Positions 1-64,000 of a stretch of 64,000 nucleotides of DNA are shown here, in pieces (the stretch's first letter is position 1; every line of letters begins with the position of its first letter). The notes under the pieces were generated by a model. That model was not told where the DNA came from. It saw nothing but the letters and a program-made list of their open reading frames with translations, and made no database searches. A program made the translations under genes and the position numbers. The stretch is from a virus, in the IMG/VR virus record IMGVR_UViG_3300025929_000016, positions 1 through 64,000 of that record; one strand, 5' to 3'.

Positions 1-1
1 T

Positions 2-193
2 TGGTATCCAGGTCAGGTATGGATTGATGACCTAATGTTCCCGGACATCGTAAGCGTGGACTTTCAGACTGCGGCATTGGACACGTTGTCCTTTAATCTG
101 CCGTCCACAAGCGCACCGGCAGAGCTTCCGTTGCCCGGTACGGTATGGCTGTTAGGCGCTGGCCTGTTGGCGCTCTACAGGCGGTCTAAATAG
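2..193 (+). CDS. C-terminal part of a protein with a PEP-CTERM-like sorting tail (partial)
   Basis: The reading frame is open from the left edge and stops at TAG 191-193, so only the last 63 residues are seen. The end reads LPLPGTVWLLGAGLLALYRR followed by SK. This is the PEP-CTERM/VPLPA layout: a Pro-x-Pro box, one hydrophobic helix and a short Arg-rich tail. In known systems exosortase cleaves such tails and the protein goes to the cell surface or extracellular matrix. The part before it (VWIDDLMF, FNLPST) looks like the beta-rich end of such a protein. Whether it is a phage gene or flanking host DNA cannot be decided because the N-terminus is missing. No attachment-site repeat is visible between it and the next gene. 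Confidence 0.7.
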   Translation, partial: WYPGQVWIDDLMFPDIVSVDFQTAALDTLSFNLPSTSAPAELPLPGTVWLLGAGLLALYRRSK

Positions 194-235
194 GCTGCTG
201 TACGGTGCTGGCGTTCTGGTGTATGCTGGCACCTG

Positions 236-264
236 TTTCACCCGTAGTATATACCCTTTATAAT
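236..264 (+). promoter_or_regulatory. sigma70-type promoter
   Basis: TTTCAC (236-241), a 17-base spacer and a perfect TATAAT (259-264) lie 20 bases before the start codon at 285. It is likely to drive the genes from 285 to about 1617. Confidence 0.65.
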
Positions 265-284
265 CTGACAATTGAAAGCGAGCT

Positions 285-839
285 ATGGATACTCAAATCC
301 AATCTAGACTCAGGCTGTACTCCCTCATCGAAACTCACCTGCGCAAGGCAGCGGCTGACGTTAAGCCAATCACAGCCAAGCAATTGCTGTCGATACCCGA
401 GGTCCATCGGGCGGCTAACGGCAACATGAATGAAGTCCTCAATGTCCTGCGCACTTACGACAGCAAAGAAGTTCTAGTCAACTTCAGCGAGGCCAAAACT
501 TCTTTCTCCGCTAGTCAACTTACCTGGAAAGATGACATGCCTACTCCAACATTCCGCGTACAAATACGGCGCACGAAGGCCGAGCGTGAAGCAGAAGCTG
601 CTGGCGTCCACCGTGTGAAGCCTGCTCAAGCAGACCTCTACGCGGCCATGGGGCCAGACCATGTGCTGAACAAGCCCACCGGCCAGGAAGCTGGATACAA
701 ACCGAGCGGCGAGAAGGAGAACACTAAACCTGTACCAACAATCGGTGAACTTTCGGCCATGATTGTGCGACTCGGATATCAAGTCGGCATGCATGTTAAC
801 GAGTTTGACAAGATCACTCTTACTGTGACGGAGCAATAA
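285..839 (+). CDS. hypothetical early-type protein, 184 aa
   Basis: I do not recognise a family. The N-terminal 60 residues are mostly helical in character (YSLIETHLRKAAAD, TAKQLLSIPEVHRAANG, MNEVLNVLRTYDSKEVLV) and could form a winged-helix-like unit. The middle (about residues 95-145) is charged and Pro/Gly-rich, probably a linker. A short C-terminal beta/alpha piece ends at TVTEQ. It is the first gene behind the promoter at 236-264, and its stop TAA abuts the GTG start of the next gene, so the two are probably translationally coupled. Confidence 0.7.
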   Translation: MDTQIQSRLRLYSLIETHLRKAAADVKPITAKQLLSIPEVHRAANGNMNEVLNVLRTYDSKEVLVNFSEAKTSFSASQLTWKDDMPTPTFRVQIRRTKAEREAEAAGVHRVKPAQADLYAAMGPDHVLNKPTGQEAGYKPSGEKENTKPVPTIGELSAMIVRLGYQVGMHVNEFDKITLTVTEQ

Positions 840-1325
840 GTGAACCTGTTCTACTTACACGAGGATCCGCAGATCTGCGCCAGCATGCACTGCGACAAGC
901 ATGTGGTCAAGATGATAATCGAGACTGCGCAACTTCTCAGTACGGCAGTTCGCACCATCGAGCCTAACGCACCGAATGTCTACAAGACAAGCCACCTCAA
1001 CCATCCGTCGGCCAGATGGGTACGGGCGAATGCTCAGAACTATCGATGGGCAACGTTGCTGCTCAAGTTCCTAGGTGAGGAATACGAGCGGCGCTACGGC
1101 AAGCGGCATAAGACGATCCGTGAAGTCTATGGTTCCTTTGCCCAATACGAAGGACGCATGCCAGCGGGCGAGTTCTACCCGCCGCCGCAAGTGGTACCCG
1201 AGCAACACAAGCGTGACGATACGGTGGAAGCCTATCGTTCTTATTACCACGACAAGCTGAGCTTCATCTTCTACAAGAAGGGCGGCTGGCCTGAGTGGTT
1301 GGCTCAACCAGAAAGGGAAATCTAA
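840..1325 (+). CDS. conserved phage protein with DKHVVKMIIE motif
   Basis: The 161-residue protein starts at GTG 840, directly after the preceding stop. The N-terminal motif (MHCDKHVVKMIIETAQLL, residues about 17-34) followed by a HLNHPSARWV segment is typical of a phage/cyanophage family that is sometimes annotated as related to pyrimidine-dimer glycosylases. The catalytic N-terminal Thr of T4 endonuclease V is not present, so I do not assert that activity. It is rich in Tyr, His and Trp towards the C-terminus (YYHDKLSFIFYKKGGWPEW). It sits in a short operon with two membrane or secreted peptides downstream. Confidence 0.75.
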   Translation: MNLFYLHEDPQICASMHCDKHVVKMIIETAQLLSTAVRTIEPNAPNVYKTSHLNHPSARWVRANAQNYRWATLLLKFLGEEYERRYGKRHKTIREVYGSFAQYEGRMPAGEFYPPPQVVPEQHKRDDTVEAYRSYYHDKLSFIFYKKGGWPEWLAQPEREI

Positions 1326-1457
1326 ATGTGTACCCGGTCAGTTGTCGAGATTGAAATGATAATGCAGACACTCGCTATCTTCAGTACGGTGGTACTGATT
1401 GTCTGTTGCCTCGGCATACTGGCCGGGATTCGCAAACACACCAAGAGGGAGTATTGA
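1326..1457 (+). CDS. 43-aa single-span membrane peptide
   Basis: ATG 1326 follows the preceding TAA without a gap. The product has a short polar N-terminus, one hydrophobic helix (TVVLIVCCLGILAGI) and a basic tail (RKHTKREY). Such peptides are common in phage early operons. The function is unknown. The next gene starts two bases after its stop, which supports co-translation. Confidence 0.5.
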   Translation: MCTRSVVEIEMIMQTLAIFSTVVLIVCCLGILAGIRKHTKREY

Positions 1458-1458
1458 A

Positions 1459-1617
1459 ATGTGGCTCTTGACCATCCTCATTTGGAACGTGCATGGGCTG
1501 GACGCGTTCACAAAAGAGTTACCAACCTACGATATCTGTAACGAGGTCGGCCACAGTTACCTCGTCATGGCTGGCAACAAGACCAGCGTCCAGTATCAGT
1601 GCGTCAAAATAAAATAG
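1459..1617 (+). CDS. small exported Cys protein, 52 aa
   Basis: The start ATG 1459 is chosen because GAGGGAG lies just upstream and because it directly follows the previous stop. The N-terminus (MWLLTILIWNVHGLDA) looks like a signal peptide or anchor. The mature part holds two Cys (DICNEVG... and ...YQCVKIK) that could form a disulfide in the periplasm. It resembles a widespread type of short phage protein with a signal sequence and a C...GxxY...C pattern. The role is unknown. Confidence 0.55.
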   Translation: MWLLTILIWNVHGLDAFTKELPTYDICNEVGHSYLVMAGNKTSVQYQCVKIK

Positions 1618-1646
1618 TTGTAATCCTTTCCACTCCGCAGTATAAT
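1618..1646 (+). promoter_or_regulatory. sigma70-type promoter for the GHKL gene
   Basis: TTGTAA (1618-1623), a 17-base spacer and a perfect TATAAT (1641-1646). The -35 overlaps the end of the upstream gene. The predicted transcript starts near 1653 and carries the CTATACAG leader before ATG 1681. Confidence 0.7.
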
Positions 1647-1663
1647 GAAAGTTCACCAACCAA

Positions 1664-1680
1664 CCTATACAGGATATAAC
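1664..1680 (+). promoter_or_regulatory. CTATACAG leader element with RBS
   Basis: CCTATACAGGATATAAC lies directly before ATG 1681. AGGA serves as Shine-Dalgarno. The same element precedes at least seven other start codons in the window, which also supports ATG 1681 over an in-frame ATG at 1645. Confidence 0.65.
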
Positions 1681-2793
1681 ATGAGCAACCTCCAACTGAC
1701 CGTTACCCGCGCCCTGCGCAAGTTCAAAGACCGCACCTTTGAACTGCCTATGACTCGCAACTACGTGGCTGCATGGGGATTTACCGAGGCTATTCGTGAG
1801 ATTCTGCAGAACGCCCTGGACAGCGAGTCGAAGTTCAAGTGGGACTACAGCGATAATGTTCTTCGCGTCATCAGTGAAGACAGTAAGCTAGATCTAAAAT
1901 CCTTGCTCCTGGGCGGTACGACAAAGCAAAACGACGAAAATGCCATCGGCAGCTTCGGCGAAGGCTACAAGCTGGCGCTGCTCGTGCTTACTCGGCTATC
2001 TTACGATGTGAAAGTGTTCAATGCCGGTGTGCTGTGGACGCCATGCTTCAAGAAGTCGACCAAATTCGGCGAAGAAACGCTGCATATCGAAGAAACATGG
2101 GTCGAGAACCCGCCTAAAGGTCTCGTGTTTCAGATTGGCGGTGTGCCTGAATACCGGTACGAAGATATCGTCAAACGCTGCCTACCCATGCAGAACCCTT
2201 CCACCTTCGGCAAAGTACTGCACACCATCATGGGCGATATCCATGTTGACGTACCGGGTTCGCTCTACGTCAACGGACTGTTCGTATGCAAAACGGACAT
2301 GCGCCACAGCTATGACGTGAAGCCTGAGTTTATCACACTGGAACGCGACAGGCAGACCATCAACACATGGGACTTGTACAATCTGTCCAAGGAAATGTGG
2401 TTTCTGACCGAGCGCTTCGATACCATAGCGGATATGATTGAGGCTGGTGCCCGCGATATGGTCTACGCAGAGTACGACACACCGGATGTGCTGAAGGATT
2501 TCTTGTACCAGCACTGGAAGAACAAGAATCCCGGCAAGATCGCAGTCAACAACAGCGAAGAGATGAAGCGTTATATCGAAAACGGTATGACCAACGTGGT
2601 GATTGTCACCCAATCCTACCATAGTATCCTTAACTCCAACGATGAGTACAAGGCTGGCGCTGTTGTGCTAAAGAAGGACACGCCTCAGGAGATCCTTCAG
2701 AAGTGGTACGACAGCATTCCGCAAGGCTTATTGCCTAATGATGTTGATGTAGCATTTGGCAATATCATGCGCAACGCCAGCGCCTGGAGGTAA
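1681..2793 (+). CDS. GHKL-family ATPase (rIIA-like architecture)
   Basis: The 370-residue protein carries the ATP-binding signatures of the GHKL (gyrase/Hsp90/histidine kinase/MutL) fold. There is an N-box EILQNALD (E40, N44, D47), a region LLLGGTTKQ where the second Gly motif is expected, and a Gly-rich lid GSFGEGYKLAL (residues 90-100). A second domain follows with no motif I can name. The best-known phage GHKL protein is T4 rIIA, which affects lysis inhibition and exclusion; a similar protective or membrane-related role here is only inferred. It has its own promoter and leader, and a strong hairpin element follows its stop, so it is probably transcribed alone. Confidence 0.75.
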   Translation: MSNLQLTVTRALRKFKDRTFELPMTRNYVAAWGFTEAIREILQNALDSESKFKWDYSDNVLRVISEDSKLDLKSLLLGGTTKQNDENAIGSFGEGYKLALLVLTRLSYDVKVFNAGVLWTPCFKKSTKFGEETLHIEETWVENPPKGLVFQIGGVPEYRYEDIVKRCLPMQNPSTFGKVLHTIMGDIHVDVPGSLYVNGLFVCKTDMRHSYDVKPEFITLERDRQTINTWDLYNLSKEMWFLTERFDTIADMIEAGARDMVYAEYDTPDVLKDFLYQHWKNKNPGKIAVNNSEEMKRYIENGMTNVVIVTQSYHSILNSNDEYKAGAVVLKKDTPQEILQKWYDSIPQGLLPNDVDVAFGNIMRNASAWR

Positions 2794-2800
2794 ATTTATA

Positions 2801-2885
2801 GCCAGTTGGTACCAGCGTACCAACTGGCCCATTTAAAACGCTTGGCGGGCCTGTCTGATAGCCCTGCTAGGCGTTTTAAATGGGC
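2801..2885 (+). repeat. dispersed hairpin repeat, copy 1
   Basis: An 11-bp perfect stem with a 6-base loop (GCCAGTTGGTA, CCAGCG, TACCAACTGGC; 2801-2828) is followed by a second perfect 15-bp stem (2827-2841 with 2871-2885) enclosing GGGC...GCCC. A smaller GGGC-GCTTT-GCCC hairpin and a short T-run follow to about 2900. It is one of four related copies (with 5035-5087, 24000-24049 and 61139-61183). All lie just after a stop codon and are read in the sense direction, so a 3' end, terminator or RNA-stability element is likely. Confidence 0.7.
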
Positions 2886-2913
2886 GCTTTGCCCGGTTTT
2901 GCGTAGGTGTAGC

Positions 2914-3099
2914 ATGTATGCAATCTTAATTGAGCATGAACCTAAGTCACGGTGGAAGTATCCAAGTGACTGGACAGTAGTCAGCCCGACAAGAGTTGTT
3001 GGCATCGTACCCGATGGGGATTACTGGTACCAACACTGTAAGAGGTTTCCGACAACCGTAGCAATTAAACTGGAGGACTTACGCACTAGTCAACTCTAA
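2914..3099 (+). CDS. hypothetical protein, 61 aa
   Basis: The start ATG 2914 follows a TAGGTG ribosome site; an upstream in-frame ATG would lie in the hairpin repeat. The product (MYAILIEHEPKSRWKYPSDW... LEDLRTSQL) looks like a compact mixed alpha/beta domain with the core VVGIVPDGDYWYQH. No family is recognised. It lies between the hairpin repeat and the promoter at 3119. Confidence 0.5.
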   Translation: MYAILIEHEPKSRWKYPSDWTVVSPTRVVGIVPDGDYWYQHCKRFPTTVAIKLEDLRTSQL

Positions 3100-3118
3100 A
3101 AGAAAATGGAAATTTCGC

Positions 3119-3147
3119 TTTACAGCAAGAATTTTCCTTGCTATAGT
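3119..3147 (+). promoter_or_regulatory. strong extended -10 promoter with dyad in the spacer
   Basis: TTTACA (3119-3124), a 17-base spacer and TATAGT (3142-3147) preceded by TG (extended -10). The spacer itself is an inverted repeat (GCAAG...CTTGC, 3125-3141), which could be an operator. This should be one of the strongest promoters in the window. Confidence 0.75.
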
Positions 3148-3203
3148 ACTGTCTAACGGGATGCACATCCTGTTCAACTCAACCAATTACCGGAGAATCA
3201 ATC

Positions 3204-3695
3204 ATGGCACTCACCGCCGTTCTGAACGCAGCAGATCTGTCCCTCGCAGGCAAAGCAAACACCAAAGCTGAAATCGCCGCCATCGTTGGCGAGCAAGCCG
3301 ACCAGTTCGTTCTGGTTACGCGCAAGGATTTCCAGCCGTCCGACCAGTACGCAACCTTCGACGAAATGCTCGGCAAGGTGCGCAAGGAAAAGCCAGCCGC
3401 TGAGCCGAAGCCAGCCCGCGCCGGCGTGACCCCAATCGAAGGCGAGTACCATCTGGTCAAGCCTTTCCCGGCCACCGCCGATGATCATCCGAAAAAGCCG
3501 ATCTGGAACGCGATCGAAGCCAACACGGATGTCGCCGCAGCTAAGGCAGCATGCCCGGCCGAGAACCCGAAGCGCAAGACCAACGGCGTCTACACCTTCG
3601 CCAGCGAGTTCCGCTACTTCCTGAAAGCGGGATATGTGGCAATGGGCGCTGCTCCTGCCGCAGCCGACGAAGGCAACGAGCAACAAGCAGCCTAA
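3204..3695 (+). CDS. highly expressed hypothetical protein, 163 aa
   Basis: A strong promoter, a good RBS (GGAG) and an immediate terminator make this a monocistronic, probably abundant early protein. It has an N-terminal alpha/beta part (residues 1-55), a charged Pro/Ala linker (KEKPAAEPKPARAG) and a C-terminal unit with IWNAIEANTD, a PAENPKRKTNGVYTF stretch and SEFRYFLKAGYVAMG. The C-terminal unit resembles the C-terminus of the protein at 59943-60551 (SIWQHVF..., KTGRVITAYSEMQWAIKSGWIA), which also stands alone between a leader and a terminator. A winged-helix-like nucleic-acid-binding role is possible but not shown. Confidence 0.75.
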   Translation: MALTAVLNAADLSLAGKANTKAEIAAIVGEQADQFVLVTRKDFQPSDQYATFDEMLGKVRKEKPAAEPKPARAGVTPIEGEYHLVKPFPATADDHPKKPIWNAIEANTDVAAAKAACPAENPKRKTNGVYTFASEFRYFLKAGYVAMGAAPAAADEGNEQQAA

Positions 3696-3713
3696 GTCGA
3701 CGTATTACATAGA

Positions 3714-3738
3714 GGCCTCCTTCGGGAGGCTTTTATTT
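3714..3738 (+). terminator. rho-independent terminator
   Basis: GCCTCC-TTCG-GGAGGC (3715-3730) is followed by TTTTATTTT. The UUCG tetraloop and U-tract are classical. It closes the 3204-3695 gene. Confidence 0.85.
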
Positions 3739-3760
3739 TGCCTGTTACCTTGAGGTCATT

Positions 3761-3997
3761 ATGCCAACGACGGAAAACCAAGAACTAAGGGACGCAGTCA
3801 AGCACATCAGCCACAAGTTCCGCACACCAATGAATGTTATCAGCAGTGCGGGCCAGTTGTTACAGAAGAGCGAGCTGACGGAAAAGCAGAGGGATTATAT
3901 CAACAGGCAGCTACGAGCCATCGACACGATGACCAACGTACTGGATGAACTACTAGATAAGGCCGGTGAACCTACCCGGCATAGTGCAGAAGAATAA
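3761..3997 (+). CDS. stand-alone HisKA (histidine kinase dimerisation/phosphoacceptor) domain
   Basis: All 78 residues match one HisKA/DHp helical hairpin: helix 1 with the H-box ISHKFRTPMNVISSAGQLL (H18), then a turn, then helix 2 (LTEKQRDYINRQL... TNVLDELLDKAGE). No ATPase (HATPase_c) domain, sensor, membrane segment or receiver follows; the gene is closed by a terminator at 4001. In normal kinases the residue after the His is usually Glu or Asp and takes part in autophosphorylation; here it is Lys19. It may therefore act as a decoy or dimerisation partner for host kinases or response regulators. No promoter of its own is clear, so it may depend on read-through past 3738. RBS TTGAGGT lies upstream. 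Confidence 0.8.
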   Translation: MPTTENQELRDAVKHISHKFRTPMNVISSAGQLLQKSELTEKQRDYINRQLRAIDTMTNVLDELLDKAGEPTRHSAEE

Positions 3998-4000
3998 AAT

Positions 4001-4024
4001 AAAGCCCGCAATTGCGGGCTTTTT
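4001..4024. terminator. bidirectional terminator
   Basis: AAAGCCCGCAATTGCGGGCTTT is a perfect palindrome with A- and T-runs on both sides. It separates the plus-strand block from the minus-strand operon that ends at 4046. Confidence 0.85.
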
Positions 4025-4045
4025 AACGGGTCTGGGAGCCGTCTT

Positions 4046-4225
4046 TTACGCGGCCACGGTGCAAGTTGCCAGCAGGGTTGTTAGCCGGTCAAATTCCTTG
4101 GCCGCTGGCTTACCATCAAACATCGCAAGACGGTTGACAGCAGCCGTCGCCGCCTCCATCTCTTCCCACGTTTCGATAGCCTGAATGCTCTTAGCATTGT
4201 TCACGGCATCTTTCTCATTGTCCAT
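4046..4225 (-). CDS. hypothetical protein, 59 aa
   Basis: ATG 4225 starts a small acidic helical protein (MDNEKDAVNNAKSIQAIETW... TLLATCTVAA). It follows the stop of the upstream gene by two bases and is the last gene of the minus-strand operon before the terminator. No family is recognised. Confidence 0.6.
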   Translation of the reverse strand: MDNEKDAVNNAKSIQAIETWEEMEAATAAVNRLAMFDGKPAAKEFDRLTTLLATCTVAA

Positions 4226-4227
4226 AA

Positions 4228-4554
4228 TTATCTCCAGTCAGTTACGGTTATGTTAGTGAGACGACCTCTGGTCTCAAGTTCCTTTGCTACCTCAACAAAG
4301 TTGTCGGCCTCAAAGTAGTTACCTATCTGCACAACGACAGGATCTTTCAGACCGAGCACCTTATCACGCTGATCAGCGAAGACCGCGTCCATTGGTGTAC
4401 GACCAATGACATCCATAAAGTCTTTGAACTGCATCTGGTTCTTTGCCAGTACGACAAAGTTCCTTGGCAGCATCTTACCCAAGCCTTCCATGGCCTTCTC
4501 GCAGACCGGGCCTTCTCTACGCCCCTCCACTGTTATTTGAAAGTTGTTTCGCAT
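4228..4554 (-). CDS. hypothetical protein, 108 aa
   Basis: This is a mixed alpha/beta protein (MRNNFQITVEGRREGPVCEKA...). It has a central segment VVVQIGNYFEADNFVEVAKELETRG and no recognised motif. It starts inside the end of the nuclease-like gene upstream (38-base overlap) and has an AGGG ribosome site. Context suggests an accessory role in nucleic-acid metabolism, but nothing in the protein shows it. Confidence 0.6.
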   Translation of the reverse strand: MRNNFQITVEGRREGPVCEKAMEGLGKMLPRNFVVLAKNQMQFKDFMDVIGRTPMDAVFADQRDKVLGLKDPVVVQIGNYFEADNFVEVAKELETRGRLTNITVTDWR

Positions 4555-4966
4555 GATTGACCCTGAGCATGTGTATGAGTTCAGCCTTCTTCACCTCAAA
4601 CATGGTAAGCCGTTCAAAGGTGAAGGAGTTAAACTGTTGGTAGAATTTTCCTGGAACCAGGAAATATCGTCTCTCGTATGCGACCAATATAGCACATGTT
4701 ACAGATTTTGCAAGCAACCTCGCAAAGAAGTTCTCTTGCTCAGACGATAAGGGATGGTTAAGCGAGGCAAACAATGAGGTATCTGCTTTCTTGGGCAGTA
4801 CCTTCACACTCTTACACTCCACCCAACCTTGATGCCTGTTGGCGTCTTCCGCATACCACACATCCGGCATGCCTGGATTAGTGCTGGACTCAATTGCCTG
4901 AGCAAAAAATCCTGCTTCCTTCAGCAACAACATAAACCTCTGCCGCAATGCGCTTTCACGTGCCAT
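4517..4966 (-). CDS. VRR-NUC/PD-(D/E)xK nuclease-like protein
   Basis: The 149-residue protein starts with a helical segment (MARESALRQRFMLLLKEAGFFA). It then shows the core of a VRR-NUC or resolvase-type nuclease: GMPDVWYAED (Asp of motif II) followed by GWVECKSVKV (the E-x-K motif). The family includes phage-encoded junction-processing nucleases and repair enzymes. The rest (ILVAYERRYFLVPGKF) fits the strand order of such folds. It lies directly after the hairpin repeat 5035-5087 in the minus operon. Substrate and partners are unknown. Confidence 0.7.
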   Translation of the reverse strand: MARESALRQRFMLLLKEAGFFAQAIESSTNPGMPDVWYAEDANRHQGWVECKSVKVLPKKADTSLFASLNHPLSSEQENFFARLLAKSVTCAILVAYERRYFLVPGKFYQQFNSFTFERLTMFEVKKAELIHMLRVNHAKQLSNNSGGA

Positions 4967-5034
4967 GATTTGCTTACCTGTGGGCCAAATAAAGCCCGGT
5001 TTGGGTACCGGGCAAGGTGCCTGCGGCCTAAATT

Positions 5035-5087
5035 ACAGGCCCGCCAAGGCGTTTAATTTACCCGGTTGGTAGGTTGGTACCAACCGG
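5035..5087 (-). repeat. dispersed hairpin repeat, copy 2
   Basis: On the minus strand CCGGTTGGTA-CCAACC-TACCAACCGG (5062-5087) is a 10-bp stem with a 6-base loop. AAATTAAACGCC and TTGGCGGGCCTG follow. It lies 14 bases after the stop of the MazG-like gene, in the sense direction. Confidence 0.65.
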
Positions 5088-5101
5088 CCTTTTTAAATTG
5101 C

Positions 5102-5557
5102 TCAGTTAAGGTTGATAAACGGTTCAAGGTTGGCTGGACTGTAGTGATCCGGCTTAATAATCTTGCCGTTGGCGTCCTTTAGAATCTTGCCGTCCGTGCG
5201 CTTGCTGTCATTGCTACGGATGACTTCTTCCAGACCGTTCTCGACGTCGGCGCCTTGGGACATACCTGCACCTGTGGAAACAACAATCAGGTCAAGGTCG
5301 GCGTCCAGCATTTCCTTGCGGCCTTCCAACGTGGACAAGGCTTTGCCGACGAAGAAATCATGCTTGCCTTGTTTGAACTGCATGCCAAGGTTGTCCAGGA
5401 TTTCAGCAATTTCTACCCGATCAAGAACCTTGAGCTTTTCAGCTAGTTCCTCGCACTGCAAGCCGACGTACATGGCCGACTGGCGCACGTTGACTTCAAA
5501 GGCTGTATTGCCAGCATCAACATTCCAGTTGATAATAGCGTCGATTGGATTCCTCAT
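5102..5557 (-). CDS. MazG-like/phosphoribosyl-ATP pyrophosphohydrolase-type NTP pyrophosphatase
   Basis: The start MRNPIDAIINWN at 5557 is used because it overlaps the upstream stop (ATGA). Residues 15-50 hold the helix with the acidic pair QCEELAEKLKV. Later comes LDADLDLIVVSTGAG, whose Asp residues complete the all-alpha NTP-PPase metal site. The end (EVIRSNDSKR TDGKILKDANGKIIKPDHYSP) is the usual tail of phage MazG-like/HisE-superfamily proteins. Such enzymes cleave NTPs or dNTPs to monophosphates, removing canonical or alarmone nucleotides. Here it could help shape the dNTP pool for modified DNA. Confidence 0.75.
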   Translation of the reverse strand: MRNPIDAIINWNVDAGNTAFEVNVRQSAMYVGLQCEELAEKLKVLDRVEIAEILDNLGMQFKQGKHDFFVGKALSTLEGRKEMLDADLDLIVVSTGAGMSQGADVENGLEEVIRSNDSKRTDGKILKDANGKIIKPDHYSPANLEPFINLN

Positions 5558-5736
5558 TGACCTGCCTCCTCGTTCAGGCGCTGTACGCCGTCTTGGTACG
5601 TTTTCAGGTTGATGTCCGTGGACAACTTGATTTCTGCCGAGCCGTACTTGCCGGTGCAGTAATTGATCTTCATGATAAGCTGTTCCATCAGTTCCAGCTT
5701 CTTCTCCAGATACACGGTCTTTTCCATAGCCATCAT
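5554..5736 (-). CDS. small coiled-coil protein, 60 aa
   Basis: A short protein (MMAMEKTVYLEKKLELMEQLIM... GVQRLNEEAGQ) with heptad-like helix at the start. It overlaps the MazG-like gene downstream (ATGA) and the glycosyltransferase upstream, so it is translationally coupled to both. Function unknown. Confidence 0.55.
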   Translation of the reverse strand: MMAMEKTVYLEKKLELMEQLIMKINYCTGKYGSAEIKLSTDINLKTYQDGVQRLNEEAGQ

Positions 5737-6527
5737 GCTTCCTTTCGTTGTGATGATTCATAAGCCTTTTTCCAGGCCACACGGACGTCGGTACGGGTCA
5801 TCCCGTTCCAACTGGTTTTTGTGGATTTCTCCACGACTGTGACAAAGCCAGGATGCAGACCCGCTAACACATGAGCATCCTCCTTCATCAATTCTAGCGT
5901 GCGGTAGTTGCTGCACCCGCCTGCGGCGTTGCTGCTGCCGTGGTCATTAGCGTACTGATAGAACACAGCGTTTCGGTACCCGGCGCGAAGTATCTGGAGT
6001 GTCATATCCATATCTTCTTTGGTCTTGGTGCGGTCGAACCTGAAGCCGTTACTCCGGACTACGTCCAGGTCCAAGCCAAAGATACGCATGCTCCGACCCA
6101 CCAACTTGACGTTCAGCGGTTCGTTCTGATTGCCTTCCCTGCTGCTGATGCCCACCATTGGGTACATCTCGAGAAATTCCAGCATGTCCTGGAACATTTG
6201 TTCGTGTTCCGCTGGCGTCATCTTGTACAGCTTCTTGGCCCCGGTTTCCTCTTTCCGTGTGAAGAACGTCAGATCGTCGTCCATTATGATCAAGAATCGT
6301 GTCAACACGTTCTCGATGAGCCACTGCCGCGTCGCCGTCAAGTTGGTAATCTCGGTAGGCAGCACTAGAAGCTGATTGGTTGAGAAACCCGCCGTCAGGT
6401 ACTGCGGGTATTCCTGTTGCTGGACACTGAACAACACCATATCGCGTATCGACGGCGGCAGGTTGTTGTAGGTCACTTGCTTGTTGATCCGGCCGAGTGT
6501 GTTTATCACTATTGTTACGTTCTGCAT
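5733..6527 (-). CDS. GT-A glycosyltransferase of the phage DNA-modification (TAGT-like) type
   Basis: The 264-residue protein has a GT-A layout. An N-terminal strand TIVINTLGR is followed by the metal/sugar-nucleotide motif IIMDDDLTFF (D83-D85), VGISSREGN (residues 125-132), and a C-terminal catalytic region KEDMDMTLQILRAGY with GSSNAAGGCSNYRT. The last two blocks are what I recall from TET/JBP-associated glycosyltransferases, which glycosylate hydroxymethylated pyrimidines in phage DNA. No TET/JBP dioxygenase is visible, so hydroxymethyl groups would have to come from the thymidylate synthase homologue at 11619. It could instead modify a protein or glycan; placement among nucleotide genes argues for DNA. 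Confidence 0.7.
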   Translation of the reverse strand: MQNVTIVINTLGRINKQVTYNNLPPSIRDMVLFSVQQQEYPQYLTAGFSTNQLLVLPTEITNLTATRQWLIENVLTRFLIIMDDDLTFFTRKEETGAKKLYKMTPAEHEQMFQDMLEFLEMYPMVGISSREGNQNEPLNVKLVGRSMRIFGLDLDVVRSNGFRFDRTKTKEDMDMTLQILRAGYRNAVFYQYANDHGSSNAAGGCSNYRTLELMKEDAHVLAGLHPGFVTVVEKSTKTSWNGMTRTDVRVAWKKAYESSQRKEA

Positions 6528-6649
6528 CGTACTGCTCCTTAGTTAGTATGGGACGCTGTTCATTTTCTCTGATCCAAGCTTCATCTTCCTCCTCAATGCC
6601 GATTAAAGGACTCCAGGCAAGGTGGCCGCTACACCAATCCCAATGTCCT

Positions 6650-7093
6650 TTAATCTGCGTTCTTCCGCGCTGCAAGATGTTCAAGAGCTTTCCGCTTGGC
6701 GGCTCGTTTGCCGGAACGCGGCGGTCGTACGGGTTCAACCACCGTGCCTTCCCCGCGACGTAGCTCTTCGAGTTGTTCTTTGGTGTATGGTTTGACATAA
6801 GGTACCATTCCTGAATAAATGTTGAATTGTTGACGCGTCCACCCGGTAATGTCCATAATAGACAATATCATACGAGCTGACAGTACTGCATCCCTAGCCC
6901 AGACATGGCTCAATGTTGAGTGGCTTATGTCCAGCAGTTTAGACAATGTTCTGTTGGACACGGTCTGATTTTCTGCTAGGTCAGGATACAGATGTTCTAT
7001 CAGTTTGTTGTGTAACCGCGTCGGTGTGTAAGAAGGACTATTGAGAACTGATTTGTTGTAAGCCTCAATAGTCCTTTTGCGTGGCTGGCTCAT
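6650..7093 (-). CDS. HTH DNA-binding protein, 147 aa
   Basis: The start at 7093 (MSQPRKRT) overlaps the polymerase stop (ATGA). Residues about 45-66 (VSNRTLSKLLDISHSTLSHVW) read as a helix-turn-helix of XRE type, followed by DAVLSARMILSIMDITGW. The tail (residues 110-147) is very basic (PPRSGKRAAKRKALEHLAARK). It may be a phage regulator or polymerase-linked DNA-binding protein. The 122 bases after its stop, before the glycosyltransferase start, hold no convincing gene. Confidence 0.6.
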   Translation of the reverse strand: MSQPRKRTIEAYNKSVLNSPSYTPTRLHNKLIEHLYPDLAENQTVSNRTLSKLLDISHSTLSHVWARDAVLSARMILSIMDITGWTRQQFNIYSGMVPYVKPYTKEQLEELRRGEGTVVEPVRPPRSGKRAAKRKALEHLAARKNAD

Positions 7094-8979
7094 CCTGCTA
7101 ACCCCCAATTGGCCCCACGACCTACGCTAACCAGCACCGGCACGTTGAGCTTATAAGCGTTGATCATGACTTCTTCCATTTCTCGAGCCGCTTCCTCATG
7201 CTGTGGATTACCGGTCTCAATGCTAAATCCAAGTTCATCATGCACCGTAACAAGAGGATAACCCAACACATCGTATATACCACGACGATGACCTTCAACC
7301 ATGGCCCGCTTTGTGATATCTGCGGAGCTGCCTTGTAGAACAGCGTTTGCAGCAGCATGAGTATGAGCGCGCTTAACAGGTCCAAACCGATCGATGGCTT
7401 CCTGTTTATCTTTGAAAGCATATATCTCTCCAGGCTTCTTGTCTTCCTTACGGATGAACTTGGTTGACTCCCAGAAGTCAAAGCGGCGCTTCCGCTTGCC
7501 TATTGTGCGTATATAGCCCCGGTTGCTGGCCCGCTGCATAGCCGCTTCCATGAAGGCTTTGGCGAACGGTGCCTTTTGGTGGTATAGTTCGAAGATCTTC
7601 TTAGCTTCACTCATAGACAGGCCAAGACTAGCAGCGAGCTTAGTAACGCCCATCCCGTACACCAAGCCAAAGTTGATATTCTTTGCCTGCTTCCGAGTGA
7701 CACCTGTGAGTTGCGCACACATTTCATGAAAGTCTGTGGCCGGGTTTTCAATATACTGTTCTCGTGCAACATCTGCAACGCCTCCGGGGAGGGTCGACGC
7801 AAAGTGTACGAGCAATCGGTATTCAATTTGACTGAAATCGTATCGCAACCACTCTTGCCCATGTTCCGGTAAAAACATGCCACGGCACTTTGCGCTGAAG
7901 TACGGATCTTTCTCCGGGTTGGGGATGTTCTGCAAGTTAGGTTTTGATGCACTAAGCCTGCCCGTAACCGTGCCATACTCGTCGCCCTTTAATTGATTAA
8001 ACTGCCCATGCACCCGGCCATTGACGTTGGACTCAACAATGTAGCCCTTGATAAATGTGTTGAGGAAGTGGCTATACTTCTTGGCCTCACCCATGTCGGC
8101 CAGCATAGGGACTTGGTCTACGAACTTCGCTAGGTTCTTGGCGTTAAGGGCCGGGTTTCCTTTAGCAGTTCGAGGATAGACAATTCCAAGTCGGTCAAGC
8201 TCAGCTGCGATCTGCTTACTAGACTTTGGATTAATTCCGGCAAAGTTAGATTGCAGGTCATGGAGCTTGGCTGTCCACTCAATTTCAAGCTGATCTGCAT
8301 ACCCTGCATCAACTCGCACTCCATTGAGATGCATTCGGGCGAGGATAGGGAGTAGATCACTCTCCATTCTCCATAGGTCTGACATTTCATCTGCTTCCAG
8401 CTCCTTTATCTGGCCGTGTATCATTTCCAAGGGTAAAGCGACGTCCTCCTTTGCATACGGTGCAACCACGTGCGCGGGACATTTCCATATGAACGCTTTC
8501 TCTTTGCCCGGCTTGCAACCATAGTTTTGACGGATAAACGCCTCCATCGCTTCATCCTTTTTGCCGCGACCCAACCGCTTTTGAGCGATCGCCTCCAGGG
8601 AGTATTCGAACTGATTTTCATCAAGCAGCGGCTCGGCGACTTGAACGTCCCAGAAAGGCCCGGCAATCTGTATTCCCTCTGTCCACAGATACGCACACTC
8701 GTACTGAAGATTCGCACCCGTTTTAGGTATTTCAGTTGTAAGTTGATCACGCAGATACCTCCATACAGTTGCTCTGTCCAGGTTGCCGCCGCCTTCGTGC
8801 CGCACCGGATAGTACTCAGACCACGTTCTGCCGTCCGGCCACAGTGCGGCCAAAGCCACGCCTACAATGTAGCCGTCTCGCACCGCGCCCATGCCCTTGT
8901 CGATTAGGTCAGGGTCGTAGGTCTCCAAGTCAACGGCGATTAGCTGCGCCTGCTGTAAGTCGGGATAGGTGACTGTCAT
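7090..8979 (-). CDS. family A (PolA-type) replicative DNA polymerase
   Basis: The 629-residue protein has a DnaQ-like 3'-5' exonuclease domain: AVDLETYD (D17, E19), TGANLQYECAYLW, and YAKEDVALPLEM. The polymerase palm and fingers follow with motif A LRYDFSQIEYRLL (D381), motif B RKQAKNINFGLVYG (430-441, Phe437 at the ribose-selecting position) and motif C VTVHDELGF (D581). There is no 5' nuclease domain, as in other phage PolA enzymes. Stop and start overlap with neighbours by ATGA on both sides. It is the obvious replicative polymerase of this phage, acting with the primase at 16100 and helicases nearby. Confidence 0.95.
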   Translation of the reverse strand: MTVTYPDLQQAQLIAVDLETYDPDLIDKGMGAVRDGYIVGVALAALWPDGRTWSEYYPVRHEGGGNLDRATVWRYLRDQLTTEIPKTGANLQYECAYLWTEGIQIAGPFWDVQVAEPLLDENQFEYSLEAIAQKRLGRGKKDEAMEAFIRQNYGCKPGKEKAFIWKCPAHVVAPYAKEDVALPLEMIHGQIKELEADEMSDLWRMESDLLPILARMHLNGVRVDAGYADQLEIEWTAKLHDLQSNFAGINPKSSKQIAAELDRLGIVYPRTAKGNPALNAKNLAKFVDQVPMLADMGEAKKYSHFLNTFIKGYIVESNVNGRVHGQFNQLKGDEYGTVTGRLSASKPNLQNIPNPEKDPYFSAKCRGMFLPEHGQEWLRYDFSQIEYRLLVHFASTLPGGVADVAREQYIENPATDFHEMCAQLTGVTRKQAKNINFGLVYGMGVTKLAASLGLSMSEAKKIFELYHQKAPFAKAFMEAAMQRASNRGYIRTIGKRKRRFDFWESTKFIRKEDKKPGEIYAFKDKQEAIDRFGPVKRAHTHAAANAVLQGSSADITKRAMVEGHRRGIYDVLGYPLVTVHDELGFSIETGNPQHEEAAREMEEVMINAYKLNVPVLVSVGRGANWGLAG

Positions 8980-9170
8980 TGGTAGTGCTCCTCTGGTATG
9001 CCAAGCACTTTACGCACGTACAATACTCGACCTGTCCAACCTTCATACAACAAGGTAAGGCGCTCATTGACTGCGCCGTTGTGCTTATGCCGCCATATGT
9101 GATTTTCGAGATAAACACGGTTGGTGTCCACATGAAAATGCTTGACGAACTTGTCTACTTTGATCATCAT
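8976..9170 (-). CDS. hypothetical protein, 64 aa
   Basis: A small basic protein (MMIKVDKFVKHFHVDTNRVY... GWTGRVLYVRKVLGIPEEHYQ) placed between ligase and polymerase, with ATGA overlaps at both ends. The coupling suggests a role linked to replication. No family is recognised. Confidence 0.65.
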   Translation of the reverse strand: MMIKVDKFVKHFHVDTNRVYLENHIWRHKHNGAVNERLTLLYEGWTGRVLYVRKVLGIPEEHYQ

Positions 9171-10060
9171 GACATATCCTCCTTGCTACGTGTCCACTTG
9201 GCTACTGGATGTCTTGGCGCGTCTTTGACTCCGACGTCAAGATACTTAAAGGTGAGTGTTTTGCCGAGGAACTCAGCTTGATTCTGAAAGATGTACCCGC
9301 GCCAGTAGTCATCGAGACCGATGCCGGTTCCGATTTGGAATCGGATTCCTCCAAAGTCGACAACGAACGCACCCAAGTCTCCTCTGCCGACAAGGTTCGC
9401 TTTGTGGCTTGATCGCTCAGTTCTTCCCAGCTCATTGGTTGTGGCTTCGTTGTCATTCCGCATCCTTTCGACAAATCCGATGATTGTTGCTTCTGCATCC
9501 TTGAACTGCTTGACCTTGAGCAGGATGCCTTCCTTGGCGGTGCTGCGGCCATACTTGTACCGACCATGCGGCGAGCGTATCATGACGCCTTCGTAACCAC
9601 GTTCCAGCATTTCCGTTTCGTAGGTCAGCAGTTCGTCCATGTTCGCCATCAACAGTTGCTCTACCAATCGCACATCGGCGCCGTACTTCCAACCCATTAA
9701 CTGCATCAGCTCGTGCCGAACACTAAAGGTTGCGTCGGGATGCTGCACATGGTCAAACACATAGAACGTTGCGTTTTCGGCAGGCTTGCTATGGGACATT
9801 ACAACGGATGTTGTGCTGCGGAACACATCTGGCGCTGTCGGGTCTCCAACAATCAGCTCGCCGTCAAGATAAGCCAGTTCTGGCCGGTTGAACAGTTGCT
9901 GAATATTGGCGTTAGGTACTTGCTTCAGGCTGCGTGTAACAAAGCCAAGGCCCGGCACGTTGGTTGCGCGGATACCGTCCAGCTTGGGACTGGCAAGCAC
10001 AGGAAATACGATGTTCTCAAGCACCGCATCGGATGCGAGCATAGGTTTGAAATCTGGCAT
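9167..10060 (-). CDS. ATP-dependent DNA ligase
   Basis: ATG 10060 is chosen because the conserved leader ATACAGGATATAAA lies directly before it. The 297 residues hold nucleotidyltransferase motif I SPKLDGIR (Lys26 for adenylation), motif III (YVFDH), motif IV RGYEGVMIRSP and motif V LLKVKQFKDAEATI. A C-terminal OB-fold follows (FEIGTG-like FQIGTG, TLTFKYLDVG, APRHPVAKW). It is the compact two-domain type common in phages. It seals nicks during replication and repair. Confidence 0.9.
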   Translation of the reverse strand: MPDFKPMLASDAVLENIVFPVLASPKLDGIRATNVPGLGFVTRSLKQVPNANIQQLFNRPELAYLDGELIVGDPTAPDVFRSTTSVVMSHSKPAENATFYVFDHVQHPDATFSVRHELMQLMGWKYGADVRLVEQLLMANMDELLTYETEMLERGYEGVMIRSPHGRYKYGRSTAKEGILLKVKQFKDAEATIIGFVERMRNDNEATTNELGRTERSSHKANLVGRGDLGAFVVDFGGIRFQIGTGIGLDDYWRGYIFQNQAEFLGKTLTFKYLDVGVKDAPRHPVAKWTRSKEDMS

Positions 10061-10109
10061 TTTATATCCTGTATGTTGTGTTAGCAAATACTAACAGGGG
10101 CAATTATAC
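10061..10109 (-). promoter_or_regulatory. leader element and -10 box upstream of the ligase
   Basis: On the minus strand TATAAT (10104-10109) is followed by GTTAGTATTTGCTAAC and then CATACAGGATATAAA before ATG 10060. No clear -35 is seen, so promoter activity is tentative; the leader is a variant of the recurrent CTATACAG element. Confidence 0.45.
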
Positions 10110-10159
10110 CGTAGCTGCACGGCAAATTGCCCCTAGTCGAAACAAACTTATTTCGAGCA

Positions 10160-10687
10160 CTACGCCATGTTGCGGTCTTTCATACGTTCCACAATCTTGA
10201 GCATGTGCATCGCCTGGGACTTGGCGTCATCCAGCGCATTGTGGTGCGTACCCTGACGCATGAAGGTTACACGCGGGAACATGTTCTTCATGGTGCGATA
10301 GCAGCGATTGTTGAAGAACTTCCATGGCGTTTCCGAACCCACCTTGCGATACAGTTCTGCGAGCATGGCATTGTCAAAGTCGCTGCCGTTACCCCACAGT
10401 TCCATGTAGTCCGGTGCCCAGATGCTGAACTGCGCCAACGCCTTATCAGCCGCGATGCCGGGTTCCGACAGTACCGTGCGGGCTTCTGAAGACTGATCTG
10501 ACCACCATTTGAGCGTAGCAGGGTCAGACGTGCAGCCAAGGTCAAAGCACGATTGTCGGTCGATGACCACATAGAATTCGCGGCCGAGTGCCAACGAGTC
10601 GAAATCCATCTCCACGGCGCCGATGGAAAGTATGGCACTGTTGGCCCCGGTGCCAAGGGTTTCCAGGTCTAGCATAACGTTATTCAT
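10160..10687 (-). CDS. DnaQ-superfamily 3'-5' exonuclease (DEDDh, Rv2179c/DexA-like)
   Basis: The 175-residue protein begins MNNVMLDLETLGT (D7, E9), then SDFDNAML (second Asp) and finally GTHHNALDDAKSQAMHML (His and Asp of motif III). This is a full DEDDh set. The IGAVEMDF and WWSDQSSEAR segments resemble the Rv2179c-like/DexA branch, which acts on RNA or DNA 3' ends. Its start overlaps the end of the DUF3310-like gene by eight bases. It could recycle host nucleic acid or trim 3' ends during replication. Confidence 0.85.
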   Translation of the reverse strand: MNNVMLDLETLGTGANSAILSIGAVEMDFDSLALGREFYVVIDRQSCFDLGCTSDPATLKWWSDQSSEARTVLSEPGIAADKALAQFSIWAPDYMELWGNGSDFDNAMLAELYRKVGSETPWKFFNNRCYRTMKNMFPRVTFMRQGTHHNALDDAKSQAMHMLKIVERMKDRNMA

Positions 10688-11096
10688 GCTTAATTCCTTG
10701 TTTGGTTTCTTCGTGTTTGATTTGGGCCAGGATGAGATTCTTGGCATATTCCAAGTCGCTGTAGTCTTCCCACATCAAGATAAGATTGCTGACAGCTTGC
10801 TCCCATGGTAGAATCTCTGCTTCTTGGTAATATTTCAGAAGCAGATGTCCATACCCTCTGCAACGTTCTAGCATAGGAGGTCTGTCCAAGTCCAGATAGT
10901 TGCTTGCCAGTCGCTTGTCAATATAGCTAATAGACTTCTGCAAGTCCTGGATACCGTTCTTCTTGTACCAACGGGCAATGTACTTGCTGGCCGCAGATTC
11001 CAGATGTGGGACATCTGCATCATCGCAATAGTCCCAGTGCTGATATCCGCCAGCGTAGTGATTACCACCGACTTGTTCAACGTGTGGCGTAGACAT
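10680..11096 (-). CDS. DUF3310-like protein
   Basis: The start ATG 11096 has a GGAG ribosome site. The 138-residue product shows QVGGNHYAGGYQHWDYCDDA and KYIARWYKKNGIQDLQKSISYIDKRL, the signature of the DUF3310 family, which is widespread in phages and sometimes loosely annotated as nucleotide kinase. No P-loop is present, so I do not assign kinase activity. It sits between the HD phosphohydrolase and the exonuclease. Confidence 0.75.
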   Translation of the reverse strand: MSTPHVEQVGGNHYAGGYQHWDYCDDADVPHLESAASKYIARWYKKNGIQDLQKSISYIDKRLASNYLDLDRPPMLERCRGYGHLLLKYYQEAEILPWEQAVSNLILMWEDYSDLEYAKNLILAQIKHEETKQGIKHE

Positions 11097-11619
11097 ATTG
11101 ATTCTCCAGTCTGTCAAAGATATTGCAAACGACTTGTTCATAGTCGATTGGGCAAGGCAGGGTGCGCAGGAAACCGACGATGTTGTCATACATGTCGATC
11201 ACGTGCTTATTGCCGTACATTAGTTGGTCGATGCAGTAGAAACCAAGCTCCAGGCTGTCGGCCCACTTCAGCAATTGCTGCTCGTCCTTGGTAAGGTCAA
11301 CCAACAGGCCGTGGCGCCGATTAAACGCTTCTTCCATTATCTCCAGCTTCTGCTTGAGCAATGGGCTGCGCCACTTGGTATTGGCGGGCACATCCCCGGT
11401 GCTAGTCTCGGCCAGATCGTGGTAGAGCGCCGCCTTCATCAAGTTCATGCTAGGCTGACCGCCGGTAATTTCCAGCACAAGCATTGCCACGTGGAAGCTA
11501 TGCTCACCTACGGTCTGGTGACCAATGGTAGGCACGGTGTGGCAGCGACGCGTCATCGCAGACTGGCGCAAGTCATACATTTTAGTGTCAACGTAAGAGT
11601 TGAGTTCGGACATGTCCAT
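11077..11619 (-). CDS. HD-domain nucleotide phosphohydrolase (YfbR-like)
   Basis: The 180-residue protein has HTVPTIGHQTVGEHSFHVAML and ALYHDLAETSTGDVP (the HD pair), then KWADSLELGFYC, which supplies the last Asp. This fits 5'-deoxyribonucleotidases of the YfbR type. It starts at ATG 11619, overlapping the stop of the thymidylate synthase homologue by one base (TAATG). Such enzymes are often coupled to modified-base synthesis in phages because they remove canonical dNMPs; that link is inferred here. Confidence 0.8.
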   Translation of the reverse strand: MDMSELNSYVDTKMYDLRQSAMTRRCHTVPTIGHQTVGEHSFHVAMLVLEITGGQPSMNLMKAALYHDLAETSTGDVPANTKWRSPLLKQKLEIMEEAFNRRHGLLVDLTKDEQQLLKWADSLELGFYCIDQLMYGNKHVIDMYDNIVGFLRTLPCPIDYEQVVCNIFDRLENQYVYATR

Positions 11620-12632
11620 TATGCTTTCTCCTTTGCATTGTCCCAACGCTTTTCCAGCCACTGCATCGTTACCAACCGCCAGTCGTCGGCCAGGATATCA
11701 GATGCGTAGTGCTTCGTTGCTTCCCGCTGCGGTTCCAACTTGTTCTTACGCCATGTGACATGGCTATTGAATGTGTTCCACATAGGGTCAACCACATCGC
11801 AGAAGAATGCCGACTTGTAATGCGTGGTTTCGTGACCGGTATCCCAGCGGAAGAAGAACTCTGCCAAGTCCTCATCCCAATGCGGGTCGGCACAGCCCAT
11901 AGGGAAGGCTCGCACACCATCCTCGGCATACGGGTCTTGGAAGTCCCGGTGCTTGACAATGTCAACCCATTGCTGATTGAGGTAGCAGTGGAAGCTGTCC
12001 GTGGTTTGGTGATAATGGCCGAGGGCGACACCGAGCTTGTCAGCGATGTATTCCTGGAGCATGCTGAACTGGCAGACGTTGGTGCCGGTGAGACCCCAGA
12101 TGAAGTCATTGCTGCGATTGATCACGTGCATGTTCAACCGGCCCTGCCGCACCTTGAGCATGACCATCAGGTTGCAGGGTGTGTCCTTGCCTTCGTACCA
12201 CAGGTCATTGCGGTCACGAATGTTGATAACCACCTGCCGGCTGTCCGGGTCTTTTTGCAGACGCTCGATTGCCTTCTGGATCTGGTCATCTCCCATACCC
12301 GGCAGACCGCGCATCCGGCGACCGTAGGCACCGTAATAGGTGGAGCCGTTGTCGCTGTACTTCGCCATGTTGGGCACAAGGTATTGCAAGAAGTCGACGT
12401 CTTCCCGGCCTGCAAGAATCCACAGCGGCTCGAAGAAGTGTAGGAACGGGTTGATGTCCCGTTGTTTGTTGAACAACACGCGCTGGCGCGGGTCTTTGTA
12501 GCAGACGCTGACCGGCTGGTCGATTTCTAGCGTATCGCCGTGCTGACTGGCCTGCTTGACGCCTTGGTTGAGCAACAGATTGATGCCAATGGAATAAACT
12601 TCATTGACGTTGTTTGCCTTGATTGTGATCAT
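11619..12632 (-). CDS. thymidylate synthase family protein (possibly dUMP hydroxymethylase)
   Basis: The 337-residue protein has the family core: catalytic Cys153 in KDTPCNLMVML, the phosphate-binding INRSNDFIWG (R173, S174), GTNVCQFSML with Asn185 at the position that selects uracil over cytosine, and TTDSFHCYL (His215, Tyr217). Family members methylate or hydroxymethylate dUMP with methylene-tetrahydrofolate. The immediate neighbours (HD phosphohydrolase, thymine pyrophosphorylase) favour hydroxymethyl-dUMP as product, but sequence reading alone cannot separate the two reactions. ATGA overlap with the small upstream gene. Confidence 0.85.
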   Translation of the reverse strand: MITIKANNVNEVYSIGINLLLNQGVKQASQHGDTLEIDQPVSVCYKDPRQRVLFNKQRDINPFLHFFEPLWILAGREDVDFLQYLVPNMAKYSDNGSTYYGAYGRRMRGLPGMGDDQIQKAIERLQKDPDSRQVVINIRDRNDLWYEGKDTPCNLMVMLKVRQGRLNMHVINRSNDFIWGLTGTNVCQFSMLQEYIADKLGVALGHYHQTTDSFHCYLNQQWVDIVKHRDFQDPYAEDGVRAFPMGCADPHWDEDLAEFFFRWDTGHETTHYKSAFFCDVVDPMWNTFNSHVTWRKNKLEPQREATKHYASDILADDWRLVTMQWLEKRWDNAKEKA

Positions 12633-12832
12633 TTTCTTCTGCCTTTATTGTCTCGGGATTCGAAACCGCCTGCTGCCGCAAACGCCTTCAACTTGTTGTA
12701 CTGCTGCATTGCCATCTGCGGCGTGGAATACCAGATATGGCTACCCGGCCCACGTACACGATATGCTGGAATGTTCGTGACTTCGCCAAACTTCGTTGCA
12801 ATACCGAAGCCTTCACCTGTAGAACTTGTCAT
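12629..12832 (-). CDS. hypothetical protein, 67 aa
   Basis: A short basic protein (MTSSTGEGFGIATKFGEVTNI... NKLKAFAAAGGFESRDNKGRRK). A leader of the CTATACAG type (TATACAGAGGATAAT) precedes ATG 12832, and its stop overlaps the thymidylate synthase start. It may be a small partner of the modification enzymes. No family is recognised. Confidence 0.6.
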   Translation of the reverse strand: MTSSTGEGFGIATKFGEVTNIPAYRVRGPGSHIWYSTPQMAMQQYNKLKAFAAAGGFESRDNKGRRK

Positions 12833-12850
12833 ATTATCCTCTGTATAAGT
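12833..12850 (-). promoter_or_regulatory. CTATACAG-type leader
   Basis: On the minus strand ACTTATACAGAGGATAAT runs into ATG 12832. AGGA is the ribosome site. The leader abuts the stop of the pyrophosphorylase gene. Confidence 0.5.
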
Positions 12851-13734
12851 TACTTGCCTGGATACCCACTACGAGGCTTACCTTCCCCGAGGCGGACTCT
12901 GCTATGTTTGTCGAATTCGCATAGACAGTTCTGTACGTCATGCACCGGTAATTCTATTCCTGTGCGCTGGCGTATTGCACATTGTAGCACAAGAAGTTCC
13001 TCTTGTACACGGTCCGTTTTGATGCTCGCTTCCAGTGGCCGGGCGAAGTAACGATTCAACCCTCGCCTGCTGCCCGGCCCTATAGGTGCCCAAGTCATCC
13101 AGTCGCTGGCGTTGGCGAGGACGGAAGTGTGCTTCAAGTCAGCTACAACCTGACCGGCCATGAAGCTCCCCATGCCGTCGAACCGTGTGAGTTCGTTGTG
13201 GAAATGGTATAACGATTCCCAAGGTAGACTGTCCATGAAAGCCTTGCTGTCATGTATCGGCTTCACCACACGGTCAAGTATATAGTCAATCTTGTCCATG
13301 CTATGACCGTTGGTGCTCACCAGATAAGCGCCTGTCCAGATCTTGGCTCCTTTGGCACGTGCTTCTTTTAACGCCAAACGGATGGCATGAATATACCCTT
13401 CAAATGAATGCACTTCGCACTCAGGGAACCCAATCAATTGCAACGTGCTTTCCCTGTTGAACAACCGGGCGATGACCATGGCCGTAACCATGTTCGGGTG
13501 CGTATCATACGGGTCACGCCAGTTGCGCTTGATCCACTTGGTGACCTTGTCGTCTTCCCGGCGCACGTTGCAGAAGCGATATTGCTGGATGATAGGGTCG
13601 TGCGTCCACGGCGCAGGGAAGCCACTTTCCCTGCCTACCCGCGCCCGTTCGCGCTCTATGATCCAATGGTAAAAGAAAGCCTGATGGTTCTCCAGGCCAG
13701 CGTAGTCAACGAGTGGTGTGAGTGGTATGTTCAT
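12850..13734 (-). CDS. putative alpha-glutamyl/putrescinyl thymine pyrophosphorylase (aGPT-PPlase)
   Basis: The 294-residue protein has WIIERERARVGRESG (residues 24-38) then PWTHDPIIQQYRFCNVRRED (43-61) and DKVTKWI, the diagnostic block of the aGPT-PPlase family, which has a DNA-glycosylase-like helical fold. Later come YLVSTNGHSMDKIDYI, FDGMGSFMAGQVVADLKH (helix-hairpin-helix-like) and WAPIGPGSRRGLN. In phages such as phiW-14 and ViI these enzymes replace the pyrophosphate on 5-pyrophosphoryl-oxymethyl-uracil in DNA by an amine or amino acid. The matching hmdU DNA kinase is not visible in this window. Confidence 0.8.
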   Translation of the reverse strand: MNIPLTPLVDYAGLENHQAFFYHWIIERERARVGRESGFPAPWTHDPIIQQYRFCNVRREDDKVTKWIKRNWRDPYDTHPNMVTAMVIARLFNRESTLQLIGFPECEVHSFEGYIHAIRLALKEARAKGAKIWTGAYLVSTNGHSMDKIDYILDRVVKPIHDSKAFMDSLPWESLYHFHNELTRFDGMGSFMAGQVVADLKHTSVLANASDWMTWAPIGPGSRRGLNRYFARPLEASIKTDRVQEELLVLQCAIRQRTGIELPVHDVQNCLCEFDKHSRVRLGEGKPRSGYPGK

Positions 13735-14135
13735 AAGTCCTCAGTAACGTGTTTCCACGAAATTTTCCTTTTTATTTGGCTCACAGTGGACTGGGAAACG
13801 CCAAAGTTATCGGCAATTCTTTGCTGCGAACCATATGCTTGGTAAATCAACCTCACCAATTCCTCGTCTATAATCGCATTCAGAACCTGTGAGCCTCTGG
13901 GTTGCCTTCCCTTATTAACCTTATCTTTCATATTATCTTCATGCGTACCTAAGAATAAGTGATCAATGTTATAGCAGTTTCGAACATCACACTTATGCAA
14001 CACCTGAAGACCTTGCGGTATTGGACCATGGTGCTTCTCCCACTCAAGACGATGGACTTTGAATATTTTTCGGTTTATGGTGCGTTGTCCATAGCCGTGG
14101 CTTGATGCTCCTTCCCACAGTATGCATGGTGTCAT
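13731..14135 (-). CDS. HNH homing-type endonuclease with C-terminal HTH
   Basis: The N-terminal half is an HNH_3-type nuclease: KVHRLEWEKHHGPIPQGLQV, LHKCDVRNCYNIDHLFLGT and HEDNMKDKVNKGR. The C-terminal half has a helix-turn-helix (QRIADNFGVSQSTVSQIKR). This is the usual build of free-standing phage homing endonucleases. It overlaps the pyrophosphorylase start by ATGA, and it interrupts the modification/helicase gene order, which suggests insertion by homing. Confidence 0.85.
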   Translation of the reverse strand: MTPCILWEGASSHGYGQRTINRKIFKVHRLEWEKHHGPIPQGLQVLHKCDVRNCYNIDHLFLGTHEDNMKDKVNKGRQPRGSQVLNAIIDEELVRLIYQAYGSQQRIADNFGVSQSTVSQIKRKISWKHVTEDL

Positions 14136-14144
14136 ATCAGTTCC

Positions 14145-15683
14145 TCAATATGGATAATGGTATTTGCCTTGCGGGAGAACGATGGTTATGCGCTCCTTAG
14201 CGCGGGTTAGGGCAACGAAGGCAACGCGATGCTCAGAGTCGCGATCCTTATCCATTTCTACATAAGTCCTTTTAGACATGTCGGACATGATGACTACGTG
14301 GTCAGCTTGCCCACCTTTGACGCCGTGGATCGTATTAACATGGATCTTAGGCGTTGAAGAGATTCTTCGCTTTTCCCTGAGTACAGTGATATAATACTGT
14401 CGCGTTTCGAGAGATATTCCTTCGAGGGCGTCGTGCCAGACAGGGAGAGGGTCTCGAGTAAGTCCAAATCTAACGCGGAGATCATCAAGGGTGAGTGCGA
14501 GGTCAGGGTCTTCAATGCTGTTGAGCGCAGCCTTACCTCCCCTAGCCACAAGTCCTCCAACTCTAAGGTGTTCATACATCTCCTTCGCATTTGCTATGGT
14601 TAAGGCATTGCCCGGTGCTTTACGCAGGTGCTCCCACGCTACTATGGCCTGCACGTGGGCCGGTTTAACGCTGGTAAAACCGTTGCGCCCGGTGTAGGTA
14701 TAGCCCCGCGTATGTAGCAGCTCGTAAATATTATTTAACAGGTAGACATTGCGCACCAGAATCAATGTTTCTTCATCCGGGTTAATGTCAATCTGCTCCA
14801 ACATGGAAACATAGTTTATATCACCCTCGGCATCACGCGGTGTGAACTTCTTGGTGAAACGCTTGCGAACCTGCATTATAACGCTGTTCGCCTTTTCGTA
14901 CACAACTCTGGGAAGACGGTAAGAATGGCTCAATATTTCCCGGTCGCCTTCCAAGGCCAGGAAAGTCTCAAGGTCAGCGCCAGACCATTTGTAGATGGAC
15001 TGATCGTCATCACCAGCAATAATCACCTTCTGCGCACCGCTGAATGCCTTCTGCAAAACCATCCATTGGGCCTTGGACAAATCTTGCGCTTCGTCGATAA
15101 CCACGACCTTGACACGCACCGGGCGACCTTCTTCAACGTACCGGTGCAACAGGTCAGTGAAGTCCATTAACCCATTCTTTTTCTTGTACATTTCGTACCC
15201 GGCACTGAACCGTTCTTGCTCTGCCCATGCTACATCAAAACCTTCGTCTTCCCAAGTTGCCCTTATAGATACACATTTGACGCGGGCAATATTGTCCAGG
15301 AAAAGGAATTTGTCTCCTGGTGCAGCTCCAGTCGGTAGAACCCCGTCGGCCATGTCATACTGTCCAGACATGTCGTATCCAAGCCAATCACCAAGCTCCG
15401 TAAAATTCTGTCTTCCCATGAGGTTTTGTTTGCTACATCCAAGTTCGCGGAAACAGAGGGAGTGCACAGTTTGGAAAAGAGGAAGTCGTTTTCGCTTAAG
15501 ATTAAATTGTGCGCAGGCCCGATCAGCGGCTTCTTGGACTGCTTTTTTCGTGAACGAGACGAAGGCGATTTCTTCTGGTTTGATCCCACGATTAAGTTCC
15601 TCCTGCACCATGTTCAACAAGGTAGTGGTTTTGCCGGTGCCCGGTGGCCCAAGCAATACAAGCTGATTAGGTGCGATCAACAC
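14145..15683 (-). CDS. SF1 DNA helicase (UvrD/Dda-like)
   Basis: The GTG at 15683 is preferred because AGAGG lies upstream and earlier in-frame codons fall inside the neighbouring gene. The 512-residue protein has Walker A LLGPPGTGKTTTLL, motif Ia AFVSFTKKAVQEA, motif II VVVIDEAQDLS, motif III IAGDDDQSIYKWSGA, motif IV SHSYRLP and the C-terminal VNTIHGVKGGQADHVVI and VALTRAKERITIV. It is a 3'-5' or Dda-type superfamily 1 helicase, likely to help replication or repair. Confidence 0.9.
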   Translation of the reverse strand: MLIAPNQLVLLGPPGTGKTTTLLNMVQEELNRGIKPEEIAFVSFTKKAVQEAADRACAQFNLKRKRLPLFQTVHSLCFRELGCSKQNLMGRQNFTELGDWLGYDMSGQYDMADGVLPTGAAPGDKFLFLDNIARVKCVSIRATWEDEGFDVAWAEQERFSAGYEMYKKKNGLMDFTDLLHRYVEEGRPVRVKVVVIDEAQDLSKAQWMVLQKAFSGAQKVIIAGDDDQSIYKWSGADLETFLALEGDREILSHSYRLPRVVYEKANSVIMQVRKRFTKKFTPRDAEGDINYVSMLEQIDINPDEETLILVRNVYLLNNIYELLHTRGYTYTGRNGFTSVKPAHVQAIVAWEHLRKAPGNALTIANAKEMYEHLRVGGLVARGGKAALNSIEDPDLALTLDDLRVRFGLTRDPLPVWHDALEGISLETRQYYITVLREKRRISSTPKIHVNTIHGVKGGQADHVVIMSDMSKRTYVEMDKDRDSEHRVAFVALTRAKERITIVLPQGKYHYPY

Positions 15684-15897
15684 GATTGAACCTCTGTATG
15701 CGTAGGTTAAGGACTTGCAGATAGCCAAGCATGTAGTTCAGTTGCAAGGCAAGGTGTCTGGCATCCGTGGCGTCCAGCGCCTTGTACTGGTCAGTTGCCA
15801 GGAACGCACGAAGCTTTTCACATTTCCTTAACAATTCAAGATGCTCTTCGTACACGCGCTGTTGCCATTCGGTGTACAGCATAGGGATTTCAGGCAT
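15667..15897 (-). CDS. small helical protein, 76 aa
   Basis: A helical protein (MLYTEWQQRVYEEHLELLRKCEKLRAFL... LQVLNLRIQRFNRVDRT) with the general look of short phage proteins sometimes called crAss/gp-type 'YxALxxxDxxxLxxQLxxM' proteins. Its 3' end overlaps the helicase GTG start by 17 bases. It probably belongs to the replication set. Function unknown. Confidence 0.65.
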   Translation of the reverse strand: MPEIPMLYTEWQQRVYEEHLELLRKCEKLRAFLATDQYKALDATDARHLALQLNYMLGYLQVLNLRIQRFNRVDRT

Positions 15898-15967
15898 TTG
15901 GATCTCCTAGAGAGGATATTATCAGAGCAATAAGAATAACCAGCGCCGTACACATGATGACTGTCAT
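15890..15967 (-). CDS. 25-aa membrane peptide
   Basis: MTVIMCTALVILIALIISSL followed by GDPNA is a single hydrophobic helix. The stop TGA overlaps the start of the downstream gene (AATGCCTGA), as with real coupled genes. The ribosome site is weak (GGAG 13 bases upstream), so it is tentative. Confidence 0.35.
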   Translation of the reverse strand: MTVIMCTALVILIALIISSLGDPNA

Positions 15968-15999
15968 GATCTCATTGCTCCGCAAGTTGTGTGCACTTT

Positions 16000-16035
16000 C
16001 AACAAAGACCGCAGTACAGGGTTCCAGCACTGCGG
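16000..16035 (-). terminator. probable terminator after the primase gene
   Basis: CCGCAGT (16009-16015) pairs with ACTGCGG (16029-16035). On the minus strand it is followed by TCTTTGTT. It lies about 65 bases past the primase stop. Confidence 0.5.
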
Positions 16036-16099
16036 CACAGGTGCCGGGTTGACCGCTCTACAAGCAAGCGGACTGCCCGGTGGCGGCATGGGTAGCCGC

Positions 16100-17641
16100 T
16101 TAAAACTGCATGTCGTCGTCATCGGGCAGCTCAAGCTTCACAGACGGTACCAATTCGGCAGGTATGCGCCAAACCTGCACGGTTGTGTTCTTGACCTTGA
16201 TAGTGCCATGTGTGGCACCATTTTCCCTAAGACTTGTCCAGATCTTGCGTGGCTCGGTGCGTATGCCATTATTGTCCAGATACTTCAACAACGAGTTACC
16301 GGCAAAGCATATCATGTCGGACTCTTTGTCGTGCCATGGACGGCCCAGGATAATGTCATCCTTCCTACGTGCCGGTGGCGTCTGTACCAAATACTGGAAG
16401 GCATACTGATTGATGCGGCTGGCCGCACGGCTTTCAACAGGTGCTTCGATAAGCTCAACCGTCTCCAGCTTTTCACGGACAATCTTGTCCCAATCATTGG
16501 CCTTAACCCTTGGCGGCAGCTTGTTGATAGCCATCACACAAGACCGCCTAAACCGCTCCTGAGACATCAAGTCCTCAGTATCCAACTGCACACGCACACC
16601 ATCCACATCCATAATCCAGATAGGCGGCTCTGTGGCAATCTTGATTAACGAGCCTAGGTTCAACGTAAATTCTACGTCGCCCTGCCCAATGCCGAAGGTA
16701 CGCTTGCGGCACAGGTCTTTATTGCAACTGCTGATAAGAGGAGCCTTATTGCACGGATAGAAATACTCCTTGCGCCCCAGACTCTTAACCAGCAACGACA
16801 CTTCTTTGGCACCGAGCGGCGGCGTGATGTACCGTTGGTTCATCTCATCGACCTTCTCCTCCCAGTCATCGTCAAACTTTAACCGAGCATACACGCCAAT
16901 AGCAAACAGGGTGTTGTTCCTCGTACCTTCCGGGATCTTGTTGCGGGTAATCATTTGCAGGCACGGCGGGCCGTCCTCAAAGGCACCCTTAACGTCGACC
17001 TGCACCGCAGACATGGTCGCATGGTCAATGCGAATCATACGGGCCAGTTCAATGAACTGCAAGGCTGACAGCTTTTCACCCTTGAAAATACCGTAGCGTT
17101 CGGTTGCCCTATGCTCAAAGTACGGCATGTTCAACCAGTTGCCGACGTCGTTCTTATTTGCCAGCATGTTCTGCTTAGGGAATATTTCTACGCCGCCATA
17201 GCCCATCGCCAAGGCAAACTCATACAGCTTGGCCCGGACTTCCTTACAAGGCACCGGCTCGCTTAAGAACATCGTTAGGTGTGCGCCGCCGGACTTGGTG
17301 CGGATGGTCAGTAGCGGTAGTCCCAGGGCACGGACTTTTTCCTCGATTGCGTTGAGATCGAGTGGGTATTCATCAATGTCAATGGCACCCCACCAGCAAG
17401 TACCATCGTCTTGGATAGGAACGACCCCGAGAGAAGCATTGCCGTTAAGATGCTGGCTCCACAGTTTAACATTGTAGTCTCCTTTTTCCGTTGTGGCGCG
17501 GCCCTGCACCTTATTATCATCCCGCACCGTGTTGGTAATCTTGAACCGGCCAAATGCCCGGTCCAACCCTTTGTACAGGTCAAAGAACTGATCAGCTAAA
17601 AGTTGCTCTTCTGTCAGGTCTTTATCGGAAGGTTTTGCCAT
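16100..17641 (-). CDS. archaeo-eukaryotic-type primase (AEP) with PriCT-like C-terminus
   Basis: The 513-residue protein shows the AEP catalytic set: WWGAIDIDEYPLD (D88, D90), the TKSGGAHLTMFL motif (His121) and GYGGVEIFPKQ. A PriCT-like helical region follows (TRNNTLFAIGVYARL, MNQRYITPPL, VSLLVKSLGRKEYFYPC) with a Cys cluster CNKAPLISSCNKDLCRKR that may bind zinc. The C-terminal 200 residues resemble the winged parts of phage primases and end in an acidic tail (ELPDDDDMQF). No DnaB-like helicase domain is fused. It probably primes phage replication. Confidence 0.85.
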   Translation of the reverse strand: MAKPSDKDLTEEQLLADQFFDLYKGLDRAFGRFKITNTVRDDNKVQGRATTEKGDYNVKLWSQHLNGNASLGVVPIQDDGTCWWGAIDIDEYPLDLNAIEEKVRALGLPLLTIRTKSGGAHLTMFLSEPVPCKEVRAKLYEFALAMGYGGVEIFPKQNMLANKNDVGNWLNMPYFEHRATERYGIFKGEKLSALQFIELARMIRIDHATMSAVQVDVKGAFEDGPPCLQMITRNKIPEGTRNNTLFAIGVYARLKFDDDWEEKVDEMNQRYITPPLGAKEVSLLVKSLGRKEYFYPCNKAPLISSCNKDLCRKRTFGIGQGDVEFTLNLGSLIKIATEPPIWIMDVDGVRVQLDTEDLMSQERFRRSCVMAINKLPPRVKANDWDKIVREKLETVELIEAPVESRAASRINQYAFQYLVQTPPARRKDDIILGRPWHDKESDMICFAGNSLLKYLDNNGIRTEPRKIWTSLRENGATHGTIKVKNTTVQVWRIPAELVPSVKLELPDDDDMQF

Positions 17642-18317
17642 AATTTTCGCACGTTGTCACACCGCAGTACTTACCGCAAAGGAAGTTAGGCTTCGCGGGC
17701 CAATTGTTCTTTACCAACGATTTCTGGAAAGGCGCTAAACGCTTTTCGAAGTTTTCCCAGTCGGCATCGTAGAACTCACGGTGTACCTTCGCCTTTGTTG
17801 CGTAACCCTTTGCCAACCACTCGTATCGGGTGTCCACTCGTTGTACGTTCGGGAAGTGGGCAAATACCAGTAGAGCGTTATGCTTGAGCTGGGTACTGTA
17901 GGGATCGGGCTTGCCGGTTTTCCAGTCAATAATCGTAGCAACTGTGCCGTCTGCGGAGATATGCAGAAGGTCAAGTTTGCCCCTCGCGTGACCACTGGCA
18001 TCCCACCAGCCAACCGGAACACGATTAATGTCAACGCATAACTCTTTTTCGGCGAAAAACTCACCGCCAAGTGTCTTGAGCTCATCTACGATTTCCTTGA
18101 TTTGCTTCTTGTACTTGTTGTCGAAGTCAGTACCGTTCAGTGCGTACAGTTCTGCTTGCTTGTGGATGCTGTCGCCGTCGTTGGCCGCTTGGTTGAAGGG
18201 TCTTGCAAATTCTTTACTGATGCGCTCGCCAAAATGCTTGCGTGGGCACATTTCGTAACCGGTAAGGGATGAATAGGAGTACGGAAGAATCCGTACCACT
18301 TTAGTTTCGGTTGGCAT
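17622..18317 (-). CDS. Cas4/RecB-like PD-(D/E)xK nuclease with Fe-S cysteines
   Basis: ATG 18317 is used since earlier codons lie inside the neighbouring gene. The 231-residue protein starts SYSSLTGYEMCPRKHF (Cys24) and has DSIHKQAE, then the nuclease core GKLDLLHI (D116) and ATIIDWKTGKPD (D131, K133), then a C-terminal triad FLCGKYCGVTTC (C214, C218, C223). The Cys pattern fits the 4Fe-4S cluster of Cas4/AddB-type exonucleases. In phages such nucleases act in recombination or end processing. It overlaps the primase gene by 20 bases. Confidence 0.85.
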   Translation of the reverse strand: MPTETKVVRILPYSYSSLTGYEMCPRKHFGERISKEFARPFNQAANDGDSIHKQAELYALNGTDFDNKYKKQIKEIVDELKTLGGEFFAEKELCVDINRVPVGWWDASGHARGKLDLLHISADGTVATIIDWKTGKPDPYSTQLKHNALLVFAHFPNVQRVDTRYEWLAKGYATKAKVHREFYDADWENFEKRLAPFQKSLVKNNWPAKPNFLCGKYCGVTTCENYGKTFR

Positions 18318-18504
18318 TGAATCTCTCCCAATCTTTTCGGCAATGTTCGTCACAGAATAGCTGCGCATCAGCGAGCTTATCGTCGCAGTTATAGCATAGG
18401 CCCAAAGGCAGTAGCTCACGCTTTGGGCGCGAGGCGAGGACTCGGCGGGCAAGTTCTATTTCTAGTTCTAAGCGGTCGCCTGTAATGTCAGCATCGTCCG
18501 ACAT
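18301..18504 (-). CDS. small zinc-finger protein, 67 aa
   Basis: An acidic helix (SDDADITGDRLELEIELARRV) is followed by a treble-clef-like Cys cluster LCYNCDDKLADAQLFCDEHC. This is typical of small phage zinc proteins, distantly like DUF2116 or TraR/DksA zinc parts. A CTATACAG leader (18505-18529) precedes it. It overlaps the nuclease start by 17 bases. Confidence 0.65.
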   Translation of the reverse strand: MSDDADITGDRLELEIELARRVLASRPKRELLPLGLCYNCDDKLADAQLFCDEHCRKDWERFNANRN

Positions 18505-18529
18505 AATAGTTCCTTAGTCTGTATAGTTG
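18505..18529 (-). promoter_or_regulatory. CTATACAG leader
   Basis: On the minus strand CAACTATACAGACTAAGGAA and CTATT precede ATG 18504. Here CTATACAG is separate from the ribosome site AAGGAA, showing that the element is not just a Shine-Dalgarno. Confidence 0.55.
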
Positions 18530-18596
18530 CGGGCACTTATTGTAGCCTGCATGCAAGGTTGCTGCACGGCCACTCGGTAAATAAACCCGCCTGTAT

Positions 18597-18630
18597 GCAA
18601 AACGCCCGCCTATGTTACCACAGGAGGGCG
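18597..18630 (-). terminator. rho-independent terminator after the SSB-like gene
   Basis: CGCCCTCCT/AGGCGGGCG forms a stem with one mismatch around TGTGGTAACAT-type loop; TTTTGC follows on the minus strand. It lies 25 bases past the stop at 18656. Confidence 0.65.
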
Positions 18631-18655
18631 CTTCTTTACTACTACAACAGGCCGA

Positions 18656-19450
18656 TTAGAATTCTTCGGCCGTTTCTGCCATGCCTTCTTCAACAGGCAT
18701 TACCGGCTTGGCAGCGCCGGACTTGATTGCATCGCGGAAAGCCTTGGCTTCCACGTATTCAGCGATGTCTTCGACCTTGCCGAGATTTTCAATGGCAAAG
18801 CCAAACCAGGAACCCTTGTCGTTCTTTTCAGGTACCGTGGTGATCTTGTACACGTGAGAGAACATCGGCGCCGTAACGAAGCCGCTGTTGGTTTTCAGCT
18901 TGATGCCGTTCATGAGGGACATCCACTGGCGCGACTTTTTCAGTTGCGTCGAGGACATCGTCAGTTGCGCTGGAGTCAGCGTACCGTCCGCTTTGCGGAT
19001 CATGACGAAGTGGTTGCGTGTGTCGACCAGCGTATTGCCGTTCGGCAGCATGTCGCGACCTTTGTCATCCTTCGTGGTTGGCTGCGACTGCATGTGCTCT
19101 GCCACGAAACCGCCACCATCTTCACGGCGCTTCCATTCGATGAAGCGCTGCGTGTAGTGAACGGGGATGACTTCAATGCCAGCGGTACCGTCGTACAACT
19201 CCTGGGTCACAGTGTTGAACAACATACCTTCTTCGGCGCCCTTGATGTAGGCACCATCCGATTTCTTGCACTGAGGGGATCCAGATTGGAGGATCTGGAG
19301 GAAGGGGATAGCATACGCCGAAGCGCCTGCTTCCTCGAAACCGCCACCAGCGTCTTCTTCCATCGATTGCTGCATCAAGGCAATTTGCTGTGCCTTAACG
19401 GTGTCCAGTTCGGTGGAAGCGCCTTCTGCGGTTTTGTCTTTGGTTGCCAT
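18656..19450 (-). CDS. putative single-stranded-DNA-binding-type protein, 264 aa
   Basis: The protein has a variable N-terminus (MATKDKTAEGASTELDTVKA), a beta-rich core (AIPFLQILQSGSPQCKKSDG, GIEVIPVHYTQRFIEWKRRE, NHFVMIRKADG, SWFGFAIENLG) and an acidic tail ending AETAEEF. An acidic tail with terminal Phe is the hallmark of phage and bacterial SSBs that recruit partner proteins. The core is like a conserved phage family often found beside replication genes. It stands alone between a structured leader (19451-19797) and a terminator, so it is likely abundant and possibly autoregulated. Confidence 0.6.
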   Translation of the reverse strand: MATKDKTAEGASTELDTVKAQQIALMQQSMEEDAGGGFEEAGASAYAIPFLQILQSGSPQCKKSDGAYIKGAEEGMLFNTVTQELYDGTAGIEVIPVHYTQRFIEWKRREDGGGFVAEHMQSQPTTKDDKGRDMLPNGNTLVDTRNHFVMIRKADGTLTPAQLTMSSTQLKKSRQWMSLMNGIKLKTNSGFVTAPMFSHVYKITTVPEKNDKGSWFGFAIENLGKVEDIAEYVEAKAFRDAIKSGAAKPVMPVEEGMAETAEEF

Positions 19451-19535
19451 TTGAAAACTCCAATAATAAAAAGATTAAAAGTGAAAGATGGCTTACCCAT
19501 CAGCATGTTGGGCCAAACGAGACCAATCGATTAAA

Positions 19536-19700
19536 CCAACACGACAGCCGCCTAACAGGATACCCGATACATGGCCTGAACACTCTCGAATAGAGACCCG
19601 TTAGGAGGCTGTCGTGTTGGCCCTACAGTTAAGTAGGGGATTACCGACACGGATTTGTTAGCTCGGTTTACTCCGAGTTACCGTGTGGTGGCGCGACACC
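19536..19700 (-). ncRNA. structured RNA candidate in the leader of the SSB-like gene
   Basis: The 347-base gap 19451-19797 holds no gene but several strong stems. There is a 21-base stem with one mismatch (19536-19556 with 19600-19620; ends CCAACACGACAGCC). A 6-bp hairpin CCCTAC-TTAACT-GTAGGG lies beside it (about 19618-19637). A nested pair follows, ACACGG...CCGTGT outside CTCGG-agtaaa-CCGAG. Inside the long loop is CTCT-ATTC-GAGAG. The stems are read on the minus strand upstream of the SSB-like ATG. A 5' UTR control structure or separate small RNA is possible; no known Rfam family is recognised. The strand is inferred. Confidence 0.5.
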
Positions 19701-19797
19701 TCCTATCACGGAATTATGTACACTTTCGTAGTAGCACGGCCAGTACGTCTACTGGCACCAAACAGAGGATGAATGCGCCCAATTGCGCACCGTTACC

Positions 19798-19983
19798 TCA
19801 ACTCTGTTGTGTTTCTTTGACCGCTGCTTCGTGCACAGCTATCTGAGATGTTATCTGTTGCGTTATTGCCGTAACTAGGCCCGCAACCACATTATAAGGC
19901 TGGGAACTAGCTAGTTGCAATAGCAAATCTACATCTTTTGCTGGCAAATTTAGATTAAATGGAAAGTCGGGTGGCACGTTCAT
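19798..19983 (-). CDS. hypothetical protein, 61 aa
   Basis: A small helical protein (PAKDVDLLLQLASSQPYN, VVAGLVTAITQQITSQIAVH). Its start overlaps the stop of the 54-aa gene upstream (ATGA). It is the last gene before the structured gap. No family is recognised. Confidence 0.55.
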   Translation of the reverse strand: MNVPPDFPFNLNLPAKDVDLLLQLASSQPYNVVAGLVTAITQQITSQIAVHEAAVKETQQS

Positions 19984-20144
19984 AGGTCACCTTCTTCTCT
20001 GAGATAAAACTCAACATTGTCGCCAGTTCGAGTTTCTACGGTTATTTCTGTGTCATCGCCATGGAGTTTGATGAGCGTTTCAACAACAGTCTTCAATGCA
20101 CCAAGACTACCGTCGAAATTTGTCAGTGGATCAACCTTAATCAT
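19980..20144 (-). CDS. hypothetical protein, 54 aa
   Basis: MIKVDPLTNFDGSLGALKTV continues to TEITVETRTGDNVEFYLREE. ATGA overlaps exist with both neighbours, which is strong support for a real gene despite the short length. It probably forms a small alpha/beta fold. Function unknown. Confidence 0.6.
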   Translation of the reverse strand: MIKVDPLTNFDGSLGALKTVVETLIKLHGDDTEITVETRTGDNVEFYLREEGDL

Positions 20145-20734
20145 TTCTTTCCTTTCGATTTTGGAGGTAGGTCAACTTTGCTACGGTCAACAATGAAAGC
20201 GCCGAATGCGGCCAGCGGTACGTTCATCCCTTTTTCCATCACTTCTTTGAGCGTTGCCTTCAACGTCATCGGGTGGATGGTTTCGTTCTGCACTGGTCGC
20301 AGACCCATGTCCGCCAACTTCTTGGCTGTTTCTGCTGCCTTAGCATCTTCGCCACGAGAGAACTCAACCACGACAGTGTTCTTGATGATACCGTCCAGCT
20401 TGTTCTCGCGTAGCCACGTATAGGCCGGGCCGGTATTGTCCTTTGGTATAGAGCAATAGACCTCTGTCTTCACCGATACCTTGCGACCATCAGCCATCGT
20501 GTAGCTGGACAGGCCCGCTTCCTTGATCTTCTCGGGCAGTTCTTTTTCGGCAATGGCTCGCCAGCGGCGCTTACCTTCTTCCATACGAAGTTCTTGCGCT
20601 TCCAGCCAGTTTTCCAGTTCCACCTGCCGGGCCGCTAGGTCTGCCACGGCCTTGAGCAGTTCGTTGCCGGGCATGGCAACTTCAGGATTCTGCGCATCTT
20701 CAGCATCTGCCGCCATTTGGTCTTCGAGGTTCAT
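20141..20734 (-). CDS. conserved phage replication-associated protein, 197 aa
   Basis: The protein has an acidic start (MNLEDQMAADAEDAQNPEVA), a long coiled-coil helix (LLKAVADLAARQVELENWLEAQELRMEEG), a domain AEKELPEKIKEAGLSSYTMADGRKVSV and a C-terminal helix pair ending in a basic tail (PKSKGKK). It resembles a family commonly found beside SSB-like genes in podoviruses and siphoviruses, with no assigned biochemical role. Coupled by ATGA to both neighbours. Confidence 0.7.
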   Translation of the reverse strand: MNLEDQMAADAEDAQNPEVAMPGNELLKAVADLAARQVELENWLEAQELRMEEGKRRWRAIAEKELPEKIKEAGLSSYTMADGRKVSVKTEVYCSIPKDNTGPAYTWLRENKLDGIIKNTVVVEFSRGEDAKAAETAKKLADMGLRPVQNETIHPMTLKATLKEVMEKGMNVPLAAFGAFIVDRSKVDLPPKSKGKK

Positions 20735-20985
20735 ACCTTGGCCTCTCTGTTAATTATCGACTTGACAAAGTCTTCTTGCATGGCGGGTTCGAAGTTCTGA
20801 CAGAACCAGAAGATGTCACGGACACAGAGCTTTCCAGGCTCATTGGCCGGCACATAGGCGACGCCCGTTGTCCATGGCGACTCGGCCATCTTCATGATCA
20901 CGTTGGTCACGGCGACTTGGTAGATGCCGCCCTTCTTCTTATGGCGCACATAGTCGCCGACCTGCGGTTTGATTGCGAGTGTCAT
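20731..20985 (-). CDS. small beta-barrel-like hypothetical protein, 84 aa
   Basis: The N-terminus (IKPQVGDYVRHKKKGGIYQV) reads like a small SH3-type barrel, as in DUF1653-like proteins. The rest is WTTGVAYVPANEPGKLCVRD and a C-terminal helix. ATGA overlaps on both sides place it in the same operon. Function unknown. Confidence 0.6.
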   Translation of the reverse strand: MTLAIKPQVGDYVRHKKKGGIYQVAVTNVIMKMAESPWTTGVAYVPANEPGKLCVRDIFWFCQNFEPAMQEDFVKSIINREAKV

Positions 20986-21215
20986 TTATTTCTCTCCTTT
21001 ATCATCGCGTCAGCGAACAGATAGCATCGATGGGCCACAAATTCTGGAATCTTCATTGCCTTTTCTTCGTCAGTAGGGTCTGCATTGGAAATATCGCTGG
21101 ACAAAATAGCAATCAATGCCTGTCCAGCGAAATGGTCGCGCAGAGTCATTCCTTTAAACACATGCGTACCTGTGCTAAATGGGAATGCGTCTCCTCCAGT
21201 ATCTTTATGGCTCAT
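20982..21215 (-). CDS. conserved phage protein (GMTLRDHFAGQAL motif)
   Basis: The 77-residue protein contains KGMTLRDHFAGQALIAIL and a C-terminal CYLFADAMIKERNK helix. This pattern (MTLRDxFAGxAL...YxxADxMLxxR) is very common in phages of proteobacteria and has no known function. ATGA overlaps with both neighbours. Confidence 0.75.
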   Translation of the reverse strand: MSHKDTGGDAFPFSTGTHVFKGMTLRDHFAGQALIAILSSDISNADPTDEEKAMKIPEFVAHRCYLFADAMIKERNK

Positions 21216-21571
21216 AGCGCCTTCCCATGAACGTCAGTTTGGATGGAGTAGTAGCGCCGTGCCTTCTTATCCCACTTGAGATAGTTCACACGACCGTGGT
21301 TGATGTCTGAAGCGACCATGGCGACCATGGACATCAGCACTGGATCGCCGACAGGCAGAATAAAGTCATCGTCGCCGAAATCGTGCAGCTTGTCGCGCAG
21401 TGTCCGAATCGTCGGCACCGTGGCGAACATTGTCTGGTTGTTTTGCAGGAGAATATGGACGTCGCCATACTCAATCGCAGGCTTGAGGTTGACGCTCTTC
21501 ACCGGCTCGCCGGCAATGATATGAGTAGGTTCGCACACGGCGAATACTCGGGGATGTTTCTTGGTTTCCAT
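21212..21571 (-). CDS. hypothetical protein, 119 aa
   Basis: A mixed alpha/beta protein (RVFAVCEPTHIIAGEPVKSV, FILPVGDPVLMSMVAMVASD, WDKKARRYYSIQTDVHGKAL). The middle (TIRTLRDKLHDFGDDDFILPVGDP) recalls conserved phage proteins of unknown function. It is the first gene of a promoter-leader unit (21572-21652) and so may be expressed with the downstream genes to 19798. Confidence 0.65.
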   Translation of the reverse strand: METKKHPRVFAVCEPTHIIAGEPVKSVNLKPAIEYGDVHILLQNNQTMFATVPTIRTLRDKLHDFGDDDFILPVGDPVLMSMVAMVASDINHGRVNYLKWDKKARRYYSIQTDVHGKAL

Positions 21572-21599
21572 GATCGTGTCCTGTTATAAACTGTATGGG
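21572..21599 (-). promoter_or_regulatory. CTATACAG-type leader
   Basis: On the minus strand CCATACAGTTTATAACAGGA precedes ATG 21571. It is close to the leader at 63698-63725 (CTATACAGTTTATAAAGGG). Confidence 0.55.
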
Positions 21600-21623
21600 T
21601 GTGGCGGGGTTGCCACGGTGCCC

Positions 21624-21652
21624 ATACTACCCAAAACGCTGTGCGATAGCAA
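21624..21652 (-). promoter_or_regulatory. sigma70-type promoter
   Basis: On the minus strand TTGCTA (21647-21652), a 17-base spacer and TAGTAT (21624-21629). It lies about 50 bases before ATG 21571. The -10 surroundings (GGTAGTATGGG) match the promoter at 35924-35951. Confidence 0.6.
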
Positions 21653-21690
21653 CAATTCCCTTGTGAGTTTTACATAACGTTCGTTATCGG

Positions 21691-22269
21691 CTATTTCCTG
21701 CCAACAACATATCGACAGTTTTCATGCTCGCCGACTGCGCATAGATCGCAAAATCCATTTCCCGGTGGCACCTCAAGGCAATTCGGCTTGCGCTTGCCCT
21801 GCTCGGCTGGCGCTGCGACAGGTGCGGCATAGAGCTTTCGCGCCTCATGCGCCCAATCGTTCACGACTGGGGATTTTATGTAGTCCTCATAGGATTCAGG
21901 GCTGCACTTTATCCATTCGCTCCAACCTCTGCGCTCGTCCCATGTCGGACGTGTCCTATACTGGTATTCAACAGGCTCCTGCTGCTGCGCTACGGGTGCC
22001 AGATCACGTTCAGCCGCAACATGCCAATCGATAAGGTTGCTGATTGTCTTGCGCGGGTTTGTTGGCTCATAGCAGCTTTTCACTGACATGCAGTGATCGA
22101 TTGCCGCCTGATGCCATGCATCCTGCTGCGCTACGGGCGCGGCGGCAAGTGCGGCCAGCGCATATTCGATCATTTGCGCAGTCGTATAGCCATCGGTCGG
22201 AAAGCTGTCGCCATTCACATGCGCCCAGGCGCCTGGCTCTGGCAGCGGCGGCAATTTGGTGTCACTCAT
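21691..22269 (-). CDS. conserved phage hypothetical protein, 192 aa
   Basis: The N-terminus (LPPLPEPGAWAHVNGDSFPTDGYT) is a motif common in hypothetical phage proteins, followed by helices (TAQMIEYALAALAAAPVAQQ). The C-terminus has a Cys cluster (NCLEVPPGNGFCDLCAVGEH then ENC) that could bind zinc. Ala/Pro-rich linkers (VAAPAEQGK) join the pieces. Function unknown. Confidence 0.65.
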   Translation of the reverse strand: MSDTKLPPLPEPGAWAHVNGDSFPTDGYTTAQMIEYALAALAAAPVAQQDAWHQAAIDHCMSVKSCYEPTNPRKTISNLIDWHVAAERDLAPVAQQQEPVEYQYRTRPTWDERRGWSEWIKCSPESYEDYIKSPVVNDWAHEARKLYAAPVAAPAEQGKRKPNCLEVPPGNGFCDLCAVGEHENCRYVVGRK

Positions 22270-22302
22270 TTTGTTTTCCTCAGTTTTCGTTCAATCGGCA
22301 GC

Positions 22303-22330
22303 TATTACGATAAGAAGAGTTATCGTAATA
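22303..22330. promoter_or_regulatory. AT-rich perfect inverted repeat
   Basis: TATTACGATAA-GAAGAG-TTATCGTAATA is an 11-bp perfect stem with a 6-base loop in the gap between two minus-strand genes. There is no T-run, so an operator or RNA hairpin is more likely than a terminator. Confidence 0.5.
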
Positions 22331-22333
22331 AAG

Positions 22334-22465
22334 TTATTGGTTTAATTTTGTATCTCTTAGCTCCTTAGCTTTAATCATACGTGGTGAAATAGGGTGTTCC
22401 TTGGCATAGACACTAGACAGCAGCGCCGCTATGACAAGGAACACTAGGATAGTGCGCTGAATCAT
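22334..22465 (-). CDS. 43-aa exported or membrane peptide
   Basis: MIQRTILVFLVIAALLSSVY then AKEHPISPR... is a hydrophobic signal-like helix with a likely cleavage after VYA and a short basic mature part ending LRDTKLNQ. The start overlaps the SNF2 helicase stop (ATGA). Function unknown. Confidence 0.5.
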   Translation of the reverse strand: MIQRTILVFLVIAALLSSVYAKEHPISPRMIKAKELRDTKLNQ

Positions 22466-23964
22466 ATCCATTCCTTGAAGTCGGTCATGTAGTCAGCAAG
22501 GTCCCCTTTATTCCTGAGAGCGGTAATGATCTTGGCGTCCACTGTGTTCTCAGCTTCAAGGTCGACGTAGTTGACATTTCTTTTCTGCCCAATACGATGT
22601 GCACGGTCTTCAGACTGTTTCCGATCTTCGTATGAAAAAGTATTGGAATAGTAGATAACAGTGGATGCGCAAGTAAGGTTAAGACCAATTCCTCCAGTAG
22701 CAACGTTTCCGATGAAAAATTTACGAGTACCACTTGTAAATTCGCGTAAGGCTTGCTCTCGTTCAGCAGTTGACTTTCCACCATAATAGCTAACACAATC
22801 CTCTCCAAGAATTGCCTCGATCTGCTTGATCTCCTCGACGAAGCGACACCATATAATACATTGTCCATCGATATCCTCCACTGTATCAAGCAGCGCCTTA
22901 ATGCGCGGATTGTCCTTCGGGTTGTCGTACAACTGCACCATACCGCCGTCATCGGTCGGCAGATAACCATTTGCCAACTGTTGTAGACGCATGATTAGCG
23001 TCATCTTGTGCATGACAGTCAACGTTTCGTCGTTCAGTTCGGTCTTCATCTTAGTCCGAAGCTGTTCGTACATTTTCCATTGCTTAGGTTCAAGCTGGAA
23101 GTAACGCTTCTGGTAGATCTTCTCAGGCAGCGTCAGACATTCTTCCTTCGTTACCCGCATGCTGTACGGTGCAATGATCGCCTTGAGTTTATCCAGATTT
23201 TTGTAGACCGCTTTCCCGTTAGCGTCAGTCTTGACAAGCATCGGTGCGAACTTGCTGCCGGTCTTGCGCATGATGCCTTGCACCTTCGGATCATTCTTGT
23301 CCAGGATTTCTGCATACTCAGCTTTGAAAGCATAATAGCTCTGGCCGAAGATAGAAGGGTCAAGGAACATGAATTGTGCGTAGTAGTCGAACGGACTGTT
23401 GGAGATTGGCGTACCAGTCAGGATGCGCCGATACTTCGCCAGTTCGCCTAGCTTGCATAGGTTCTTCGTGCGGATAGCATCAGGATTCTTTATGCGACTG
23501 GATTCGTCAACCACCATCATACAGTCAGTGGCCCGCAGGAACTTCTTGGCGAACTCTAGACCTGACTTGTGGCTGAAACCTTCTACGTTCATGCAGCAGA
23601 CTCGCAGTGCGCTGCCCGGTTTCAACAAGTCTTCGCATTCTTGCATGGCCTTCTTGTTACCGGCTTCCCACACTGCCCCTTTCATTTCTGCCCAATCAGG
23701 CCAGGAGAAAGGGAAGTCTTCACGCAGCCACTTCGCATGGACACCGTTCGGCGCAACAAGTAGCAATGAATCAATCCTGCCCAACGAGTGCAGTTTGGCG
23801 GCATTGTCAACAATCACCTTGGATTTGCCTGCACCCATTTCAAACAGGATGGCAAACACTTCCATTGACCAACTGCGCTTCAAACACGCTAGTTGATGGT
23901 CATACGGCGGGCTTTTGAAAATATAGGGCTGTTGGGCCGCAACGGCGGCGGTAGTTTGGGGCAT
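22462..23964 (-). CDS. SNF2-family (SF2) helicase/translocase
   Basis: The start MPQTTAAVAAQQPY at 23964 follows an AAAGGT ribosome site; an earlier in-frame ATG lies within the repeat. The 500-residue protein has DHQLACLKRSWSMEVFAILF and motif I EMGAGKSKVIV, LLLVAPNGVHAKWLREDFP, motif II MVVDESSRIKN, motif III RRILTGTPISNSP. In the second lobe it has CIIWCRFVEEI, FFIGNVATGGIGLNLTCAS and motif VI QSEDRAHRIGQKRNVNYVDL. Phage SNF2 proteins are thought to work in replication or recombination on branched DNA. It is the only SF2 helicase in this set. Confidence 0.9.
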   Translation of the reverse strand: MPQTTAAVAAQQPYIFKSPPYDHQLACLKRSWSMEVFAILFEMGAGKSKVIVDNAAKLHSLGRIDSLLLVAPNGVHAKWLREDFPFSWPDWAEMKGAVWEAGNKKAMQECEDLLKPGSALRVCCMNVEGFSHKSGLEFAKKFLRATDCMMVVDESSRIKNPDAIRTKNLCKLGELAKYRRILTGTPISNSPFDYYAQFMFLDPSIFGQSYYAFKAEYAEILDKNDPKVQGIMRKTGSKFAPMLVKTDANGKAVYKNLDKLKAIIAPYSMRVTKEECLTLPEKIYQKRYFQLEPKQWKMYEQLRTKMKTELNDETLTVMHKMTLIMRLQQLANGYLPTDDGGMVQLYDNPKDNPRIKALLDTVEDIDGQCIIWCRFVEEIKQIEAILGEDCVSYYGGKSTAEREQALREFTSGTRKFFIGNVATGGIGLNLTCASTVIYYSNTFSYEDRKQSEDRAHRIGQKRNVNYVDLEAENTVDAKIITALRNKGDLADYMTDFKEWI

Positions 23965-23999
23965 TTGGGTACCTTTAAAATGGTTTTGGGCTTGCAGGG

Positions 24000-24049
24000 C
24001 AGGCCCGCCACGGCGTTTAAACAAGGTGGTTGGTATGCTGGTACCAACC
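24000..24049 (-). repeat. dispersed hairpin repeat, copy 3
   Basis: On the minus strand GGTTGGTA-CCAGCA-TACCAACC (24028-24049) is followed by TTTAAACGCC and GTGGCGGGCCTG. It lies 16 bases after the stop of the 67-aa gene (24066), in the sense direction, and before the SNF2 helicase start. Confidence 0.65.
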
Positions 24050-24065
24050 GGGTAAATTAAAAAGC

Positions 24066-24269
24066 TCAGCGACCTGCATCGTCCAGCATTTTCAACACTT
24101 CTGGAAGCAATTTTGTGTCCCGCAAGTCATCGTAGAGATTGAGACACATAACAATATGGTTCGCGGCCATCACGTTGGTGAAAGCATTACCTATTGCCGC
24201 TCTTGTCAGCGTGTTGCGAATGAAATACGAAGGACGTTTTCCGTCCTTTACATCCACATAGTAGCTCAT
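24066..24269 (-). CDS. hypothetical protein, 67 aa
   Basis: The first gene of the minus-strand early operon (MSYYVDVKDGKRPSYFIRNT... LLPEVLKMLDDAGR). A full CTATACAGGATATA leader precedes ATG 24269. The protein appears as a short beta part followed by helices. No family is recognised. Confidence 0.65.
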   Translation of the reverse strand: MSYYVDVKDGKRPSYFIRNTLTRAAIGNAFTNVMAANHIVMCLNLYDDLRDTKLLPEVLKMLDDAGR

Positions 24270-24292
24270 GGTTAGATATATCCTGTATAGTT
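24270..24292 (-). promoter_or_regulatory. CTATACAG leader
   Basis: On the minus strand AACTATACAGGATATATC followed by TAACC precedes ATG 24269. It is the closest match to the leaders at 1664 and 59925. Confidence 0.6.
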
Positions 24293-24743
24293 ATGTTGCG
24301 GTGCCAACAGTACGGCAAAACGGCTGTTGTAACAAGTGCCGTTATTTTAGGCCAAACGCTTTACAAATGCTAAAAGTTGTGGTATCGCGCGTCACGTGCG
24401 CGCACAGACAAGGCACTAAAAAATTTTTTAACGGGCATAGGTTTTTACACCTGCTATATGCGCCATTTTTGCGCTAACCCATTGTTTATATTGGCAAAGG
24501 GAAGTGTACACATCTAGGTAACACCCTGTTGCATCTGTTAGCACCTACCTACCAAAACACGGTGTTTCGTTGCCGCAAAGCAAAAGAACTGCCTAAAATT
24601 TAGGCAGTTCCCGTGCATTATTGCTGAGCGTAGTGTTACACCTGTGTGCGTACCTGTAACAAAACTGCCTAAATTTTAAGCAGCATTCACCAAATATTTA
24701 TTTTGAGCATATTCAAACTACTCAAAATGGAGTTTCCAAGTGG
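24293..24743. other. non-coding, iteron-bearing region (origin or control region candidate)
   Basis: No gene is seen here. It holds three copies of a TTACACCTGyTA-type repeat: 24444-24458, 24528-24545 (GTTGCATCTGTTAGCACC) and 24635-24650. It also has two related palindromes (AACTGCCTAAA...) at 24586-24610 and 24663-24683, an AT-rich tract (AAAAAATTTTTT near 24418) and an IR ATTTTGAG/CTCAAAAT at 24700-24728. The same motif families recur at 61791-62244. It separates the end of the structural operon from the start of the early operon. Confidence 0.5.
24586..24610 (-). terminator. 25-base perfect palindrome; possible terminator or operator
   Basis: GAACTGCCTAAA-A-TTTAGGCAGTTC. On the minus strand CTTTTGC follows, so it could terminate the long structural operon that ends at 24744. 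A degenerate second copy lies at 24663-24683 and a third at 61919-61938, which also fits a protein-binding site. Confidence 0.5.
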
Positions 24744-26906
24744 TTACTTTTTGAGCTGGCGGTAGCGTTCCAAGGCACCACCTTCGTCTTGCCTACTTGC
24801 TAAGTTTCCGGCTTCGTAGGGCACTTGGCGACCAACTGCCTTCACACCTGACTTGACAGCTCGCATCGCCTGTGACAGCGGTCCATTGTTGCGCCGTGCG
24901 AAGTCCGCTGCGAATGTCTCAGCCTCCGGTAAATTCATCATGCCCAGACGCGCCAGTTGCTCACCGTACTGTGGAGCCATACGATCGGCTTGTCCAGATA
25001 TGAATCGTGCAGCATTGGCCGCGCCAGCCACGGTACGACCAGCAGCGAAGTTCGCCAGTGCAGCAGGCAATGAAGCCTCACCACCGCTTTCCAGGTAGTC
25101 AGCTTGTTGAACCTTCGGCGCAAGAATCTTGGTCGTATCCTGCATACGTTGTTCAGCAGCCATCTGCTTGGGGAACAGCATCCGCGCACTGTTGTCAGGA
25201 TACACCTGATCCAGCTTGTCGCGAATGTTCTTGTTGCCGAAGACGGTCTTCAGGATAGCTTTGCCGTCAGCCGTGGAGCCGGTTTTGTCGGTCAGGATAC
25301 TGGAGATACCGGCCCGGTAAGCATCGCGTTCAGCATCTGACTTCAGCTTACCGAATTCAATTGCTACATCTTCCGGCCGGGTTTTGATGATGTTGCCGCC
25401 TTTACGGAGTGCATCCAGCACCGAGCTATCGTCAGCGAACACTTTCCGGGCTTGCGCGTAGGAACCATTGCTGCCACCGGTCAGGTTTTCGATTTGTCCA
25501 GTCAGGTCTTCCATCGCCTTGTTGATCCGACTGATGTTGTATTTCTCGCCGCCGATCTTGCCCCAACCGACGTACTTACCAGCGTCGTCATTCCACATGG
25601 ATTGCTTAACATCAGAAAGATGCTTGCGCATTTCATGCAGGTCAGCGATACTTGGCGTTTCAACAATCTTAAATTCTTGCGTCTTTGGGTCGACGACCAT
25701 GCGGCCAGTGAACGGCTCGCCTGCACCACGAGCAGCACCTTCTACATCCTTGAACAGGCTCTTCTTGAGCGGTGTATCAAAGAACGGCAGGATCTGGTCA
25801 GGATGCGGCGTACCTACGGCAAAGGCTTGATCATACAGCGGCTTTGATGCTTGGGCGCGTTCAGTGATAATACGCTCGGCTTCTGCGCTGGCACCAGTAC
25901 GCGGGCTGATGTTAGTGGCGATGTCATTCGCAAGCCGATCAGGAGTCTCTACGGCACGTTGACCCAAGCGACCTTGGATAATCTCCGCCGCACCGGGTTC
26001 TTTACCGGCCTTCTTCAGCATACCAAGAGCCTTAGCTGGTAGAGCATCAGCCAGAACAACAGGCTTGGCCGCGACTTCCATTGGAGGCCCGACAAAGTTA
26101 TCCGCCTGCGGTGCCCATGCACCTTTGTTGGACATATCCTTCATCTTGGCAACAACGCTCTCGATGCTGTGTCCTTCGCCCAACAGTGTTTCCACCATCT
26201 TGCGTTCGGCCCACTTGTTCGGGTCAGTCAGGCCCATAGCCATGAGCGCTTTCTGCACCATCGGCGTAGCCAGATTGATAGCAGCACCGCCAAGTTTCCC
26301 CACACCTTGCAGACCAAGTGTCACACCCGCGCCCATGATAGCGCCGTCCTTGGCACCCTCCAGGGTTTCGCCGGGCTTGGCACTGCCAGCGCCGCCAGCC
26401 GCGCCAAAGGCACCGGCAAGGCCGAGGTTGCCCAATTGACCTACAACCTTGTTGAGTACGCCGCTGCCCGCTGCATATTCAGCAACAGCAGGAGCTACTT
26501 TTGAAAGAGCGCCTTTAGCGAGGCTCGTAACGCCCGCGCCAGTGACAGCACCTGGGAGGCCTTCTGTAATGTAGTGTAGAGACGGGTTTTTGTCATTGAA
26601 ATCTTGGCGTTCTGCCAATACCTTGTTAAGATTGTCATCATATGACTTCCCTCCTGTAACAGTGTTGAATACTGCTCGCGCACGGTCGCCGAGGCCGAAC
26701 AATGCACCGTTGAACACGGACTTATCGATACCCGCAGTGTCAACAGGTTTGCCGTCGTCGCCAACGAATGGCTTCATCTTGGCGTTTGGCGATTCTTCGA
26801 AGACAGGCATCTTAAAGCCCTCAGGCGCGGCCACGGGAGCACTAGCTTCCTTTGGTGTAGCCGCTGCCGGAGCATCGTCAAACGTCGGCATCTTGAAGTC
26901 AGCCAT
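24744..26906 (-). CDS. internal virion/DNA-ejection-type protein, 720 aa
   Basis: ATG 26906 overlaps the upstream stop (TAATG). Two N-terminal repeats (ADFKMPTFDDAP, EGFKMPVFEESP) are followed by Gly/Ala-rich, partly hydrophobic stretches (residues about 115-240), the sort of segments that insert in membranes. The rest is long and helical (SIADLHEMRKHLSDVKQSMW, ISRINKAMEDLTGQIENLTG). Position at the end of the structural operon and composition fit podovirus ejection proteins (P22 gp7/gp16/gp20 or T7 gp14-16 roles). No lysozyme motif is seen. Confidence 0.65.
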   Translation of the reverse strand: MADFKMPTFDDAPAAATPKEASAPVAAPEGFKMPVFEESPNAKMKPFVGDDGKPVDTAGIDKSVFNGALFGLGDRARAVFNTVTGGKSYDDNLNKVLAERQDFNDKNPSLHYITEGLPGAVTGAGVTSLAKGALSKVAPAVAEYAAGSGVLNKVVGQLGNLGLAGAFGAAGGAGSAKPGETLEGAKDGAIMGAGVTLGLQGVGKLGGAAINLATPMVQKALMAMGLTDPNKWAERKMVETLLGEGHSIESVVAKMKDMSNKGAWAPQADNFVGPPMEVAAKPVVLADALPAKALGMLKKAGKEPGAAEIIQGRLGQRAVETPDRLANDIATNISPRTGASAEAERIITERAQASKPLYDQAFAVGTPHPDQILPFFDTPLKKSLFKDVEGAARGAGEPFTGRMVVDPKTQEFKIVETPSIADLHEMRKHLSDVKQSMWNDDAGKYVGWGKIGGEKYNISRINKAMEDLTGQIENLTGGSNGSYAQARKVFADDSSVLDALRKGGNIIKTRPEDVAIEFGKLKSDAERDAYRAGISSILTDKTGSTADGKAILKTVFGNKNIRDKLDQVYPDNSARMLFPKQMAAEQRMQDTTKILAPKVQQADYLESGGEASLPAALANFAAGRTVAGAANAARFISGQADRMAPQYGEQLARLGMMNLPEAETFAADFARRNNGPLSQAMRAVKSGVKAVGRQVPYEAGNLASRQDEGGALERYRQLKK

Positions 26907-28891
26907 TATTTCTTCCCTTTCGGTTGGGAGATTTGCAACCATGCTTGAGCGGCAGCTTTCTCGGCTTCTTTCGGATCCATGTCAGCGTTCTGCGCAACAG
27001 CCTGCTTGATAAATTCGTTGCGGAACACTGGACGGTTCTGGTACGATGCTACCGAAGGTCCAAGTGTTTGTTCGCTATAGGCGAGCCATTCCTTGCGGAT
27101 GTCCTTCTTGGTAACGTCGCCTTGAAGTTCCATTTGCTTGACGAACGAGCTACGCTCAATCTTGCGCTTGGCACTTTCTTCCATCTGGTTAAGCGAGAAC
27201 TGCCAGGACTTAGCCGGGTCGGTGATCTTGGCACCCTCTTCAGCTTGCCGCGCAACGTCGCTGTCAGTCTGCACACCTACCTCAGCCTTGACCTTGGCAT
27301 TGACTTCTTGAGCAAGGATCTTAGAAGCGTTAGTGATGTTACCAGCTTCCGTCACCAGCGAACCCTTGATGCCGATTGCTTCCAGCACGTTACCGATGGT
27401 CTTTTTCTGGTTGGCAAAGGCACCGGAGTTAAACGGCACCGACCGCAGTTGGTTGACTGTGGACAGCGTAGATTCAGCCGCTGCCGCAGGACGATGGTAG
27501 AACTCATCGTTGTACTTAGTGACTGTTGTCGCTTGCGCATCAGCGGTCTTGTTCTCCCTGATGTTATCCGCTTGCGACTTCATAGCTACACCCGGCATTG
27601 CCGCTGAAGGTGCAGCCGGTGCCGGAGCAGCAGTGGCCGCTGGCGCAGGACGGTGTCCCACATTACCGATATCAGCTTTCATTGCTGCCAGATTTGCCGC
27701 CGTAGCTGCATCCAGCCGCTGTTGGGCCTTCATCTTGTCTTGCGTCGATGCGGCAGGATCAGCCAGAATTGCCTTCTGTTGTTCCATGATTGCCACATTT
27801 TCCTTGACCATATCGCTGACCGCAGGGATACCCGGCAGTGACGGAGGATCACCATCTTTAGGATTGCCGAGAGCAGCAATGCCCGATGCCATACGGCGCT
27901 CACCAGCGTTGGTCGGGCCGACAGGCTGTCCATTGTACTTGACCGGTGGCTGACCGGCTGGCGCACCAGCGGGGGCACCACCAGGAGGCGGCGAGCTGAA
28001 TATGCCTTGGAAATCAGGCTTCATTTGCGGATCAACAAGTCCCATCAGCGATTGCTGCGTGATCTCGTTGGTGCGCTCACGAATCCAAGCATTCTTCTTA
28101 GCCAAGCTCGGCTTGCCGTCCTCACCCAAGAAGTCCATAGGATTCTTCTCGCTCTCAGCTTCCTTGCTGGCGCGTTCGAATGCCTTTTGTGTCATTTGTG
28201 CAATCTGTGGGCCTTTGACAACAACTTCAGGCTTGGACTTACCAGTTTCAGGATCGATTGCCCATGTGTCCACAAGGCCGACGCCTGCAACAGTTTTCCA
28301 GCGCGTACCCATGCCGCCTGCGCCGCCTTTGGCGTTGATCGCATTGATGCGGCTTTGAGCATTTGCCATGGAAGTCAGGTCTTCCAGCGACTTGCCTTCA
28401 ACCTTGTCGTCAATCTTTTCTTCGTTGTTCTCGAAGTCCAGGCCGAGCTTGCCGTTATCCACACCAGCTTTGTATTTCTTGCCCTGCTTGAGCAGGTCGG
28501 CTTCCATGGCCGCAGCAATGCCGCCGCGCACACCGTTGGTCACGTCCCAAGGCTTGTCGTTCTTCGCCATGCCGTAGGCGATGTAACGGTCGGGCGTCCA
28601 GTCGCTATCCGGCGCAAGGTTGGCTTGCTGCAAGGCAGACAGGGCACCACGCCGATTTTCCTTGGATGCAGCCAGATCTTCCGGGCTACGCACACGGCTG
28701 AACAAGGTGTCCTTGACTTCGTCGATGCTGTCTTGATCCATCATCGGTTGGGAAGCACGATACAGCGCACCTTGCAAGGCGCCGATGTTTCCATTGGCCG
28801 CAGTCATCGGCCCGCCACCGGGCAAGGCACCGTATGGGTTCGGTGTCGCCGGAGCGGCTATGTACTCGTTTGCTGAGGTGATGTCGGCCAT
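26906..28891 (-). CDS. internal virion/DNA-ejection-type protein, 661 aa
   Basis: A low-complexity protein rich in Ala, Pro and Gly (residues 305-330 and 420-450), with coiled helices (MVKENVAIMEQQKAILADPA, STQDKMKAQQRLDAATAANL). The C-terminal third is helical and charged (KSWQFSLNQMEESAKRKIER, EWLAYSEQTLGP) and ends in QPKGKK. It lies between two other internal-type proteins, coupled to the downstream gene by TAATG. It is probably an ejected or core protein; there is no enzymatic motif. Confidence 0.6.
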   Translation of the reverse strand: MADITSANEYIAAPATPNPYGALPGGGPMTAANGNIGALQGALYRASQPMMDQDSIDEVKDTLFSRVRSPEDLAASKENRRGALSALQQANLAPDSDWTPDRYIAYGMAKNDKPWDVTNGVRGGIAAAMEADLLKQGKKYKAGVDNGKLGLDFENNEEKIDDKVEGKSLEDLTSMANAQSRINAINAKGGAGGMGTRWKTVAGVGLVDTWAIDPETGKSKPEVVVKGPQIAQMTQKAFERASKEAESEKNPMDFLGEDGKPSLAKKNAWIRERTNEITQQSLMGLVDPQMKPDFQGIFSSPPPGGAPAGAPAGQPPVKYNGQPVGPTNAGERRMASGIAALGNPKDGDPPSLPGIPAVSDMVKENVAIMEQQKAILADPAASTQDKMKAQQRLDAATAANLAAMKADIGNVGHRPAPAATAAPAPAAPSAAMPGVAMKSQADNIRENKTADAQATTVTKYNDEFYHRPAAAAESTLSTVNQLRSVPFNSGAFANQKKTIGNVLEAIGIKGSLVTEAGNITNASKILAQEVNAKVKAEVGVQTDSDVARQAEEGAKITDPAKSWQFSLNQMEESAKRKIERSSFVKQMELQGDVTKKDIRKEWLAYSEQTLGPSVASYQNRPVFRNEFIKQAVAQNADMDPKEAEKAAAQAWLQISQPKGKK

Positions 28892-28893
28892 AT

Positions 28894-30030
28894 TTATTTC
28901 GCGTTGATGAGGTTGACGAGGTCAGACCAGTTCTGCAACGAGTCCGTAGTCGGTGCTTGTGTGACAGACGTAGCCTGCGTGTTTGGCGTGATGCGACCAG
29001 ACACATTCGGCAGGATCTGCGACAGACCACCAAGAGCAGCCAGCGGATAGTCACGTTGATCCAGGAAGTCCTGGTACTGTGCATCCAGCGCCTTCTGGTT
29101 AGTGTTCTGGTTCAGACCACCGACGGTGAGCAGTGAATTCGCATCATTGATACCGAGTGCTTGGCCGGTCGTTGCCAGACCCCCGAGCGTAGTTCCAACC
29201 CCGGCCTGTGCTTGGCCGTTAGCTGTAAGAGCCTGACCAATCTGAGATTGGATCTGCGCCTGATTGCCGTAGCCCTGCGCAACGTTGGTCGCAGCCGAGC
29301 TGAGCGCGCCAATGCCTTGACCTGAAGCAAGTTGCCGTTGTTTTTCCGCAGCATATTGACTGTTCGCTTCCGTTTGTGCATTCATCAGTGCCGTGGCTTG
29401 CGCACCGCTGACAGCATCTTGGTTATCGCGCATGGCGCGGAGGGTGAAGTCGCCGTTACGAGTCGAGCCAAACTGACCAGCGCCAGTGAAGGTACTGTTG
29501 ATGCCCGGCAGAACATTCTCGGTCAGATTGCGATTGCCGAGGACGCCAATACGATCCACTACGTTGTTCACGTAGGGATTCATGTAAGCCTGAGCTTCGC
29601 TGGCGTTGTAGGTCTGACCACCAGCCGACAGGTTCTGCAGAGCAGGGTTCAGATACGAGGTTGCCTGCGCCAGCGGATTGTTCATCCCTGCCAGCGGAGT
29701 CTGTGCGCCGGAAGTTACTCCTGCACCTGCCTGCATCTGTTGGAGACCGCCTTGTGCAGCGCCAACACCCGCTTGCAGCGTGGGCATGAACTGCCCCTGT
29801 TGGTTCTGCACCTGTTGCGTTGCCTGAGCCTGTGAAGGATCAAGTCCGGCGACCCGCTGTAGGGGATTACCGGCTGCATCAACAGCGCCCTTATACCCAT
29901 TGACACCCGGCAGCATATTGAGACCGGCACCTGTGAGCGCTTGACCATATTGTTCATACCAGTCCGGGAGCGAGTTCAGTTGCGCGCTGGAAGTTGTTCC
30001 AGGAGTCAGCGCAGTGGTTGCAGTTGCCAT
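28894..30030 (-). CDS. internal virion-type protein, 378 aa, Gln/Ala/Gly-rich
   Basis: The sequence is rich in Gln, Asn, Gly and Ala (TQQVQNQQGQF, GAAQGGLQQMQAGAGVT, GQALTANGQAQAGVGTTLGG). It contains TYNASEAQAYMNPYVNNVVD and NRNLTENVLPGINSTFTGAG, a block typical of podovirus internal or injection proteins. The C-terminus is DSLQNWSDLVNLINAK. Probably part of the particle and delivered with DNA. Confidence 0.6.
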   Translation of the reverse strand: MATATTALTPGTTSSAQLNSLPDWYEQYGQALTGAGLNMLPGVNGYKGAVDAAGNPLQRVAGLDPSQAQATQQVQNQQGQFMPTLQAGVGAAQGGLQQMQAGAGVTSGAQTPLAGMNNPLAQATSYLNPALQNLSAGGQTYNASEAQAYMNPYVNNVVDRIGVLGNRNLTENVLPGINSTFTGAGQFGSTRNGDFTLRAMRDNQDAVSGAQATALMNAQTEANSQYAAEKQRQLASGQGIGALSSAATNVAQGYGNQAQIQSQIGQALTANGQAQAGVGTTLGGLATTGQALGINDANSLLTVGGLNQNTNQKALDAQYQDFLDQRDYPLAALGGLSQILPNVSGRITPNTQATSVTQAPTTDSLQNWSDLVNLINAK

Positions 30031-30031
30031 G

Positions 30032-30646
30032 TTATACCTTTCGGATTGCGGTCAGTGCGCCCGTAGGAGCAACAAAGGATGCAGCAGGCCGCGCAGCGAT
30101 AGGCGCACGTGCTTGAATTGTGTTCGCCGCCTTGTAGGGGCTGGCCTTGCCTTGGTCAAACAACGCCTGGACTTTGCCCATGTCGCTAGGCGCATGCCCG
30201 GTAGCATTGCGAACCAGACCGAGCGCACCAATCAGCTTGACGACAGAAGATAGCGGGTCATTCTTGTTGATCAGCTTGTCGCCAACCTTGCCGAGCATAT
30301 CGCTCCAATCGCCACCAGAACCTCCTAAGGCTCCAGAAGAACTGGGAGAGTAACCAAGGGCATCGCCCATCCCAGAGCCAACATTTGAGTTCGTATTGAA
30401 AATGTCACCCATGCTTGTAGCATCGAGACCGAACATTCCAGAACCAGCATCTCCATAGGAGCCTCCTGCGTTGTTGCCGAAATAGGAAGCAGCGTCATTC
30501 GTGGCACCCGTACGGAAGCCAGTCATGTCTACGTTACCAGTGGAAGATACAGCGTCGCCGGTGGAGGCCATATCAGGAGCTGCGGAGGCCGCATCAGCGA
30601 CGTTAGATTCATCCCAGCTATTAAGAGCATCAAGCCAATCGAACAT
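30032..30646 (-). CDS. Gly/Ser/Ala-rich structural-type protein, 204 aa
   Basis: A low-complexity protein (MFDWLDALNSWDESNVADAA, SPSSSGALGGSGGDW), with one defined helical segment (DMLGKVGDKLINKNDPLSSVVKLIGALGLV). The C-terminus is Ala/Pro-rich with basic residues. It is adjacent to the other internal-type genes, and likely belongs to the same ejection set. Confidence 0.55.
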   Translation of the reverse strand: MFDWLDALNSWDESNVADAASAAPDMASTGDAVSSTGNVDMTGFRTGATNDAASYFGNNAGGSYGDAGSGMFGLDATSMGDIFNTNSNVGSGMGDALGYSPSSSGALGGSGGDWSDMLGKVGDKLINKNDPLSSVVKLIGALGLVRNATGHAPSDMGKVQALFDQGKASPYKAANTIQARAPIAARPAASFVAPTGALTAIRKV

Positions 30647-30694
30647 TTCAGTCCTCGTTAAAGTTGTTAGGGAACAGTCTGTTGTTCAACAGGC

Positions 30695-31807
30695 TTAGAG
30701 GCTAGACAGAGCGCCTAGCTTAGACCTGTTAATCATAGCACTGTCCTTGCCCTGCGGCAAGTTATTATTGGTCTGTTGTGGTACTGGCATTTGAGGATTC
30801 AGCATTGGGATTTGCCCAATCTCACTTGTCATATCCGTATATTCGGCCTCGCCGGGCGCTCGGGTTTTTACACCGGCTGCCGCAGCCAGAGCTTGCGCTA
30901 AACCGCCAGTACCCAACGTACCACCATAGCTTGCAAAACCGCCTGACGGCCCGCCTGCGGCCCCGGCACCGCCTTGCTGCGGCGGGTTTAAGGCGTTAAG
31001 CAGGTTGTTTGCCGTGCTGCCGTATTTGTAGACCTGTTGTGCTGTTTTGAAAGCGTCGCCCAAAGACATTCCACCAGCGGCACCACCAAGCATGTCACTA
31101 GCTCCGCCGGCTAGACCAGCCCATCCACCGCCAGCGCCAGCCCAGACGCCACCGTCAGCAGCGATGCCAGAACCGATACCACTGCCCAAGCCTACACCGG
31201 TATCAGCCGTCGTACCGAACAGACCGGCCATGCTACCAGGATCCGTACCGTATAACCCAGAACCAAGTTCCGTGCCGCCAGCTTGTGACCATGCAGGAGC
31301 CGAGTTACCATAGGTGAATGTTGGAGCAGCTTCAGCACCCTGACCGGCAGAGCCAGCCGCCGCGCCAGCTTCACCGCCGCCCATAGCGCCGCCAATGGCG
31401 GCACCGCCAGCATAGGCAGTGATAGCAGCCACGGCCAGAGGCATGACGGTATCCATGAACTTGTCCATGCCCGTATCACGGTTGTCGATCTCGACTTGCC
31501 CTTGATACACGCCCGTACCATCTTGATTGCCGGTACCGTTGTCGTGGATAACGTTGACGTTCTGCAATGCGCCCGGTTGCCACGCACCACCTTCAGGCAG
31601 CATGAACTGGTTGCCGGAGGCATCCCAAGTCCAGTTGCCTTCTTGACCGGGCAGCTTGAAGGTCACATCGTTGAAGTACGTGTCAGGACGGATCGGACCC
31701 CATCCAGCGTCGCCGCCAGCATTGTTCGCATTTTGCAAGGCTTGCTGATACCAGTCATCATAAGATTGGCTGGCCTGCGCACCGTTTTGAAATTGTTCCC
31801 AATCCAT
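30695..31807 (-). CDS. Gly/Ala-rich internal virion-type protein, 370 aa
   Basis: The start MDWEQFQNGAQASQ at 31807 follows an AGGAG site. N-terminal residues 1-120 are mixed (SYDDWYQQALQNANNAGGDA, GNWTWDASGNQFMLPEGGAW). From about 125 on the chain is Gly/Ala-rich with hydrophobic runs (MPLAVAAITAYAGGAAIGGA), suitable for membrane passage. It starts two bases before the end of the tail protein upstream. A DNA-ejection role is inferred. Confidence 0.6.
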   Translation of the reverse strand: MDWEQFQNGAQASQSYDDWYQQALQNANNAGGDAGWGPIRPDTYFNDVTFKLPGQEGNWTWDASGNQFMLPEGGAWQPGALQNVNVIHDNGTGNQDGTGVYQGQVEIDNRDTGMDKFMDTVMPLAVAAITAYAGGAAIGGAMGGGEAGAAAGSAGQGAEAAPTFTYGNSAPAWSQAGGTELGSGLYGTDPGSMAGLFGTTADTGVGLGSGIGSGIAADGGVWAGAGGGWAGLAGGASDMLGGAAGGMSLGDAFKTAQQVYKYGSTANNLLNALNPPQQGGAGAAGGPSGGFASYGGTLGTGGLAQALAAAAGVKTRAPGEAEYTDMTSEIGQIPMLNPQMPVPQQTNNNLPQGKDSAMINRSKLGALSSL

Positions 31808-31808
31808 G

Positions 31809-33536
31809 TTAACTCCTGTTGTCGCCGGGTTCAATGTGCATCAGCACTCGACCCATTGTGTAATTGCCGTGGATATCATTGCTTGTGAAACGCAAGCGGA
31901 TGGTGCGCCGCTGCTCACGCATATCAATCTTATCGGTTTCGCCGTCGAACACATATGCTTGCTTGCTGGACACCTTGCCTTGAGCAGTCTCACTGCCGAC
32001 CACTTCCAAGGACATCTTGCCGACCATGGCAAAGTCAGGTTCTACACGCAGCAGCCGCGTAGCAATGTTCTCGCCCATCGGCGCCTCTTGCATAGCGCCA
32101 CCGGTTGGGAAACCAAAGTCCGAAGTTTCAAAGAAACTAGGGATTGCCAGTTGGTTATCACCCTGCACCTTGTTCTCGCCTACCTCATGCAGCCACATAC
32201 TATGGAAGGACATGGCAAACGGAACAGTGGAAATAACGCCCGTACCGTTGGCATCCGTAGTGATAGTCTGGTTGATAACGAAAGCATTCTTGTCCAGCTT
32301 TTCCACGAACAATGTCTGACCCTGCACCTTGCGGATAACACCACGCGCACCGGCCACGGTCGTAATGACTTGACCAGACAGGTAGTTGCCTACCATGTTG
32401 TTCAGGCTGAACTTGATCAACGCCTTGTTAGCTGCGGCATCCGCAAGTACCGGATATCGGAAGACTTTGGCTGGCTCTCCCGCAGATCGACCAAGGGGAG
32501 TATCATACCAGCATTTCTCGCGAACGTTGTAGATAATAGCATGAGTACATTCGGTCGCGTCACCACGAGGATAATGCCACCAGATTTCACCAGCCGACGG
32601 AACCTTGGTCGCGAATACCTTCTGCCGTTGATCGTAATTAAGGTTCTCGAAGAAGTCTTCTCGATTGGTGTCATTGGGTACCTCCTGGATGTTGCCCGTA
32701 TAGGCCAGGAAGCGGTCAATGCCGATCCAATAGAAAACACCATCGTATTCGATTACACTGCTGGACGACAGGATACTAGCTGCATTGGAAACGGGATCGA
32801 ACTTAAACACTGCTTGTCCACCGATGTACACCATTCGGATGACAGAATCCAGAGACCACAATAGACCCGACGGCGACTGACCTTGTCCACGAACTGGGAG
32901 ACCTTTGACGATCTTGCTACCGGTCGCTCGGTTGGTGCCAGCATCCCCTGTCGTAAAGTTCCTAGGTTCGTTTTGGTTGCTCCACGAAACGAGACCGTCG
33001 GATCCATAACGAACGAGATAAGGGTGCAGCACGACAATGCCGCCACTGACAGCAGTATTATTTCCGATAGGGACCAGTTTGTCAACGCTGTTCGTATCAC
33101 CGTAGTAAATCTCACCGTCGACTCCCGCGTCAATGTTAGACAGGTTGGGTGCAGCATGAGCAAGAATCAAAGACTTGTTGCTACCCGCCGCCGCATCGAA
33201 CATTGTATCCACTTGCCAGAGGGCTTGCGGGTCGTTGACCCATGTGGCTGGAGTGCGATCTAGGATGTTGGCGCCGATACCGTTCTTATCCACCTGCACA
33301 GCTTCAATGCCGGAGGCGGAGAACGTGTTGATCTGCGTCATATCCTGACGGTTCCATACAAACATGGCCCTGACCGGGCCGTTGATGTTTGGAGTGATTT
33401 CGCGGTAGCCCTTCATCTTCTTGGGCTTGCCACGCTGAAAGCGTACCCAGAGGCCGTCAACATATCGGGGGCTGTCGAAGTTGGTGCCGTCGCGCTGGAT
33501 ACCCGGCTGCGTCGTAAGTGTGAAGACCTTGGACAT
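31809..33536 (-). CDS. conserved podovirus tail/stabilisation-type protein, 575 aa
   Basis: Starts VFTLTTQPGIQRDGTNFDSP then YVDGLWVRFQRGKPKKMKGY. Inside are repeated beta blades (GIGANILDRTPATWVNDPQA, SGLLWSLDSVIRMVYIGGQA, SSSVIEYDGVFYWIGIDRFL, PSAGEIWWHYPRGDATECTH), suggesting a beta-propeller. This family is frequent in podoviruses next to tail connector genes; a P22 gp10-like role (closing and stabilising the packaged head) is plausible but not proven from sequence. TAATG overlap with the adaptor gene upstream. Confidence 0.65.
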   Translation of the reverse strand: MSKVFTLTTQPGIQRDGTNFDSPRYVDGLWVRFQRGKPKKMKGYREITPNINGPVRAMFVWNRQDMTQINTFSASGIEAVQVDKNGIGANILDRTPATWVNDPQALWQVDTMFDAAAGSNKSLILAHAAPNLSNIDAGVDGEIYYGDTNSVDKLVPIGNNTAVSGGIVVLHPYLVRYGSDGLVSWSNQNEPRNFTTGDAGTNRATGSKIVKGLPVRGQGQSPSGLLWSLDSVIRMVYIGGQAVFKFDPVSNAASILSSSSVIEYDGVFYWIGIDRFLAYTGNIQEVPNDTNREDFFENLNYDQRQKVFATKVPSAGEIWWHYPRGDATECTHAIIYNVREKCWYDTPLGRSAGEPAKVFRYPVLADAAANKALIKFSLNNMVGNYLSGQVITTVAGARGVIRKVQGQTLFVEKLDKNAFVINQTITTDANGTGVISTVPFAMSFHSMWLHEVGENKVQGDNQLAIPSFFETSDFGFPTGGAMQEAPMGENIATRLLRVEPDFAMVGKMSLEVVGSETAQGKVSSKQAYVFDGETDKIDMREQRRTIRLRFTSNDIHGNYTMGRVLMHIEPGDNRS

Positions 33537-34171
33537 TAAGCCTCCCGCAGACCGGCCGACGCATCAAAGGTGCGGCGTTGTGCTTCTGCGGCCAGCGCAG
33601 CTACGATCTCATCGTACATGCTCTTGTAGAGGGCCACACGTGCGTCGTTCTTCAGCCACGGTTGCGCTTGCAGCAGGGTAGCGTACAGGATAAGTTGCGG
33701 CGCGTTCTGAGTCGTCCAGTTGACTTGGTCAGAAGGACTCAGCGGGCTTGGCCGCTCATAGTAGCGCAGCTCAAATGGATAAGCGTCTGCCGGTGCCGGG
33801 GCAATAAGGAAATGTTCCGCCGTATAGTCAGCATAGTAGCGCGGCTCGCCCTGGGAAGTGTCATCCGGAGAAAGACGACGGCAGAACTCGTAAGTGCGCA
33901 GGAACGCATGCGCCCGCTTGCGGCCATTGGAGTAATTGAAGCTGACGGACTCGCGCCAGCGGATAGGCTTCTGGAAGGCAGATTCGCCCTTGGTCATCTT
34001 GCCGGACACAACCTTAATCATGCCCAGACCGCGCACCTTGGTCGCTATATCATTCTCGGCAAGCATGATGAACCGTGGAATCTGGTTGACGAACTCTTCG
34101 TCATCCCGCTCTGCGTAGAGAACTACATCCTTGCAGAGGCTGTCATAGGTCATTGCGGCAGCGTTATTCAT
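33536..34171 (-). CDS. head-tail connector/adaptor protein, 211 aa
   Basis: The N-terminal helices (MTYDSLCKDVVLYAERDDEE, FVNQIPRFIMLAENDIATKV) followed by a beta part (SVSFNYSNGRKRAHAFLRTY, LRYYERPSPL) and C-terminal helices (LILYATLLQAQPWLKNDARV) match the layout of podovirus adaptors such as tail tubular protein A. It should sit under the portal ring. It is coupled by ATGA and TAATG to its neighbours. Confidence 0.7.
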   Translation of the reverse strand: MNNAAAMTYDSLCKDVVLYAERDDEEFVNQIPRFIMLAENDIATKVRGLGMIKVVSGKMTKGESAFQKPIRWRESVSFNYSNGRKRAHAFLRTYEFCRRLSPDDTSQGEPRYYADYTAEHFLIAPAPADAYPFELRYYERPSPLSPSDQVNWTTQNAPQLILYATLLQAQPWLKNDARVALYKSMYDEIVAALAAEAQRRTFDASAGLREA

Positions 34172-34491
34172 AGCGGAATGTATCCTCCAGGTATTGACTT
34201 TAGACGGTTGCTTTTGCCCAAGTCTACCACGGAAATGTTGCCTGCACCAAACATTTTATCGGTGCCGCTGAACTGGATAGTCAGGGTATTGGCCGCAGCG
34301 CCTTTTACAATGATGAACTCTTTACCATTCCTTGCAGCAGGTAAGGTAACAGTGATATTGCCTGATGCAGTATCAGCGAGAATAATATTATCATTGTAAT
34401 TAGCAGAATACGATTGGCTAACCCGCCTGACCTGCATGCTCGCCTGGATCTGGTCAATCGTGTCTTGGGTGACGAGTTGTTCATTATCCAC
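34168..34491 (-). CDS. small beta-structured virion-type protein, 107 aa
   Basis: After a short helix (QLVTQDTIDQIQASMQVRRV) the chain is beta-rich: ILADTASGNITVTLPAARNG and LTIQFSGTDKMFGAGNIS. The phrase TITVTLPAAxxxGK is common in phage fibre and head-fibre modules and also appears in the fibre gene at 36636. Probably a minor structural protein near the tail. No exact role is assigned. Confidence 0.55.
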   Translation of the reverse strand: MDNEQLVTQDTIDQIQASMQVRRVSQSYSANYNDNIILADTASGNITVTLPAARNGKEFIIVKGAAANTLTIQFSGTDKMFGAGNISVVDLGKSNRLKSIPGGYIPL

Positions 34492-35002
34492 TATTCTTCT
34501 CGCCTAGCAGTTCGGTTTTCCGGGCGCTGCCTTTCGTGGAGCCAAAGTAGTAGGCACAGATCTGCTCAGCCTTTGCCGACAAGTAACCAACCAGAGTGCC
34601 AGTAAGCGCAGAGTCAACAGTAGCATACCCGAGCAGAGAAGCGGCCACCATAACAAGGAAACCGCCAACGATACTATAAGCGAGAACAGTGTTGGTTGAG
34701 TCCTTGACCTGTATCTGGCGATTGCGAGCTGAATCGACGTCTTTGACATACAGAGCCTCCATTGCTTCAGCGTTGGCAAAACCAAGCTCCTGCATTTTGG
34801 CAGAGAAGTTTTGGTCAGCCAGTTTCATCGCCATCATTTGGTCAGGTGTCACTCCTTGCAGTGCGGCTTTGATGCCAGCTTCCGTCTTGTCAGACAGGCC
34901 GAGGGCGTCTGCAATGGCCCCAACAGCCGCGCCACCTAGCGGGCCACCAAGGGCCGTGCCGAGCCATGGAGCGACCGTGGCAACAACATTCTTCCAGTCC
35001 AT
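34484..35002 (-). CDS. holin-like membrane protein (GTA_holin_3TM type)
   Basis: The 172-residue protein has an amphipathic Gly/Ala-rich N-terminus (WLGTALGGPLGGAAVGAIAD ALG), a soluble helical middle ending DVDSARNRQIQVKD, then hydrophobic segments (AYSIVGGFLVMVAASLLGYA and LTGTLVGYLSAKAEQICAYY). This layout is that of the GTA/3TM holin family. It overlaps the lysozyme gene by one base, which supports a lysis cassette. An alternative is a generic tail-associated membrane protein. Confidence 0.65.
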   Translation of the reverse strand: MDWKNVVATVAPWLGTALGGPLGGAAVGAIADALGLSDKTEAGIKAALQGVTPDQMMAMKLADQNFSAKMQELGFANAEAMEALYVKDVDSARNRQIQVKDSTNTVLAYSIVGGFLVMVAASLLGYATVDSALTGTLVGYLSAKAEQICAYYFGSTKGSARKTELLGEKNSG

Positions 35003-35490
35003 TATTTCAGCTCCTCGATAAAGCGGGTAGTCACGTCAAACAACCGTGCGCCCCAACCATTCTTGGAGTTCTCATAGGCGGGCGCTTCAGCCATGGTTTT
35101 AAACCGGCTGACGAAAACTAAACGAGCTATATCTTTTGATGGTCGGGCCGCAATAAGGGCCAAGGTCTTGGGACCGATGATACCGTCAGGCAGGGCGCCG
35201 ACAGCTTTCTGCATTGCTTTGGCTGCTGCACCTACACCACTGTTGACGCCGAAGTCGAACACAAATTCAGCCAGTGCTGGATCCAGCTTGTCACACTTCA
35301 GGTAGCACCAGAAGTCTTTGAAGTATATGTCTTCCGCACGTTCGCGGGTCAGGTTCTTGATGTCTTCGCCAGGATAAGAACGCTTGCTGATACCGTACTT
35401 AGTCTCACCGCCTGGATCGGCCGGATTGTTGACATATCCTCCTTCAATACCAATTACGTTAGCGAAAACTTGTTGAAAGAGGCTTGGCAT
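35002..35490 (-). CDS. endolysin, GH108-type lysozyme with peptidoglycan-binding tail
   Basis: ATG 35490 with AGGA upstream is the true start; an earlier in-frame codon lies in the neighbouring gene. The catalytic motif IEGGYVNNPADPGGETKYGI (Glu in EGG) is diagnostic for GH108 muramidases. The rest (DIYFKDFWCYLKCDKLDPAL, FVFDFGVNSG..A, LPDGIIGPKTLALI) includes the PG_binding_3 region. There is no signal peptide, so a holin is needed for release. It sits between the holin-like and coiled-coil membrane genes. Confidence 0.9.
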   Translation of the reverse strand: MPSLFQQVFANVIGIEGGYVNNPADPGGETKYGISKRSYPGEDIKNLTRERAEDIYFKDFWCYLKCDKLDPALAEFVFDFGVNSGVGAAAKAMQKAVGALPDGIIGPKTLALIAARPSKDIARLVFVSRFKTMAEAPAYENSKNGWGARLFDVTTRFIEELK

Positions 35491-35492
35491 CG

Positions 35493-35879
35493 TTAATGTC
35501 CTATAATGTTTCGCACCGAGTTGGTGGCTGACAGTGCGTATTGTATGATTCCACCCATTGCGACAACCGCAACGACGATGGTTGTTATCCGTACCCACAT
35601 TGTGTCGACCTTGTGAGACAGTCTTTCTATTTCAATCTTTGTTGCAAATTCTTTTGACAGTTCGGCTTTATGTGCTTCACGCCGGGCTTCTTCCGCTGAC
35701 AGTTGCTTTTCAACAGCAGAGGCCAATGAGTTGATTTGCAGCTTTATGTCACTGAAGCCTTCCTTCGTTGCGCGTTCCGTACTTTCTATTCGGTTCGCCA
35801 TAGCGTCGATCTTTTGATTCATGGTGGCCCTATCCGCCATCAGCATCGCTTCGGCTTCAGTGTACAATTTTTCGGTCAT
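35493..35879 (-). CDS. coiled-coil protein with C-terminal membrane anchor (XhlA-like)
   Basis: ATG 35879 is used (MTEKLYTEAEAMLMADRATM). The 128-residue protein has a long coiled coil (KIDAMANRIESTERATKEGF, LASAVEKQLSAEEARREAHK) and one transmembrane helix near the end (ITTIVVAVVAMGGIIQYAL). This resembles XhlA-type lysis accessory proteins. It lies just behind the late promoter at 35924 and ahead of the lysozyme, so it is probably part of the lysis cassette. Confidence 0.6.
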   Translation of the reverse strand: MTEKLYTEAEAMLMADRATMNQKIDAMANRIESTERATKEGFSDIKLQINSLASAVEKQLSAEEARREAHKAELSKEFATKIEIERLSHKVDTMWVRITTIVVAVVAMGGIIQYALSATNSVRNIIGH

Positions 35880-35923
35880 TTGGTGTCCCGGAGGTGGTAG
35901 TTTGGCATCGGAAAATATGACCC

Positions 35924-35951
35924 ATACTACCATAAGTTTGCCTGTAGGCAA
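35924..35951 (-). promoter_or_regulatory. late promoter, TTGC...GCAA family
   Basis: On the minus strand TTGCCT (35946-35951), 16 bases and TAGTAT (35924-35929), with GCAA inside the spacer forming a dyad TTGCCTACAGGCAA. AGTATTTGC lies just upstream, as in the promoters at 49385 and 56992. It drives the lysis and tail genes below 35879. Confidence 0.65.
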
Positions 35952-35985
35952 ATACTTACATTGTTTGTAAGCAACCGCCTACAAA

Positions 35986-36636
35986 TCAATCGCCGCCAGT
36001 CCCTCCTCCTGGATTAATGCCATTCTGCGAATTGCAAGAAGGCGAGTTGTATTCCATCTCCTGCGTATAATTTCCACCGCTGCCATTAGCGAAAACGCCC
36101 ATGAGCGAGTAGAAAGATATGCTTCCGTCACCGCCTGCGCTGATCGGTTGGCAGTACGTATAGAGCAGTGTCCCGTAGGCTGGATATGGCACAAATCCAC
36201 ACTGAGTACTGTTGTAAGCGAGTGGTGAAGCAAACTCGCCACGATTACCATCTGCGAATACGCCAACGAGAGTAGTTCCATCGCAATACTGCCGCAACAG
36301 GGTTCCGTAGGGCGTCGGTGCTACGTATCCGCACGTTGGACTATTGAATTCGATAACGTTAGAATACGAACCGCCGTAGCCGTCCGCGTAGGTCTCAAAC
36401 AAGTTGACATCATTGCAGTAGCGGCCAAGCGGCGTCCCACGTGCCGGGTAGACCGGCGGAGGAGGCGGTGGTGGCGTCACAGCAACGGACTTACCCCGCA
36501 GTTGCCCAAGGGTAATAGGGCCACTCGGGACGCCAGCCAAGGCTCGGCAACGGGCATCGCCGATGGTCAGCGGCAGACCGATACCTAGCTCGGTCGCCAC
36601 ATTCCCTAACGTGATGTTACCGGTTGGCGTAGTCAT
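35986..36636 (-). CDS. tail adhesin with three Cys-containing repeats, 216 aa
   Basis: Residues 1-50 form a common phage N-terminal module (ITLGNVATELGIGLPLTIGD, LRGKS). After a Pro-rich linker come three repeats of about 43 residues of the form YGTLLxxYCxGxxLxGVFADGxxGxY...YNSxxCGY (starting near residues 64, 108 and 151). This type of repeat occurs in tail fibre and adhesin tips. It probably contacts the host surface. It ends with a Gly-rich tail. Confidence 0.7.
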   Translation of the reverse strand: MTTPTGNITLGNVATELGIGLPLTIGDARCRALAGVPSGPITLGQLRGKSVAVTPPPPPPPVYPARGTPLGRYCNDVNLFETYADGYGGSYSNVIEFNSPTCGYVAPTPYGTLLRQYCDGTTLVGVFADGNRGEFASPLAYNSTQCGFVPYPAYGTLLYTYCQPISAGGDGSISFYSLMGVFANGSGGNYTQEMEYNSPSCNSQNGINPGGGTGGD

Positions 36637-38603
36637 TACTCGAGTTCCTTAATACGAGCTTCCAGTTGCAGGATGCGCTTTGCCAGCTCCACAACAGAAA
36701 CAGCCGCAAAACCGCCATGATGTACAGTGTAGAACCTATCGTCATCCACATGCACAGCACGAGGAAGAAACTTGGCAAGCGACTGAGCGCCAACACCAAG
36801 ACCGTGACCGCCATCGATCCAGTCAAACATGCCGTACTTCTCGATGCCTGCAAGCGACTCGACATAGTTCTCTGGCAACTGCGACCAGTTCTTTTTCTGC
36901 CTTTCATCTGACATTTCCATCACAACAGAAGCACGGAATGGGCCGTAGTTGTCGCCGCCTGCATTCGTTACTTCCATCCAGTTGTCAGCAGCAAGACGGA
37001 TCTGCGCGGCGACGCGACCTGCCCAATGGAACGCCAGCGATGGAGGGACACCTGCTTGCGCTCCCGCGAAATCGCCTTCACGAATCTGGATACGTTCAGT
37101 GTACGCCAGTGTGGTATTACCACCGGCCAATGCCCATTGACCTGGGACACCGGTCTTTACCGATTGATCGTTACGTGCTGGAGTGTACCCCAGAGCATTC
37201 GTCACCATACTACCGTTGATGCCAGTGATGAAACCGGCAGGATTGCTGGCGTTGTAAGGTGTGAAGTTCAGCTTCGGCTGCGCACCCAGAGCAGTGAGTG
37301 CATCCGCTGCCGTAGTAGCGCCCGTACCACCAGCAGCGATAGCCAATGGGCCAGTAGGCGCAGGAGTTGTCGGACCACCAGTGCCTTCAAAGGTACCAAT
37401 GAACTTTGTCGCCCGCACCACACCACGGAAGTTAGCTTCGTCAGGCGAGACAGTAAGACCAGGAAAGCCTCCAGTGGCGATACCTACCGTATTCGTGCCG
37501 GCCCGATACAGACCAGTGTCGCTGTCGCTGGAGAAGTTGATGGAAGGCGCACCAGCAGAGCCGTCGATGATGGACACGTTGCTGCCGATAGAGGCAGATT
37601 GCGCGGCGACCACGTTCACACCGTCGCAGTACGTGATAACACGGTCGGTATTGTTGAACACGACGCCGGTACCGTCAACAGTCTTTAGAGTCAACGTGCG
37701 CTGGCCGTTGTAGCTGTTCTGCAGATAGTAGATCGCCACGACCGATGGAACAATGACGGTCACGTTGGTAGCCGGAGTGCCGGTGAACTGGAGCAGCTTG
37801 CTGGAAGCTTCTGCCGCTGTCAGCGTGAAGGTGCCGCCAGCCGATACATCCTTGACCAGCTTGGTAAATTGGAATTGAGTGCTGCGACCATAGCCAATGG
37901 TGTAGAAGGCATCACCAGAACAGAACACAAAGACAGACTCGTTCGGCGAGAGCGCCAGAGAAGCGAGGCCATCAATCTTTTCGTTCGACTGCGGTTGGAG
38001 CGTGACGGTGCCTTCTCCGCTGTTGCGTTGAGCGTAGAAGAAGTTGTTGCCGAGACTGTCAGCAGCCGGAAGATTGATAACAGTGCTGCCGCCAATGTTC
38101 GTAATGACCTGTGCGCGGTTATCTTTGGTGATGTTGTAGTTGCTGGAGTTAACCGTAACCCGCAGCCCGAGGTTTAGCACGTTGTTGCCTGCTACCAACC
38201 CCCTACCCGCCAGCGCCGCAGCGTCTGCGCCCGAGGTACCAGCGCCGAATGTAATGCTGCGCCACATGCCGCCAGTCGTCCCATTGTCGATCAGCCACAC
38301 ATATTTAGCCGCGCCGGGTAGAACAGTGGTGATTTCATTGCCAGCCGTATCAGCAATTGCAAAGGCTCGCGTGCCCGTATTGTGGAACAGTGCATCCATG
38401 CCAAGCGATACCTGAGCAGCAGCCGGGAGCCGCATCTGCAGATTGTCTGCGAGGGCTTCGACCGAGTTGATTGCCGCGATGTAGTTGTCGCCTTGATAGT
38501 TGCTAGGCCAAGCGAATTGCGTGGTCGCATTCAGGGTGATGTAGCGGTAGGACTCCCCTGCCGGTGCGACTGTCTTGTTGCCGAGTACGTTGCTGTAGTT
38601 CAT
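36636..38603 (-). CDS. tail fibre with C-terminal S74 intramolecular chaperone
   Basis: The 655-residue protein has a long beta-structured shaft (VTITxxGGSTVINLPAADSL-type repeats) and ends in a Peptidase_S74 domain. It begins around MSDERQKKNWSQLPENYVES (catalytic Ser/Asp and Lys region), with YGMFDWIDGGHGLGVGAQSL and a terminal coiled coil (VVELAKRILQLEARIKELE). Such domains trimerise the fibre and cut themselves off. The start MNYSNVLGNKTVAPAG is coupled to the preceding gene (ATGA). Confidence 0.8.
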   Translation of the reverse strand: MNYSNVLGNKTVAPAGESYRYITLNATTQFAWPSNYQGDNYIAAINSVEALADNLQMRLPAAAQVSLGMDALFHNTGTRAFAIADTAGNEITTVLPGAAKYVWLIDNGTTGGMWRSITFGAGTSGADAAALAGRGLVAGNNVLNLGLRVTVNSSNYNITKDNRAQVITNIGGSTVINLPAADSLGNNFFYAQRNSGEGTVTLQPQSNEKIDGLASLALSPNESVFVFCSGDAFYTIGYGRSTQFQFTKLVKDVSAGGTFTLTAAEASSKLLQFTGTPATNVTVIVPSVVAIYYLQNSYNGQRTLTLKTVDGTGVVFNNTDRVITYCDGVNVVAAQSASIGSNVSIIDGSAGAPSINFSSDSDTGLYRAGTNTVGIATGGFPGLTVSPDEANFRGVVRATKFIGTFEGTGGPTTPAPTGPLAIAAGGTGATTAADALTALGAQPKLNFTPYNASNPAGFITGINGSMVTNALGYTPARNDQSVKTGVPGQWALAGGNTTLAYTERIQIREGDFAGAQAGVPPSLAFHWAGRVAAQIRLAADNWMEVTNAGGDNYGPFRASVVMEMSDERQKKNWSQLPENYVESLAGIEKYGMFDWIDGGHGLGVGAQSLAKFLPRAVHVDDDRFYTVHHGGFAAVSVVELAKRILQLEARIKELE

Positions 38604-38824
38604 TGTAGATCCTCTTCCGGTCGTGGGTACCGCAATGTTATGATTTCAGTTTTCCGTGGTGGCAGGTCATGCGGGCTACGCATGTCTTGATCCGCTTTGC
38701 ACACGCGCAAGGCCGGATTCTGGCGATCCACGACCAGTTCGTCGTATGGGAACTTCATATGACAACGGTCGCATATTGCGACCGCTGCTGTACGATTCCC
38801 TCTTGTATCGAGGAAGAGTGGCAT
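38600..38824 (-). CDS. small Cys-rich phage protein, 74 aa
   Basis: It has an AICDRCHMKFPYDELVVDRQ segment and RVCKADQDMRSPHDLPPRK, so a CxxC and a third Cys that could hold zinc. The end TLRYPRPEEDLQ is conserved-looking. The pattern CDRCxxxxPYxEL...L.VC..D.D is common in small podovirus proteins beside tail completion genes. It is coupled on both sides. Function unknown. Confidence 0.7.
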   Translation of the reverse strand: MPLFLDTRGNRTAAVAICDRCHMKFPYDELVVDRQNPALRVCKADQDMRSPHDLPPRKTEIITLRYPRPEEDLQ

Positions 38825-39918
38825 TAGCGTGTGTACCCTGAAATGTTGGGAAGAATCCGCAACGGTGCGCCGTCAGATTCACCAAGTTCAGCTTCCCTAA
38901 GCGCAGTGTCGGCTTGGCTTGAACATAGAGCGATGCGGTTGTCCTGGATGCCTGGGAGTTCGAATGCCATGTTCTTTGCCAGCATCCAGATGATACATTC
39001 AAACCATCGCTCCGGAATTTCCAGCTTAGAAAGCAGACTACCTACGTCCTGGACTTGGCGCTGCCGAGTAAGAACCAATACGTCTCTCGTATTGCTCGGT
39101 ACGGGCCACAAGGTCATTATAGGGTTTATCTGCTTCTCATACAAGTAATTAAGTGGCCTGCCGGCAATATTTTTGTTGCCTATAGCCACGTAATCATCTC
39201 GGTTGTACGGTTGCATGGTCTGTTCGCTGTAGTCAGCCGCCAGCACGTACTGCTCGCTGTAGAACGCCACGCCACCAAGTTCACGCAGACGGTATTCCGT
39301 AGCCTCAACCGGGCGCTCAATATCTTGCCAGACCCACATGCCAATGGAACCAACAACGTTGAAACGCTTCAGTTCATTCCAAGCACCAGCAGCGTTCTTG
39401 TACTCAAAAGCCACGCTGAAATTGCCAGGAACACGGAGCAGGAAACCAACGCTGCGCACCGTGGCCGGTTGCGGCAGAACAGCAGCTTTGAGAGCTGCGA
39501 CGTTCGTCCAGACCGGAGCCAATGGTTCGTTGGAACGATACCGGGCTTCGATAATACCAACCGTGCCAGCAGGCATGCGGTACTGCGCCTGATTCAAGTA
39601 CAGTGGCACGATGACTTGTTCCAGGCACCACAGATTAACACCACGATTGATCATGGATGCAAGAATGAGGTACAGGTTATCGTAGGCGGAGTCCAGTTGC
39701 TCAGGCGTCAGGGTTGACGCACTGGCACCGGCCCGGCGCACGGCATGCTCGATGACCTTGATGGTATCGATAACAGTGAAGCCCACCGTACCACTGTTGG
39801 GTACGATGTCAATAGGTGATGGAGTGACCGTACCGCCGGAACCCGGCGGAGGATTCACTACGGTACCACCGCCCGAAGGCGGAGGAGTGGTCGTATCAAG
39901 TTTTGCAACGACGGTCAT
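38824..39918 (-). CDS. head-completion/tail accessory protein (P22 gp4-like layout), 364 aa
   Basis: After a Pro/Gly-rich N-terminus (TTTPPPSGGGTVVNPPPGSG) comes TIKVIEHAVRRAGASASTLT and TPEQLDSAYDNLYLILASMI then NRGVNLWCLEQVIVPLYLNQ, the helical head of P22 gp4-type adaptors. The middle is a beta domain (VGFLLRVPGNFSVAFEYKNA), and the C-terminus again helical (LEIPERWFECIIWMLAKNMA, SSQADTALREAELGE). It probably docks under the portal. The 40-residue low-complexity N-terminus is unusual. Confidence 0.6.
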   Translation of the reverse strand: MTVVAKLDTTTPPPSGGGTVVNPPPGSGGTVTPSPIDIVPNSGTVGFTVIDTIKVIEHAVRRAGASASTLTPEQLDSAYDNLYLILASMINRGVNLWCLEQVIVPLYLNQAQYRMPAGTVGIIEARYRSNEPLAPVWTNVAALKAAVLPQPATVRSVGFLLRVPGNFSVAFEYKNAAGAWNELKRFNVVGSIGMWVWQDIERPVEATEYRLRELGGVAFYSEQYVLAADYSEQTMQPYNRDDYVAIGNKNIAGRPLNYLYEKQINPIMTLWPVPSNTRDVLVLTRQRQVQDVGSLLSKLEIPERWFECIIWMLAKNMAFELPGIQDNRIALCSSQADTALREAELGESDGAPLRILPNISGYTR

Positions 39919-39927
39919 GGTTTTCCT

Positions 39928-42900
39928 TTAGATTGGCAAGATGCCGGTGCCATTGAGAGTCAATGTTTCGACTTCGCCGGTGCTTTGGGTGACGCTGGAG
40001 CCATTGGCTGTTGCAATGAAGCGGTACTTCACTTTGCCGATGGTCGCTGGCCGCTGCATCGTCATCGTGCCGTTTTTCTGTGGCATGTTGAATGGGCCTT
40101 GTGAATTGCCGCTTGGCTGCGGGTCGATATAGTACACGACCGTCGCTGCGACGTCATTCTGCGTGTTGGCGTTGACCGTTACTTTGGCAACGTTGCCAGA
40201 CAGGATGCTTTCGTTCGGCGTAGCAATGCTGAGGGTTGGCGGTGGGAACGGGTTGTTCTCCGTTGGCGGAGGCGTATCGCTCGCGTTGCCCACACCACCA
40301 GTATCGTACAGTAGACCACCAGCGCCAGCAATTTCAAACGACGCCATGCCGGGGATCGGATTTGTACCACCGCCGTTCGTTAGCGTACCTGTGGCGTTGT
40401 ATTTGCCGGGGAAGATACGGTCAATGTCCAGCGTAGCCAGTCCAGGACTGAGTACAAGGGGAACCGGTCCGACTGCCTGCGCACCAGTAGATCCTTCTTG
40501 CGGCGTTAGCGTAACCATGCCCGACGTTGGGCTATTGGTAGTGGTGATGGAGTAGCGGCGAGTTGCACCGTCAGTTTCCTGGACAGTGATGGTACCAGTT
40601 GCCAGCGGAGTAGCCGGAGTGCGTTGGAATGCACCAGCATCAGGCATCGTTCCACGGTTGTTACCGTTCGCATCGTTCCGGGAGATCGAGAACTGCGACG
40701 CACCGTTGATCATCTTCGACCCTGCCGCAGGACGAGCGTCGTTGGCCGATTCGAAGAACTGACCTGGCGAGTAGATAATCTTCGCGCCCTCATCGAACGT
40801 CGTTGGTGTGTCGGTGTAGTTGTGATCGCCACCACCGCCAGCAGTCGACGGAGTGCCGCCGCATTGCGAGAAGATGTTATCCTGGATGAACGCACCGTTG
40901 CCGGTGATTGCCGCATTGCCAGCACCCGCACCGCGACGCTTGAACGTGTTGCGTTTGACATTACCGCTGAAGCTGTTGAGGATACCGCCAGCATCTGCTC
41001 CGTCGTGGATAACAAGATTGTCTTCCATAACGAAACCGTTGGCGTATTCACCAGTAACAATCGGCTTGACGCTCGAAGTGGACAGCATCCGGTTTGCACG
41101 GATACCGCAGGCATCACCACCTTGGCCCCAACCGTCGCGACGGAAGACCCAACTACCCGCCGTTTGGATAACGTTGAAGCCTTCGATATACAGTCCAACC
41201 TTGACGCGAGAGTCGCCATTCAGCAAGATTTTGATGCCTTGGCTGATTGCGGTCACGTTGCCTGGAGCGTTGTCAGCTTCGATATCGCTGTAGCCCATGC
41301 CTGGATATGGACGCATGTAACCGACATTGTTCGTGTCCGACCAGCCGGGGCCGATCTGCTGATTGGTCAGGTCGATGTCCTTACGGCACAGAACGACGAA
41401 TGGGCCGTTGTCCGTAAGCAACGTGCTTTGACTTCCTGTCCATGCAGCAACTTGCGTTGCATTGGTGAAATCGTCGCCCGGTTGGTCACCGTAGATCATC
41501 ACACGGTATCCTGGGATAACCGGCTTAGGCTGTGCGCCAGCGGCCAGCGGCGTAACCGGGGCCGAGGCAGACGATGGATCAGACGAGTTGATAACGTTAC
41601 GAGCGCGCACCGTGTACGTGACAGGTGAGCCGTTGGTTGCCGCCAGCGTAGCAGGAGGCGCAGCGACCGTGACCGTATGGCCGTCGGAACCGAGAACAGT
41701 GTAGTCCAGGATTGGCTTGCCGCCATCGCTGGAAGGCGCAGACCAGTTGACAGACACAGTACCATCGCCCGCCGTAGCAACAACGTTGCCCGGTGGATTC
41801 GGCTTTGTTGAAGCATCCACAATCGGTGCCGTGCCGGACGCTTGCGTAGTGAACACAAACGGTTGGGACATCGGGCCGAAACCGATCTGGCTGTAGGCAC
41901 GAGCAGTGAGCGTGTACGTGGTATTCGGATTCAGATTGACCAGCTTGGCACCGTCGACGCTAACGTCAAAGAACTGACCTACGTCCTGGGCCGTGCCTGG
42001 AGTGATATTAAATTCTATACTCTCAGTCGTACCACCATTCGCCGCTGGCACTTGATAGTTGACTTGATAGGTATCTTGTGACGTGCTGGCTTTCACAATG
42101 CTGGTAATCACAACCGGGCCGGGAGCTTGTGCAACTGGAGCAGAGTAGGTGCGAACGATCTGGTAAGGTGCGCCAGAGAGCGAAGCCAGCGTGGATGCCG
42201 ACACAGAGCTTGTGGAGTGTGCGTACATTTCCAGCAGCAGACCCTGTTGCCAGTCGCCACGGAATTGCTCACAACCAAGCATTTCACCACCAGCAAAGCT
42301 GATTTCTTGCGAGTTCATTGAAACCGCAGCATTGCCGTTGACCGAAATAGCCGACGTACCGTCTTGATAGCGAGTAACCGCAATGACGTTCTTGCCGAAA
42401 GAAATCTGGTTTTCGATCAGTGCCAACTGTATGATGTTCGGCACTGCAACGTCGACCTTCAGTTGCGGAGTGATTGTTATCTTGAGGCCTTCTTTGACAT
42501 AACCGCTTTGCGAGTTAGCTGAGGCTGACCAGATATGCATGTTGTTGCCGATATCTGAAGGCACTTCGAAAGCAAACACTCGCGTGAACGTGGGATTGTT
42601 CAACCCGTTCTGCGAAGCATCTGCCGTGAACCGTGCAGAGGTTGTGCTGTACAAGATATTCCACGAATCGGAATCTTCCGACAACAGACCCGCGTCGCCG
42701 TTGTAGACGAGATCTTGTTGCGCACGGCCGAAGCTCGTGTGGCCCATGCCGGTAGATCCCAACACCCAGACCATCGGGCTTGGAAGCAATGTGTTTGTGG
42801 TATCGATGGCAATAGGTGTCTCTGGGCGACCGGCACTGTCTGCACCATCACCATCAAAGTGGTACAGAGCGAGTAGATTCGGTGCGCTGCTGCTGACCGG

Positions 42901-43449
42901 TGCGGTAGGCGGTGTGAAGTTGCTCGACCCGTATTTGTCGCCGCGAGTGAAAACAACCTCGTCCATTTCGCCGTCGAAGACTGCTGACCCATCTGCTTTG
43001 GCGCCGATGAAAAATGGTGTATCTTCGTAGTTGGCGTTGCCCCATGCCGAGCTGTAGGGCCAACTGGTTCCTGACAACAAGACACCGTCGATAAAGAACC
43101 GCTGAGCGCCGGCCATCTGACCATTGACACCGTCTAGATAGACAGCCACATGGTGCCATTGACCATCGCGCTTATCATAGCTGGAACCATTAAAGCCTTC
43201 ATTACCGGCTTTACCGGTCACCCATCCATTCTCCATGAACAACTGAAGACCTTGCTGTTGGAACAGCATGTGTCCACCAACAGACCCAGGAGCGGCTTTG
43301 AACCACAGCTCCATTGTGAAGGAGATGTAATTTCCCGGCTTGCCTGTGATCGGCGGCGTGGAGGCTTGACCGTAGCCTCCGCTACGGCTTTTGCCGAACT
43401 TGCCGCTGTTATTGAACGCAGCATTGGTCAATGTTAATTTGTGCGACAT
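39928..43449 (-). CDS. large modular tail spike/fibre: LamG, FN3 and beta-helix domains, 1173 aa
   Basis: The start (LTLTNAAFNNSGKFGKS) and YISFTMELWFKAAPGSVGGH...FNGSSYDKRDGQWHHVAVYL form a LamG/concanavalin-like domain (residues 1-230). A second LamG-like part spans about 240-430. Two fibronectin type III domains follow (TYQVNYQVPAANGGTTESIE; PPGNVVATAGDGTVSVNWSA), then a right-handed beta-helix (about 650-950; VEGFNVIQTAG-like, NTFKRRGAGAGNAAITGNGA). The end has Ig-like strands. It should be a glycan-binding or glycan-cutting receptor protein. No catalytic residues can be assigned from reading alone. Confidence 0.75.
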   Translation of the reverse strand: MSHKLTLTNAAFNNSGKFGKSRSGGYGQASTPPITGKPGNYISFTMELWFKAAPGSVGGHMLFQQQGLQLFMENGWVTGKAGNEGFNGSSYDKRDGQWHHVAVYLDGVNGQMAGAQRFFIDGVLLSGTSWPYSSAWGNANYEDTPFFIGAKADGSAVFDGEMDEVVFTRGDKYGSSNFTPPTAPVSSSAPNLLALYHFDGDGADSAGRPETPIAIDTTNTLLPSPMVWVLGSTGMGHTSFGRAQQDLVYNGDAGLLSEDSDSWNILYSTTSARFTADASQNGLNNPTFTRVFAFEVPSDIGNNMHIWSASANSQSGYVKEGLKITITPQLKVDVAVPNIIQLALIENQISFGKNVIAVTRYQDGTSAISVNGNAAVSMNSQEISFAGGEMLGCEQFRGDWQQGLLLEMYAHSTSSVSASTLASLSGAPYQIVRTYSAPVAQAPGPVVITSIVKASTSQDTYQVNYQVPAANGGTTESIEFNITPGTAQDVGQFFDVSVDGAKLVNLNPNTTYTLTARAYSQIGFGPMSQPFVFTTQASGTAPIVDASTKPNPPGNVVATAGDGTVSVNWSAPSSDGGKPILDYTVLGSDGHTVTVAAPPATLAATNGSPVTYTVRARNVINSSDPSSASAPVTPLAAGAQPKPVIPGYRVMIYGDQPGDDFTNATQVAAWTGSQSTLLTDNGPFVVLCRKDIDLTNQQIGPGWSDTNNVGYMRPYPGMGYSDIEADNAPGNVTAISQGIKILLNGDSRVKVGLYIEGFNVIQTAGSWVFRRDGWGQGGDACGIRANRMLSTSSVKPIVTGEYANGFVMEDNLVIHDGADAGGILNSFSGNVKRNTFKRRGAGAGNAAITGNGAFIQDNIFSQCGGTPSTAGGGGDHNYTDTPTTFDEGAKIIYSPGQFFESANDARPAAGSKMINGASQFSISRNDANGNNRGTMPDAGAFQRTPATPLATGTITVQETDGATRRYSITTTNSPTSGMVTLTPQEGSTGAQAVGPVPLVLSPGLATLDIDRIFPGKYNATGTLTNGGGTNPIPGMASFEIAGAGGLLYDTGGVGNASDTPPPTENNPFPPPTLSIATPNESILSGNVAKVTVNANTQNDVAATVVYYIDPQPSGNSQGPFNMPQKNGTMTMQRPATIGKVKYRFIATANGSSVTQSTGEVETLTLNGTGILPI

Positions 43450-43464
43450 GTAATTATTCCTTTA

Positions 43465-46053
43465 TTAGGCTGGACCAAGTACGAGTGGAGGCTTGATCTG
43501 GGCAACGCCTGGATAGCCAAAAATGTGATCACGATCACGTTGAGTTGCAGGATCACCCGCTGCTGCTACGTAGTCGGCAATGGCACCGTATTCGTAGTCC
43601 AGTACAGCACATGCAGCTTGAATATCCGGGTTGACAAACTCTGGGAAGTAGTCCCGACGGATATACGGGTACATGGCACGAGGATGGAAGTTAACTTCAC
43701 GGTCATTGGTCAAGCTGCCGTCAGCATTGTGGAACATGCCGGTCTGACCAACTTTCTGCTCGTGGCGATTACCGTAGTCCGTCCAGTCATTGGGCACACC
43801 TAACGATGTTCCCCAATTTTCGTAGGCGATGTAGCAGCCTGTTTTGAGGATCTTGCCGCAGCACTGTTTGTCCATGCCTTGAATCTGCATATCCATCACA
43901 GCCTTGCACTGACCGCCTTTCGCGTACATAACGCTCCAGATGCCGGTCTGTTTCATGAGGGCCAGGACACCGGCCATGTAGAAGCCGAGACCACCGCCTT
44001 GAATGAAAGAACCTTGACCGTCGTCGGTGTGAGCAACTGGAACGCCAAGATTGCGCATACCTTTGTAGAAGTCATCTTGGTTGTTGTCAATGAAAGCAGG
44101 TACGTAGATATCACGGTAGATACCTGACATGTGATTGACGAACATTTCTTCAATCTTTGCCCGGCTGATGCCCAAACGGTGCGAGGAAGCCAGCTTCCAG
44201 GCAATGGTGAAGCAGAGCCAGTACCATGCTTGCGAGCGAACCATGTAGTCGCCACGATTCAGACCGCCGCCACCTGCCAGTTGATATAGCGCATCCCACT
44301 TGGAGGCGATTGCAGAGCGAACGCTGTTCGTGAAGATTGCACCCCATCCTGCGTTACCGTAGGAGTGCAGACCGTCGCGGCTCCAGCCAGACCACACGAA
44401 GCGACCATTCTTGTCGCGATGGGAGTCGTTGTCACCGTCGCGCATGTCGCCGAGTAGGCTGATTTTCTTCGGGCCGAACGATGGGCGGCTGTCGTAGTAC
44501 GTGCGGGTGAAACCCCAGTCACGGAACAGTTCGTCGTTATCGGCGGCGAGTTGCAGCGTGTTCGGGTTCTTGCACCAGTGATTACTGTGGTTGTGGTAAG
44601 CCTTGATGGAGGCGCGGGCCATGCTCTTCCAAGGCACGTTGCCAGCCAGACGAGAGCCGTTAGGGTCGGAACCCCACAGAGCCAGAATCGACGGAATTGG
44701 CGCACGGTCAAAGCGAGGACCACCGGGGCCGGTGTACCAGTTGTGACCGGAGAACGAACCCGGCTCGTAGTCCCAGCCGTCGCGCCATGGGCCACTGTCG
44801 GCCGAGCCGTCGTTCTGGTAGAAGTTGCCGGACAGCCATGGATCTCCAGGAGAGAACGATGGACGATCCTTGTAAGCGCGGGGCCACTGAGTCTGCGCCC
44901 AGAGGGTGTGCAGGCCATTCTTGCTGTTGCCTTGATAGCCGCCGGTCAGCATTGGCTCGACACCGTTGACCGTGTAGTGCGACTTGGCACGGGAAGGACG
45001 CTTGGCACCGTCGACCATACCAGCATACATCGTGCTTAGGATAGGCGACATGACCTGCGGCGTGTTTTCCCATGTCAGTTGCATACCGGTGTTCCAGTAC
45101 GGACGGACAGGAGTAGATGTGTCACTACCGAGGACGTATGGTTGACCATTGATAGGCAAACCGTCTTGCATTTGGAACGTGTACAGCGGGACACCAGCAG
45201 CGTTCTTCATGATGACTTTGAACGGTGCAGGGAAGGTATTGTGCGTGGACTGATCGTACGTATCGGAGCCAGGATAGCTCGTCCAGGTCGGGTGACGAAC
45301 AGCAGCGGCGCCGATAACTTCGTACAGCGGCAGGTTGCCCGCTTCCGTATTGCCTTGGTGCGATGCCAGCAGTGTAAAGCCGAACTCGACTTTGTCGTTG
45401 CCGTTACCGTGCAGAACGCCGGTGGTAGATTGATACACGGCACAGTCGCCGTTCACAAGCGCCATGGCTGCATCTTCGTAGACCCAGTCGTCGTCACGGC
45501 TATCGATGATCGTGCTGCCCGACATGAATGGGTTGGCCGGATCGGTGAAGTTCCAGACTTCGAAAATGTGCGGCGCATTTGCATCCAGAGCAGGAGCAGC
45601 CGGGCCGGTGCCGGAAGGCTTAAACCGCTTGCCGGAGATGGAAAAGTCCGACGTAACCGACAGACCATTCGTGGTCGTGAATGGTGCGGTTGCTTTCCAG
45701 TCGCCGTTAGGTCCGAGGGAACCTTGAATCCAGCGGCTACCATCGGCGCTTTGCATGCGCAGGACTGACTTGCCGACCGATGTGTCGGCTGCAAGTTGAA
45801 CAGTCGTGCCTTTCAAAATACCGAGGTCTTTGATCCGACCAGACTGAATCTTGAGCGGACCATTGGAGCCAACGTTGCGGAAAATAGCGCCTGTCGACCA
45901 CGCATCCGTTGCATTTGGATTTGGGTCGTTCTTGCAGATGATCCGACGACCTGAGTTGCCGAGCGCCGCTTGAATAACAGCGGCGTCCTGCAACTTGTTG
46001 GGAGAAGCATCCAACTCAAGACGAGTTTGGGGATCGCATTTAAAGTCTGACAT
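43465..46053 (-). CDS. large Trp/Tyr/His-rich tail spike of unknown type, 862 aa
   Basis: The N-terminus (CDPQTRLELDASPNKLQDAA) and KIQSGRIKDLGILKGTTVQL resemble a fibre attachment/beta segment. The rest is rich in Trp, Tyr, His and Asp (HTLWAQTQWPRAYKD, YYDSRPSFGPKKISLLGDMR, HNHSNHW). Helical repeats such as SQAWYWLCFTIAWKLASSHR and ISRAKIEEMFVNHMSGIYRD suggest an (alpha/alpha) toroid, a fold used by several glycan-degrading enzymes. It sits in the receptor-binding cluster, so a capsule or exopolysaccharide depolymerase is inferred. No family is recognised with confidence. Confidence 0.6.
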   Translation of the reverse strand: MSDFKCDPQTRLELDASPNKLQDAAVIQAALGNSGRRIICKNDPNPNATDAWSTGAIFRNVGSNGPLKIQSGRIKDLGILKGTTVQLAADTSVGKSVLRMQSADGSRWIQGSLGPNGDWKATAPFTTTNGLSVTSDFSISGKRFKPSGTGPAAPALDANAPHIFEVWNFTDPANPFMSGSTIIDSRDDDWVYEDAAMALVNGDCAVYQSTTGVLHGNGNDKVEFGFTLLASHQGNTEAGNLPLYEVIGAAAVRHPTWTSYPGSDTYDQSTHNTFPAPFKVIMKNAAGVPLYTFQMQDGLPINGQPYVLGSDTSTPVRPYWNTGMQLTWENTPQVMSPILSTMYAGMVDGAKRPSRAKSHYTVNGVEPMLTGGYQGNSKNGLHTLWAQTQWPRAYKDRPSFSPGDPWLSGNFYQNDGSADSGPWRDGWDYEPGSFSGHNWYTGPGGPRFDRAPIPSILALWGSDPNGSRLAGNVPWKSMARASIKAYHNHSNHWCKNPNTLQLAADNDELFRDWGFTRTYYDSRPSFGPKKISLLGDMRDGDNDSHRDKNGRFVWSGWSRDGLHSYGNAGWGAIFTNSVRSAIASKWDALYQLAGGGGLNRGDYMVRSQAWYWLCFTIAWKLASSHRLGISRAKIEEMFVNHMSGIYRDIYVPAFIDNNQDDFYKGMRNLGVPVAHTDDGQGSFIQGGGLGFYMAGVLALMKQTGIWSVMYAKGGQCKAVMDMQIQGMDKQCCGKILKTGCYIAYENWGTSLGVPNDWTDYGNRHEQKVGQTGMFHNADGSLTNDREVNFHPRAMYPYIRRDYFPEFVNPDIQAACAVLDYEYGAIADYVAAAGDPATQRDRDHIFGYPGVAQIKPPLVLGPA

Positions 46054-46062
46054 TGTTTTCCC

Positions 46063-48039
46063 TTAGACAGGAGTTACGGCCATTGGCTGAACACCAATCA
46101 AGCCTTGTGGACCTTGAGGACCGGAAGTGTAACGAACAATCACACGCCCGCGCATGCCGTTCGCATCGCTACCAGCCCACTGATGACCAGGAGCATTTGG
46201 CGACTCGAATGTGCAATCTTCGCAAATGACATCGACATCTGGATCTTCGTTCCAGATGAAGGAAGACTGATTAGCGCCACCTTTTTCATTATAGAAGTGC
46301 CAACGCTTGAAGATGTATTCACGAGGGCGGCTGGTATCCACACCCTCGTCGGCGATACGCACCATGTCGTTCTGGGCAGCATTCGCATACTTGTTGCTGC
46401 GACCATCAGTGAAGTAACCACGGCCACCGTTCGGCAGCTCGATCTCACGACCGGTTTCCGAGTTGTCAGTGATAACACGAGTCAGACGAGTGACAGCAGC
46501 GCGGGACTTGACATTGTGGCCGAGCTTGTTGCCACGGAATGTAGTCTGCGTCGCATCCCAATCTGCATTGGAGTGGCCCATGTAGATACCATGCGTCAGT
46601 CCATCGTCGCCCACCGCGTTCGCATAGACGTCGCAGTTGAACATGTGGATCGTGCCGGTATAGTCATCAGCCGGGTTCGCGTTGCCGAGGTTGCCGGACA
46701 AGCAACCATTCTCGTTATCCGTAAGGACGACGTTGTTGAGCCAGACTTCCGAGTTGCCGGTCAGCGAAAGACCTTGCGCAGCGTGGGCACCGCCAGATTG
46801 CTCGCGAGCACCTGACAGAATCAAGTCCTGAATGGTTACTTTGGCATTCCGGCCAACCGCGATAACACCACGGTCAAACGCTGCGCGGATGCCGGGGCCG
46901 GTACGCAGTTCTGCCCGCTTACCGTTCGGCAATGCGCCGGAGACAGTAATCATAGCTCCTGGAGCAGCTTGCTCGATACCGCCGTAGGCTTCTACACCAA
47001 GGCCGTTACGCAGGATCTTGAGCGTTTGGCCGTTCTGCAGTTCTGTCATACCAGCAGGGCCAGTCGGTCCACGAAGGATGTAGTAGCCGGTGCCAGTCGT
47101 GAGGTTGCGGGCGATGAACGAAGGTACGCCGTAGCCGGTGGCCGAACCTGGAGGCGTAACATCAGTTTCCCAGCATTCAGGGAAGCCGACGCCGAGGGAA
47201 CCTGTGTAGTCCGCGCTGAGTTTTGTCAGTCCACCGGGCTGCGTAGCCAGCGTGGGAACGGCACGATTCGGGTGCGCCCAAGCGAGATCCCACTCCATCG
47301 TAAATGGGCCTTGCTCACCTTGCCAGATAGAACACTTGATGGTCTGGCCGAAGTTGTAGCCCTGCGGTGCCAGGAATTTACCGTTCCGCACCAGCTTGAC
47401 ACGGAACCGAGTGCCTTGCACAGCATTGAACGTAACCGTGCCGTCCGAGGCTTGCTGAATCTCGACTTCCGGCGAGAAGGCCTCGCCAGTGCCGTTGCCA
47501 GAAGCTTGATTTCCCCAACCGGCTGCACCGTCAGCGGTGCCGGTCTTGACCACAACTTGACCGATCTGACCACCGGGAGGCAGGCCAGAACCGCTGCCGC
47601 CGCCATTCGCAGGCCACTTGAAGTTCAACTTGCGGTCAGTGGACGGACCTGTCATGCTGATTTGCAGGGGCTGATCAGCCGCCACAATTTCCACCGTACC
47701 AAGGGAGATGTTTGCCGCCGCGCCTGGAGTTCCGCTGCCACCGCCACCGCCACCGACAAGGTTGTTCAGCGGCATTTCCCACACATCGGCCGCAGCATTG
47801 AACATCAGCAAGACGAAGCGGTTCACACCCGATAGGGTGAGGGTTGGGCCAGTGGAACCATCCGGCTGGCGGAACGTACCGGTCGTAGAGCTGATGACGT
47901 AGCTGCCTTCTTGCAATACGAAGAAGCCTACGTCAAACGCATTGGAGTTCGGCGTAAAGTTCAGGACAGGCTGCATATCGCCGTGGAGACCATGGATCTC
48001 TCCGGCGTTAGCGGCTGTGATATTCAGTTCATTAGACAT
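46063..48039 (-). CDS. tail fibre/spike with beta-helix and collagen-like stretches, 658 aa
   Basis: An N-terminal beta domain (GEIHGLHGDMQPVLNF, FVLLMFNAAADVWEMPLN) is followed by Gly-rich linkers. GPTGPAG and, near the end, GPQGPQGLIG look collagen-like. Residues about 385-560 read as a right-handed beta-helix (AKVTIQDLILSGAREQSGGA, NSEVWLNNVVLTDNENGCLS, GTIHMFNCDVYANAV, DATQTTFRGNKLGHNV). It is probably a trimeric receptor-binding protein. The next gene starts close behind. Confidence 0.7.
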   Translation of the reverse strand: MSNELNITAANAGEIHGLHGDMQPVLNFTPNSNAFDVGFFVLQEGSYVISSTTGTFRQPDGSTGPTLTLSGVNRFVLLMFNAAADVWEMPLNNLVGGGGGGSGTPGAAANISLGTVEIVAADQPLQISMTGPSTDRKLNFKWPANGGGSGSGLPPGGQIGQVVVKTGTADGAAGWGNQASGNGTGEAFSPEVEIQQASDGTVTFNAVQGTRFRVKLVRNGKFLAPQGYNFGQTIKCSIWQGEQGPFTMEWDLAWAHPNRAVPTLATQPGGLTKLSADYTGSLGVGFPECWETDVTPPGSATGYGVPSFIARNLTTGTGYYILRGPTGPAGMTELQNGQTLKILRNGLGVEAYGGIEQAAPGAMITVSGALPNGKRAELRTGPGIRAAFDRGVIAVGRNAKVTIQDLILSGAREQSGGAHAAQGLSLTGNSEVWLNNVVLTDNENGCLSGNLGNANPADDYTGTIHMFNCDVYANAVGDDGLTHGIYMGHSNADWDATQTTFRGNKLGHNVKSRAAVTRLTRVITDNSETGREIELPNGGRGYFTDGRSNKYANAAQNDMVRIADEGVDTSRPREYIFKRWHFYNEKGGANQSSFIWNEDPDVDVICEDCTFESPNAPGHQWAGSDANGMRGRVIVRYTSGPQGPQGLIGVQPMAVTPV

Positions 48040-48047
48040 GTTGCTCC

Positions 48048-49349
48048 TTACAGAAGGCCGTCGATAGAGCGTTGGGTGAGCAGCGAAAGAGCAGGTACAA
48101 TTCCCTTGCCGACTGCCGTATCATTGTTCAGGATCAGCATCTTGCCGGAGCCGCTTGGCCCTGCTTCGATGGTGCAAGAACGATCTGCCGAGGTAAGGAC
48201 AGCAGTCCAGACACCAGTATCGATATCGGCGGCCACCATGGTGGAGGCATCCTGCTCGGTAGACAGACCAACTCCTAGGTCTTGACCAGAAATAACGTTG
48301 GTCAGTTGGCCGGTGTAGTTGATCGCAACGATGCTGACACCGTCCCGTTTGAGCGTCAAAACTTGGCTCGTACCAAAGGCAGTTTTTAAGGCCGATATAT
48401 AAGCGGCCCGCTTGCTACCCAACCCTGCCCCCGCTACGGCGGCGCGCACCTGCGCAAGCGTGGCGCTGTCTAGCAGCACTGCCGCCACCGGCGCAACCCC
48501 ACCGTCCCATGGGTACACGGTAACAAGTTTGAACGCAAAACCGCCACCGTTGTTCGTAGGTGCGGGAATGTTCGTACTGTCACCATTGTACTGTATAATG
48601 AATGGTGTGATGACCCAAACACCGCCTTTGATCAAGTCCAAATCGAGACGGTAGATCGCGCCCGGCTGAACAGAGAAGGCAGGTGTGGTATTGCCGGAAT
48701 ACTGGAATCCTGGACCGAAGGTGAGTGTGCGACCGCCTTGGCTGTCTTGTTGGAAGATCAGGCGAATACGGTCACCTGCTTGATAGCCGGTCGGCGTGTC
48801 GATGGTGACATTGCGCGTCATCAGCAGTAGGAAGTTGTTGCTGTTCGCGTTGTTCATCAGCGCGTGACCGTCGGCGCCAATCGGCAGGTCGACTTCCGGG
48901 CGGAAGCCTGTCGCTACAGATTGGTCACCCCAAGCGATATCGTAATCGTTATTGCTCAGCTTTTTGGGAATCTGGCCGGCGCTACCGCCTTTCGGCAGAC
49001 CAGCACCTGGAGCACCTGGAGCGCCTGCACTGAGGTTCAGACGGAGCAGTGCTGCTGTGATTTTCGCGTCAATCAGTGCTTCTTCAGCTGTGTCGTCAAC
49101 GATTTCAACGTCGGGAATGGTCAGGTCAACGTAGCCGTCCTTGTGGAAGGATAGCGTATAGCGACCGTCCATCACATAGAACGAGTAGAAACCTAGAGCA
49201 TCGGTACGGACAGGGTTGGAAATCTGATTGGCCGTAGAATTAGCGCCGTAGAGCGTGGCAAGAGAGCCGTTCGGGTTGGAGACGGTGACGAAAGCACCTT
49301 CAATCGCATCACCGTGGGGATCTTGATAGTTATCGAAATATTTCTTCAC
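48048..49349 (-). CDS. tail fibre with N-terminal Ig/carboxypeptidase-like module, 433 aa
   Basis: Starts at GTG 49349 (AAAGGATTTTGTGTG). The N-terminal 85 residues (IEGAFVTVSNPNGSLATLYG, NPVRTDALGFYSFYVMDGRY TLSF) form the carboxypeptidase-regulatory-like module often used to attach fibres. A collagen-like linker (GAPGAPGAG) and beta domains follow, with a C-terminal region (ATLAQVRAAVAGAGLGSKRA, TIEAGPSGSGKMLILNND). It is the first fibre gene behind the late promoter at 49385 and may be the particle-proximal part. Confidence 0.7.
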   Translation of the reverse strand: MKKYFDNYQDPHGDAIEGAFVTVSNPNGSLATLYGANSTANQISNPVRTDALGFYSFYVMDGRYTLSFHKDGYVDLTIPDVEIVDDTAEEALIDAKITAALLRLNLSAGAPGAPGAGLPKGGSAGQIPKKLSNNDYDIAWGDQSVATGFRPEVDLPIGADGHALMNNANSNNFLLLMTRNVTIDTPTGYQAGDRIRLIFQQDSQGGRTLTFGPGFQYSGNTTPAFSVQPGAIYRLDLDLIKGGVWVITPFIIQYNGDSTNIPAPTNNGGGFAFKLVTVYPWDGGVAPVAAVLLDSATLAQVRAAVAGAGLGSKRAAYISALKTAFGTSQVLTLKRDGVSIVAINYTGQLTNVISGQDLGVGLSTEQDASTMVAADIDTGVWTAVLTSADRSCTIEAGPSGSGKMLILNNDTAVGKGIVPALSLLTQRSIDGLL

Positions 49350-49384
49350 ACAAAATCCTTTAGTTTAGCGGTGGATTATGTGTG

Positions 49385-49413
49385 AGTATAGCACGAGGGC
49401 AACTTGCTGGCAA
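49385..49413 (-). promoter_or_regulatory. late promoter, TTGC...GCAA family, extended -10
   Basis: On the minus strand TTGCCA (49408-49413), 17 bases and TATACT (49385-49390) preceded by TGC. TTGCCAGCAA forms the dyad; AGTATTTGC lies upstream. It drives the fibre cluster from 49349. Confidence 0.75.
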
Positions 49414-49440
49414 GCAAATACTTGCCAGCGGGCCATGGGA

Positions 49441-49773
49441 TTACAGCGCGACTAGATAGGCATTTATCTTTGCACCGGTGCCAGAAATGGTCACCACACG
49501 ACAGCGAACATAGGCCCATGCATCGGCATTGAGATCGCCGCCCATGACATGATCGTTACCGGAGAGGTTGATTGTATTGAGAATAATCCAGTCACGTGGG
49601 TCTAGATTATTGGTGCCTTCAAACACGATCTGTGTGGCTAATGCGCCAGTACCGTCGATCGTAACTTGGAGGTTCTTGGTCAGTCCGGGAGGGACGAAAT
49701 ATTCGCCTGCGCCGACCGTCGTTTGGTCTTTGAGCATGCGGGTAACGCCAAGGCGTTGATTGCAACCGGTCAT
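49441..49773 (-). CDS. small virion-type protein, 110 aa
   Basis: The protein begins MTGCNQRLGVTRMLKDQTTV with an AGGAG site. It is beta-rich (NLQVTIDGTGALATQIVFEG, DWIILNTINLSGNDHV, AWAYVRCRVVTISGTGAKIN). This type of small beta sandwich follows coat genes in many phages and may decorate the head. It is separated from the coat gene by a terminator. Confidence 0.6.
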   Translation of the reverse strand: MTGCNQRLGVTRMLKDQTTVGAGEYFVPPGLTKNLQVTIDGTGALATQIVFEGTNNLDPRDWIILNTINLSGNDHVMGGDLNADAWAYVRCRVVTISGTGAKINAYLVAL

Positions 49774-49790
49774 ATCAAACTCCTATCTGT

Positions 49791-49827
49791 AAAAATGCCC
49801 CGGAACCTTTGCAGGAACCGGGGCTAA
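49791..49827 (-). terminator. rho-independent terminator after the coat gene
   Basis: GCCCCGG (49797-49803) pairs with CCGGGGC (49818-49824), with an extra CCT/AGG pair inside. On the minus strand ATTTTT follows. It lets coat protein be made in excess of downstream genes. Confidence 0.8.
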
Positions 49828-49868
49828 AATCCCAGGGCAGGGAGGAGACTCAGTGAGGCTCTACAGAC

Positions 49869-50786
49869 TTACGCGCCTGGAGTGCCGTACAGGGTGCGCC
49901 AGTTGGTCCAGCCGGTCGCATAGCGCTCGGTGGCCTTGTAGCGGATGGAGTCAGTCTCGAAGTCGCCTTCCATCGATTTTTCCAGCTTGCGACGCATCTT
50001 GACCTTGAGGCCTTCGCTTTCGTCGGTCTGGATGAACCATGCCGTCGGCGACGTAAGGCGCGAGATCACGACCGATTGGTCGGCGGACAGGATGCCCATC
50101 GATTTCACGGCGTTGATGTCGTTGTTGTTGGTGCCCGAACGCAGAACCGATTTCAGGAGAACTTCGGCCTGGAAAATGTTCGACGGATGGATCACCAGCT
50201 TTTGCGGCGACAGGCGGATCTTCTTGCCGTTGTTGTCCTGGGCCAGACGGATCTGGATCAGCATCTGTTCCAGGGAGGTCTGGGACAGCGCAGCGGCGGT
50301 GCCGAGCAGGTTGGATTGCGTACCGCCGACAACCGGATGGGCATTGGAGATCAGCTCCTTGCCGTCGCCGCCGACGTACGAACCGTTGAAGGCACGGTTC
50401 AGTTCGTTGGCGCACTTGGTTTCCTTGGTTTCCACCAGAGCTTGGGCCAGAGCCTTCGCAAACATGGAACCCAGACGGATGTGTTCGCCGTCTTCGACCA
50501 GTATCTTGGTCAGCGCGTAGGCCAGACCGTACACCTGATAGGTGTAGCGCTTGTTGAACAGCACACCGCCGGAGGTGTAGGTGACCGGTTGGCCGTCCTT
50601 GATTTCCGGCGCCGCGCCGAAGTTGAACAGGACGCTTTCTTCGTCGAAGGAACGGGCCATGCCGTTTTCTTCCTTGAAGATCGGTTTCCACTCGTCCTTG
50701 CGTTGGTCATAAACGCCGTCGAAGACGGTATTCAGGATTGGTTCGACAACCGCACGGAAGTCGGTACTGCGCATGATGTTAGGCAT
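49869..50786 (-). CDS. major capsid (coat) protein
   Basis: The 305-residue protein lies behind the scaffold-like and decoration-type genes and before a strong terminator, the usual place for a coat gene. It begins MPNIMRSTDFRAVVEPILNT, has a long helix (FAKALAQALVETKETKCANE) and AHPVVGGTQSNLLGTAAALS then LSPQKLVIHPSNIFQAEVLL. The C-terminus is basic then ends WTNWRTLYGTPGA. These fit an HK97-fold coat of the Mu T-like kind. No protease or pro-domain is fused. Confidence 0.8.
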   Translation of the reverse strand: MPNIMRSTDFRAVVEPILNTVFDGVYDQRKDEWKPIFKEENGMARSFDEESVLFNFGAAPEIKDGQPVTYTSGGVLFNKRYTYQVYGLAYALTKILVEDGEHIRLGSMFAKALAQALVETKETKCANELNRAFNGSYVGGDGKELISNAHPVVGGTQSNLLGTAAALSQTSLEQMLIQIRLAQDNNGKKIRLSPQKLVIHPSNIFQAEVLLKSVLRSGTNNNDINAVKSMGILSADQSVVISRLTSPTAWFIQTDESEGLKVKMRRKLEKSMEGDFETDSIRYKATERYATGWTNWRTLYGTPGA

Positions 50787-50815
50787 CTTAAGGCTCCTTG
50801 ATTACGGTTGTCGGA

Positions 50816-51376
50816 TTAGATCGCGACCTTGTTGGCGACGTACTGATGACGAGCGATCTTGACGCGGACGCGGGTGAAAGCGTCGCCAGGAGCGTTGTCC
50901 ACAGCATTTTCGATGTCCAGGATACGGAACTGGCCTTGGGCAGCAGCCGCCACGACAGCCGAGGCCAGCGTAGCTTGCGACAGACCCAGGAAGGTCGAGC
51001 CGGCGTTCGGGTTGGTGATGTCGGCTTGGGCGCCGATGGCGGTCTGTGCGACTGGACCGTCAGCTTGCACCAGATATTCCTGCTCGGGATCGTCGATCAC
51101 GTAGGCCAGAACGTTGGTCGCGCCGGCAACGCCACCAGCAGGCCAGTTGTTCCGGGTTTGTGGACGACCGTCTGCATCGATGTATTCCACACCAACGAAG
51201 ACACCCAGGATGTCGGTTGCAGCCGCAGCCGCTTGGATCACGCCAGCCGTGTCAAGGACGACGACTTGATTTTTGAAGATCTGCGTGGCATAGCCGGGCG
51301 CGATCGGGTAAGGACGAGCAGGCTCATCGGCGCTTTTGGCCGGAATGAAACCGAATGGTGCGGAAGTTGCCGACAT
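50816..51376 (-). CDS. structural protein, probable head decoration, 186 aa
   Basis: It begins SATSAPFGFIPAKSADEPAR and is Ala/beta-rich with QNNW-like segment PQTRNNWPAGGVAGATNVLA and VIDDPEQEYLVQADGPV. The end is GDAFTRVRVKIARHQYVANK. This family is regularly found directly upstream of coat genes in phages and is thought to decorate or stabilise heads. 29 bases from the coat gene. Confidence 0.65.
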   Translation of the reverse strand: MSATSAPFGFIPAKSADEPARPYPIAPGYATQIFKNQVVVLDTAGVIQAAAAATDILGVFVGVEYIDADGRPQTRNNWPAGGVAGATNVLAYVIDDPEQEYLVQADGPVAQTAIGAQADITNPNAGSTFLGLSQATLASAVVAAAAQGQFRILDIENAVDNAPGDAFTRVRVKIARHQYVANKVAI

Positions 51377-51390
51377 GTGTTTCTCCTAAG

Positions 51391-51954
51391 TCAGTTGAAT
51401 ACAGGAGCGTGACGCGACTTAGCCAGAGTACCGAAGCCATCGGCATCGTCTTTAGCGTCCTCGAGCTTGCGCGTGTTCGCATCCTGGAATGCAGGGTTAT
51501 TGTCTTTCAACATCTGCTCTTCTTCCATAGGCTTCTCGTGGTGGAAATAGGCCATCATTTCCTGGTAGAGTGCCATTGGAACTTTGAACAGAATCATTTC
51601 ATTCACTGCAATAAAGCCCTCGAATTCACCCGACTTCATCTTATAGTGCTCGAAACCCGGCACTTCGTCGACTTCGACCCGCTCGTACCCCATCCGCATG
51701 CGCTTGTGAATGGGATCCGAACTTGATGTCGAAGACAACCAGCAAGTATGGAAACCGGCAATTGCCGGTGGGTTAGGGAGTGCGTTAGCAGTCCATTCAT
51801 CGCGGAAATTGGTACGCCGTTCGGCTGCACTGAAACCAGTGCCGTCCTTCTGGGTACGCTCGCTATCCGCAGAGGCACGCGAGTCACGACCAGCACCGTC
51901 GTCACGCTTGAGTCGGTCGTCGCCGCCCACGATTGCGTTGTTGGTAGTAGTCAT
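51391..51954 (-). CDS. conserved head-assembly-region protein, 187 aa
   Basis: A charged N-terminus (MTTTNNAIVGGDDRLKRDDG) is followed by AIAGFHTCWLSSTSSSDPIH and RMRMGYERVEVDEVPGFEHY, then FIAVNEMILFKVPMALYQEM and HHEKPMEEEQM. These blocks are conserved in phages between scaffold and coat genes. The exact function is unknown; a role in head assembly is inferred from place. Confidence 0.65.
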   Translation of the reverse strand: MTTTNNAIVGGDDRLKRDDGAGRDSRASADSERTQKDGTGFSAAERRTNFRDEWTANALPNPPAIAGFHTCWLSSTSSSDPIHKRMRMGYERVEVDEVPGFEHYKMKSGEFEGFIAVNEMILFKVPMALYQEMMAYFHHEKPMEEEQMLKDNNPAFQDANTRKLEDAKDDADGFGTLAKSRHAPVFN

Positions 51955-51958
51955 GATC

Positions 51959-52966
51959 TTATGCCTTTCCGTTTTGTTTGTCGTAAGCCCGATAGCTCTG
52001 TATCATCTTTTCCCGCGCCTGTGGGTTATCCCACACACCGGCGTCCTTCATTGCTTGGACCCGATCTGCAGACAACTTGAAGGTGGCTTTCGCCCCGCCT
52101 GGAGCAGAACTATCGCGCCCCGAACCAGAAACTACCGACTTCGGCTTGTCTTTAGTAGCACCAGCCGCCGTTGATGTCTCAGCAGTAGTTACTTTACCAC
52201 CGGCAACTCGGTGTGGCAAGTACTTTTTAACGCGGGCGGACAATTCGTCCCAATATTCCTCGGTGCGAGGGTCAAAACCTTCGGCAACCAGACTATTGTC
52301 CAGTGCGCGAGTGACCTGGGAGTCTGGGTCGGTGCCTTCTTGCTTGTACCACGCGTTCTGGGACATGAAGCGTTGAGCATTTTCCTGGAGCTTGGTGTCC
52401 AGCGGCTTTGGCGCCGATTGGCGTTGTTGGAACGCCTGCTTGACGTTGGTCAGCTGATCGTGCTTCTGACGCATCGAGATCATTTTCTCGACGGCATCCG
52501 CTGCACTTTCGGCATCGCCATTCTGCAGCGCGGTGATCTGACGCTGCTTCTGGAAGTTGTAGCCTTGGGCCGCTTGCTTGATGCTTTCATCGATCTGTGC
52601 CAGCTCGCCGCCTTCTGCACGGCGTTCGATGACTGCCAGACGCTGTTCCAGGGATTGACGAGCGCTGCGTTCGGAGGCAAGCTCACGACGCATGCGGTCT
52701 TCTTTTTCCTGGCGACGGCGTTTCTGTTCGGCGCGCTCTTCGCGACGGCGGGCTTGCTTCGCAACCGTTTCGTCGTCTACCTGAGTTTCGCCTTCTGCAT
52801 TGCCTTCAGCAGCAGTCTTTTCGTCGAGTTCGATAACGACGCTGCCGTCGTCTTGATCGCCGAGCTTAACTGCATTAGCTTGATCATCACCAGCAGCGCC
52901 TTCACTGCCAGTATCTTCATGATCAAGATCAAGATTGTCTTCGTGGTCTTCATTTTCGATTGCCAT
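51959..52966 (-). CDS. scaffold-like protein, 335 aa
   Basis: A very acidic N-terminus (MAIENEDHEDNLDLDHEDTG), a long charged coiled coil (AKQARRREERAEQKRRRQEK, ERSARQSLEQRLAVIERRAE) and a basic C-terminal part with RVQAMKDAGVWDNPQAREKM, typical of internal scaffolds that hold coat proteins during assembly. The gene lies directly upstream of decoration and coat genes. No protease domain is seen. Confidence 0.75.
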   Translation of the reverse strand: MAIENEDHEDNLDLDHEDTGSEGAAGDDQANAVKLGDQDDGSVVIELDEKTAAEGNAEGETQVDDETVAKQARRREERAEQKRRRQEKEDRMRRELASERSARQSLEQRLAVIERRAEGGELAQIDESIKQAAQGYNFQKQRQITALQNGDAESAADAVEKMISMRQKHDQLTNVKQAFQQRQSAPKPLDTKLQENAQRFMSQNAWYKQEGTDPDSQVTRALDNSLVAEGFDPRTEEYWDELSARVKKYLPHRVAGGKVTTAETSTAAGATKDKPKSVVSGSGRDSSAPGGAKATFKLSADRVQAMKDAGVWDNPQAREKMIQSYRAYDKQNGKA

Positions 52967-52967
52967 G

Positions 52968-53219
52968 TCATGCTCCAGTTATTTCGTACCAGTCGTCGGT
53001 CAAGACGTCCGCTTGTTTGAGTGCCCAGAAGACCACCGTGCCGTCCGTGTTGTACAGATACAACGATGGTACCTTGAGGGTAGAGTGGGCGATCGGCTTT
53101 TGCAGCACGATGTAGGAACCAACCCGGTTCCAACCGCGCCGGGCCACTTTACCGCCTGCTTCCAGGCAGCGTATGGCACGACCGATGTCCCAGTCACCGA
53201 TAGGTTGGGCGATGGTCAC
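52968..53219 (-). CDS. DUF2829/Tad2-like protein (possible anti-Thoeris)
   Basis: The 83-residue protein follows the family layout: DIGRAIRCLEAGGKVARRGW N, then SYIVLQKP, VPSLYLYNTDGTVVFWALKQ and ADVLTDDWYEI. Proteins of this fold include Tad2, which binds the signalling molecule made by Thoeris ThsB and blocks defence. Whether this one binds such a ligand cannot be read from sequence. It is odd in being inside the head operon, coupled to the co-chaperonin gene (ATGA) rather than among early genes. Confidence 0.75.
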   Translation of the reverse strand: MTIAQPIGDWDIGRAIRCLEAGGKVARRGWNRVGSYIVLQKPIAHSTLKVPSLYLYNTDGTVVFWALKQADVLTDDWYEITGA

Positions 53220-53668
53220 AGGATGTAGGTGTCGAGTTTCAGGGGATTGCCGTACACACGTTCGATGACCTCGTGATCATTGACGGTGGCAAAGTACACT
53301 TCCTGACCATCCTTGCCCTTGACGGTGCGACGGTTGCCGCCCCAACGAGGAACGATGACGAAGTCGCCCGGCTCGCACCACGTACCTTCGAGCCACGGCA
53401 GGCCGGTGTCACGATTGCAGAAGGCGAGGTCGCCGACAGCAATGACGCGGGCCACTTGCATATTCCATTTCTCGGTTTCTTTGGTCTCTTCGACCAGGAC
53501 GATGCCGCTGGCAGTCTTCGTATTGTGCGACATCAGTTGCACCAGGATACGAGCGCCGGTAGGAATAACTTCAGGGGATACTTCGGGGAAACGGGACAGA
53601 ACTTCAGGGTCAGTGCGGAAGTCGGCAGCCGCTTTCATGGCGGTGACGATGTAAGGCAGGGCTTTCAT
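53216..53668 (-). CDS. GroES-like (Cpn10) co-chaperonin
   Basis: The 150-residue protein has VIPTGARILVQLMSHNTKTA SGIVLVEE (mobile-loop-like region after SGIVL), a core WNMQVARVIAVGDLAFCNRD, and GTWCEPGDFVIVPRWGGNRR then EVYFATVNDHEVIERV. This fits phage GroES homologues, which work with host GroEL to fold coat protein (T4 gp31 role). Position next to scaffold and coat genes agrees. It is longer than bacterial GroES because of an N-terminal helix (residues 1-35). Confidence 0.85.
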   Translation of the reverse strand: MKALPYIVTAMKAAADFRTDPEVLSRFPEVSPEVIPTGARILVQLMSHNTKTASGIVLVEETKETEKWNMQVARVIAVGDLAFCNRDTGLPWLEGTWCEPGDFVIVPRWGGNRRTVKGKDGQEVYFATVNDHEVIERVYGNPLKLDTYIL

Positions 53669-53696
53669 AAAATCTCCGATAGATTTTTCCGGTGGC

Positions 53697-53762
53697 GCTG
53701 ACCGCCTTCAGATAGAACCGGAGAGTCTTTCTTACCCCCTGCGCAGGAGGTCGGCGGTCAGC
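53697..53762. promoter_or_regulatory. 10-bp inverted repeat around a 46-base loop
   Basis: GCTGACCGCC (53697-53706) pairs with GGCGGTCAGC (53753-53762) in the gap between the co-chaperonin and the 56-aa gene. No T-run is present. It may be an RNA stem that sets expression between the portal and head genes. Confidence 0.4.
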
Positions 53763-53805
53763 ACAAGCACTATACATGCAGACCTGCCGTAAAGCAACAA
53801 ATAAA

Positions 53806-53976
53806 TTAATCGTCGGCAATATTTTGGGCGAAGATATCCAATGCTTCGCGCAGCCCACGAATGCGGCCGACAACCTCGCGATATTTTTCAAGGCTATCGC
53901 TTGGCTGAGTGACAAGACCTTCAAGCAGTTCTGCTTCCTGGTCTTTTAGAGCTTTTACAAAACGGTCGACGTTCAT
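53806..53976 (-). CDS. helical protein, 56 aa
   Basis: MNVDRFVKALKDQEAELLEG followed by a second helix (YREVVGRIRGLREALDIFAQ) makes a small two-helix protein. An AGGA site lies upstream, and its ATG follows directly on the preceding TAA. Similar short proteins often lie between portal and scaffold genes in podoviruses. Function unknown. Confidence 0.65.
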   Translation of the reverse strand: MNVDRFVKALKDQEAELLEGLVTQPSDSLEKYREVVGRIRGLREALDIFAQNIADD

Positions 53977-54063
53977 TTATAGTCCTGAGGCGTACCACGT
54001 GGCAATAATGATCAGCCACAGAATCACAATGGATTTACTGATGCTGATCATTATTGATTTCAT
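53977..54063 (-). CDS. 28-aa membrane peptide
   Basis: MKSIMISISKSIVILWLIII followed by ATWYASGL is one hydrophobic helix. ATGA overlap with the upstream gene and TAAATG contact with the next one strongly suggest that it is translated. Function unknown; superinfection or lysis timing are guesses I do not adopt. Confidence 0.5.
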   Translation of the reverse strand: MKSIMISISKSIVILWLIIIATWYASGL

Positions 54064-54248
54064 TTTACTTCTGCCGCTTTTGGCTCAGCTGCGGGCTTGT
54101 GAGCACCATGGATGGAAATCACCATGTTTTTTGACGCCGGATCGACTGAACCGAACTTCCGATTAGCATATTCAGCAATAGATTTGCAGTCGGAGACGTT
54201 TTCGCGGCTGATTTCTTTGCCATCTTGCTTAATAATGAAGGTTTTCAT
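54060..54248 (-). CDS. hypothetical protein, 62 aa
   Basis: A short protein (MKTFIIKQDGKEISRENVSD) with the segment CKSIAEYANRKFGSVDPASK and a Lys/Ala-rich tail (KPAAEPKAAEVK). It probably forms a small beta-alpha unit. It is located 45 bases after the portal gene stop (54294). No family is recognised. Confidence 0.6.
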   Translation of the reverse strand: MKTFIIKQDGKEISRENVSDCKSIAEYANRKFGSVDPASKNMVISIHGAHKPAAEPKAAEVK

Positions 54249-54293
54249 AAAATTTCCGTAAAATTGAACGTTTTAATGGACGTATGCGTCGTT

Positions 54294-56957
54294 TTATTGT
54301 GCTGCCGGTGCCTGTGGTGCAGGGGCTAACTCGGCCTGCTGCTCGTTTTGCTCCATTTGGTGCCCATGCTGCTGCTGCGCCAGTGCCAAGGACGCTTGAC
54401 CATCAATTGTTGCCATTACTTTCGCGTGATTTTGCTCATTTTGCAGCCGATCAGCATCCAGTTGGGATTGGAATGCGGCCATGAGCTTCTCGTTGTTCGC
54501 GTTAAGTGCTGCAATGAACTGGTCGGTCTGGTTATCGCCTTGATTTTTGAGGAGTTCGGTCTGCATGTGCATCTCGTTGTCCTGTTGATTCTTGGCGAGC
54601 GCGACCTGAGCGTCCAACTGTTCGCCCTGCGGCTTGAGTTGGGTAACTTCAAGCTGCTTGAGGCCGATGTTCGCTTGATCCAGTTGCTTCTTGCGCTCGA
54701 CTTCTTGCATGGCGACTTGCATCGTGGCCTGGACTGCTGGATCCATCTGTGGCTTCGGTGCGTACTGTGCGGCCAGTTCCTGGACTTTCGCCAGCATCTT
54801 CATCGGCTCGGCCAATTCCTGATTTATAATCGCCAACACTTTGTCGGACGCGGCAACCATCGCCTGTTCAACCTGCACGGTCGGCATGTGGTCGGCCAGT
54901 TGGCTGAATTGCGTCGCTGCTTCCATGCCGTCAGCGTACAAGAAGCTGATATGCTGCGCCACGTGTTCCAGTTGCACGGCCATCATTTTGGTGCCGATTG
55001 CAGGATTGCTGAAAACCGGGTCGGTGGCGAACTTCAGGTGCAACATGATGTGCGCCATGTGGTTCTGCTTCGGCAGCGCCAGCAACGGAGTACCATGCAG
55101 CGAAGCCATATTCTCAGCGACCGGGTTGAGGTTCTTCGGCTTTTCCGGCTGCGGCAGGATACGGGCAGCTTCGGCAGTTGACAGACGCATACGCGTCAAC
55201 ATCATTTGTGCGAGCTGATTGAAATCCCACTTCAACATCGGGAACATGGCGACCAGTTGCTGAACACCTTGCATCTGAGCGAAGCGTTGCGTCTCGCTGA
55301 AGATGTTCGGGTCGGACACTGGCACGATGTCCATGTTCTTCTGGAAGTCGGCGCGGCCAATCACCAGCTCGCCAAGCTCTTCCACTGTGACTTGCTCGTC
55401 CAGGTAGGTAGCGTTGATGCGATGCAGGATCTCGAGCGACTTCGCCTGCGAGTGGTGCATGCGGGCGTGGATGCTGGAGTACGTTGCCGCACCTTGCTCC
55501 ACCAGCGCCATCGTCGTGCCAACCGGCGTACGATCGCCGACCTGGGACAGTGCCTCGCTAGTCGTGGACAGCACACCTTTACCAGCGTTCGTAAGCCAAT
55601 CCAGCAACTGGAAAAGCACCGTCGACGGCTGATTGTAGGGCATTGCCATGATGGTCTTGCGGATGTCGTCAACGCCCGCGACCTGATCGATCTCCATGAT
55701 CTCGCCAGGATTGATGGTCAGGTTGCCGCCGTTGCCCTTACCGGACTTCAGCTTAACCAGCGCCTGCGAGTTGTTGATGTGTGCAGCGTCTAGAAGCGCA
55801 CGGAGAGCACCAGTGAGGCTACCAGAGAGACCACCAATAAGATGAGGCAGGCCAATGCCATACGCTCCTCGCCACGGAATGAGTTTGTACTCCGCGATCC
55901 AGTCGAGTTTCTTGTAGAGCCGGTCTTCTTCATCCCAATTCCTGTAGAAGCCAACGACTTCTTCGGTGTGTTCATCGATGGTGATGATGTACGGTGCCAG
56001 ATCGCCACCGGTACGGTCATCGCTGTCTACCGTGCGCCACGTGTAGACTTCGTAGAGTTGACGGACTCCATCTTCGTTGTAGCCCGTTCCCGTTTTGCCT
56101 TCAATTTTTTCGTTCGCGCCCGCTGTTGCCGACTGGTCTGGATGGCTACCCAACGTGCTGAGGTTGTCTGGTTCTTTATATAGGCCAGATGCGACGCGGC
56201 GGTCGAACTCTTGCTCGGTGAGCATCTGGCGATGTGTTGCGCGGCCAGCAGTGTAGAAATCGGTGCAGGAATATGGGAGGAACAAATCATCAACCGGAAC
56301 AAACTCGCAACGTGCACGGCCATACTGTTCATCGTACCACCATTTGATGTATTGACTGCCGCCCATGGGCAGTTGAGTGAGTAGAACTTCCAGTTCACTA
56401 CGGTACTCGCTGATGTTCTTCGTGGTCTGCCAGTTCATGAAGCGGACCTTGCGATCAGCGACTTCCAGCTTGGCATCCGTCTCCGCACCAACAATGTGAG
56501 CCTTGACCGGGCCGCTTGGCGGGAAGATCTCTTTCATGGCGCGGCTGGCAAAGTCCACGCAGCTTTCGGCCAGGATCGGGTGAACGACTCGGCTGGCACC
56601 TTCGAACTCGGCGCCGCCCGGTGCATCTTCGCCCAGACCAGTGCGACGCAGACCTTCCTGATACTGCTTGTCGCGGTTGGAGCGAGCTTCCTTGTCCTTC
56701 TCGACGAGGTCAATCAGTTCCCGAGCAATCGTGCGCAGTTCCTGCGGGTCAATCGTCTCAGCGAGGTTGTCCAGAAAGCCAGATGCTACCGGATCATTCG
56801 CAGAATCTTCATCTTCGAAATGCACGACTGCGCCGCCGTCTTCGGTCTCCTCGATAGAAGTGCTGTCGTCCATCGGTTCAGCGGGTGTTGCTGACAGTGC
56901 CGGGTCGCTGATACCTTTGATGTGACGCCGCGCTTCGTCGTTCGGGAGGGTTGCCAT
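54294..56957 (-). CDS. portal protein, 887 aa
   Basis: A large podovirus-type portal. After an acidic start come LRTIARELIDLVEKDKEARS and GASRVVHPILAESCVDFASR, then IFPPSGPVKAHIVG, VLLTQLPMGGSQYIKWWYDE, IPWRGAYGIGLPHLIGGLSG and NNSQALVKLKSGKGNGGNLT. The C-terminal 170 residues are Gln-rich and coiled (VEQAMVAASDKVLAIINQEL, NNEKLMAAFQSQLDADRLQN), as in the barrel of large portals. It lies directly behind the terminase genes in the transcript. Its start is preceded by the promoter-like element at 56992. Confidence 0.85.
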   Translation of the reverse strand: MATLPNDEARRHIKGISDPALSATPAEPMDDSTSIEETEDGGAVVHFEDEDSANDPVASGFLDNLAETIDPQELRTIARELIDLVEKDKEARSNRDKQYQEGLRRTGLGEDAPGGAEFEGASRVVHPILAESCVDFASRAMKEIFPPSGPVKAHIVGAETDAKLEVADRKVRFMNWQTTKNISEYRSELEVLLTQLPMGGSQYIKWWYDEQYGRARCEFVPVDDLFLPYSCTDFYTAGRATHRQMLTEQEFDRRVASGLYKEPDNLSTLGSHPDQSATAGANEKIEGKTGTGYNEDGVRQLYEVYTWRTVDSDDRTGGDLAPYIITIDEHTEEVVGFYRNWDEEDRLYKKLDWIAEYKLIPWRGAYGIGLPHLIGGLSGSLTGALRALLDAAHINNSQALVKLKSGKGNGGNLTINPGEIMEIDQVAGVDDIRKTIMAMPYNQPSTVLFQLLDWLTNAGKGVLSTTSEALSQVGDRTPVGTTMALVEQGAATYSSIHARMHHSQAKSLEILHRINATYLDEQVTVEELGELVIGRADFQKNMDIVPVSDPNIFSETQRFAQMQGVQQLVAMFPMLKWDFNQLAQMMLTRMRLSTAEAARILPQPEKPKNLNPVAENMASLHGTPLLALPKQNHMAHIMLHLKFATDPVFSNPAIGTKMMAVQLEHVAQHISFLYADGMEAATQFSQLADHMPTVQVEQAMVAASDKVLAIINQELAEPMKMLAKVQELAAQYAPKPQMDPAVQATMQVAMQEVERKKQLDQANIGLKQLEVTQLKPQGEQLDAQVALAKNQQDNEMHMQTELLKNQGDNQTDQFIAALNANNEKLMAAFQSQLDADRLQNEQNHAKVMATIDGQASLALAQQQHGHQMEQNEQQAELAPAPQAPAAQ

Positions 56958-56991
56958 GTGCAGCCTTAATAGAGGTTATTTACTAGCGGCA

Positions 56992-57020
56992 AGCCTACCA
57001 TAGAAATTGCCTAGCTGCAA
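56992..57020 (-). promoter_or_regulatory. late promoter, TTGC...GCAA family (weak -10)
   Basis: On the minus strand TTGCAG (57015-57020), 17 bases and TAGGCT. TTGCAGCTAGGCAA forms the dyad and AGTATTTGC lies upstream. The -10 is poor, so it may need an activator or be inactive. Confidence 0.45.
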
Positions 57021-57032
57021 GCAAATACTCGG

Positions 57033-57281
57033 TCAATGAAACGGATTGTCAAAGTGCCATTCTCGATTATCCAGCGCTTTATGGAGGTACATATCTTCCT
57101 CGTGGTCATTTGTGGGATGGCACCAGCAGTCGACCACATCGTGAGGCCGCAGGTCGTCCAGTGGATACATGTGCGCCGTGGTCACGCCCTGATGTGTGTA
57201 GTCTATGGAGGCCCATCCCACAGACCCTTCACGCAGCGTAAGGGTTGCCGGCTCGTCGCTTACTGTCTTCTCGGTCGGCAT
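57033..57281 (-). CDS. hypothetical protein, 82 aa
   Basis: The start MPTEKTVSDEPATLTLREGS at 57281 has a GGAAGAGG site and lies inside the end of the terminase gene (53-base overlap). The protein has VGWASIDYTHQGVTTAHMYP, LDDLRPHDVVDCWCHPTNDH and EWHFDNPFH. This pattern occurs in small phage proteins beside terminases. Function unknown. Confidence 0.6.
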   Translation of the reverse strand: MPTEKTVSDEPATLTLREGSVGWASIDYTHQGVTTAHMYPLDDLRPHDVVDCWCHPTNDHEEDMYLHKALDNREWHFDNPFH

Positions 57282-58701
57282 ACTCTTCCTCTTCTTCCCG
57301 TGGGTCAACACTAATCCAGTTCTGGTCGCGCAGCAGGGCCAGCGTCTGGCTGAACGTGTCCGTGTAGTCGTCGTGCAGGCTGAGTGGGAACACGCAGACT
57401 TCGGTGAGGAAGTCCGTTGCCCATGTTACAGGCTCGCCCGGCACCTTCTTGCTTTCCAGCAGATAGCAACGTCCGTTCATAACAAGGTGAGACACAGCGT
57501 GAAGCCGCTGCACCTTGTCCATCTTGCCTGGATTGTAGGCGCGGGTCGGCACGTTCGTACGATTCAAGTCCTGAATCAGTGTGATACCAGAACCCTTTTC
57601 CTCGATCAGGACGATGTCTGCACACTGTCCCGGCTTGGACATATCGTTAACATCGCCTCCATACTTGGCCTTGTATTCGTCCACGACTCGCTTACGCAAG
57701 GTGGGATACTGCATGTGTTCGGTCCAGGCATCAAGAAGCATAGCGCAAAACACACCATCTTCATTCTCGAAGACTCCCCAGACCGTGCAGGCCGTGGGAT
57801 CGTTATGGGTCTTTTCCGTGTAAGCGGTATCATACGACTGAATAATGTAGAGAAAGTACGGCAGAGGCTTGTTCGCAGGCCAGAGCTTGAACCAGCTTCG
57901 CTTGACAATGCCTTGGTCTTCAAGGTCGAGTACTTCAGCATGGATTTCTTGTCGGCCGAGCGCTGTGCCCTCATACTGAGTGACCTGGTTGAAGAAGGAC
58001 TGCGCAAGATTGGATTTGTTTTCATACGTCGAGCCTGTCGTGATCTTCATGCCCTTGGCAGGGTCTTTGCTCCACTTGATAAACATCTGCACCAGCGGGA
58101 TCGGCTTAGGCGTCGTGGTAATGCAGACCTGTGGCCGCTTGCCAAGGCGCAGACCGAACATCGCCATATCCCACGTCCGCTGGATAGTCTCAGCGTTACC
58201 GTTCGCCCAACCGGCGATCTCGTCCATCCAGATAGCATCATGTTGAGGTCCGCGCAGCCGTTCCGGTTCCTCAGCGGAATATAGCGTTGCTATCGCGCCA
58301 TTCGGCCAAGTCAGCCTCCGCTTGGTCGGCTCGAATAGGGGCATGTCGTCCGGACTGCACACGCTTAGGATGCCTGACTCGCCTTCCACGATAACATCTC
58401 GGGCATCCGCACTCGTCGGAGCAATAATCCCGATCCTTCGGCTTCCGTTCTTTACCTGATCCCGTACCCATTCTGCACCTGTTCGTGTTTTACCAAATCC
58501 CCGACCGGCCAGGATTAGCCAGTAGTTCCAGTCTCTATCAACAAAGCCCTCGAGTTGTTTCGGCCGGGCATTGAACTCCCAGTCATACAGGAGTTCCTTC
58601 GCTTCTTCTTCGGATAATGAGTGGAGGAACTCGTCCTGCTCCGCTTGGGGCAACAGGGCGAATTGTTCCTTCTGACTCAGCGCGTAATTTACAGTAGACA
58701 T
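57229..58701 (-). CDS. terL: terminase large subunit
   Basis: Start ATG 58701 overlaps the upstream stop (TGATG). The ATPase has Walker A ILAGRGFGKTRTGAEWV (about 63-79), GIIAPTSADARDVI, and Walker B HDAIWMDEIAGW (D160, E161), then CITTTPKPIPLVQMF. The nuclease domain begins IIQSYDTAYTEKTHNDPTAC, with DIVLIEEKGSG. The 490-residue length fits. It packages DNA with the small subunit encoded 2.5 kb away at 61188. Confidence 0.95.
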   Translation of the reverse strand: MSTVNYALSQKEQFALLPQAEQDEFLHSLSEEEAKELLYDWEFNARPKQLEGFVDRDWNYWLILAGRGFGKTRTGAEWVRDQVKNGSRRIGIIAPTSADARDVIVEGESGILSVCSPDDMPLFEPTKRRLTWPNGAIATLYSAEEPERLRGPQHDAIWMDEIAGWANGNAETIQRTWDMAMFGLRLGKRPQVCITTTPKPIPLVQMFIKWSKDPAKGMKITTGSTYENKSNLAQSFFNQVTQYEGTALGRQEIHAEVLDLEDQGIVKRSWFKLWPANKPLPYFLYIIQSYDTAYTEKTHNDPTACTVWGVFENEDGVFCAMLLDAWTEHMQYPTLRKRVVDEYKAKYGGDVNDMSKPGQCADIVLIEEKGSGITLIQDLNRTNVPTRAYNPGKMDKVQRLHAVSHLVMNGRCYLLESKKVPGEPVTWATDFLTEVCVFPLSLHDDYTDTFSQTLALLRDQNWISVDPREEEEEYADREDSKRRAGNPYAA

Positions 58702-58910
58702 CACAGATCCAGGAGATAGGCATTTGCTTTTTGGAGCAGATACACTGACTCGGCCACTCGGCCGTTATCGGATGCGACGTAGAGTTCTCCGTCATTGTCC
58801 AGCCCTATCACCAGTACGGTCGTGAGATCCTTGCCCTTGGCTGCGTCCAGTACTTGAACAACAGGTAGGTCATGAAGAGTGGTACCGTTGAATTGTAGAA
58901 TGTCAGCCAT
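58701..58910 (-). CDS. conserved small phage protein, 69 aa
   Basis: A beta/alpha protein (ADILQFNGTTLHDLPVVQVL, AAKGKDLTTVLVIGLDNDGE, LYVASDNGRVAESVYLLQKA). This is a common short phage family whose role is unknown. It is the first gene of the late operon and sits right behind the promoter at 58955. The stop overlaps the terminase start. Confidence 0.75.
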   Translation of the reverse strand: MADILQFNGTTLHDLPVVQVLDAAKGKDLTTVLVIGLDNDGELYVASDNGRVAESVYLLQKANAYLLDL

Positions 58911-58954
58911 GAGTTATCCGGTGTGAGTGAACGCTTAATCCTAGGCGTTGCCTC

Positions 58955-58983
58955 ATGGTAACACGATGGTTGCTGGTAGGCAA
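58955..58983 (-). promoter_or_regulatory. late promoter, TTGC...GCAA family
   Basis: On the minus strand TTGCCT (58978-58983), 17 bases and TACCAT preceded by TG. TTGCCTACCAGCAA is the dyad. It lies 45 bases before ATG 58910 and would start the terminase/head operon. Confidence 0.6.
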
Positions 58984-59645
58984 GCGGTGATTAGTGTTGC
59001 AGGATGGGCAATAGCAAAATGACAACTAGTCTAAAATTTTCAACAGGCTGCGAGTGGGCCATAGTCCAGAATTCTTTCTCCTCCTGGGGTGCGACCGATG
59101 CCCATGAGCAACTGATATCCTACGAGCAAGAGTTGCCACCAAGCACTCTTTCCTGATCACAACATTACTGACAAGCAACTGTTGCCGAGTGACAATGTTG
59201 CATACACACAACGTTACCTATCAGCAACTCATGCCTAGTAGCAAGCCATTGCCTAGCCAGGTTCATGCTCGATAGTAATAGTTGCAAATAATAAATATAT
59301 ATTTCCTGTAGGATACTGGCATGAATTAGCTCCCAGCAAGTACCGTGCCATGGTGCAGATAGGAAAGATTTGCTGGCACACTTCTTGTCTAGCATGAACC
59401 ATGCCTGCTATCCTTGCCGACAAGCAATTGTTAATTCCAATTGTTAAATGCACGGTTCCACAGCGTCCTCAGATGGACGCGTATTCCATTTAATTTTCGG
59501 TGCAGACTACCACAGACGCACCCTAAAAATAATGGAATTGCATTTTCTGGCATGGATTGTGCTTAGAATGCCCATGGGCAATGGAACGCTGGCATGGTTC
59601 ATGCTACGTGTACGCGCCCACGCATCGCGCCTTACATTAGGCTAA

Positions 59646-59675
59646 GGTTGGCACTGCTAACAGGCAGTGCCAACC
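59646..59675. promoter_or_regulatory. 12-bp perfect stem-loop
   Basis: GGTTGGCACTGC-TAACAG-GCAGTGCCAACC. The 6-base loop and GGTTGG start recall the dispersed hairpin repeat, but the arms differ. No T-run follows. Confidence 0.55.
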
Positions 59676-59924
59676 AAAGCAAACAGGCACGGCAACGGCA
59701 CAGCCTGGACGCCTAGGCAGCGCTACAGGCTGGCGCATAACATAGGCGCACCGGCAGCATGCGCGGCGCACAGGCCCGCTAAAGCCGTATAGGTTTTAAC
59801 TATCAACATTCCATTTCCCATTAAAACGTTTTTACACAAACCTTTGAAAATGCCCTATTATTCTTCCATGGCAGCAGCAAACAGCAACTCGCAGCAGCCT
59901 AGGCCAAACGGGCCGACCTAACCC

Positions 59925-59942
59925 AACTATACAGGATATATC
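59925..59942 (+). promoter_or_regulatory. CTATACAG leader
   Basis: AACTATACAGGATATATC runs into ATG 59943. A possible TTTACA with TATTAT 19 bases on lies about 110 bases upstream (near 59829-59858), so the promoter is less clear than the leader. Confidence 0.6.
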
Positions 59943-60551
59943 ATGCAAATCGTTAAAATCTCCTCCGCCTTCATCTTCTCGGCCGCTTGCACCAAGGAAA
60001 TGCTGTTTGAGCTGGCACAACATGCATTCGTTGGCTATAGCCTGGAGGCAACTGAGAAACTTGCATCGCAGCAACTGTCCAAGTCTAGCGGTGGCAAGGG
60101 CGGCAAAAGTGCTGGCGTGGGCGACTTGCCCATGGGCAAGCTCCGTACCTGCGTGGTTAATAAGCTGGACAACAATCCCGATGTCGCGGACGTGTTCAAG
60201 TCGGGCGAAATGGAGTTTGAGTTTAACTGCATGCCGGACCTGGACATGGGCACCGCTGGCGCAAATAAGTCCAAGCGGCAACAGTCCGGCCCACGCGCTA
60301 CGGCAAGCAAGGGCACTATGACCGGCGCATACACCACCGGCCCTAAGAAGTGTGGCCTTAAGGCAACGGCCGAGACCGACGAGGGCAAACATTCCATCTG
60401 GCAACATGTGTTTGCTTGCAGCACTTTTGAGGAATATTTCCAAAAGGCACCGGCCAAAGCCGTAACCAAAACCGGTCGCGTGATTACCGCGTACAGCGAA
60501 ATGCAGTGGGCAATCAAGTCCGGCTGGATTGCACCGGTTGCCGCTCAGTAA
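59943..60551 (+). CDS. hypothetical protein, 202 aa, monocistronic
   Basis: The N-terminus (IVKISSAFIFSAACTKEMLF, ELAQHAFVGYSLEATEKLA) is alpha/beta. The middle is Gly/Lys/Ser-rich (SGGKGGKSAGVGDLPMGKLR), the C-terminus holds SIWQHVFACSTFEEYFQKAP and KTGRVITAYSEMQWAIKSGW. The last piece resembles the C-terminus of the protein at 3204-3695. Leader in front and terminator behind suggest an abundant early protein. No family is recognised. Confidence 0.7.
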   Translation: MQIVKISSAFIFSAACTKEMLFELAQHAFVGYSLEATEKLASQQLSKSSGGKGGKSAGVGDLPMGKLRTCVVNKLDNNPDVADVFKSGEMEFEFNCMPDLDMGTAGANKSKRQQSGPRATASKGTMTGAYTTGPKKCGLKATAETDEGKHSIWQHVFACSTFEEYFQKAPAKAVTKTGRVITAYSEMQWAIKSGWIAPVAAQ

Positions 60552-60559
60552 TAGCACAC

Positions 60560-60583
60560 GGCCCGGCGAAAGCCGGGCCTTTC
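60560..60583 (+). terminator. rho-independent terminator
   Basis: GGCCCGGC-GAAA-GCCGGGCC (60560-60579) with a GNRA loop, then TTTC. It follows the stop of the 202-aa gene by about 10 bases. Confidence 0.75.
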
Positions 60584-60606
60584 CCAAATGCAATAGGAGA
60601 TTGACC

Positions 60607-60858
60607 ATGGAAACGATTATCCAGGCCCGCGACCGCCAGTACGCTGAGGACATGGCAAAGAAACGTGCGAGGCGCGAGGCTGAGGACGAGCTGTATCGTC
60701 GGGCGAGCCAGATGCCTGAGAACAAGGACGTGCCGCATACATACGAGCAGCCTGCTCGCCGCACGGTCTACAGTCGCGATCCGCGCATCTGCAAGCATCA
60801 GTTCGCTAATGGTCGCAAGGTTTGCCCATATTGCGCGACAACCAATCCGGAGGCATGA
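60607..60858 (+). CDS. small Cys-containing protein, 83 aa
   Basis: ATG 60607 with AGGAG upstream. A basic helix (ARDRQYAEDMAKKRARREAE) is followed by a region with RICKHQFANGRKVCPYCATT, a likely zinc site (C-x-H...CxxC). Possibly a nucleic-acid-binding protein. It is coupled to the next gene by ATGA. Function unknown. Confidence 0.6.
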   Translation: METIIQARDRQYAEDMAKKRARREAEDELYRRASQMPENKDVPHTYEQPARRTVYSRDPRICKHQFANGRKVCPYCATTNPEA

Positions 60859-60932
60859 TGCGTGATTGGCTGATAGGAGTTGGTATCTTCCTCTGTATTC
60901 TAATCGTTGGCTATGTGGAGAATGTGCTATGA
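60855..60932 (+). CDS. 25-aa membrane peptide
   Basis: MMRDWLIGVGIFLCILIVGY then VENVL is a single hydrophobic helix. ATGA overlaps connect it to both neighbours, which is good support for such a short gene. Function unknown. Confidence 0.5.
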   Translation: MMRDWLIGVGIFLCILIVGYVENVL

Positions 60933-61102
60933 GGTATGAAAGAATTGTGAGCATCAGCCTGCAAGAGTCATGGGCCGTGCGGAAGTGCAGAGCTAAGGAC
61001 CACCTATGGCAGACGGTCTGTGAGAGTGCAACGCCTCAAAGTTCTGTCTTGTTTCTGGCGTGCTCACGTTGTGGTAGAACGTTGTTCCATCGCCACTATT
61101 AA
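60929..61102 (+). CDS. small Cys protein, 57 aa
   Basis: MRYERIVSISLQESWAVRKC continues to VCESATPQSSVLFLACSRCG, with CSRC and two more Cys that may bind metal. The start overlaps the stop of the membrane peptide. It is the last plus-strand gene before the bidirectional terminator. Function unknown. Confidence 0.55.
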   Translation: MRYERIVSISLQESWAVRKCRAKDHLWQTVCESATPQSSVLFLACSRCGRTLFHRHY

Positions 61103-61106
61103 ATCA

Positions 61107-61131
61107 AAAGCCCGCCAAGAGCGGGCTTTTT
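61107..61131. terminator. bidirectional terminator between converging genes
   Basis: AAAAGCCCGC-CAAGA-GCGGGCTTTT. It ends both the plus-strand block and the minus-strand small terminase gene. Confidence 0.85.
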
Positions 61132-61138
61132 AACGTCT

Positions 61139-61183
61139 GTTGGTACCAGCATACCAACTAGGCCAATTAAACGCCGTCAGCGT
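61139..61183 (+). repeat. dispersed hairpin repeat, copy 4
   Basis: GTTGGTACCAGCATACCAAC (61139-61158), 7-bp stem with 6-base loop, then AATTAAACGCC. The GGCGGGCCTG part seen in the other copies is missing. It lies 36 bases after the stop of the plus-strand gene, past the terminator. Confidence 0.6.
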
Positions 61184-61187
61184 CCAT

Positions 61188-61727
61188 CTATGCGTCGCCA
61201 GCTACCTTTGCCGGTGCCACGCCCGCCCCACTTACAGCAGCCTGCGCCGCCAGTGCTTGCTTCAGCCTATCCTTCGCGGTAACAGTCTCCATCGGCCCAC
61301 CATCCTTGCCAGTCAGTTCCACGGCAGCAGTCTCCTTCCACTTCGCACGTGTCTTGAGCCAGAACTTTGTCATGTCAGGTGACTGACCGCTCATCGCCAT
61401 CTGCAACGCAACCTTTGCCACCATGACATTCGGCAGATGCTGGCTGACAGTCAGCTCTTTCACATAGTACTTCTTCAGCAGCTTGAGTTCGATATTGAGC
61501 GCAAGGGCAATGTCCTTTGGCTCCAGGCCCATGCATGTGAGTACGGATACCTCTCGTGCTTGTGCTGGCGTTGGATTGAAGCCCGGTGAGTTATGACCGG
61601 GCTTTAGTTCAATACCTTTCTCCTTCAGGAGTTCAACATGTAGTTCTCGCAGGCGAGCTTCGGCGTCCTTCGGATCCTCGTATTCGCCGAGTCCCAATGA
61701 ATCCCAATCTATGGCTTTAAAGGACAT
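61188..61727 (-). CDS. terS: terminase small subunit (putative)
   Basis: The 179-residue protein has PTPAQAREVSVLTCMGLEPK DIALALNIELKLLKKYY, an HTH with the usual terminase sequence, then LPNVMVAKVALQMAMSGQSP, TKFWLKTRAKWKETAAVEL. This block (HTH, oligomerisation helices, FWLKTRAxWKE) is typical of phage small terminases. The Ala-rich tail would contact the large subunit. Its gene is unusually separated from terL by 2.5 kb that includes plus-strand genes. Confidence 0.8.
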   Translation of the reverse strand: MSFKAIDWDSLGLGEYEDPKDAEARLRELHVELLKEKGIELKPGHNSPGFNPTPAQAREVSVLTCMGLEPKDIALALNIELKLLKKYYVKELTVSQHLPNVMVAKVALQMAMSGQSPDMTKFWLKTRAKWKETAAVELTGKDGGPMETVTAKDRLKQALAAQAAVSGAGVAPAKVAGDA

Positions 61728-61761
61728 TTTGTTACTCCTGGTTTAGCAATAATATGAGTGC

Positions 61762-61790
61762 ATATTAGCATGAGAATTGCTGGACGGCAA
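61762..61790 (-). promoter_or_regulatory. late promoter, TTGC...GCAA family, extended -10
   Basis: On the minus strand TTGCCG (61785-61790), 17 bases and TAATAT (61762-61767) preceded by TGC. TTGCCGTCCAGCAA is the dyad. It lies 35 bases before ATG 61727 of the small terminase. Confidence 0.7.
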
Positions 61791-62244
61791 GCAGGTTTTA
61801 TCGTGAAAAAGTGTTAGGTGTTACCCTGTCGTTACATCTGTTAGCACCTCCCACGCAAAACCAATATTTGGCGCGTGGCTAAGTCAAAACACGACGTTTT
61901 GCTGGCACGCTTTTTGCCAACTGCCTATTTTTTAAGCATCCGGTACATGTTACCCTTGTTACACCTGTTACCACACCACGGCGCGATGACACCAATATAA
62001 ACAAGCACTTAACAACCAATCACGTCCAAATGTTACCGACTTGGCATACACCCGCCATAGGGGACGCAGATGCAATTGCAAAAACCGTTTCTGATTTTGT
62101 TTTGTTTGCCCTACTTTATTGCACCTGCTACCACTGCAAAACGCCCTTGTTACAGGCCCACGGCAACCTCTTAATGTACCACTTGCAGGAGCCAGCCCGC
62201 ACCCGTTAAACTGGCAACCTTTACGTAACAAAATAGGAGGAACC
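61791..62244. other. non-coding divergent region with iteron-like repeats (second origin-like region)
   Basis: No gene is seen between the small terminase promoter and the HNH gene. Repeats of GTTACACCTGTTAGCACC type lie at 61831-61848, 61958-61975 and 62118-62134. AACTGCCTATTTTTTAAGCA (61919-61938) matches the palindromes at 24586 and 24663. A TGGCACG-CTTT-TTGCC element (61903-61918) looks like a sigma54 promoter. The region parallels 24293-24743. Confidence 0.5.
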
Positions 62245-62922
62245 ATGAAGGGCGATCGGGATATACAGGCCGATTACATGCGGGTAATGAACAAAGCCCA
62301 TGCGATAGGTGAGCATGTCTTTATGACAGGACACGGTGACCAACTCGGCAATGTCAGTATCCGTTGCAGCGATGGCAAGATACGACGCGGTCATGTCATA
62401 GTGTGGGAAATGCATGCCAACCGAGAAGCGCCTATCGGCATGTATGTAGTGCGTAAGTGTGAGACTCAGGGATGCATACGCCACGAACACCTGGAGCTTA
62501 TCACACCTCAGGAGCGTGAGAACAGGAAGAAAAAGAAGTTTGCCGAGATGTCCCAGCTCGAAAGGGAAGTACGCGAAGCCAACCGCATACGAGTAGAGCA
62601 CGATGGCCTAGGCCCGGACGAAGTGCGAGGCATCTACTTCGACCCACGCAGCTATAACAAGCTGGCCGAAGCATATGGCATCAGCCGAACTACCGTGTAC
62701 AAGATCAAGAAAGGTAAGATCTGGGCACATACCACCGGCCACGTACAAGAAGGTGAAGTGGAGCCGAGACGCGACCACCGTCAAAAGCTGACGGATGAAC
62801 AGGTTATAGCGATACGCGAAGACACAAGACCGGCGCGGAAAGTAGCTGCTGATTACGGAGTATCGCATGTGACTGTGTACCGCATCAAGAACTTCCTCGA
62901 ACGTATCAACGTAAGCTACTAG
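62245..62922 (+). CDS. HNH-type endonuclease with two C-terminal HTH motifs, 225 aa
   Basis: ATG 62245 follows a perfect TAGGAGG. The N-terminal part contains RGHVIVWEMHANREAPIGMY, VRKCETQGCIRHEHLELITP and ENRKKKKF, which is an HNH-like fold with C-x4-C and H-x-x-L. Two HTH units follow: SYNKLAEAYGISRTTVYKIK and ARKVAADYGVSHVTVYRIKN. This is the build of homing endonucleases, but the first catalytic His is less clear, so it may be a regulator derived from one. Confidence 0.7.
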   Translation: MKGDRDIQADYMRVMNKAHAIGEHVFMTGHGDQLGNVSIRCSDGKIRRGHVIVWEMHANREAPIGMYVVRKCETQGCIRHEHLELITPQERENRKKKKFAEMSQLEREVREANRIRVEHDGLGPDEVRGIYFDPRSYNKLAEAYGISRTTVYKIKKGKIWAHTTGHVQEGEVEPRRDHRQKLTDEQVIAIREDTRPARKVAADYGVSHVTVYRIKNFLERINVSY

Positions 62923-62931
62923 GAGAATAAC

Positions 62932-63354
62932 ATGGCAAGACAATTAGACCAGATGCAGCGAGGATACATGGCCCTGGGATGTCCACGCTGTGGCTTCTTC
63001 GGCACCCAAGGATGTCCACGAGGAGATGCTGATTGCCCGATGGGTAGATACATCCCTCCCAAGACACCGGAGCAGTTGCTGGAGGAAGAGGTCAATAAGC
63101 TCCTGCCAGTAAAGAACTTCCGTGTGCACATAAAGAAGACTGAGAACTCTACCATGTGCCGCGTATCCATGTCAATCATAAACGAGCGGATGCATGACAT
63201 CGGCGCCATGCCAGCGGACACGGAACCAGTCGTTATCATGCGCATGGTAGAGGCTTACCGGGCAGGGTTGGAACGTGGTAAAGAAGATGGCAAACAGCAG
63301 TTCCAGAAAGAGTTCAGGGACTTTATCGGCGCAGCTAAGGACATGGGAGACTGA
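62932..63354 (+). CDS. Cys-rich hypothetical protein, 140 aa
   Basis: The N-terminus has ALGCPRCGFFGTQGCPRGDA and DCPMGRYIPP, three or more Cys pairs likely to bind zinc. Then comes a long helical part (TPEQLLEEEVNKLLPVKNF, MVEAYRAGLERGKEDGKQQF). It follows the HNH gene by nine bases and precedes the HTH gene by one base. No family is recognised. Confidence 0.65.
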   Translation: MARQLDQMQRGYMALGCPRCGFFGTQGCPRGDADCPMGRYIPPKTPEQLLEEEVNKLLPVKNFRVHIKKTENSTMCRVSMSIINERMHDIGAMPADTEPVVIMRMVEAYRAGLERGKEDGKQQFQKEFRDFIGAAKDMGD

Positions 63355-63355
63355 C

Positions 63356-63649
63356 ATGACGAGTCGATTATTGCGCAACTATCAGCTATCACTGGACTAT
63401 GCTCACGGCGCGACGCTAGAACAATTAGCTTTCAAGTACGACGTCTCACCTGGACGCATACACCAGATATATGTGGAAACGATGGCTAAGTGTGCCCTCA
63501 TAAGGTTCGACAAGCCTACACAGGCGATTAAGCTGCTAGAACACTTAAGATACTGGGAGGCGAAGAATAACGCGAAACGAGACACTCCTGAATACCATTA
63601 CATGTTTGAACGTGGTGAACTAGACTACAGCTCTTTCTACTCACAATAA
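63356..63649 (+). CDS. HTH protein, 97 aa (sigma-factor region 4-like)
   Basis: ATG 63356 starts one base after the preceding stop. The core (YAHGATLEQLAFKYDVSPGR IHQIYVETM) is a helix-turn-helix of the kind seen in sigma region 4 and small phage regulators. The C-terminus (AIKLLEHLRYWEAKNNAKRD) is helical. It is a candidate transcription regulator of this phage, possibly acting on the late promoters; that link is inferred. Confidence 0.65.
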   Translation: MTSRLLRNYQLSLDYAHGATLEQLAFKYDVSPGRIHQIYVETMAKCALIRFDKPTQAIKLLEHLRYWEAKNNAKRDTPEYHYMFERGELDYSSFYSQ

Positions 63650-63678
63650 ACCTGTGGCAATTGATAGTTCCACAGTGC

Positions 63679-63684
63679 TATAAT
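63679..63684 (+). promoter_or_regulatory. extended -10 promoter
   Basis: TGCTATAAT (TATAAT 63679-63684) with TG one base before. A -35 is not clear (TGGCAA 18 bases upstream is the best). It precedes the CTATACAG leader. Confidence 0.5.
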
Positions 63685-63697
63685 AAACGTGCAGTCC

Positions 63698-63725
63698 TCC
63701 TATACAGTTTATAAAGGGTCATATC
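63698..63725 (+). promoter_or_regulatory. CTATACAG leader
   Basis: CTATACAGTTTATAAAGGG followed by TCATATC precedes ATG 63726. CTATACAG and the AAAGGG ribosome site are separate here. Confidence 0.55.
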
Positions 63726-64000
63726 ATGAACGAAGAGATAGTAGCCAAGAACGTTGGCCGCTTGTTGATACTGTATGTTATCTACAATACGGAAGACGAG
63801 TTTGACTTTGATAAGATAGACACAGTGGCGGCAGCGGTGCATAAGGCGTATGAGCATGATTATGAACCACTGTTGCGTCTGGACAACTGGTTATCGCAAG
63901 AATATGACCATGTCCTGTCCGCACTGAATGTCCTTGTTAAGCTGGAAGATATCCGCTTGTCCGGCGTGGTTTCACCCATCCACTTTGCCTGCGGCCCAAC
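63726..64000 (+). CDS. hypothetical protein, cut by the window end
   Basis: The first 91 residues are visible (MNEEIVAKNVGRLLILYVIY, FDFDKIDTVAAAVHKAYEHD). It is acidic and helical. No motif is recognised. It has its own promoter and leader, so it may start the next early-type transcription unit. Confidence 0.65.
   Translation, partial: MNEEIVAKNVGRLLILYVIYNTEDEFDFDKIDTVAAAVHKAYEHDYEPLLRLDNWLSQEYDHVLSALNVLVKLEDIRLSGVVSPIHFACGP

Follow-up and report, generated by a model that had tools for sequence, protein, structure and literature searches.

Operators of lambdoid phages such as phage 434 are 14-bp dyads with 4-bp arms and a 6-bp gap; they overlap the -35 element, are bound by a repressor dimer and control the early promoters of the lysogeny switch. 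Late promoters may also share an inverted repeat: in phage P1, the repeat bound by Lpa is centred at about -22, in promoters that have no -35 element. A published account gives phage P1 11 late promoters sharing a 9-bp Lpa-binding inverted repeat, and states that positive control governs the late genes of every well-studied phage (PMC10695390). T4 middle promoters, in the accessible text of another source, rely on a MotA box (wwwTGCTTtA) that ends 12 +/- 1 bp before the -10 (PMC2988021). Cluster O mycobacteriophages carry 17-bp dyads repeated through the genome, described in the text available as being of unknown function, and the stoperators of Cluster A mycobacteriophages are asymmetric and oriented with transcription (PMC4351075).

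The window analyzed here comprises the first 64,000 bases of a 69,251-base phage record (IMGVR_UViG_3300025929_000016). Seven of its minus-strand promoters share a symmetric dyad of two 4-bp arms, TTGC-N6-GCAA, with the operator consensus TTGCY-N4-RGCAA. Five of them (P1 to P5) had been proposed in an earlier note and, on inspection of the sequence, are all present where it placed them; P6 and P7 were added in this analysis.

61762-61790, minus strand: P1, before terS; TTGCCG-17-TAATAT with TGn; dyad TTGCCGTCCAGCAA at 61777-61790.
58955-58983, minus strand: P2, before a gene for 69 amino acids and terL (by PHROG); TTGCCT-17-TACCAT with TGn; dyad TTGCCTACCAGCAA at 58970-58983.
56992-57020, minus strand: P3, before portal (by PHROG); TTGCAG-17-TAGGCT with TGn; dyad TTGCAGCTAGGCAA at 57007-57020; AGTATTTGC upstream at 57029.
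49385-49417, minus strand: P4, before gene 48048-49349; TTGCCA-17-TATACT with TGn (49413-49385); dyad TTGCTTGCCAGCAA at 49404-49417; AGTATTTGC at 49422.
35924-35951, minus strand: P5, before the lysis genes (endolysin by PHROG); TTGCCT-16-TAGTAT with TGn; dyad TTGCCTACAGGCAA at 35938-35951; AGTATTTGC at 35956.
30732-30760, minus strand: P6, before gene 30032-30646 and within the 3' end of gene 30695-31834; TTGCCG-17-TATGAT with TGn; exact dyad TTGCCGCAGGGCAA at 30747-30760.
53769-53797, minus strand: P7, before GroES-like and capsid (head) genes, named by PHROG; TTGCTT-17-TATAGT with TG directly before the -10; dyad TTGCTTTACGGCAG at 53784-53797, with one mismatch.

A TTGCNN -35, a spacer of 16-17 bp and TGn before the -10 are found in all five promoters first proposed. 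The description of the right arm as GCAA 4-8 bases later was too loose: the gap is exactly 6 in P1, P2, P3 and P5, and P4 differs, its GCAA directly following the -35 TTGCCA (gap 2 from its own TTGC); the gap-6 dyad there is built on another TTGC, lying 4 bp upstream of that one. The left half-site is the -35 itself in the other six promoters. TTGC stands at -35 distance in all seven, with dyad centres from -27.5 to -32.5, and in six of the seven the dyad stands equally far from the -10, give or take 1 bp (the offset shifts by 4 bp in P4 and by 1 bp in P5). Nowhere in the record is there a higher sigma-70 score than that of P4, and P6 also scores high; P3, with TTGCAG and TAGGCT, is a weak promoter and may need help. 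The note correctly reported AGTATTTGC upstream of three of its five promoters; the fourth and last occurrence in the record is at 10092, before a ligase gene. Its labels for downstream genes are supported for terS (PHROG match and alignment with two relatives), terL, portal and endolysin, but not for the fibres assigned to P4, where the gene matches only families of unknown function; the PHROG search places the tail-fibre match at 36636-38603.

Exact copies of the dyad number 11 in the record, compared with a mean of 2.25 and a maximum of 6 in 100 dinucleotide shuffles, and a gap of 6 is the peak, other gaps between TTGC and GCAA (0-5 and 7-30) giving 0 to 6 copies. This count alone is only suggestive, because the widest test, allowing any 4-mer arm and any gap from 0 to 16, reached a count of at least 11 somewhere in 6 of 100 shuffles and is not significant by itself. 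It is the location of the copies that decides that the pattern is real. Seven of the 11 are intergenic, that is, in gaps of at least 40 bases in our home-made gene map, which make up 9,890 of the 69,251 bases (14%); the other four lie inside genes. The resulting density is 0.71 per kb in intergenic DNA versus 0.07 per kb elsewhere in the record, so that the motif is far from occurring as often inside genes, the outcome that the earlier note had named as contrary to its proposal. A longest-ORF gene map with 6,022 intergenic bases returns the identical seven intergenic dyads, and when a -10 hexamer is required, gap 6 is found in 8 places and other gaps in 0-4. A p of 7e-10 can be calculated for GCAA in the five promoters, but these sites had been picked by the dyad and we do not rely on it.

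A separate set of sites lies in the noncoding region beside the terL operon.

59090-59260, unstranded: array of seven near-dyads with one mismatch each (59098, 59133, 59165, 59182, 59198, 59214 and 59231), noncoding, upstream of P2.
59414-59427, unstranded: further exact dyad TTGCCGACAAGCAA, same noncoding region.
59568-59581, unstranded: further near-dyad ATGCCCATGGGCAA, same noncoding region.
59335-59605: three copies of AGCAWGNNCCRTGCC between terS and terL, at 59335 and 59391 on the plus strand and at 59605 on the minus strand.

Shuffles of the array have a mean of 0.17 near-dyads, with none of 5,000 reaching seven, and 30 shuffled genomes held at most four in any 171-base stretch; for the whole 1-kb noncoding region, 11 dyads or near-dyads compare with 1.2 expected (0 of 2,000 shuffles). 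At the two positions outside the search pattern, the nine array-region sites have the pyrimidine/purine pair in 16 of 18 cells. A blastn search with this region found no match. The AGCAWGNNCCRTGCC (AGCAWG) repeats recur upstream of terL in relatives (L006 and L007/L008) and are a candidate packaging or TerS site.

The repeat sequence is other than that of phage P1, and the left arm here is the -35 element, in place of a repeat near -22 without one. In its 4-bp arms, its 6-bp gap and its position on the -35 or spacer the site resembles the phage 434 operators, but it serves late units, and no lysogeny gene was seen in the comparisons run. Phage P1 is alike in having a genome-wide set of late promoters with a common inverted repeat next to a host-type -10, as far as the account extends (PMC10695390); here the set is seven promoters, one with a mismatch. 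T4 middle promoters, as the accessible text describes them, are similar in joining a phage element near -30 to a host -10, often with TGn, but the MotA box lacks dyad symmetry, its protein works as a monomer, and the box ends a few bp nearer the -10 than TTGC does here (PMC2988021); TGCTTTA is found only in P7, at another distance. The Cluster O dyads share symmetry and repetition through the genome, but in the available description they exceed 30 copies, about a third inside genes, and are not tied to a late-promoter -35 (PMC4351075). Stoperators differ in that the present site is symmetric, with the four genic copies noted above.

In the relatives, none of which reaches 73% DNA identity, some of the corresponding places hold promoters, but without this dyad; these read TTGCC-17-TGnTA and lack the right arm, and the nearest relatives carry different repeat arrays upstream of terL. 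Across 2,068,820 bases of relatives' loci there was no gap-6 peak (60 copies, versus 27-102 at other gaps) and one promoter-like match. In one locus (L172), TTGAC-N6-GTCAA occurs four times, always intergenic, and its left arm is the TTGACA -35. Megablast of 30000-54000 found no near relative in phage records, and no relatives were found in IMG/VR via portal or via the divergent protein 59943-60551. An IMG/VR scan for the dyad with an extended -10 matched at least 118 stretches; each of the 80 listed had a single match, and we read these as chance. A promoter-like match at 52219, matched at the corresponding place in L005, was dropped, being inside a gene where a conserved peptide accounts for the likeness (frames read by eye), and the resemblance of an L008 array word to the L008 portal promoter (9 of 11 bases) was too weak to use.

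Because of the intergenic enrichment and the independent array of near-dyads, the dyad is almost certainly, as a prediction, a protein-binding site, and the late genes probably respond to a single DNA-binding protein that switches them in concert. The earlier suggestion that the dyad binds a regulator shared by the late units has good support from the fixed gap of 6, the intergenic bias, the two further late promoters and the array. The best explanation, to which we would give an even chance, is that the promoters of the packaging, head, tail and lysis units carry one operator for a dimeric, helix-turn-helix-type regulator, most likely a phage-encoded repressor, which would keep these units silent in the early stage of infection; the array would be occupied by this protein too, and may serve as a sink whose growing copy number during genome replication helps to release the promoters. 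A repressor is favored because of the overlap of the dyad with the -35 and spacer, and because some promoters seem strong as they stand: P4 and P6, given their scores, should both fire unaided, and since the left half-site is the -35 in nearly all cases and the site spans about -35 to -22, binding would block sigma region 4 contact. The relatives' promoters without the right arm, the variable offset between site and -10, and the L172 dyad also count for repression; against it stand the lack of conservation of the dyad in 2.07 Mb of relatives' DNA, the weakness of P3, the widest chance test and the positive-control rule as stated in the available account, to which a late repressor would be an exception (PMC10695390). 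It is rather unlikely that the arrangement forms a replication-coupled timer, in which the array would titrate one phage repressor from all seven -35 dyads, late transcription would open as genome copies rise, and the relatives' operator would have diverged with the array's place upstream of terL kept. The dyad would offer a master switch for late genes that can be put to the test, in a group of phages represented mostly by environmental sequence. The array beside terL, in a position that holds other repeat arrays in the nearest relatives, may reflect rapid change in an operator system linked to the packaging region.

The main rival to a repressor is a phage late activator, with phage P1 Lpa as known parallel, for which the dyad would take the place of a poor -35; the activator and the TGn -10 would jointly bring in host RNA polymerase, as happens with Lpa or with T4 MotA/AsiA. 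The 11 phage P1 promoters and the generally positive control of late genes in the account cited (PMC10695390), the T4 middle promoters with a MotA box centred at -30 and a host -10, often TGn, in the text accessible (PMC2988021), and the near-constant distance to the -10 in six of seven sites all point this way. We nevertheless hold activation only as a tentative possibility: several promoters already look strong, the dyad of the strongest is the one shifted, relatives' promoters at such places do without the right arm, and TTGC at every -35 would be unneeded if an activator replaced that element. The position of the array between terS and terL, next to the AGCAWG repeats that recur in relatives, might instead suggest a protein of packaging (TerS) or of replication (an initiator) that binds there and also autoregulates the late promoters; this is unlikely, as TerS identity is 53% for L006 and 57% for L008, yet the arrays there are quite different, and the conserved repeat makes the better TerS site. 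Host regulators commonly use 14-bp dyads of this form, and the candidate phage binder is itself tentative, but a phage protein is the better fit for the dense array by the terminase genes, and a host site borrowed by the phage is very unlikely. There is only a slight chance that these are ordinary sigma-70 promoters in which GCAA is a coincidence or a trace of promoter duplication; the relatives' TTGCC promoters without GCAA and the all-dyad shuffles would allow this, but not readily the common register in most promoters despite differing flanks, or a separate array of the identical dyad type.

Genes for a possible regulator were also considered.

63356-63649, plus strand: 97-residue protein with a sigma region 4-like helix-turn-helix, a candidate only for the dyad-binding regulator.

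Its match to sigma-70 region 4 is weak (Pfam E 1.1e-4; 22.1 bits versus a curated cut-off of 24.1), and no homologues were found. A single-sequence model (pLDDT 68) best matches many kinds of helix-turn-helix domain, none significantly (E 0.7 or worse). The 6650 protein, the other one that the earlier note had put forward for binding tests, has a weak helix-turn-helix family match (PHROG E 5.7e-5) and no homologues in phage records, and no evidence connects either protein to the dyad. The divergent protein 59943-60551 likewise had no homologues in phage records, and its low-confidence structure (pLDDT 52) gave no fold match; its kinship with 3204-3695 was weak on direct comparison (E 0.015) and was set aside. 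Among the early proteins scanned for a cI/Cro-type repressor, the candidates were limited to the weak matches of the 63356 and 6650 proteins and to an HNH protein (62245-62922) whose helix-turn-helix is of resolvase type.

The dyad-bearing late promoter family proposed in the earlier note is real, with all five of its minus-strand promoters present in the sequence, and it exceeds that first description, comprising seven promoters and an array of near-dyads (one mismatch to TTGC-N6-GCAA) upstream of the terminase large subunit gene (terL). The promoters are:

61790-61762, minus strand: P1, left arm of the dyad forming the -35 TTGC
58983-58955, minus strand: P2, left arm forming the -35 TTGC
57020-56992, minus strand: P3, left arm forming the -35 TTGC
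35951-35924, minus strand: P5, left arm forming the -35 TTGC
49413-49385, minus strand: P4, with a gap-6 dyad beginning 4 bp upstream, at 49417
30760-30732, minus strand: P6, an added promoter of the same design with an exact dyad
53797-53769, minus strand: P7, an added promoter of the same design with GCAG for GCAA, preceding the GroES/capsid genes

The window covers bases 1-64,000 of a 69,251-base virus record. Genes in the record run mostly leftwards, and those identified by PHROG matches include:

61188-61727, minus strand: terminase small subunit (terS)
57229-58704, minus strand: terL
54294-56957, minus strand: portal
53216-53668, minus strand: GroES-like protein
49869-50786, minus strand: head protein
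35002-35598, minus strand: endolysin

When TTGC and GCAA (at most one mismatch) were required together with a -10 hexamer 22-24 bp downstream, a gap of 6 returned eight places, against 0 to 4 for every other gap from 0 to 12. These eight are P1, P2, P3, P5, P6, P7, the reversed reading of the P1 dyad, and a place at 24570 that adjoins a terminator-like inverted repeat. If the -10 hexamer is numbered so that it ends at -7, five promoters have their dyad at positions -35 to -22; in P5 it occupies -34 to -21, and in P4 -39 to -26. By a textbook sigma-70 matrix, P4 has the highest score in the whole record and P6 also scores high. The leader of the GroES/capsid transcript (53660-53768, minus strand) is predicted to fold strongly into a long stem with a nested hairpin (-41.5 kcal/mol, z -3.3); it matched no Rfam family.

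Exact gap-6 dyads number 11, compared with a mean of 2.25 and a maximum of 6 in 100 dinucleotide shuffles, and TTGC/GCAA at other gaps up to 30 occurs in 0 to 6 copies each. This genome-wide count is no proof by itself, because a count of 11 or more turns up for some dyad in 6 of 100 shuffles once any arm and gaps of 0-16 are allowed. Seven of the 11 fall within the 9,890 intergenic bases. Across 152 sequences of at least 8 kb (the record and 151 fetched loci, with pattern-scan and shorter loci omitted), the recurrence of this dyad in seven separate intergenic regions is the highest for any dyad, followed by four in L172, an unrelated phage, and then three.

The noncoding 1-kb stretch at 58911-59942, flanked by P2's gene and a divergent gene, holds 11 gap-6 dyads with at most one mismatch (the P2 site included), against 1.2 in shuffles; none of 2,000 shuffles reaches 11, and other gaps give 0 to 5. 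Seven of these are packed into 59090-59260, the last five spaced 16-17 bp, whereas no stretch of this size in 30 shuffled genomes holds more than 4. At nine sites of the array region, the fifth position is a pyrimidine and the tenth a purine in 16 of 18 cells. The same rule holds in 13 of 14 cells in the seven promoters, where the fifth position doubles as part of the -35. Neither position was used in finding the sites, and promoters and array therefore have TTGCY-N4-RGCAA in common, which is the strongest evidence for the dyad as a recognition site. The divergent gene (59943-60551, plus strand) has counterparts at the same place in two of the nearest relatives, L006 (2496-3185, minus) and L008 (4634-5200, minus), with 45 and 49% protein identity; its product had no match in Pfam, PDB or a fold search.

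It is very probable that the dyad serves as an operator of the late genes, bound by a regulator, and we consider the chances about even that this regulator would be a repressor. A protein on the dyad would mask the contact of sigma region 4. Before terL in L006 (3543) and before the portal gene in L007 (3019, equivalent to L008 7856), a TTGCC-17-TGnTA promoter lies at the corresponding place with the right arm absent; L007 and L008 show no difference across 4,763 compared bases and were counted once, and promoters at these places in the relatives L005 and L009 have different sequences. Given these relatives and the high scores of P4 and P6, the promoter can probably function unaided, and the extra right arm would most simply be an operator for a repressor. 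Binding of the dyad by a late-gene activator is possible but less likely. It has a good precedent in Lpa of phage P1, which, according to PMC10695390, binds a 9-bp inverted repeat common to 11 late promoters; the same paper describes late genes as positively controlled in all well-studied phages. This kind of late operator is already known, and the layout here is a variant of it. Open-licence literature on late promoters, inverted repeats, operators and related phages yielded no account of the dyad itself. L172 has a like operator design with another sequence, TTGAC-N6-GTCAA, in four copies, all intergenic (11574, 12333, 15997 and 18848), the left arm belonging to the TTGACA -35 of minus-strand promoters.

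Among possible binders, the 97-aa protein at 63356-63649 contains a helix-turn-helix like that of sigma region 4 (Pfam E 1.1e-4; 22.1 bits, below the cut-off of 24.1). Its single-sequence model resembles many helix-turn-helix domains, none significantly, and a search for homologues found none. Another helix-turn-helix, of resolvase type, belongs to an HNH protein (62245-62922).

Searches found no relative whose DNA identity in the matched parts exceeded about 73%, and the dyad is not enriched in the relatives' DNA. The word AGCAWGNNCCRTGCC, an AGCAWG repeat upstream of terL, occurs three times here (59335, 59391, 59605), once in L006 (3364) and three times in L007/L008 (L007 526-623, equivalent to L008 5363-5460), with a single occurrence elsewhere in 3,715,403 bases of fetched loci. 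It is kept among relatives where the remaining noncoding DNA is not, and is a candidate packaging or TerS site. The repeats beside it differ by phage: this one has the TTGC dyads, L006 has GTTAGTAAGCGCTTACTAAC, and L007/L008 have a unit that contains TTCACTAGTTGAA. The two arrays in relatives, both upstream of terL, are:

L006 3213-3409: GTTAGTAAGCGCTTACTAAC repeat array
L008 5556-5753: TTCACTAGTTGAA-unit repeat array

Since TerS is 53% identical to that of L006 and 57% to that of L008, the AGCAWG repeat would be a better fit as a conserved TerS site than the diverging arrays. Repeats upstream of terL also occur in L027 and L033, among 33 loci examined, in 11 of which the noncoding sequence was too short.

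None of the six plus-strand intergenic promoters that rank strongest (237, 1618, 3119, 63654, 64408 and 67826), all in presumed early regions, has an exact dyad; that at 3119 overlaps one bearing a mismatch. This early promoter (3119-3147, plus strand; TTTACA-17-TATAGT), upstream of a gene at 3204-3695, has as its spacer the dyad GCAAG-N7-CTTGC, the late half-site facing outward. A fourth AGTATTTGC, a word otherwise found upstream of P3, P4 and P5, lies at 10092 (minus strand) within a GTTAG-N6-CTAAC dyad immediately upstream of the DNA ligase gene. Upstream of plus-strand early genes, about 330 noncoding bases (61815-62155) contain seven GTTAC words, some spaced 9 bp, which are possible iterons. 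Lastly, an intergenic element, GGCGTTT... with the hairpin TTGGTA...GGTACCAA, recurs in four copies at 2851 (minus), 5048 (plus), 24012 (plus) and 61175 (minus), probably as dispersed terminators or RNA hairpins.
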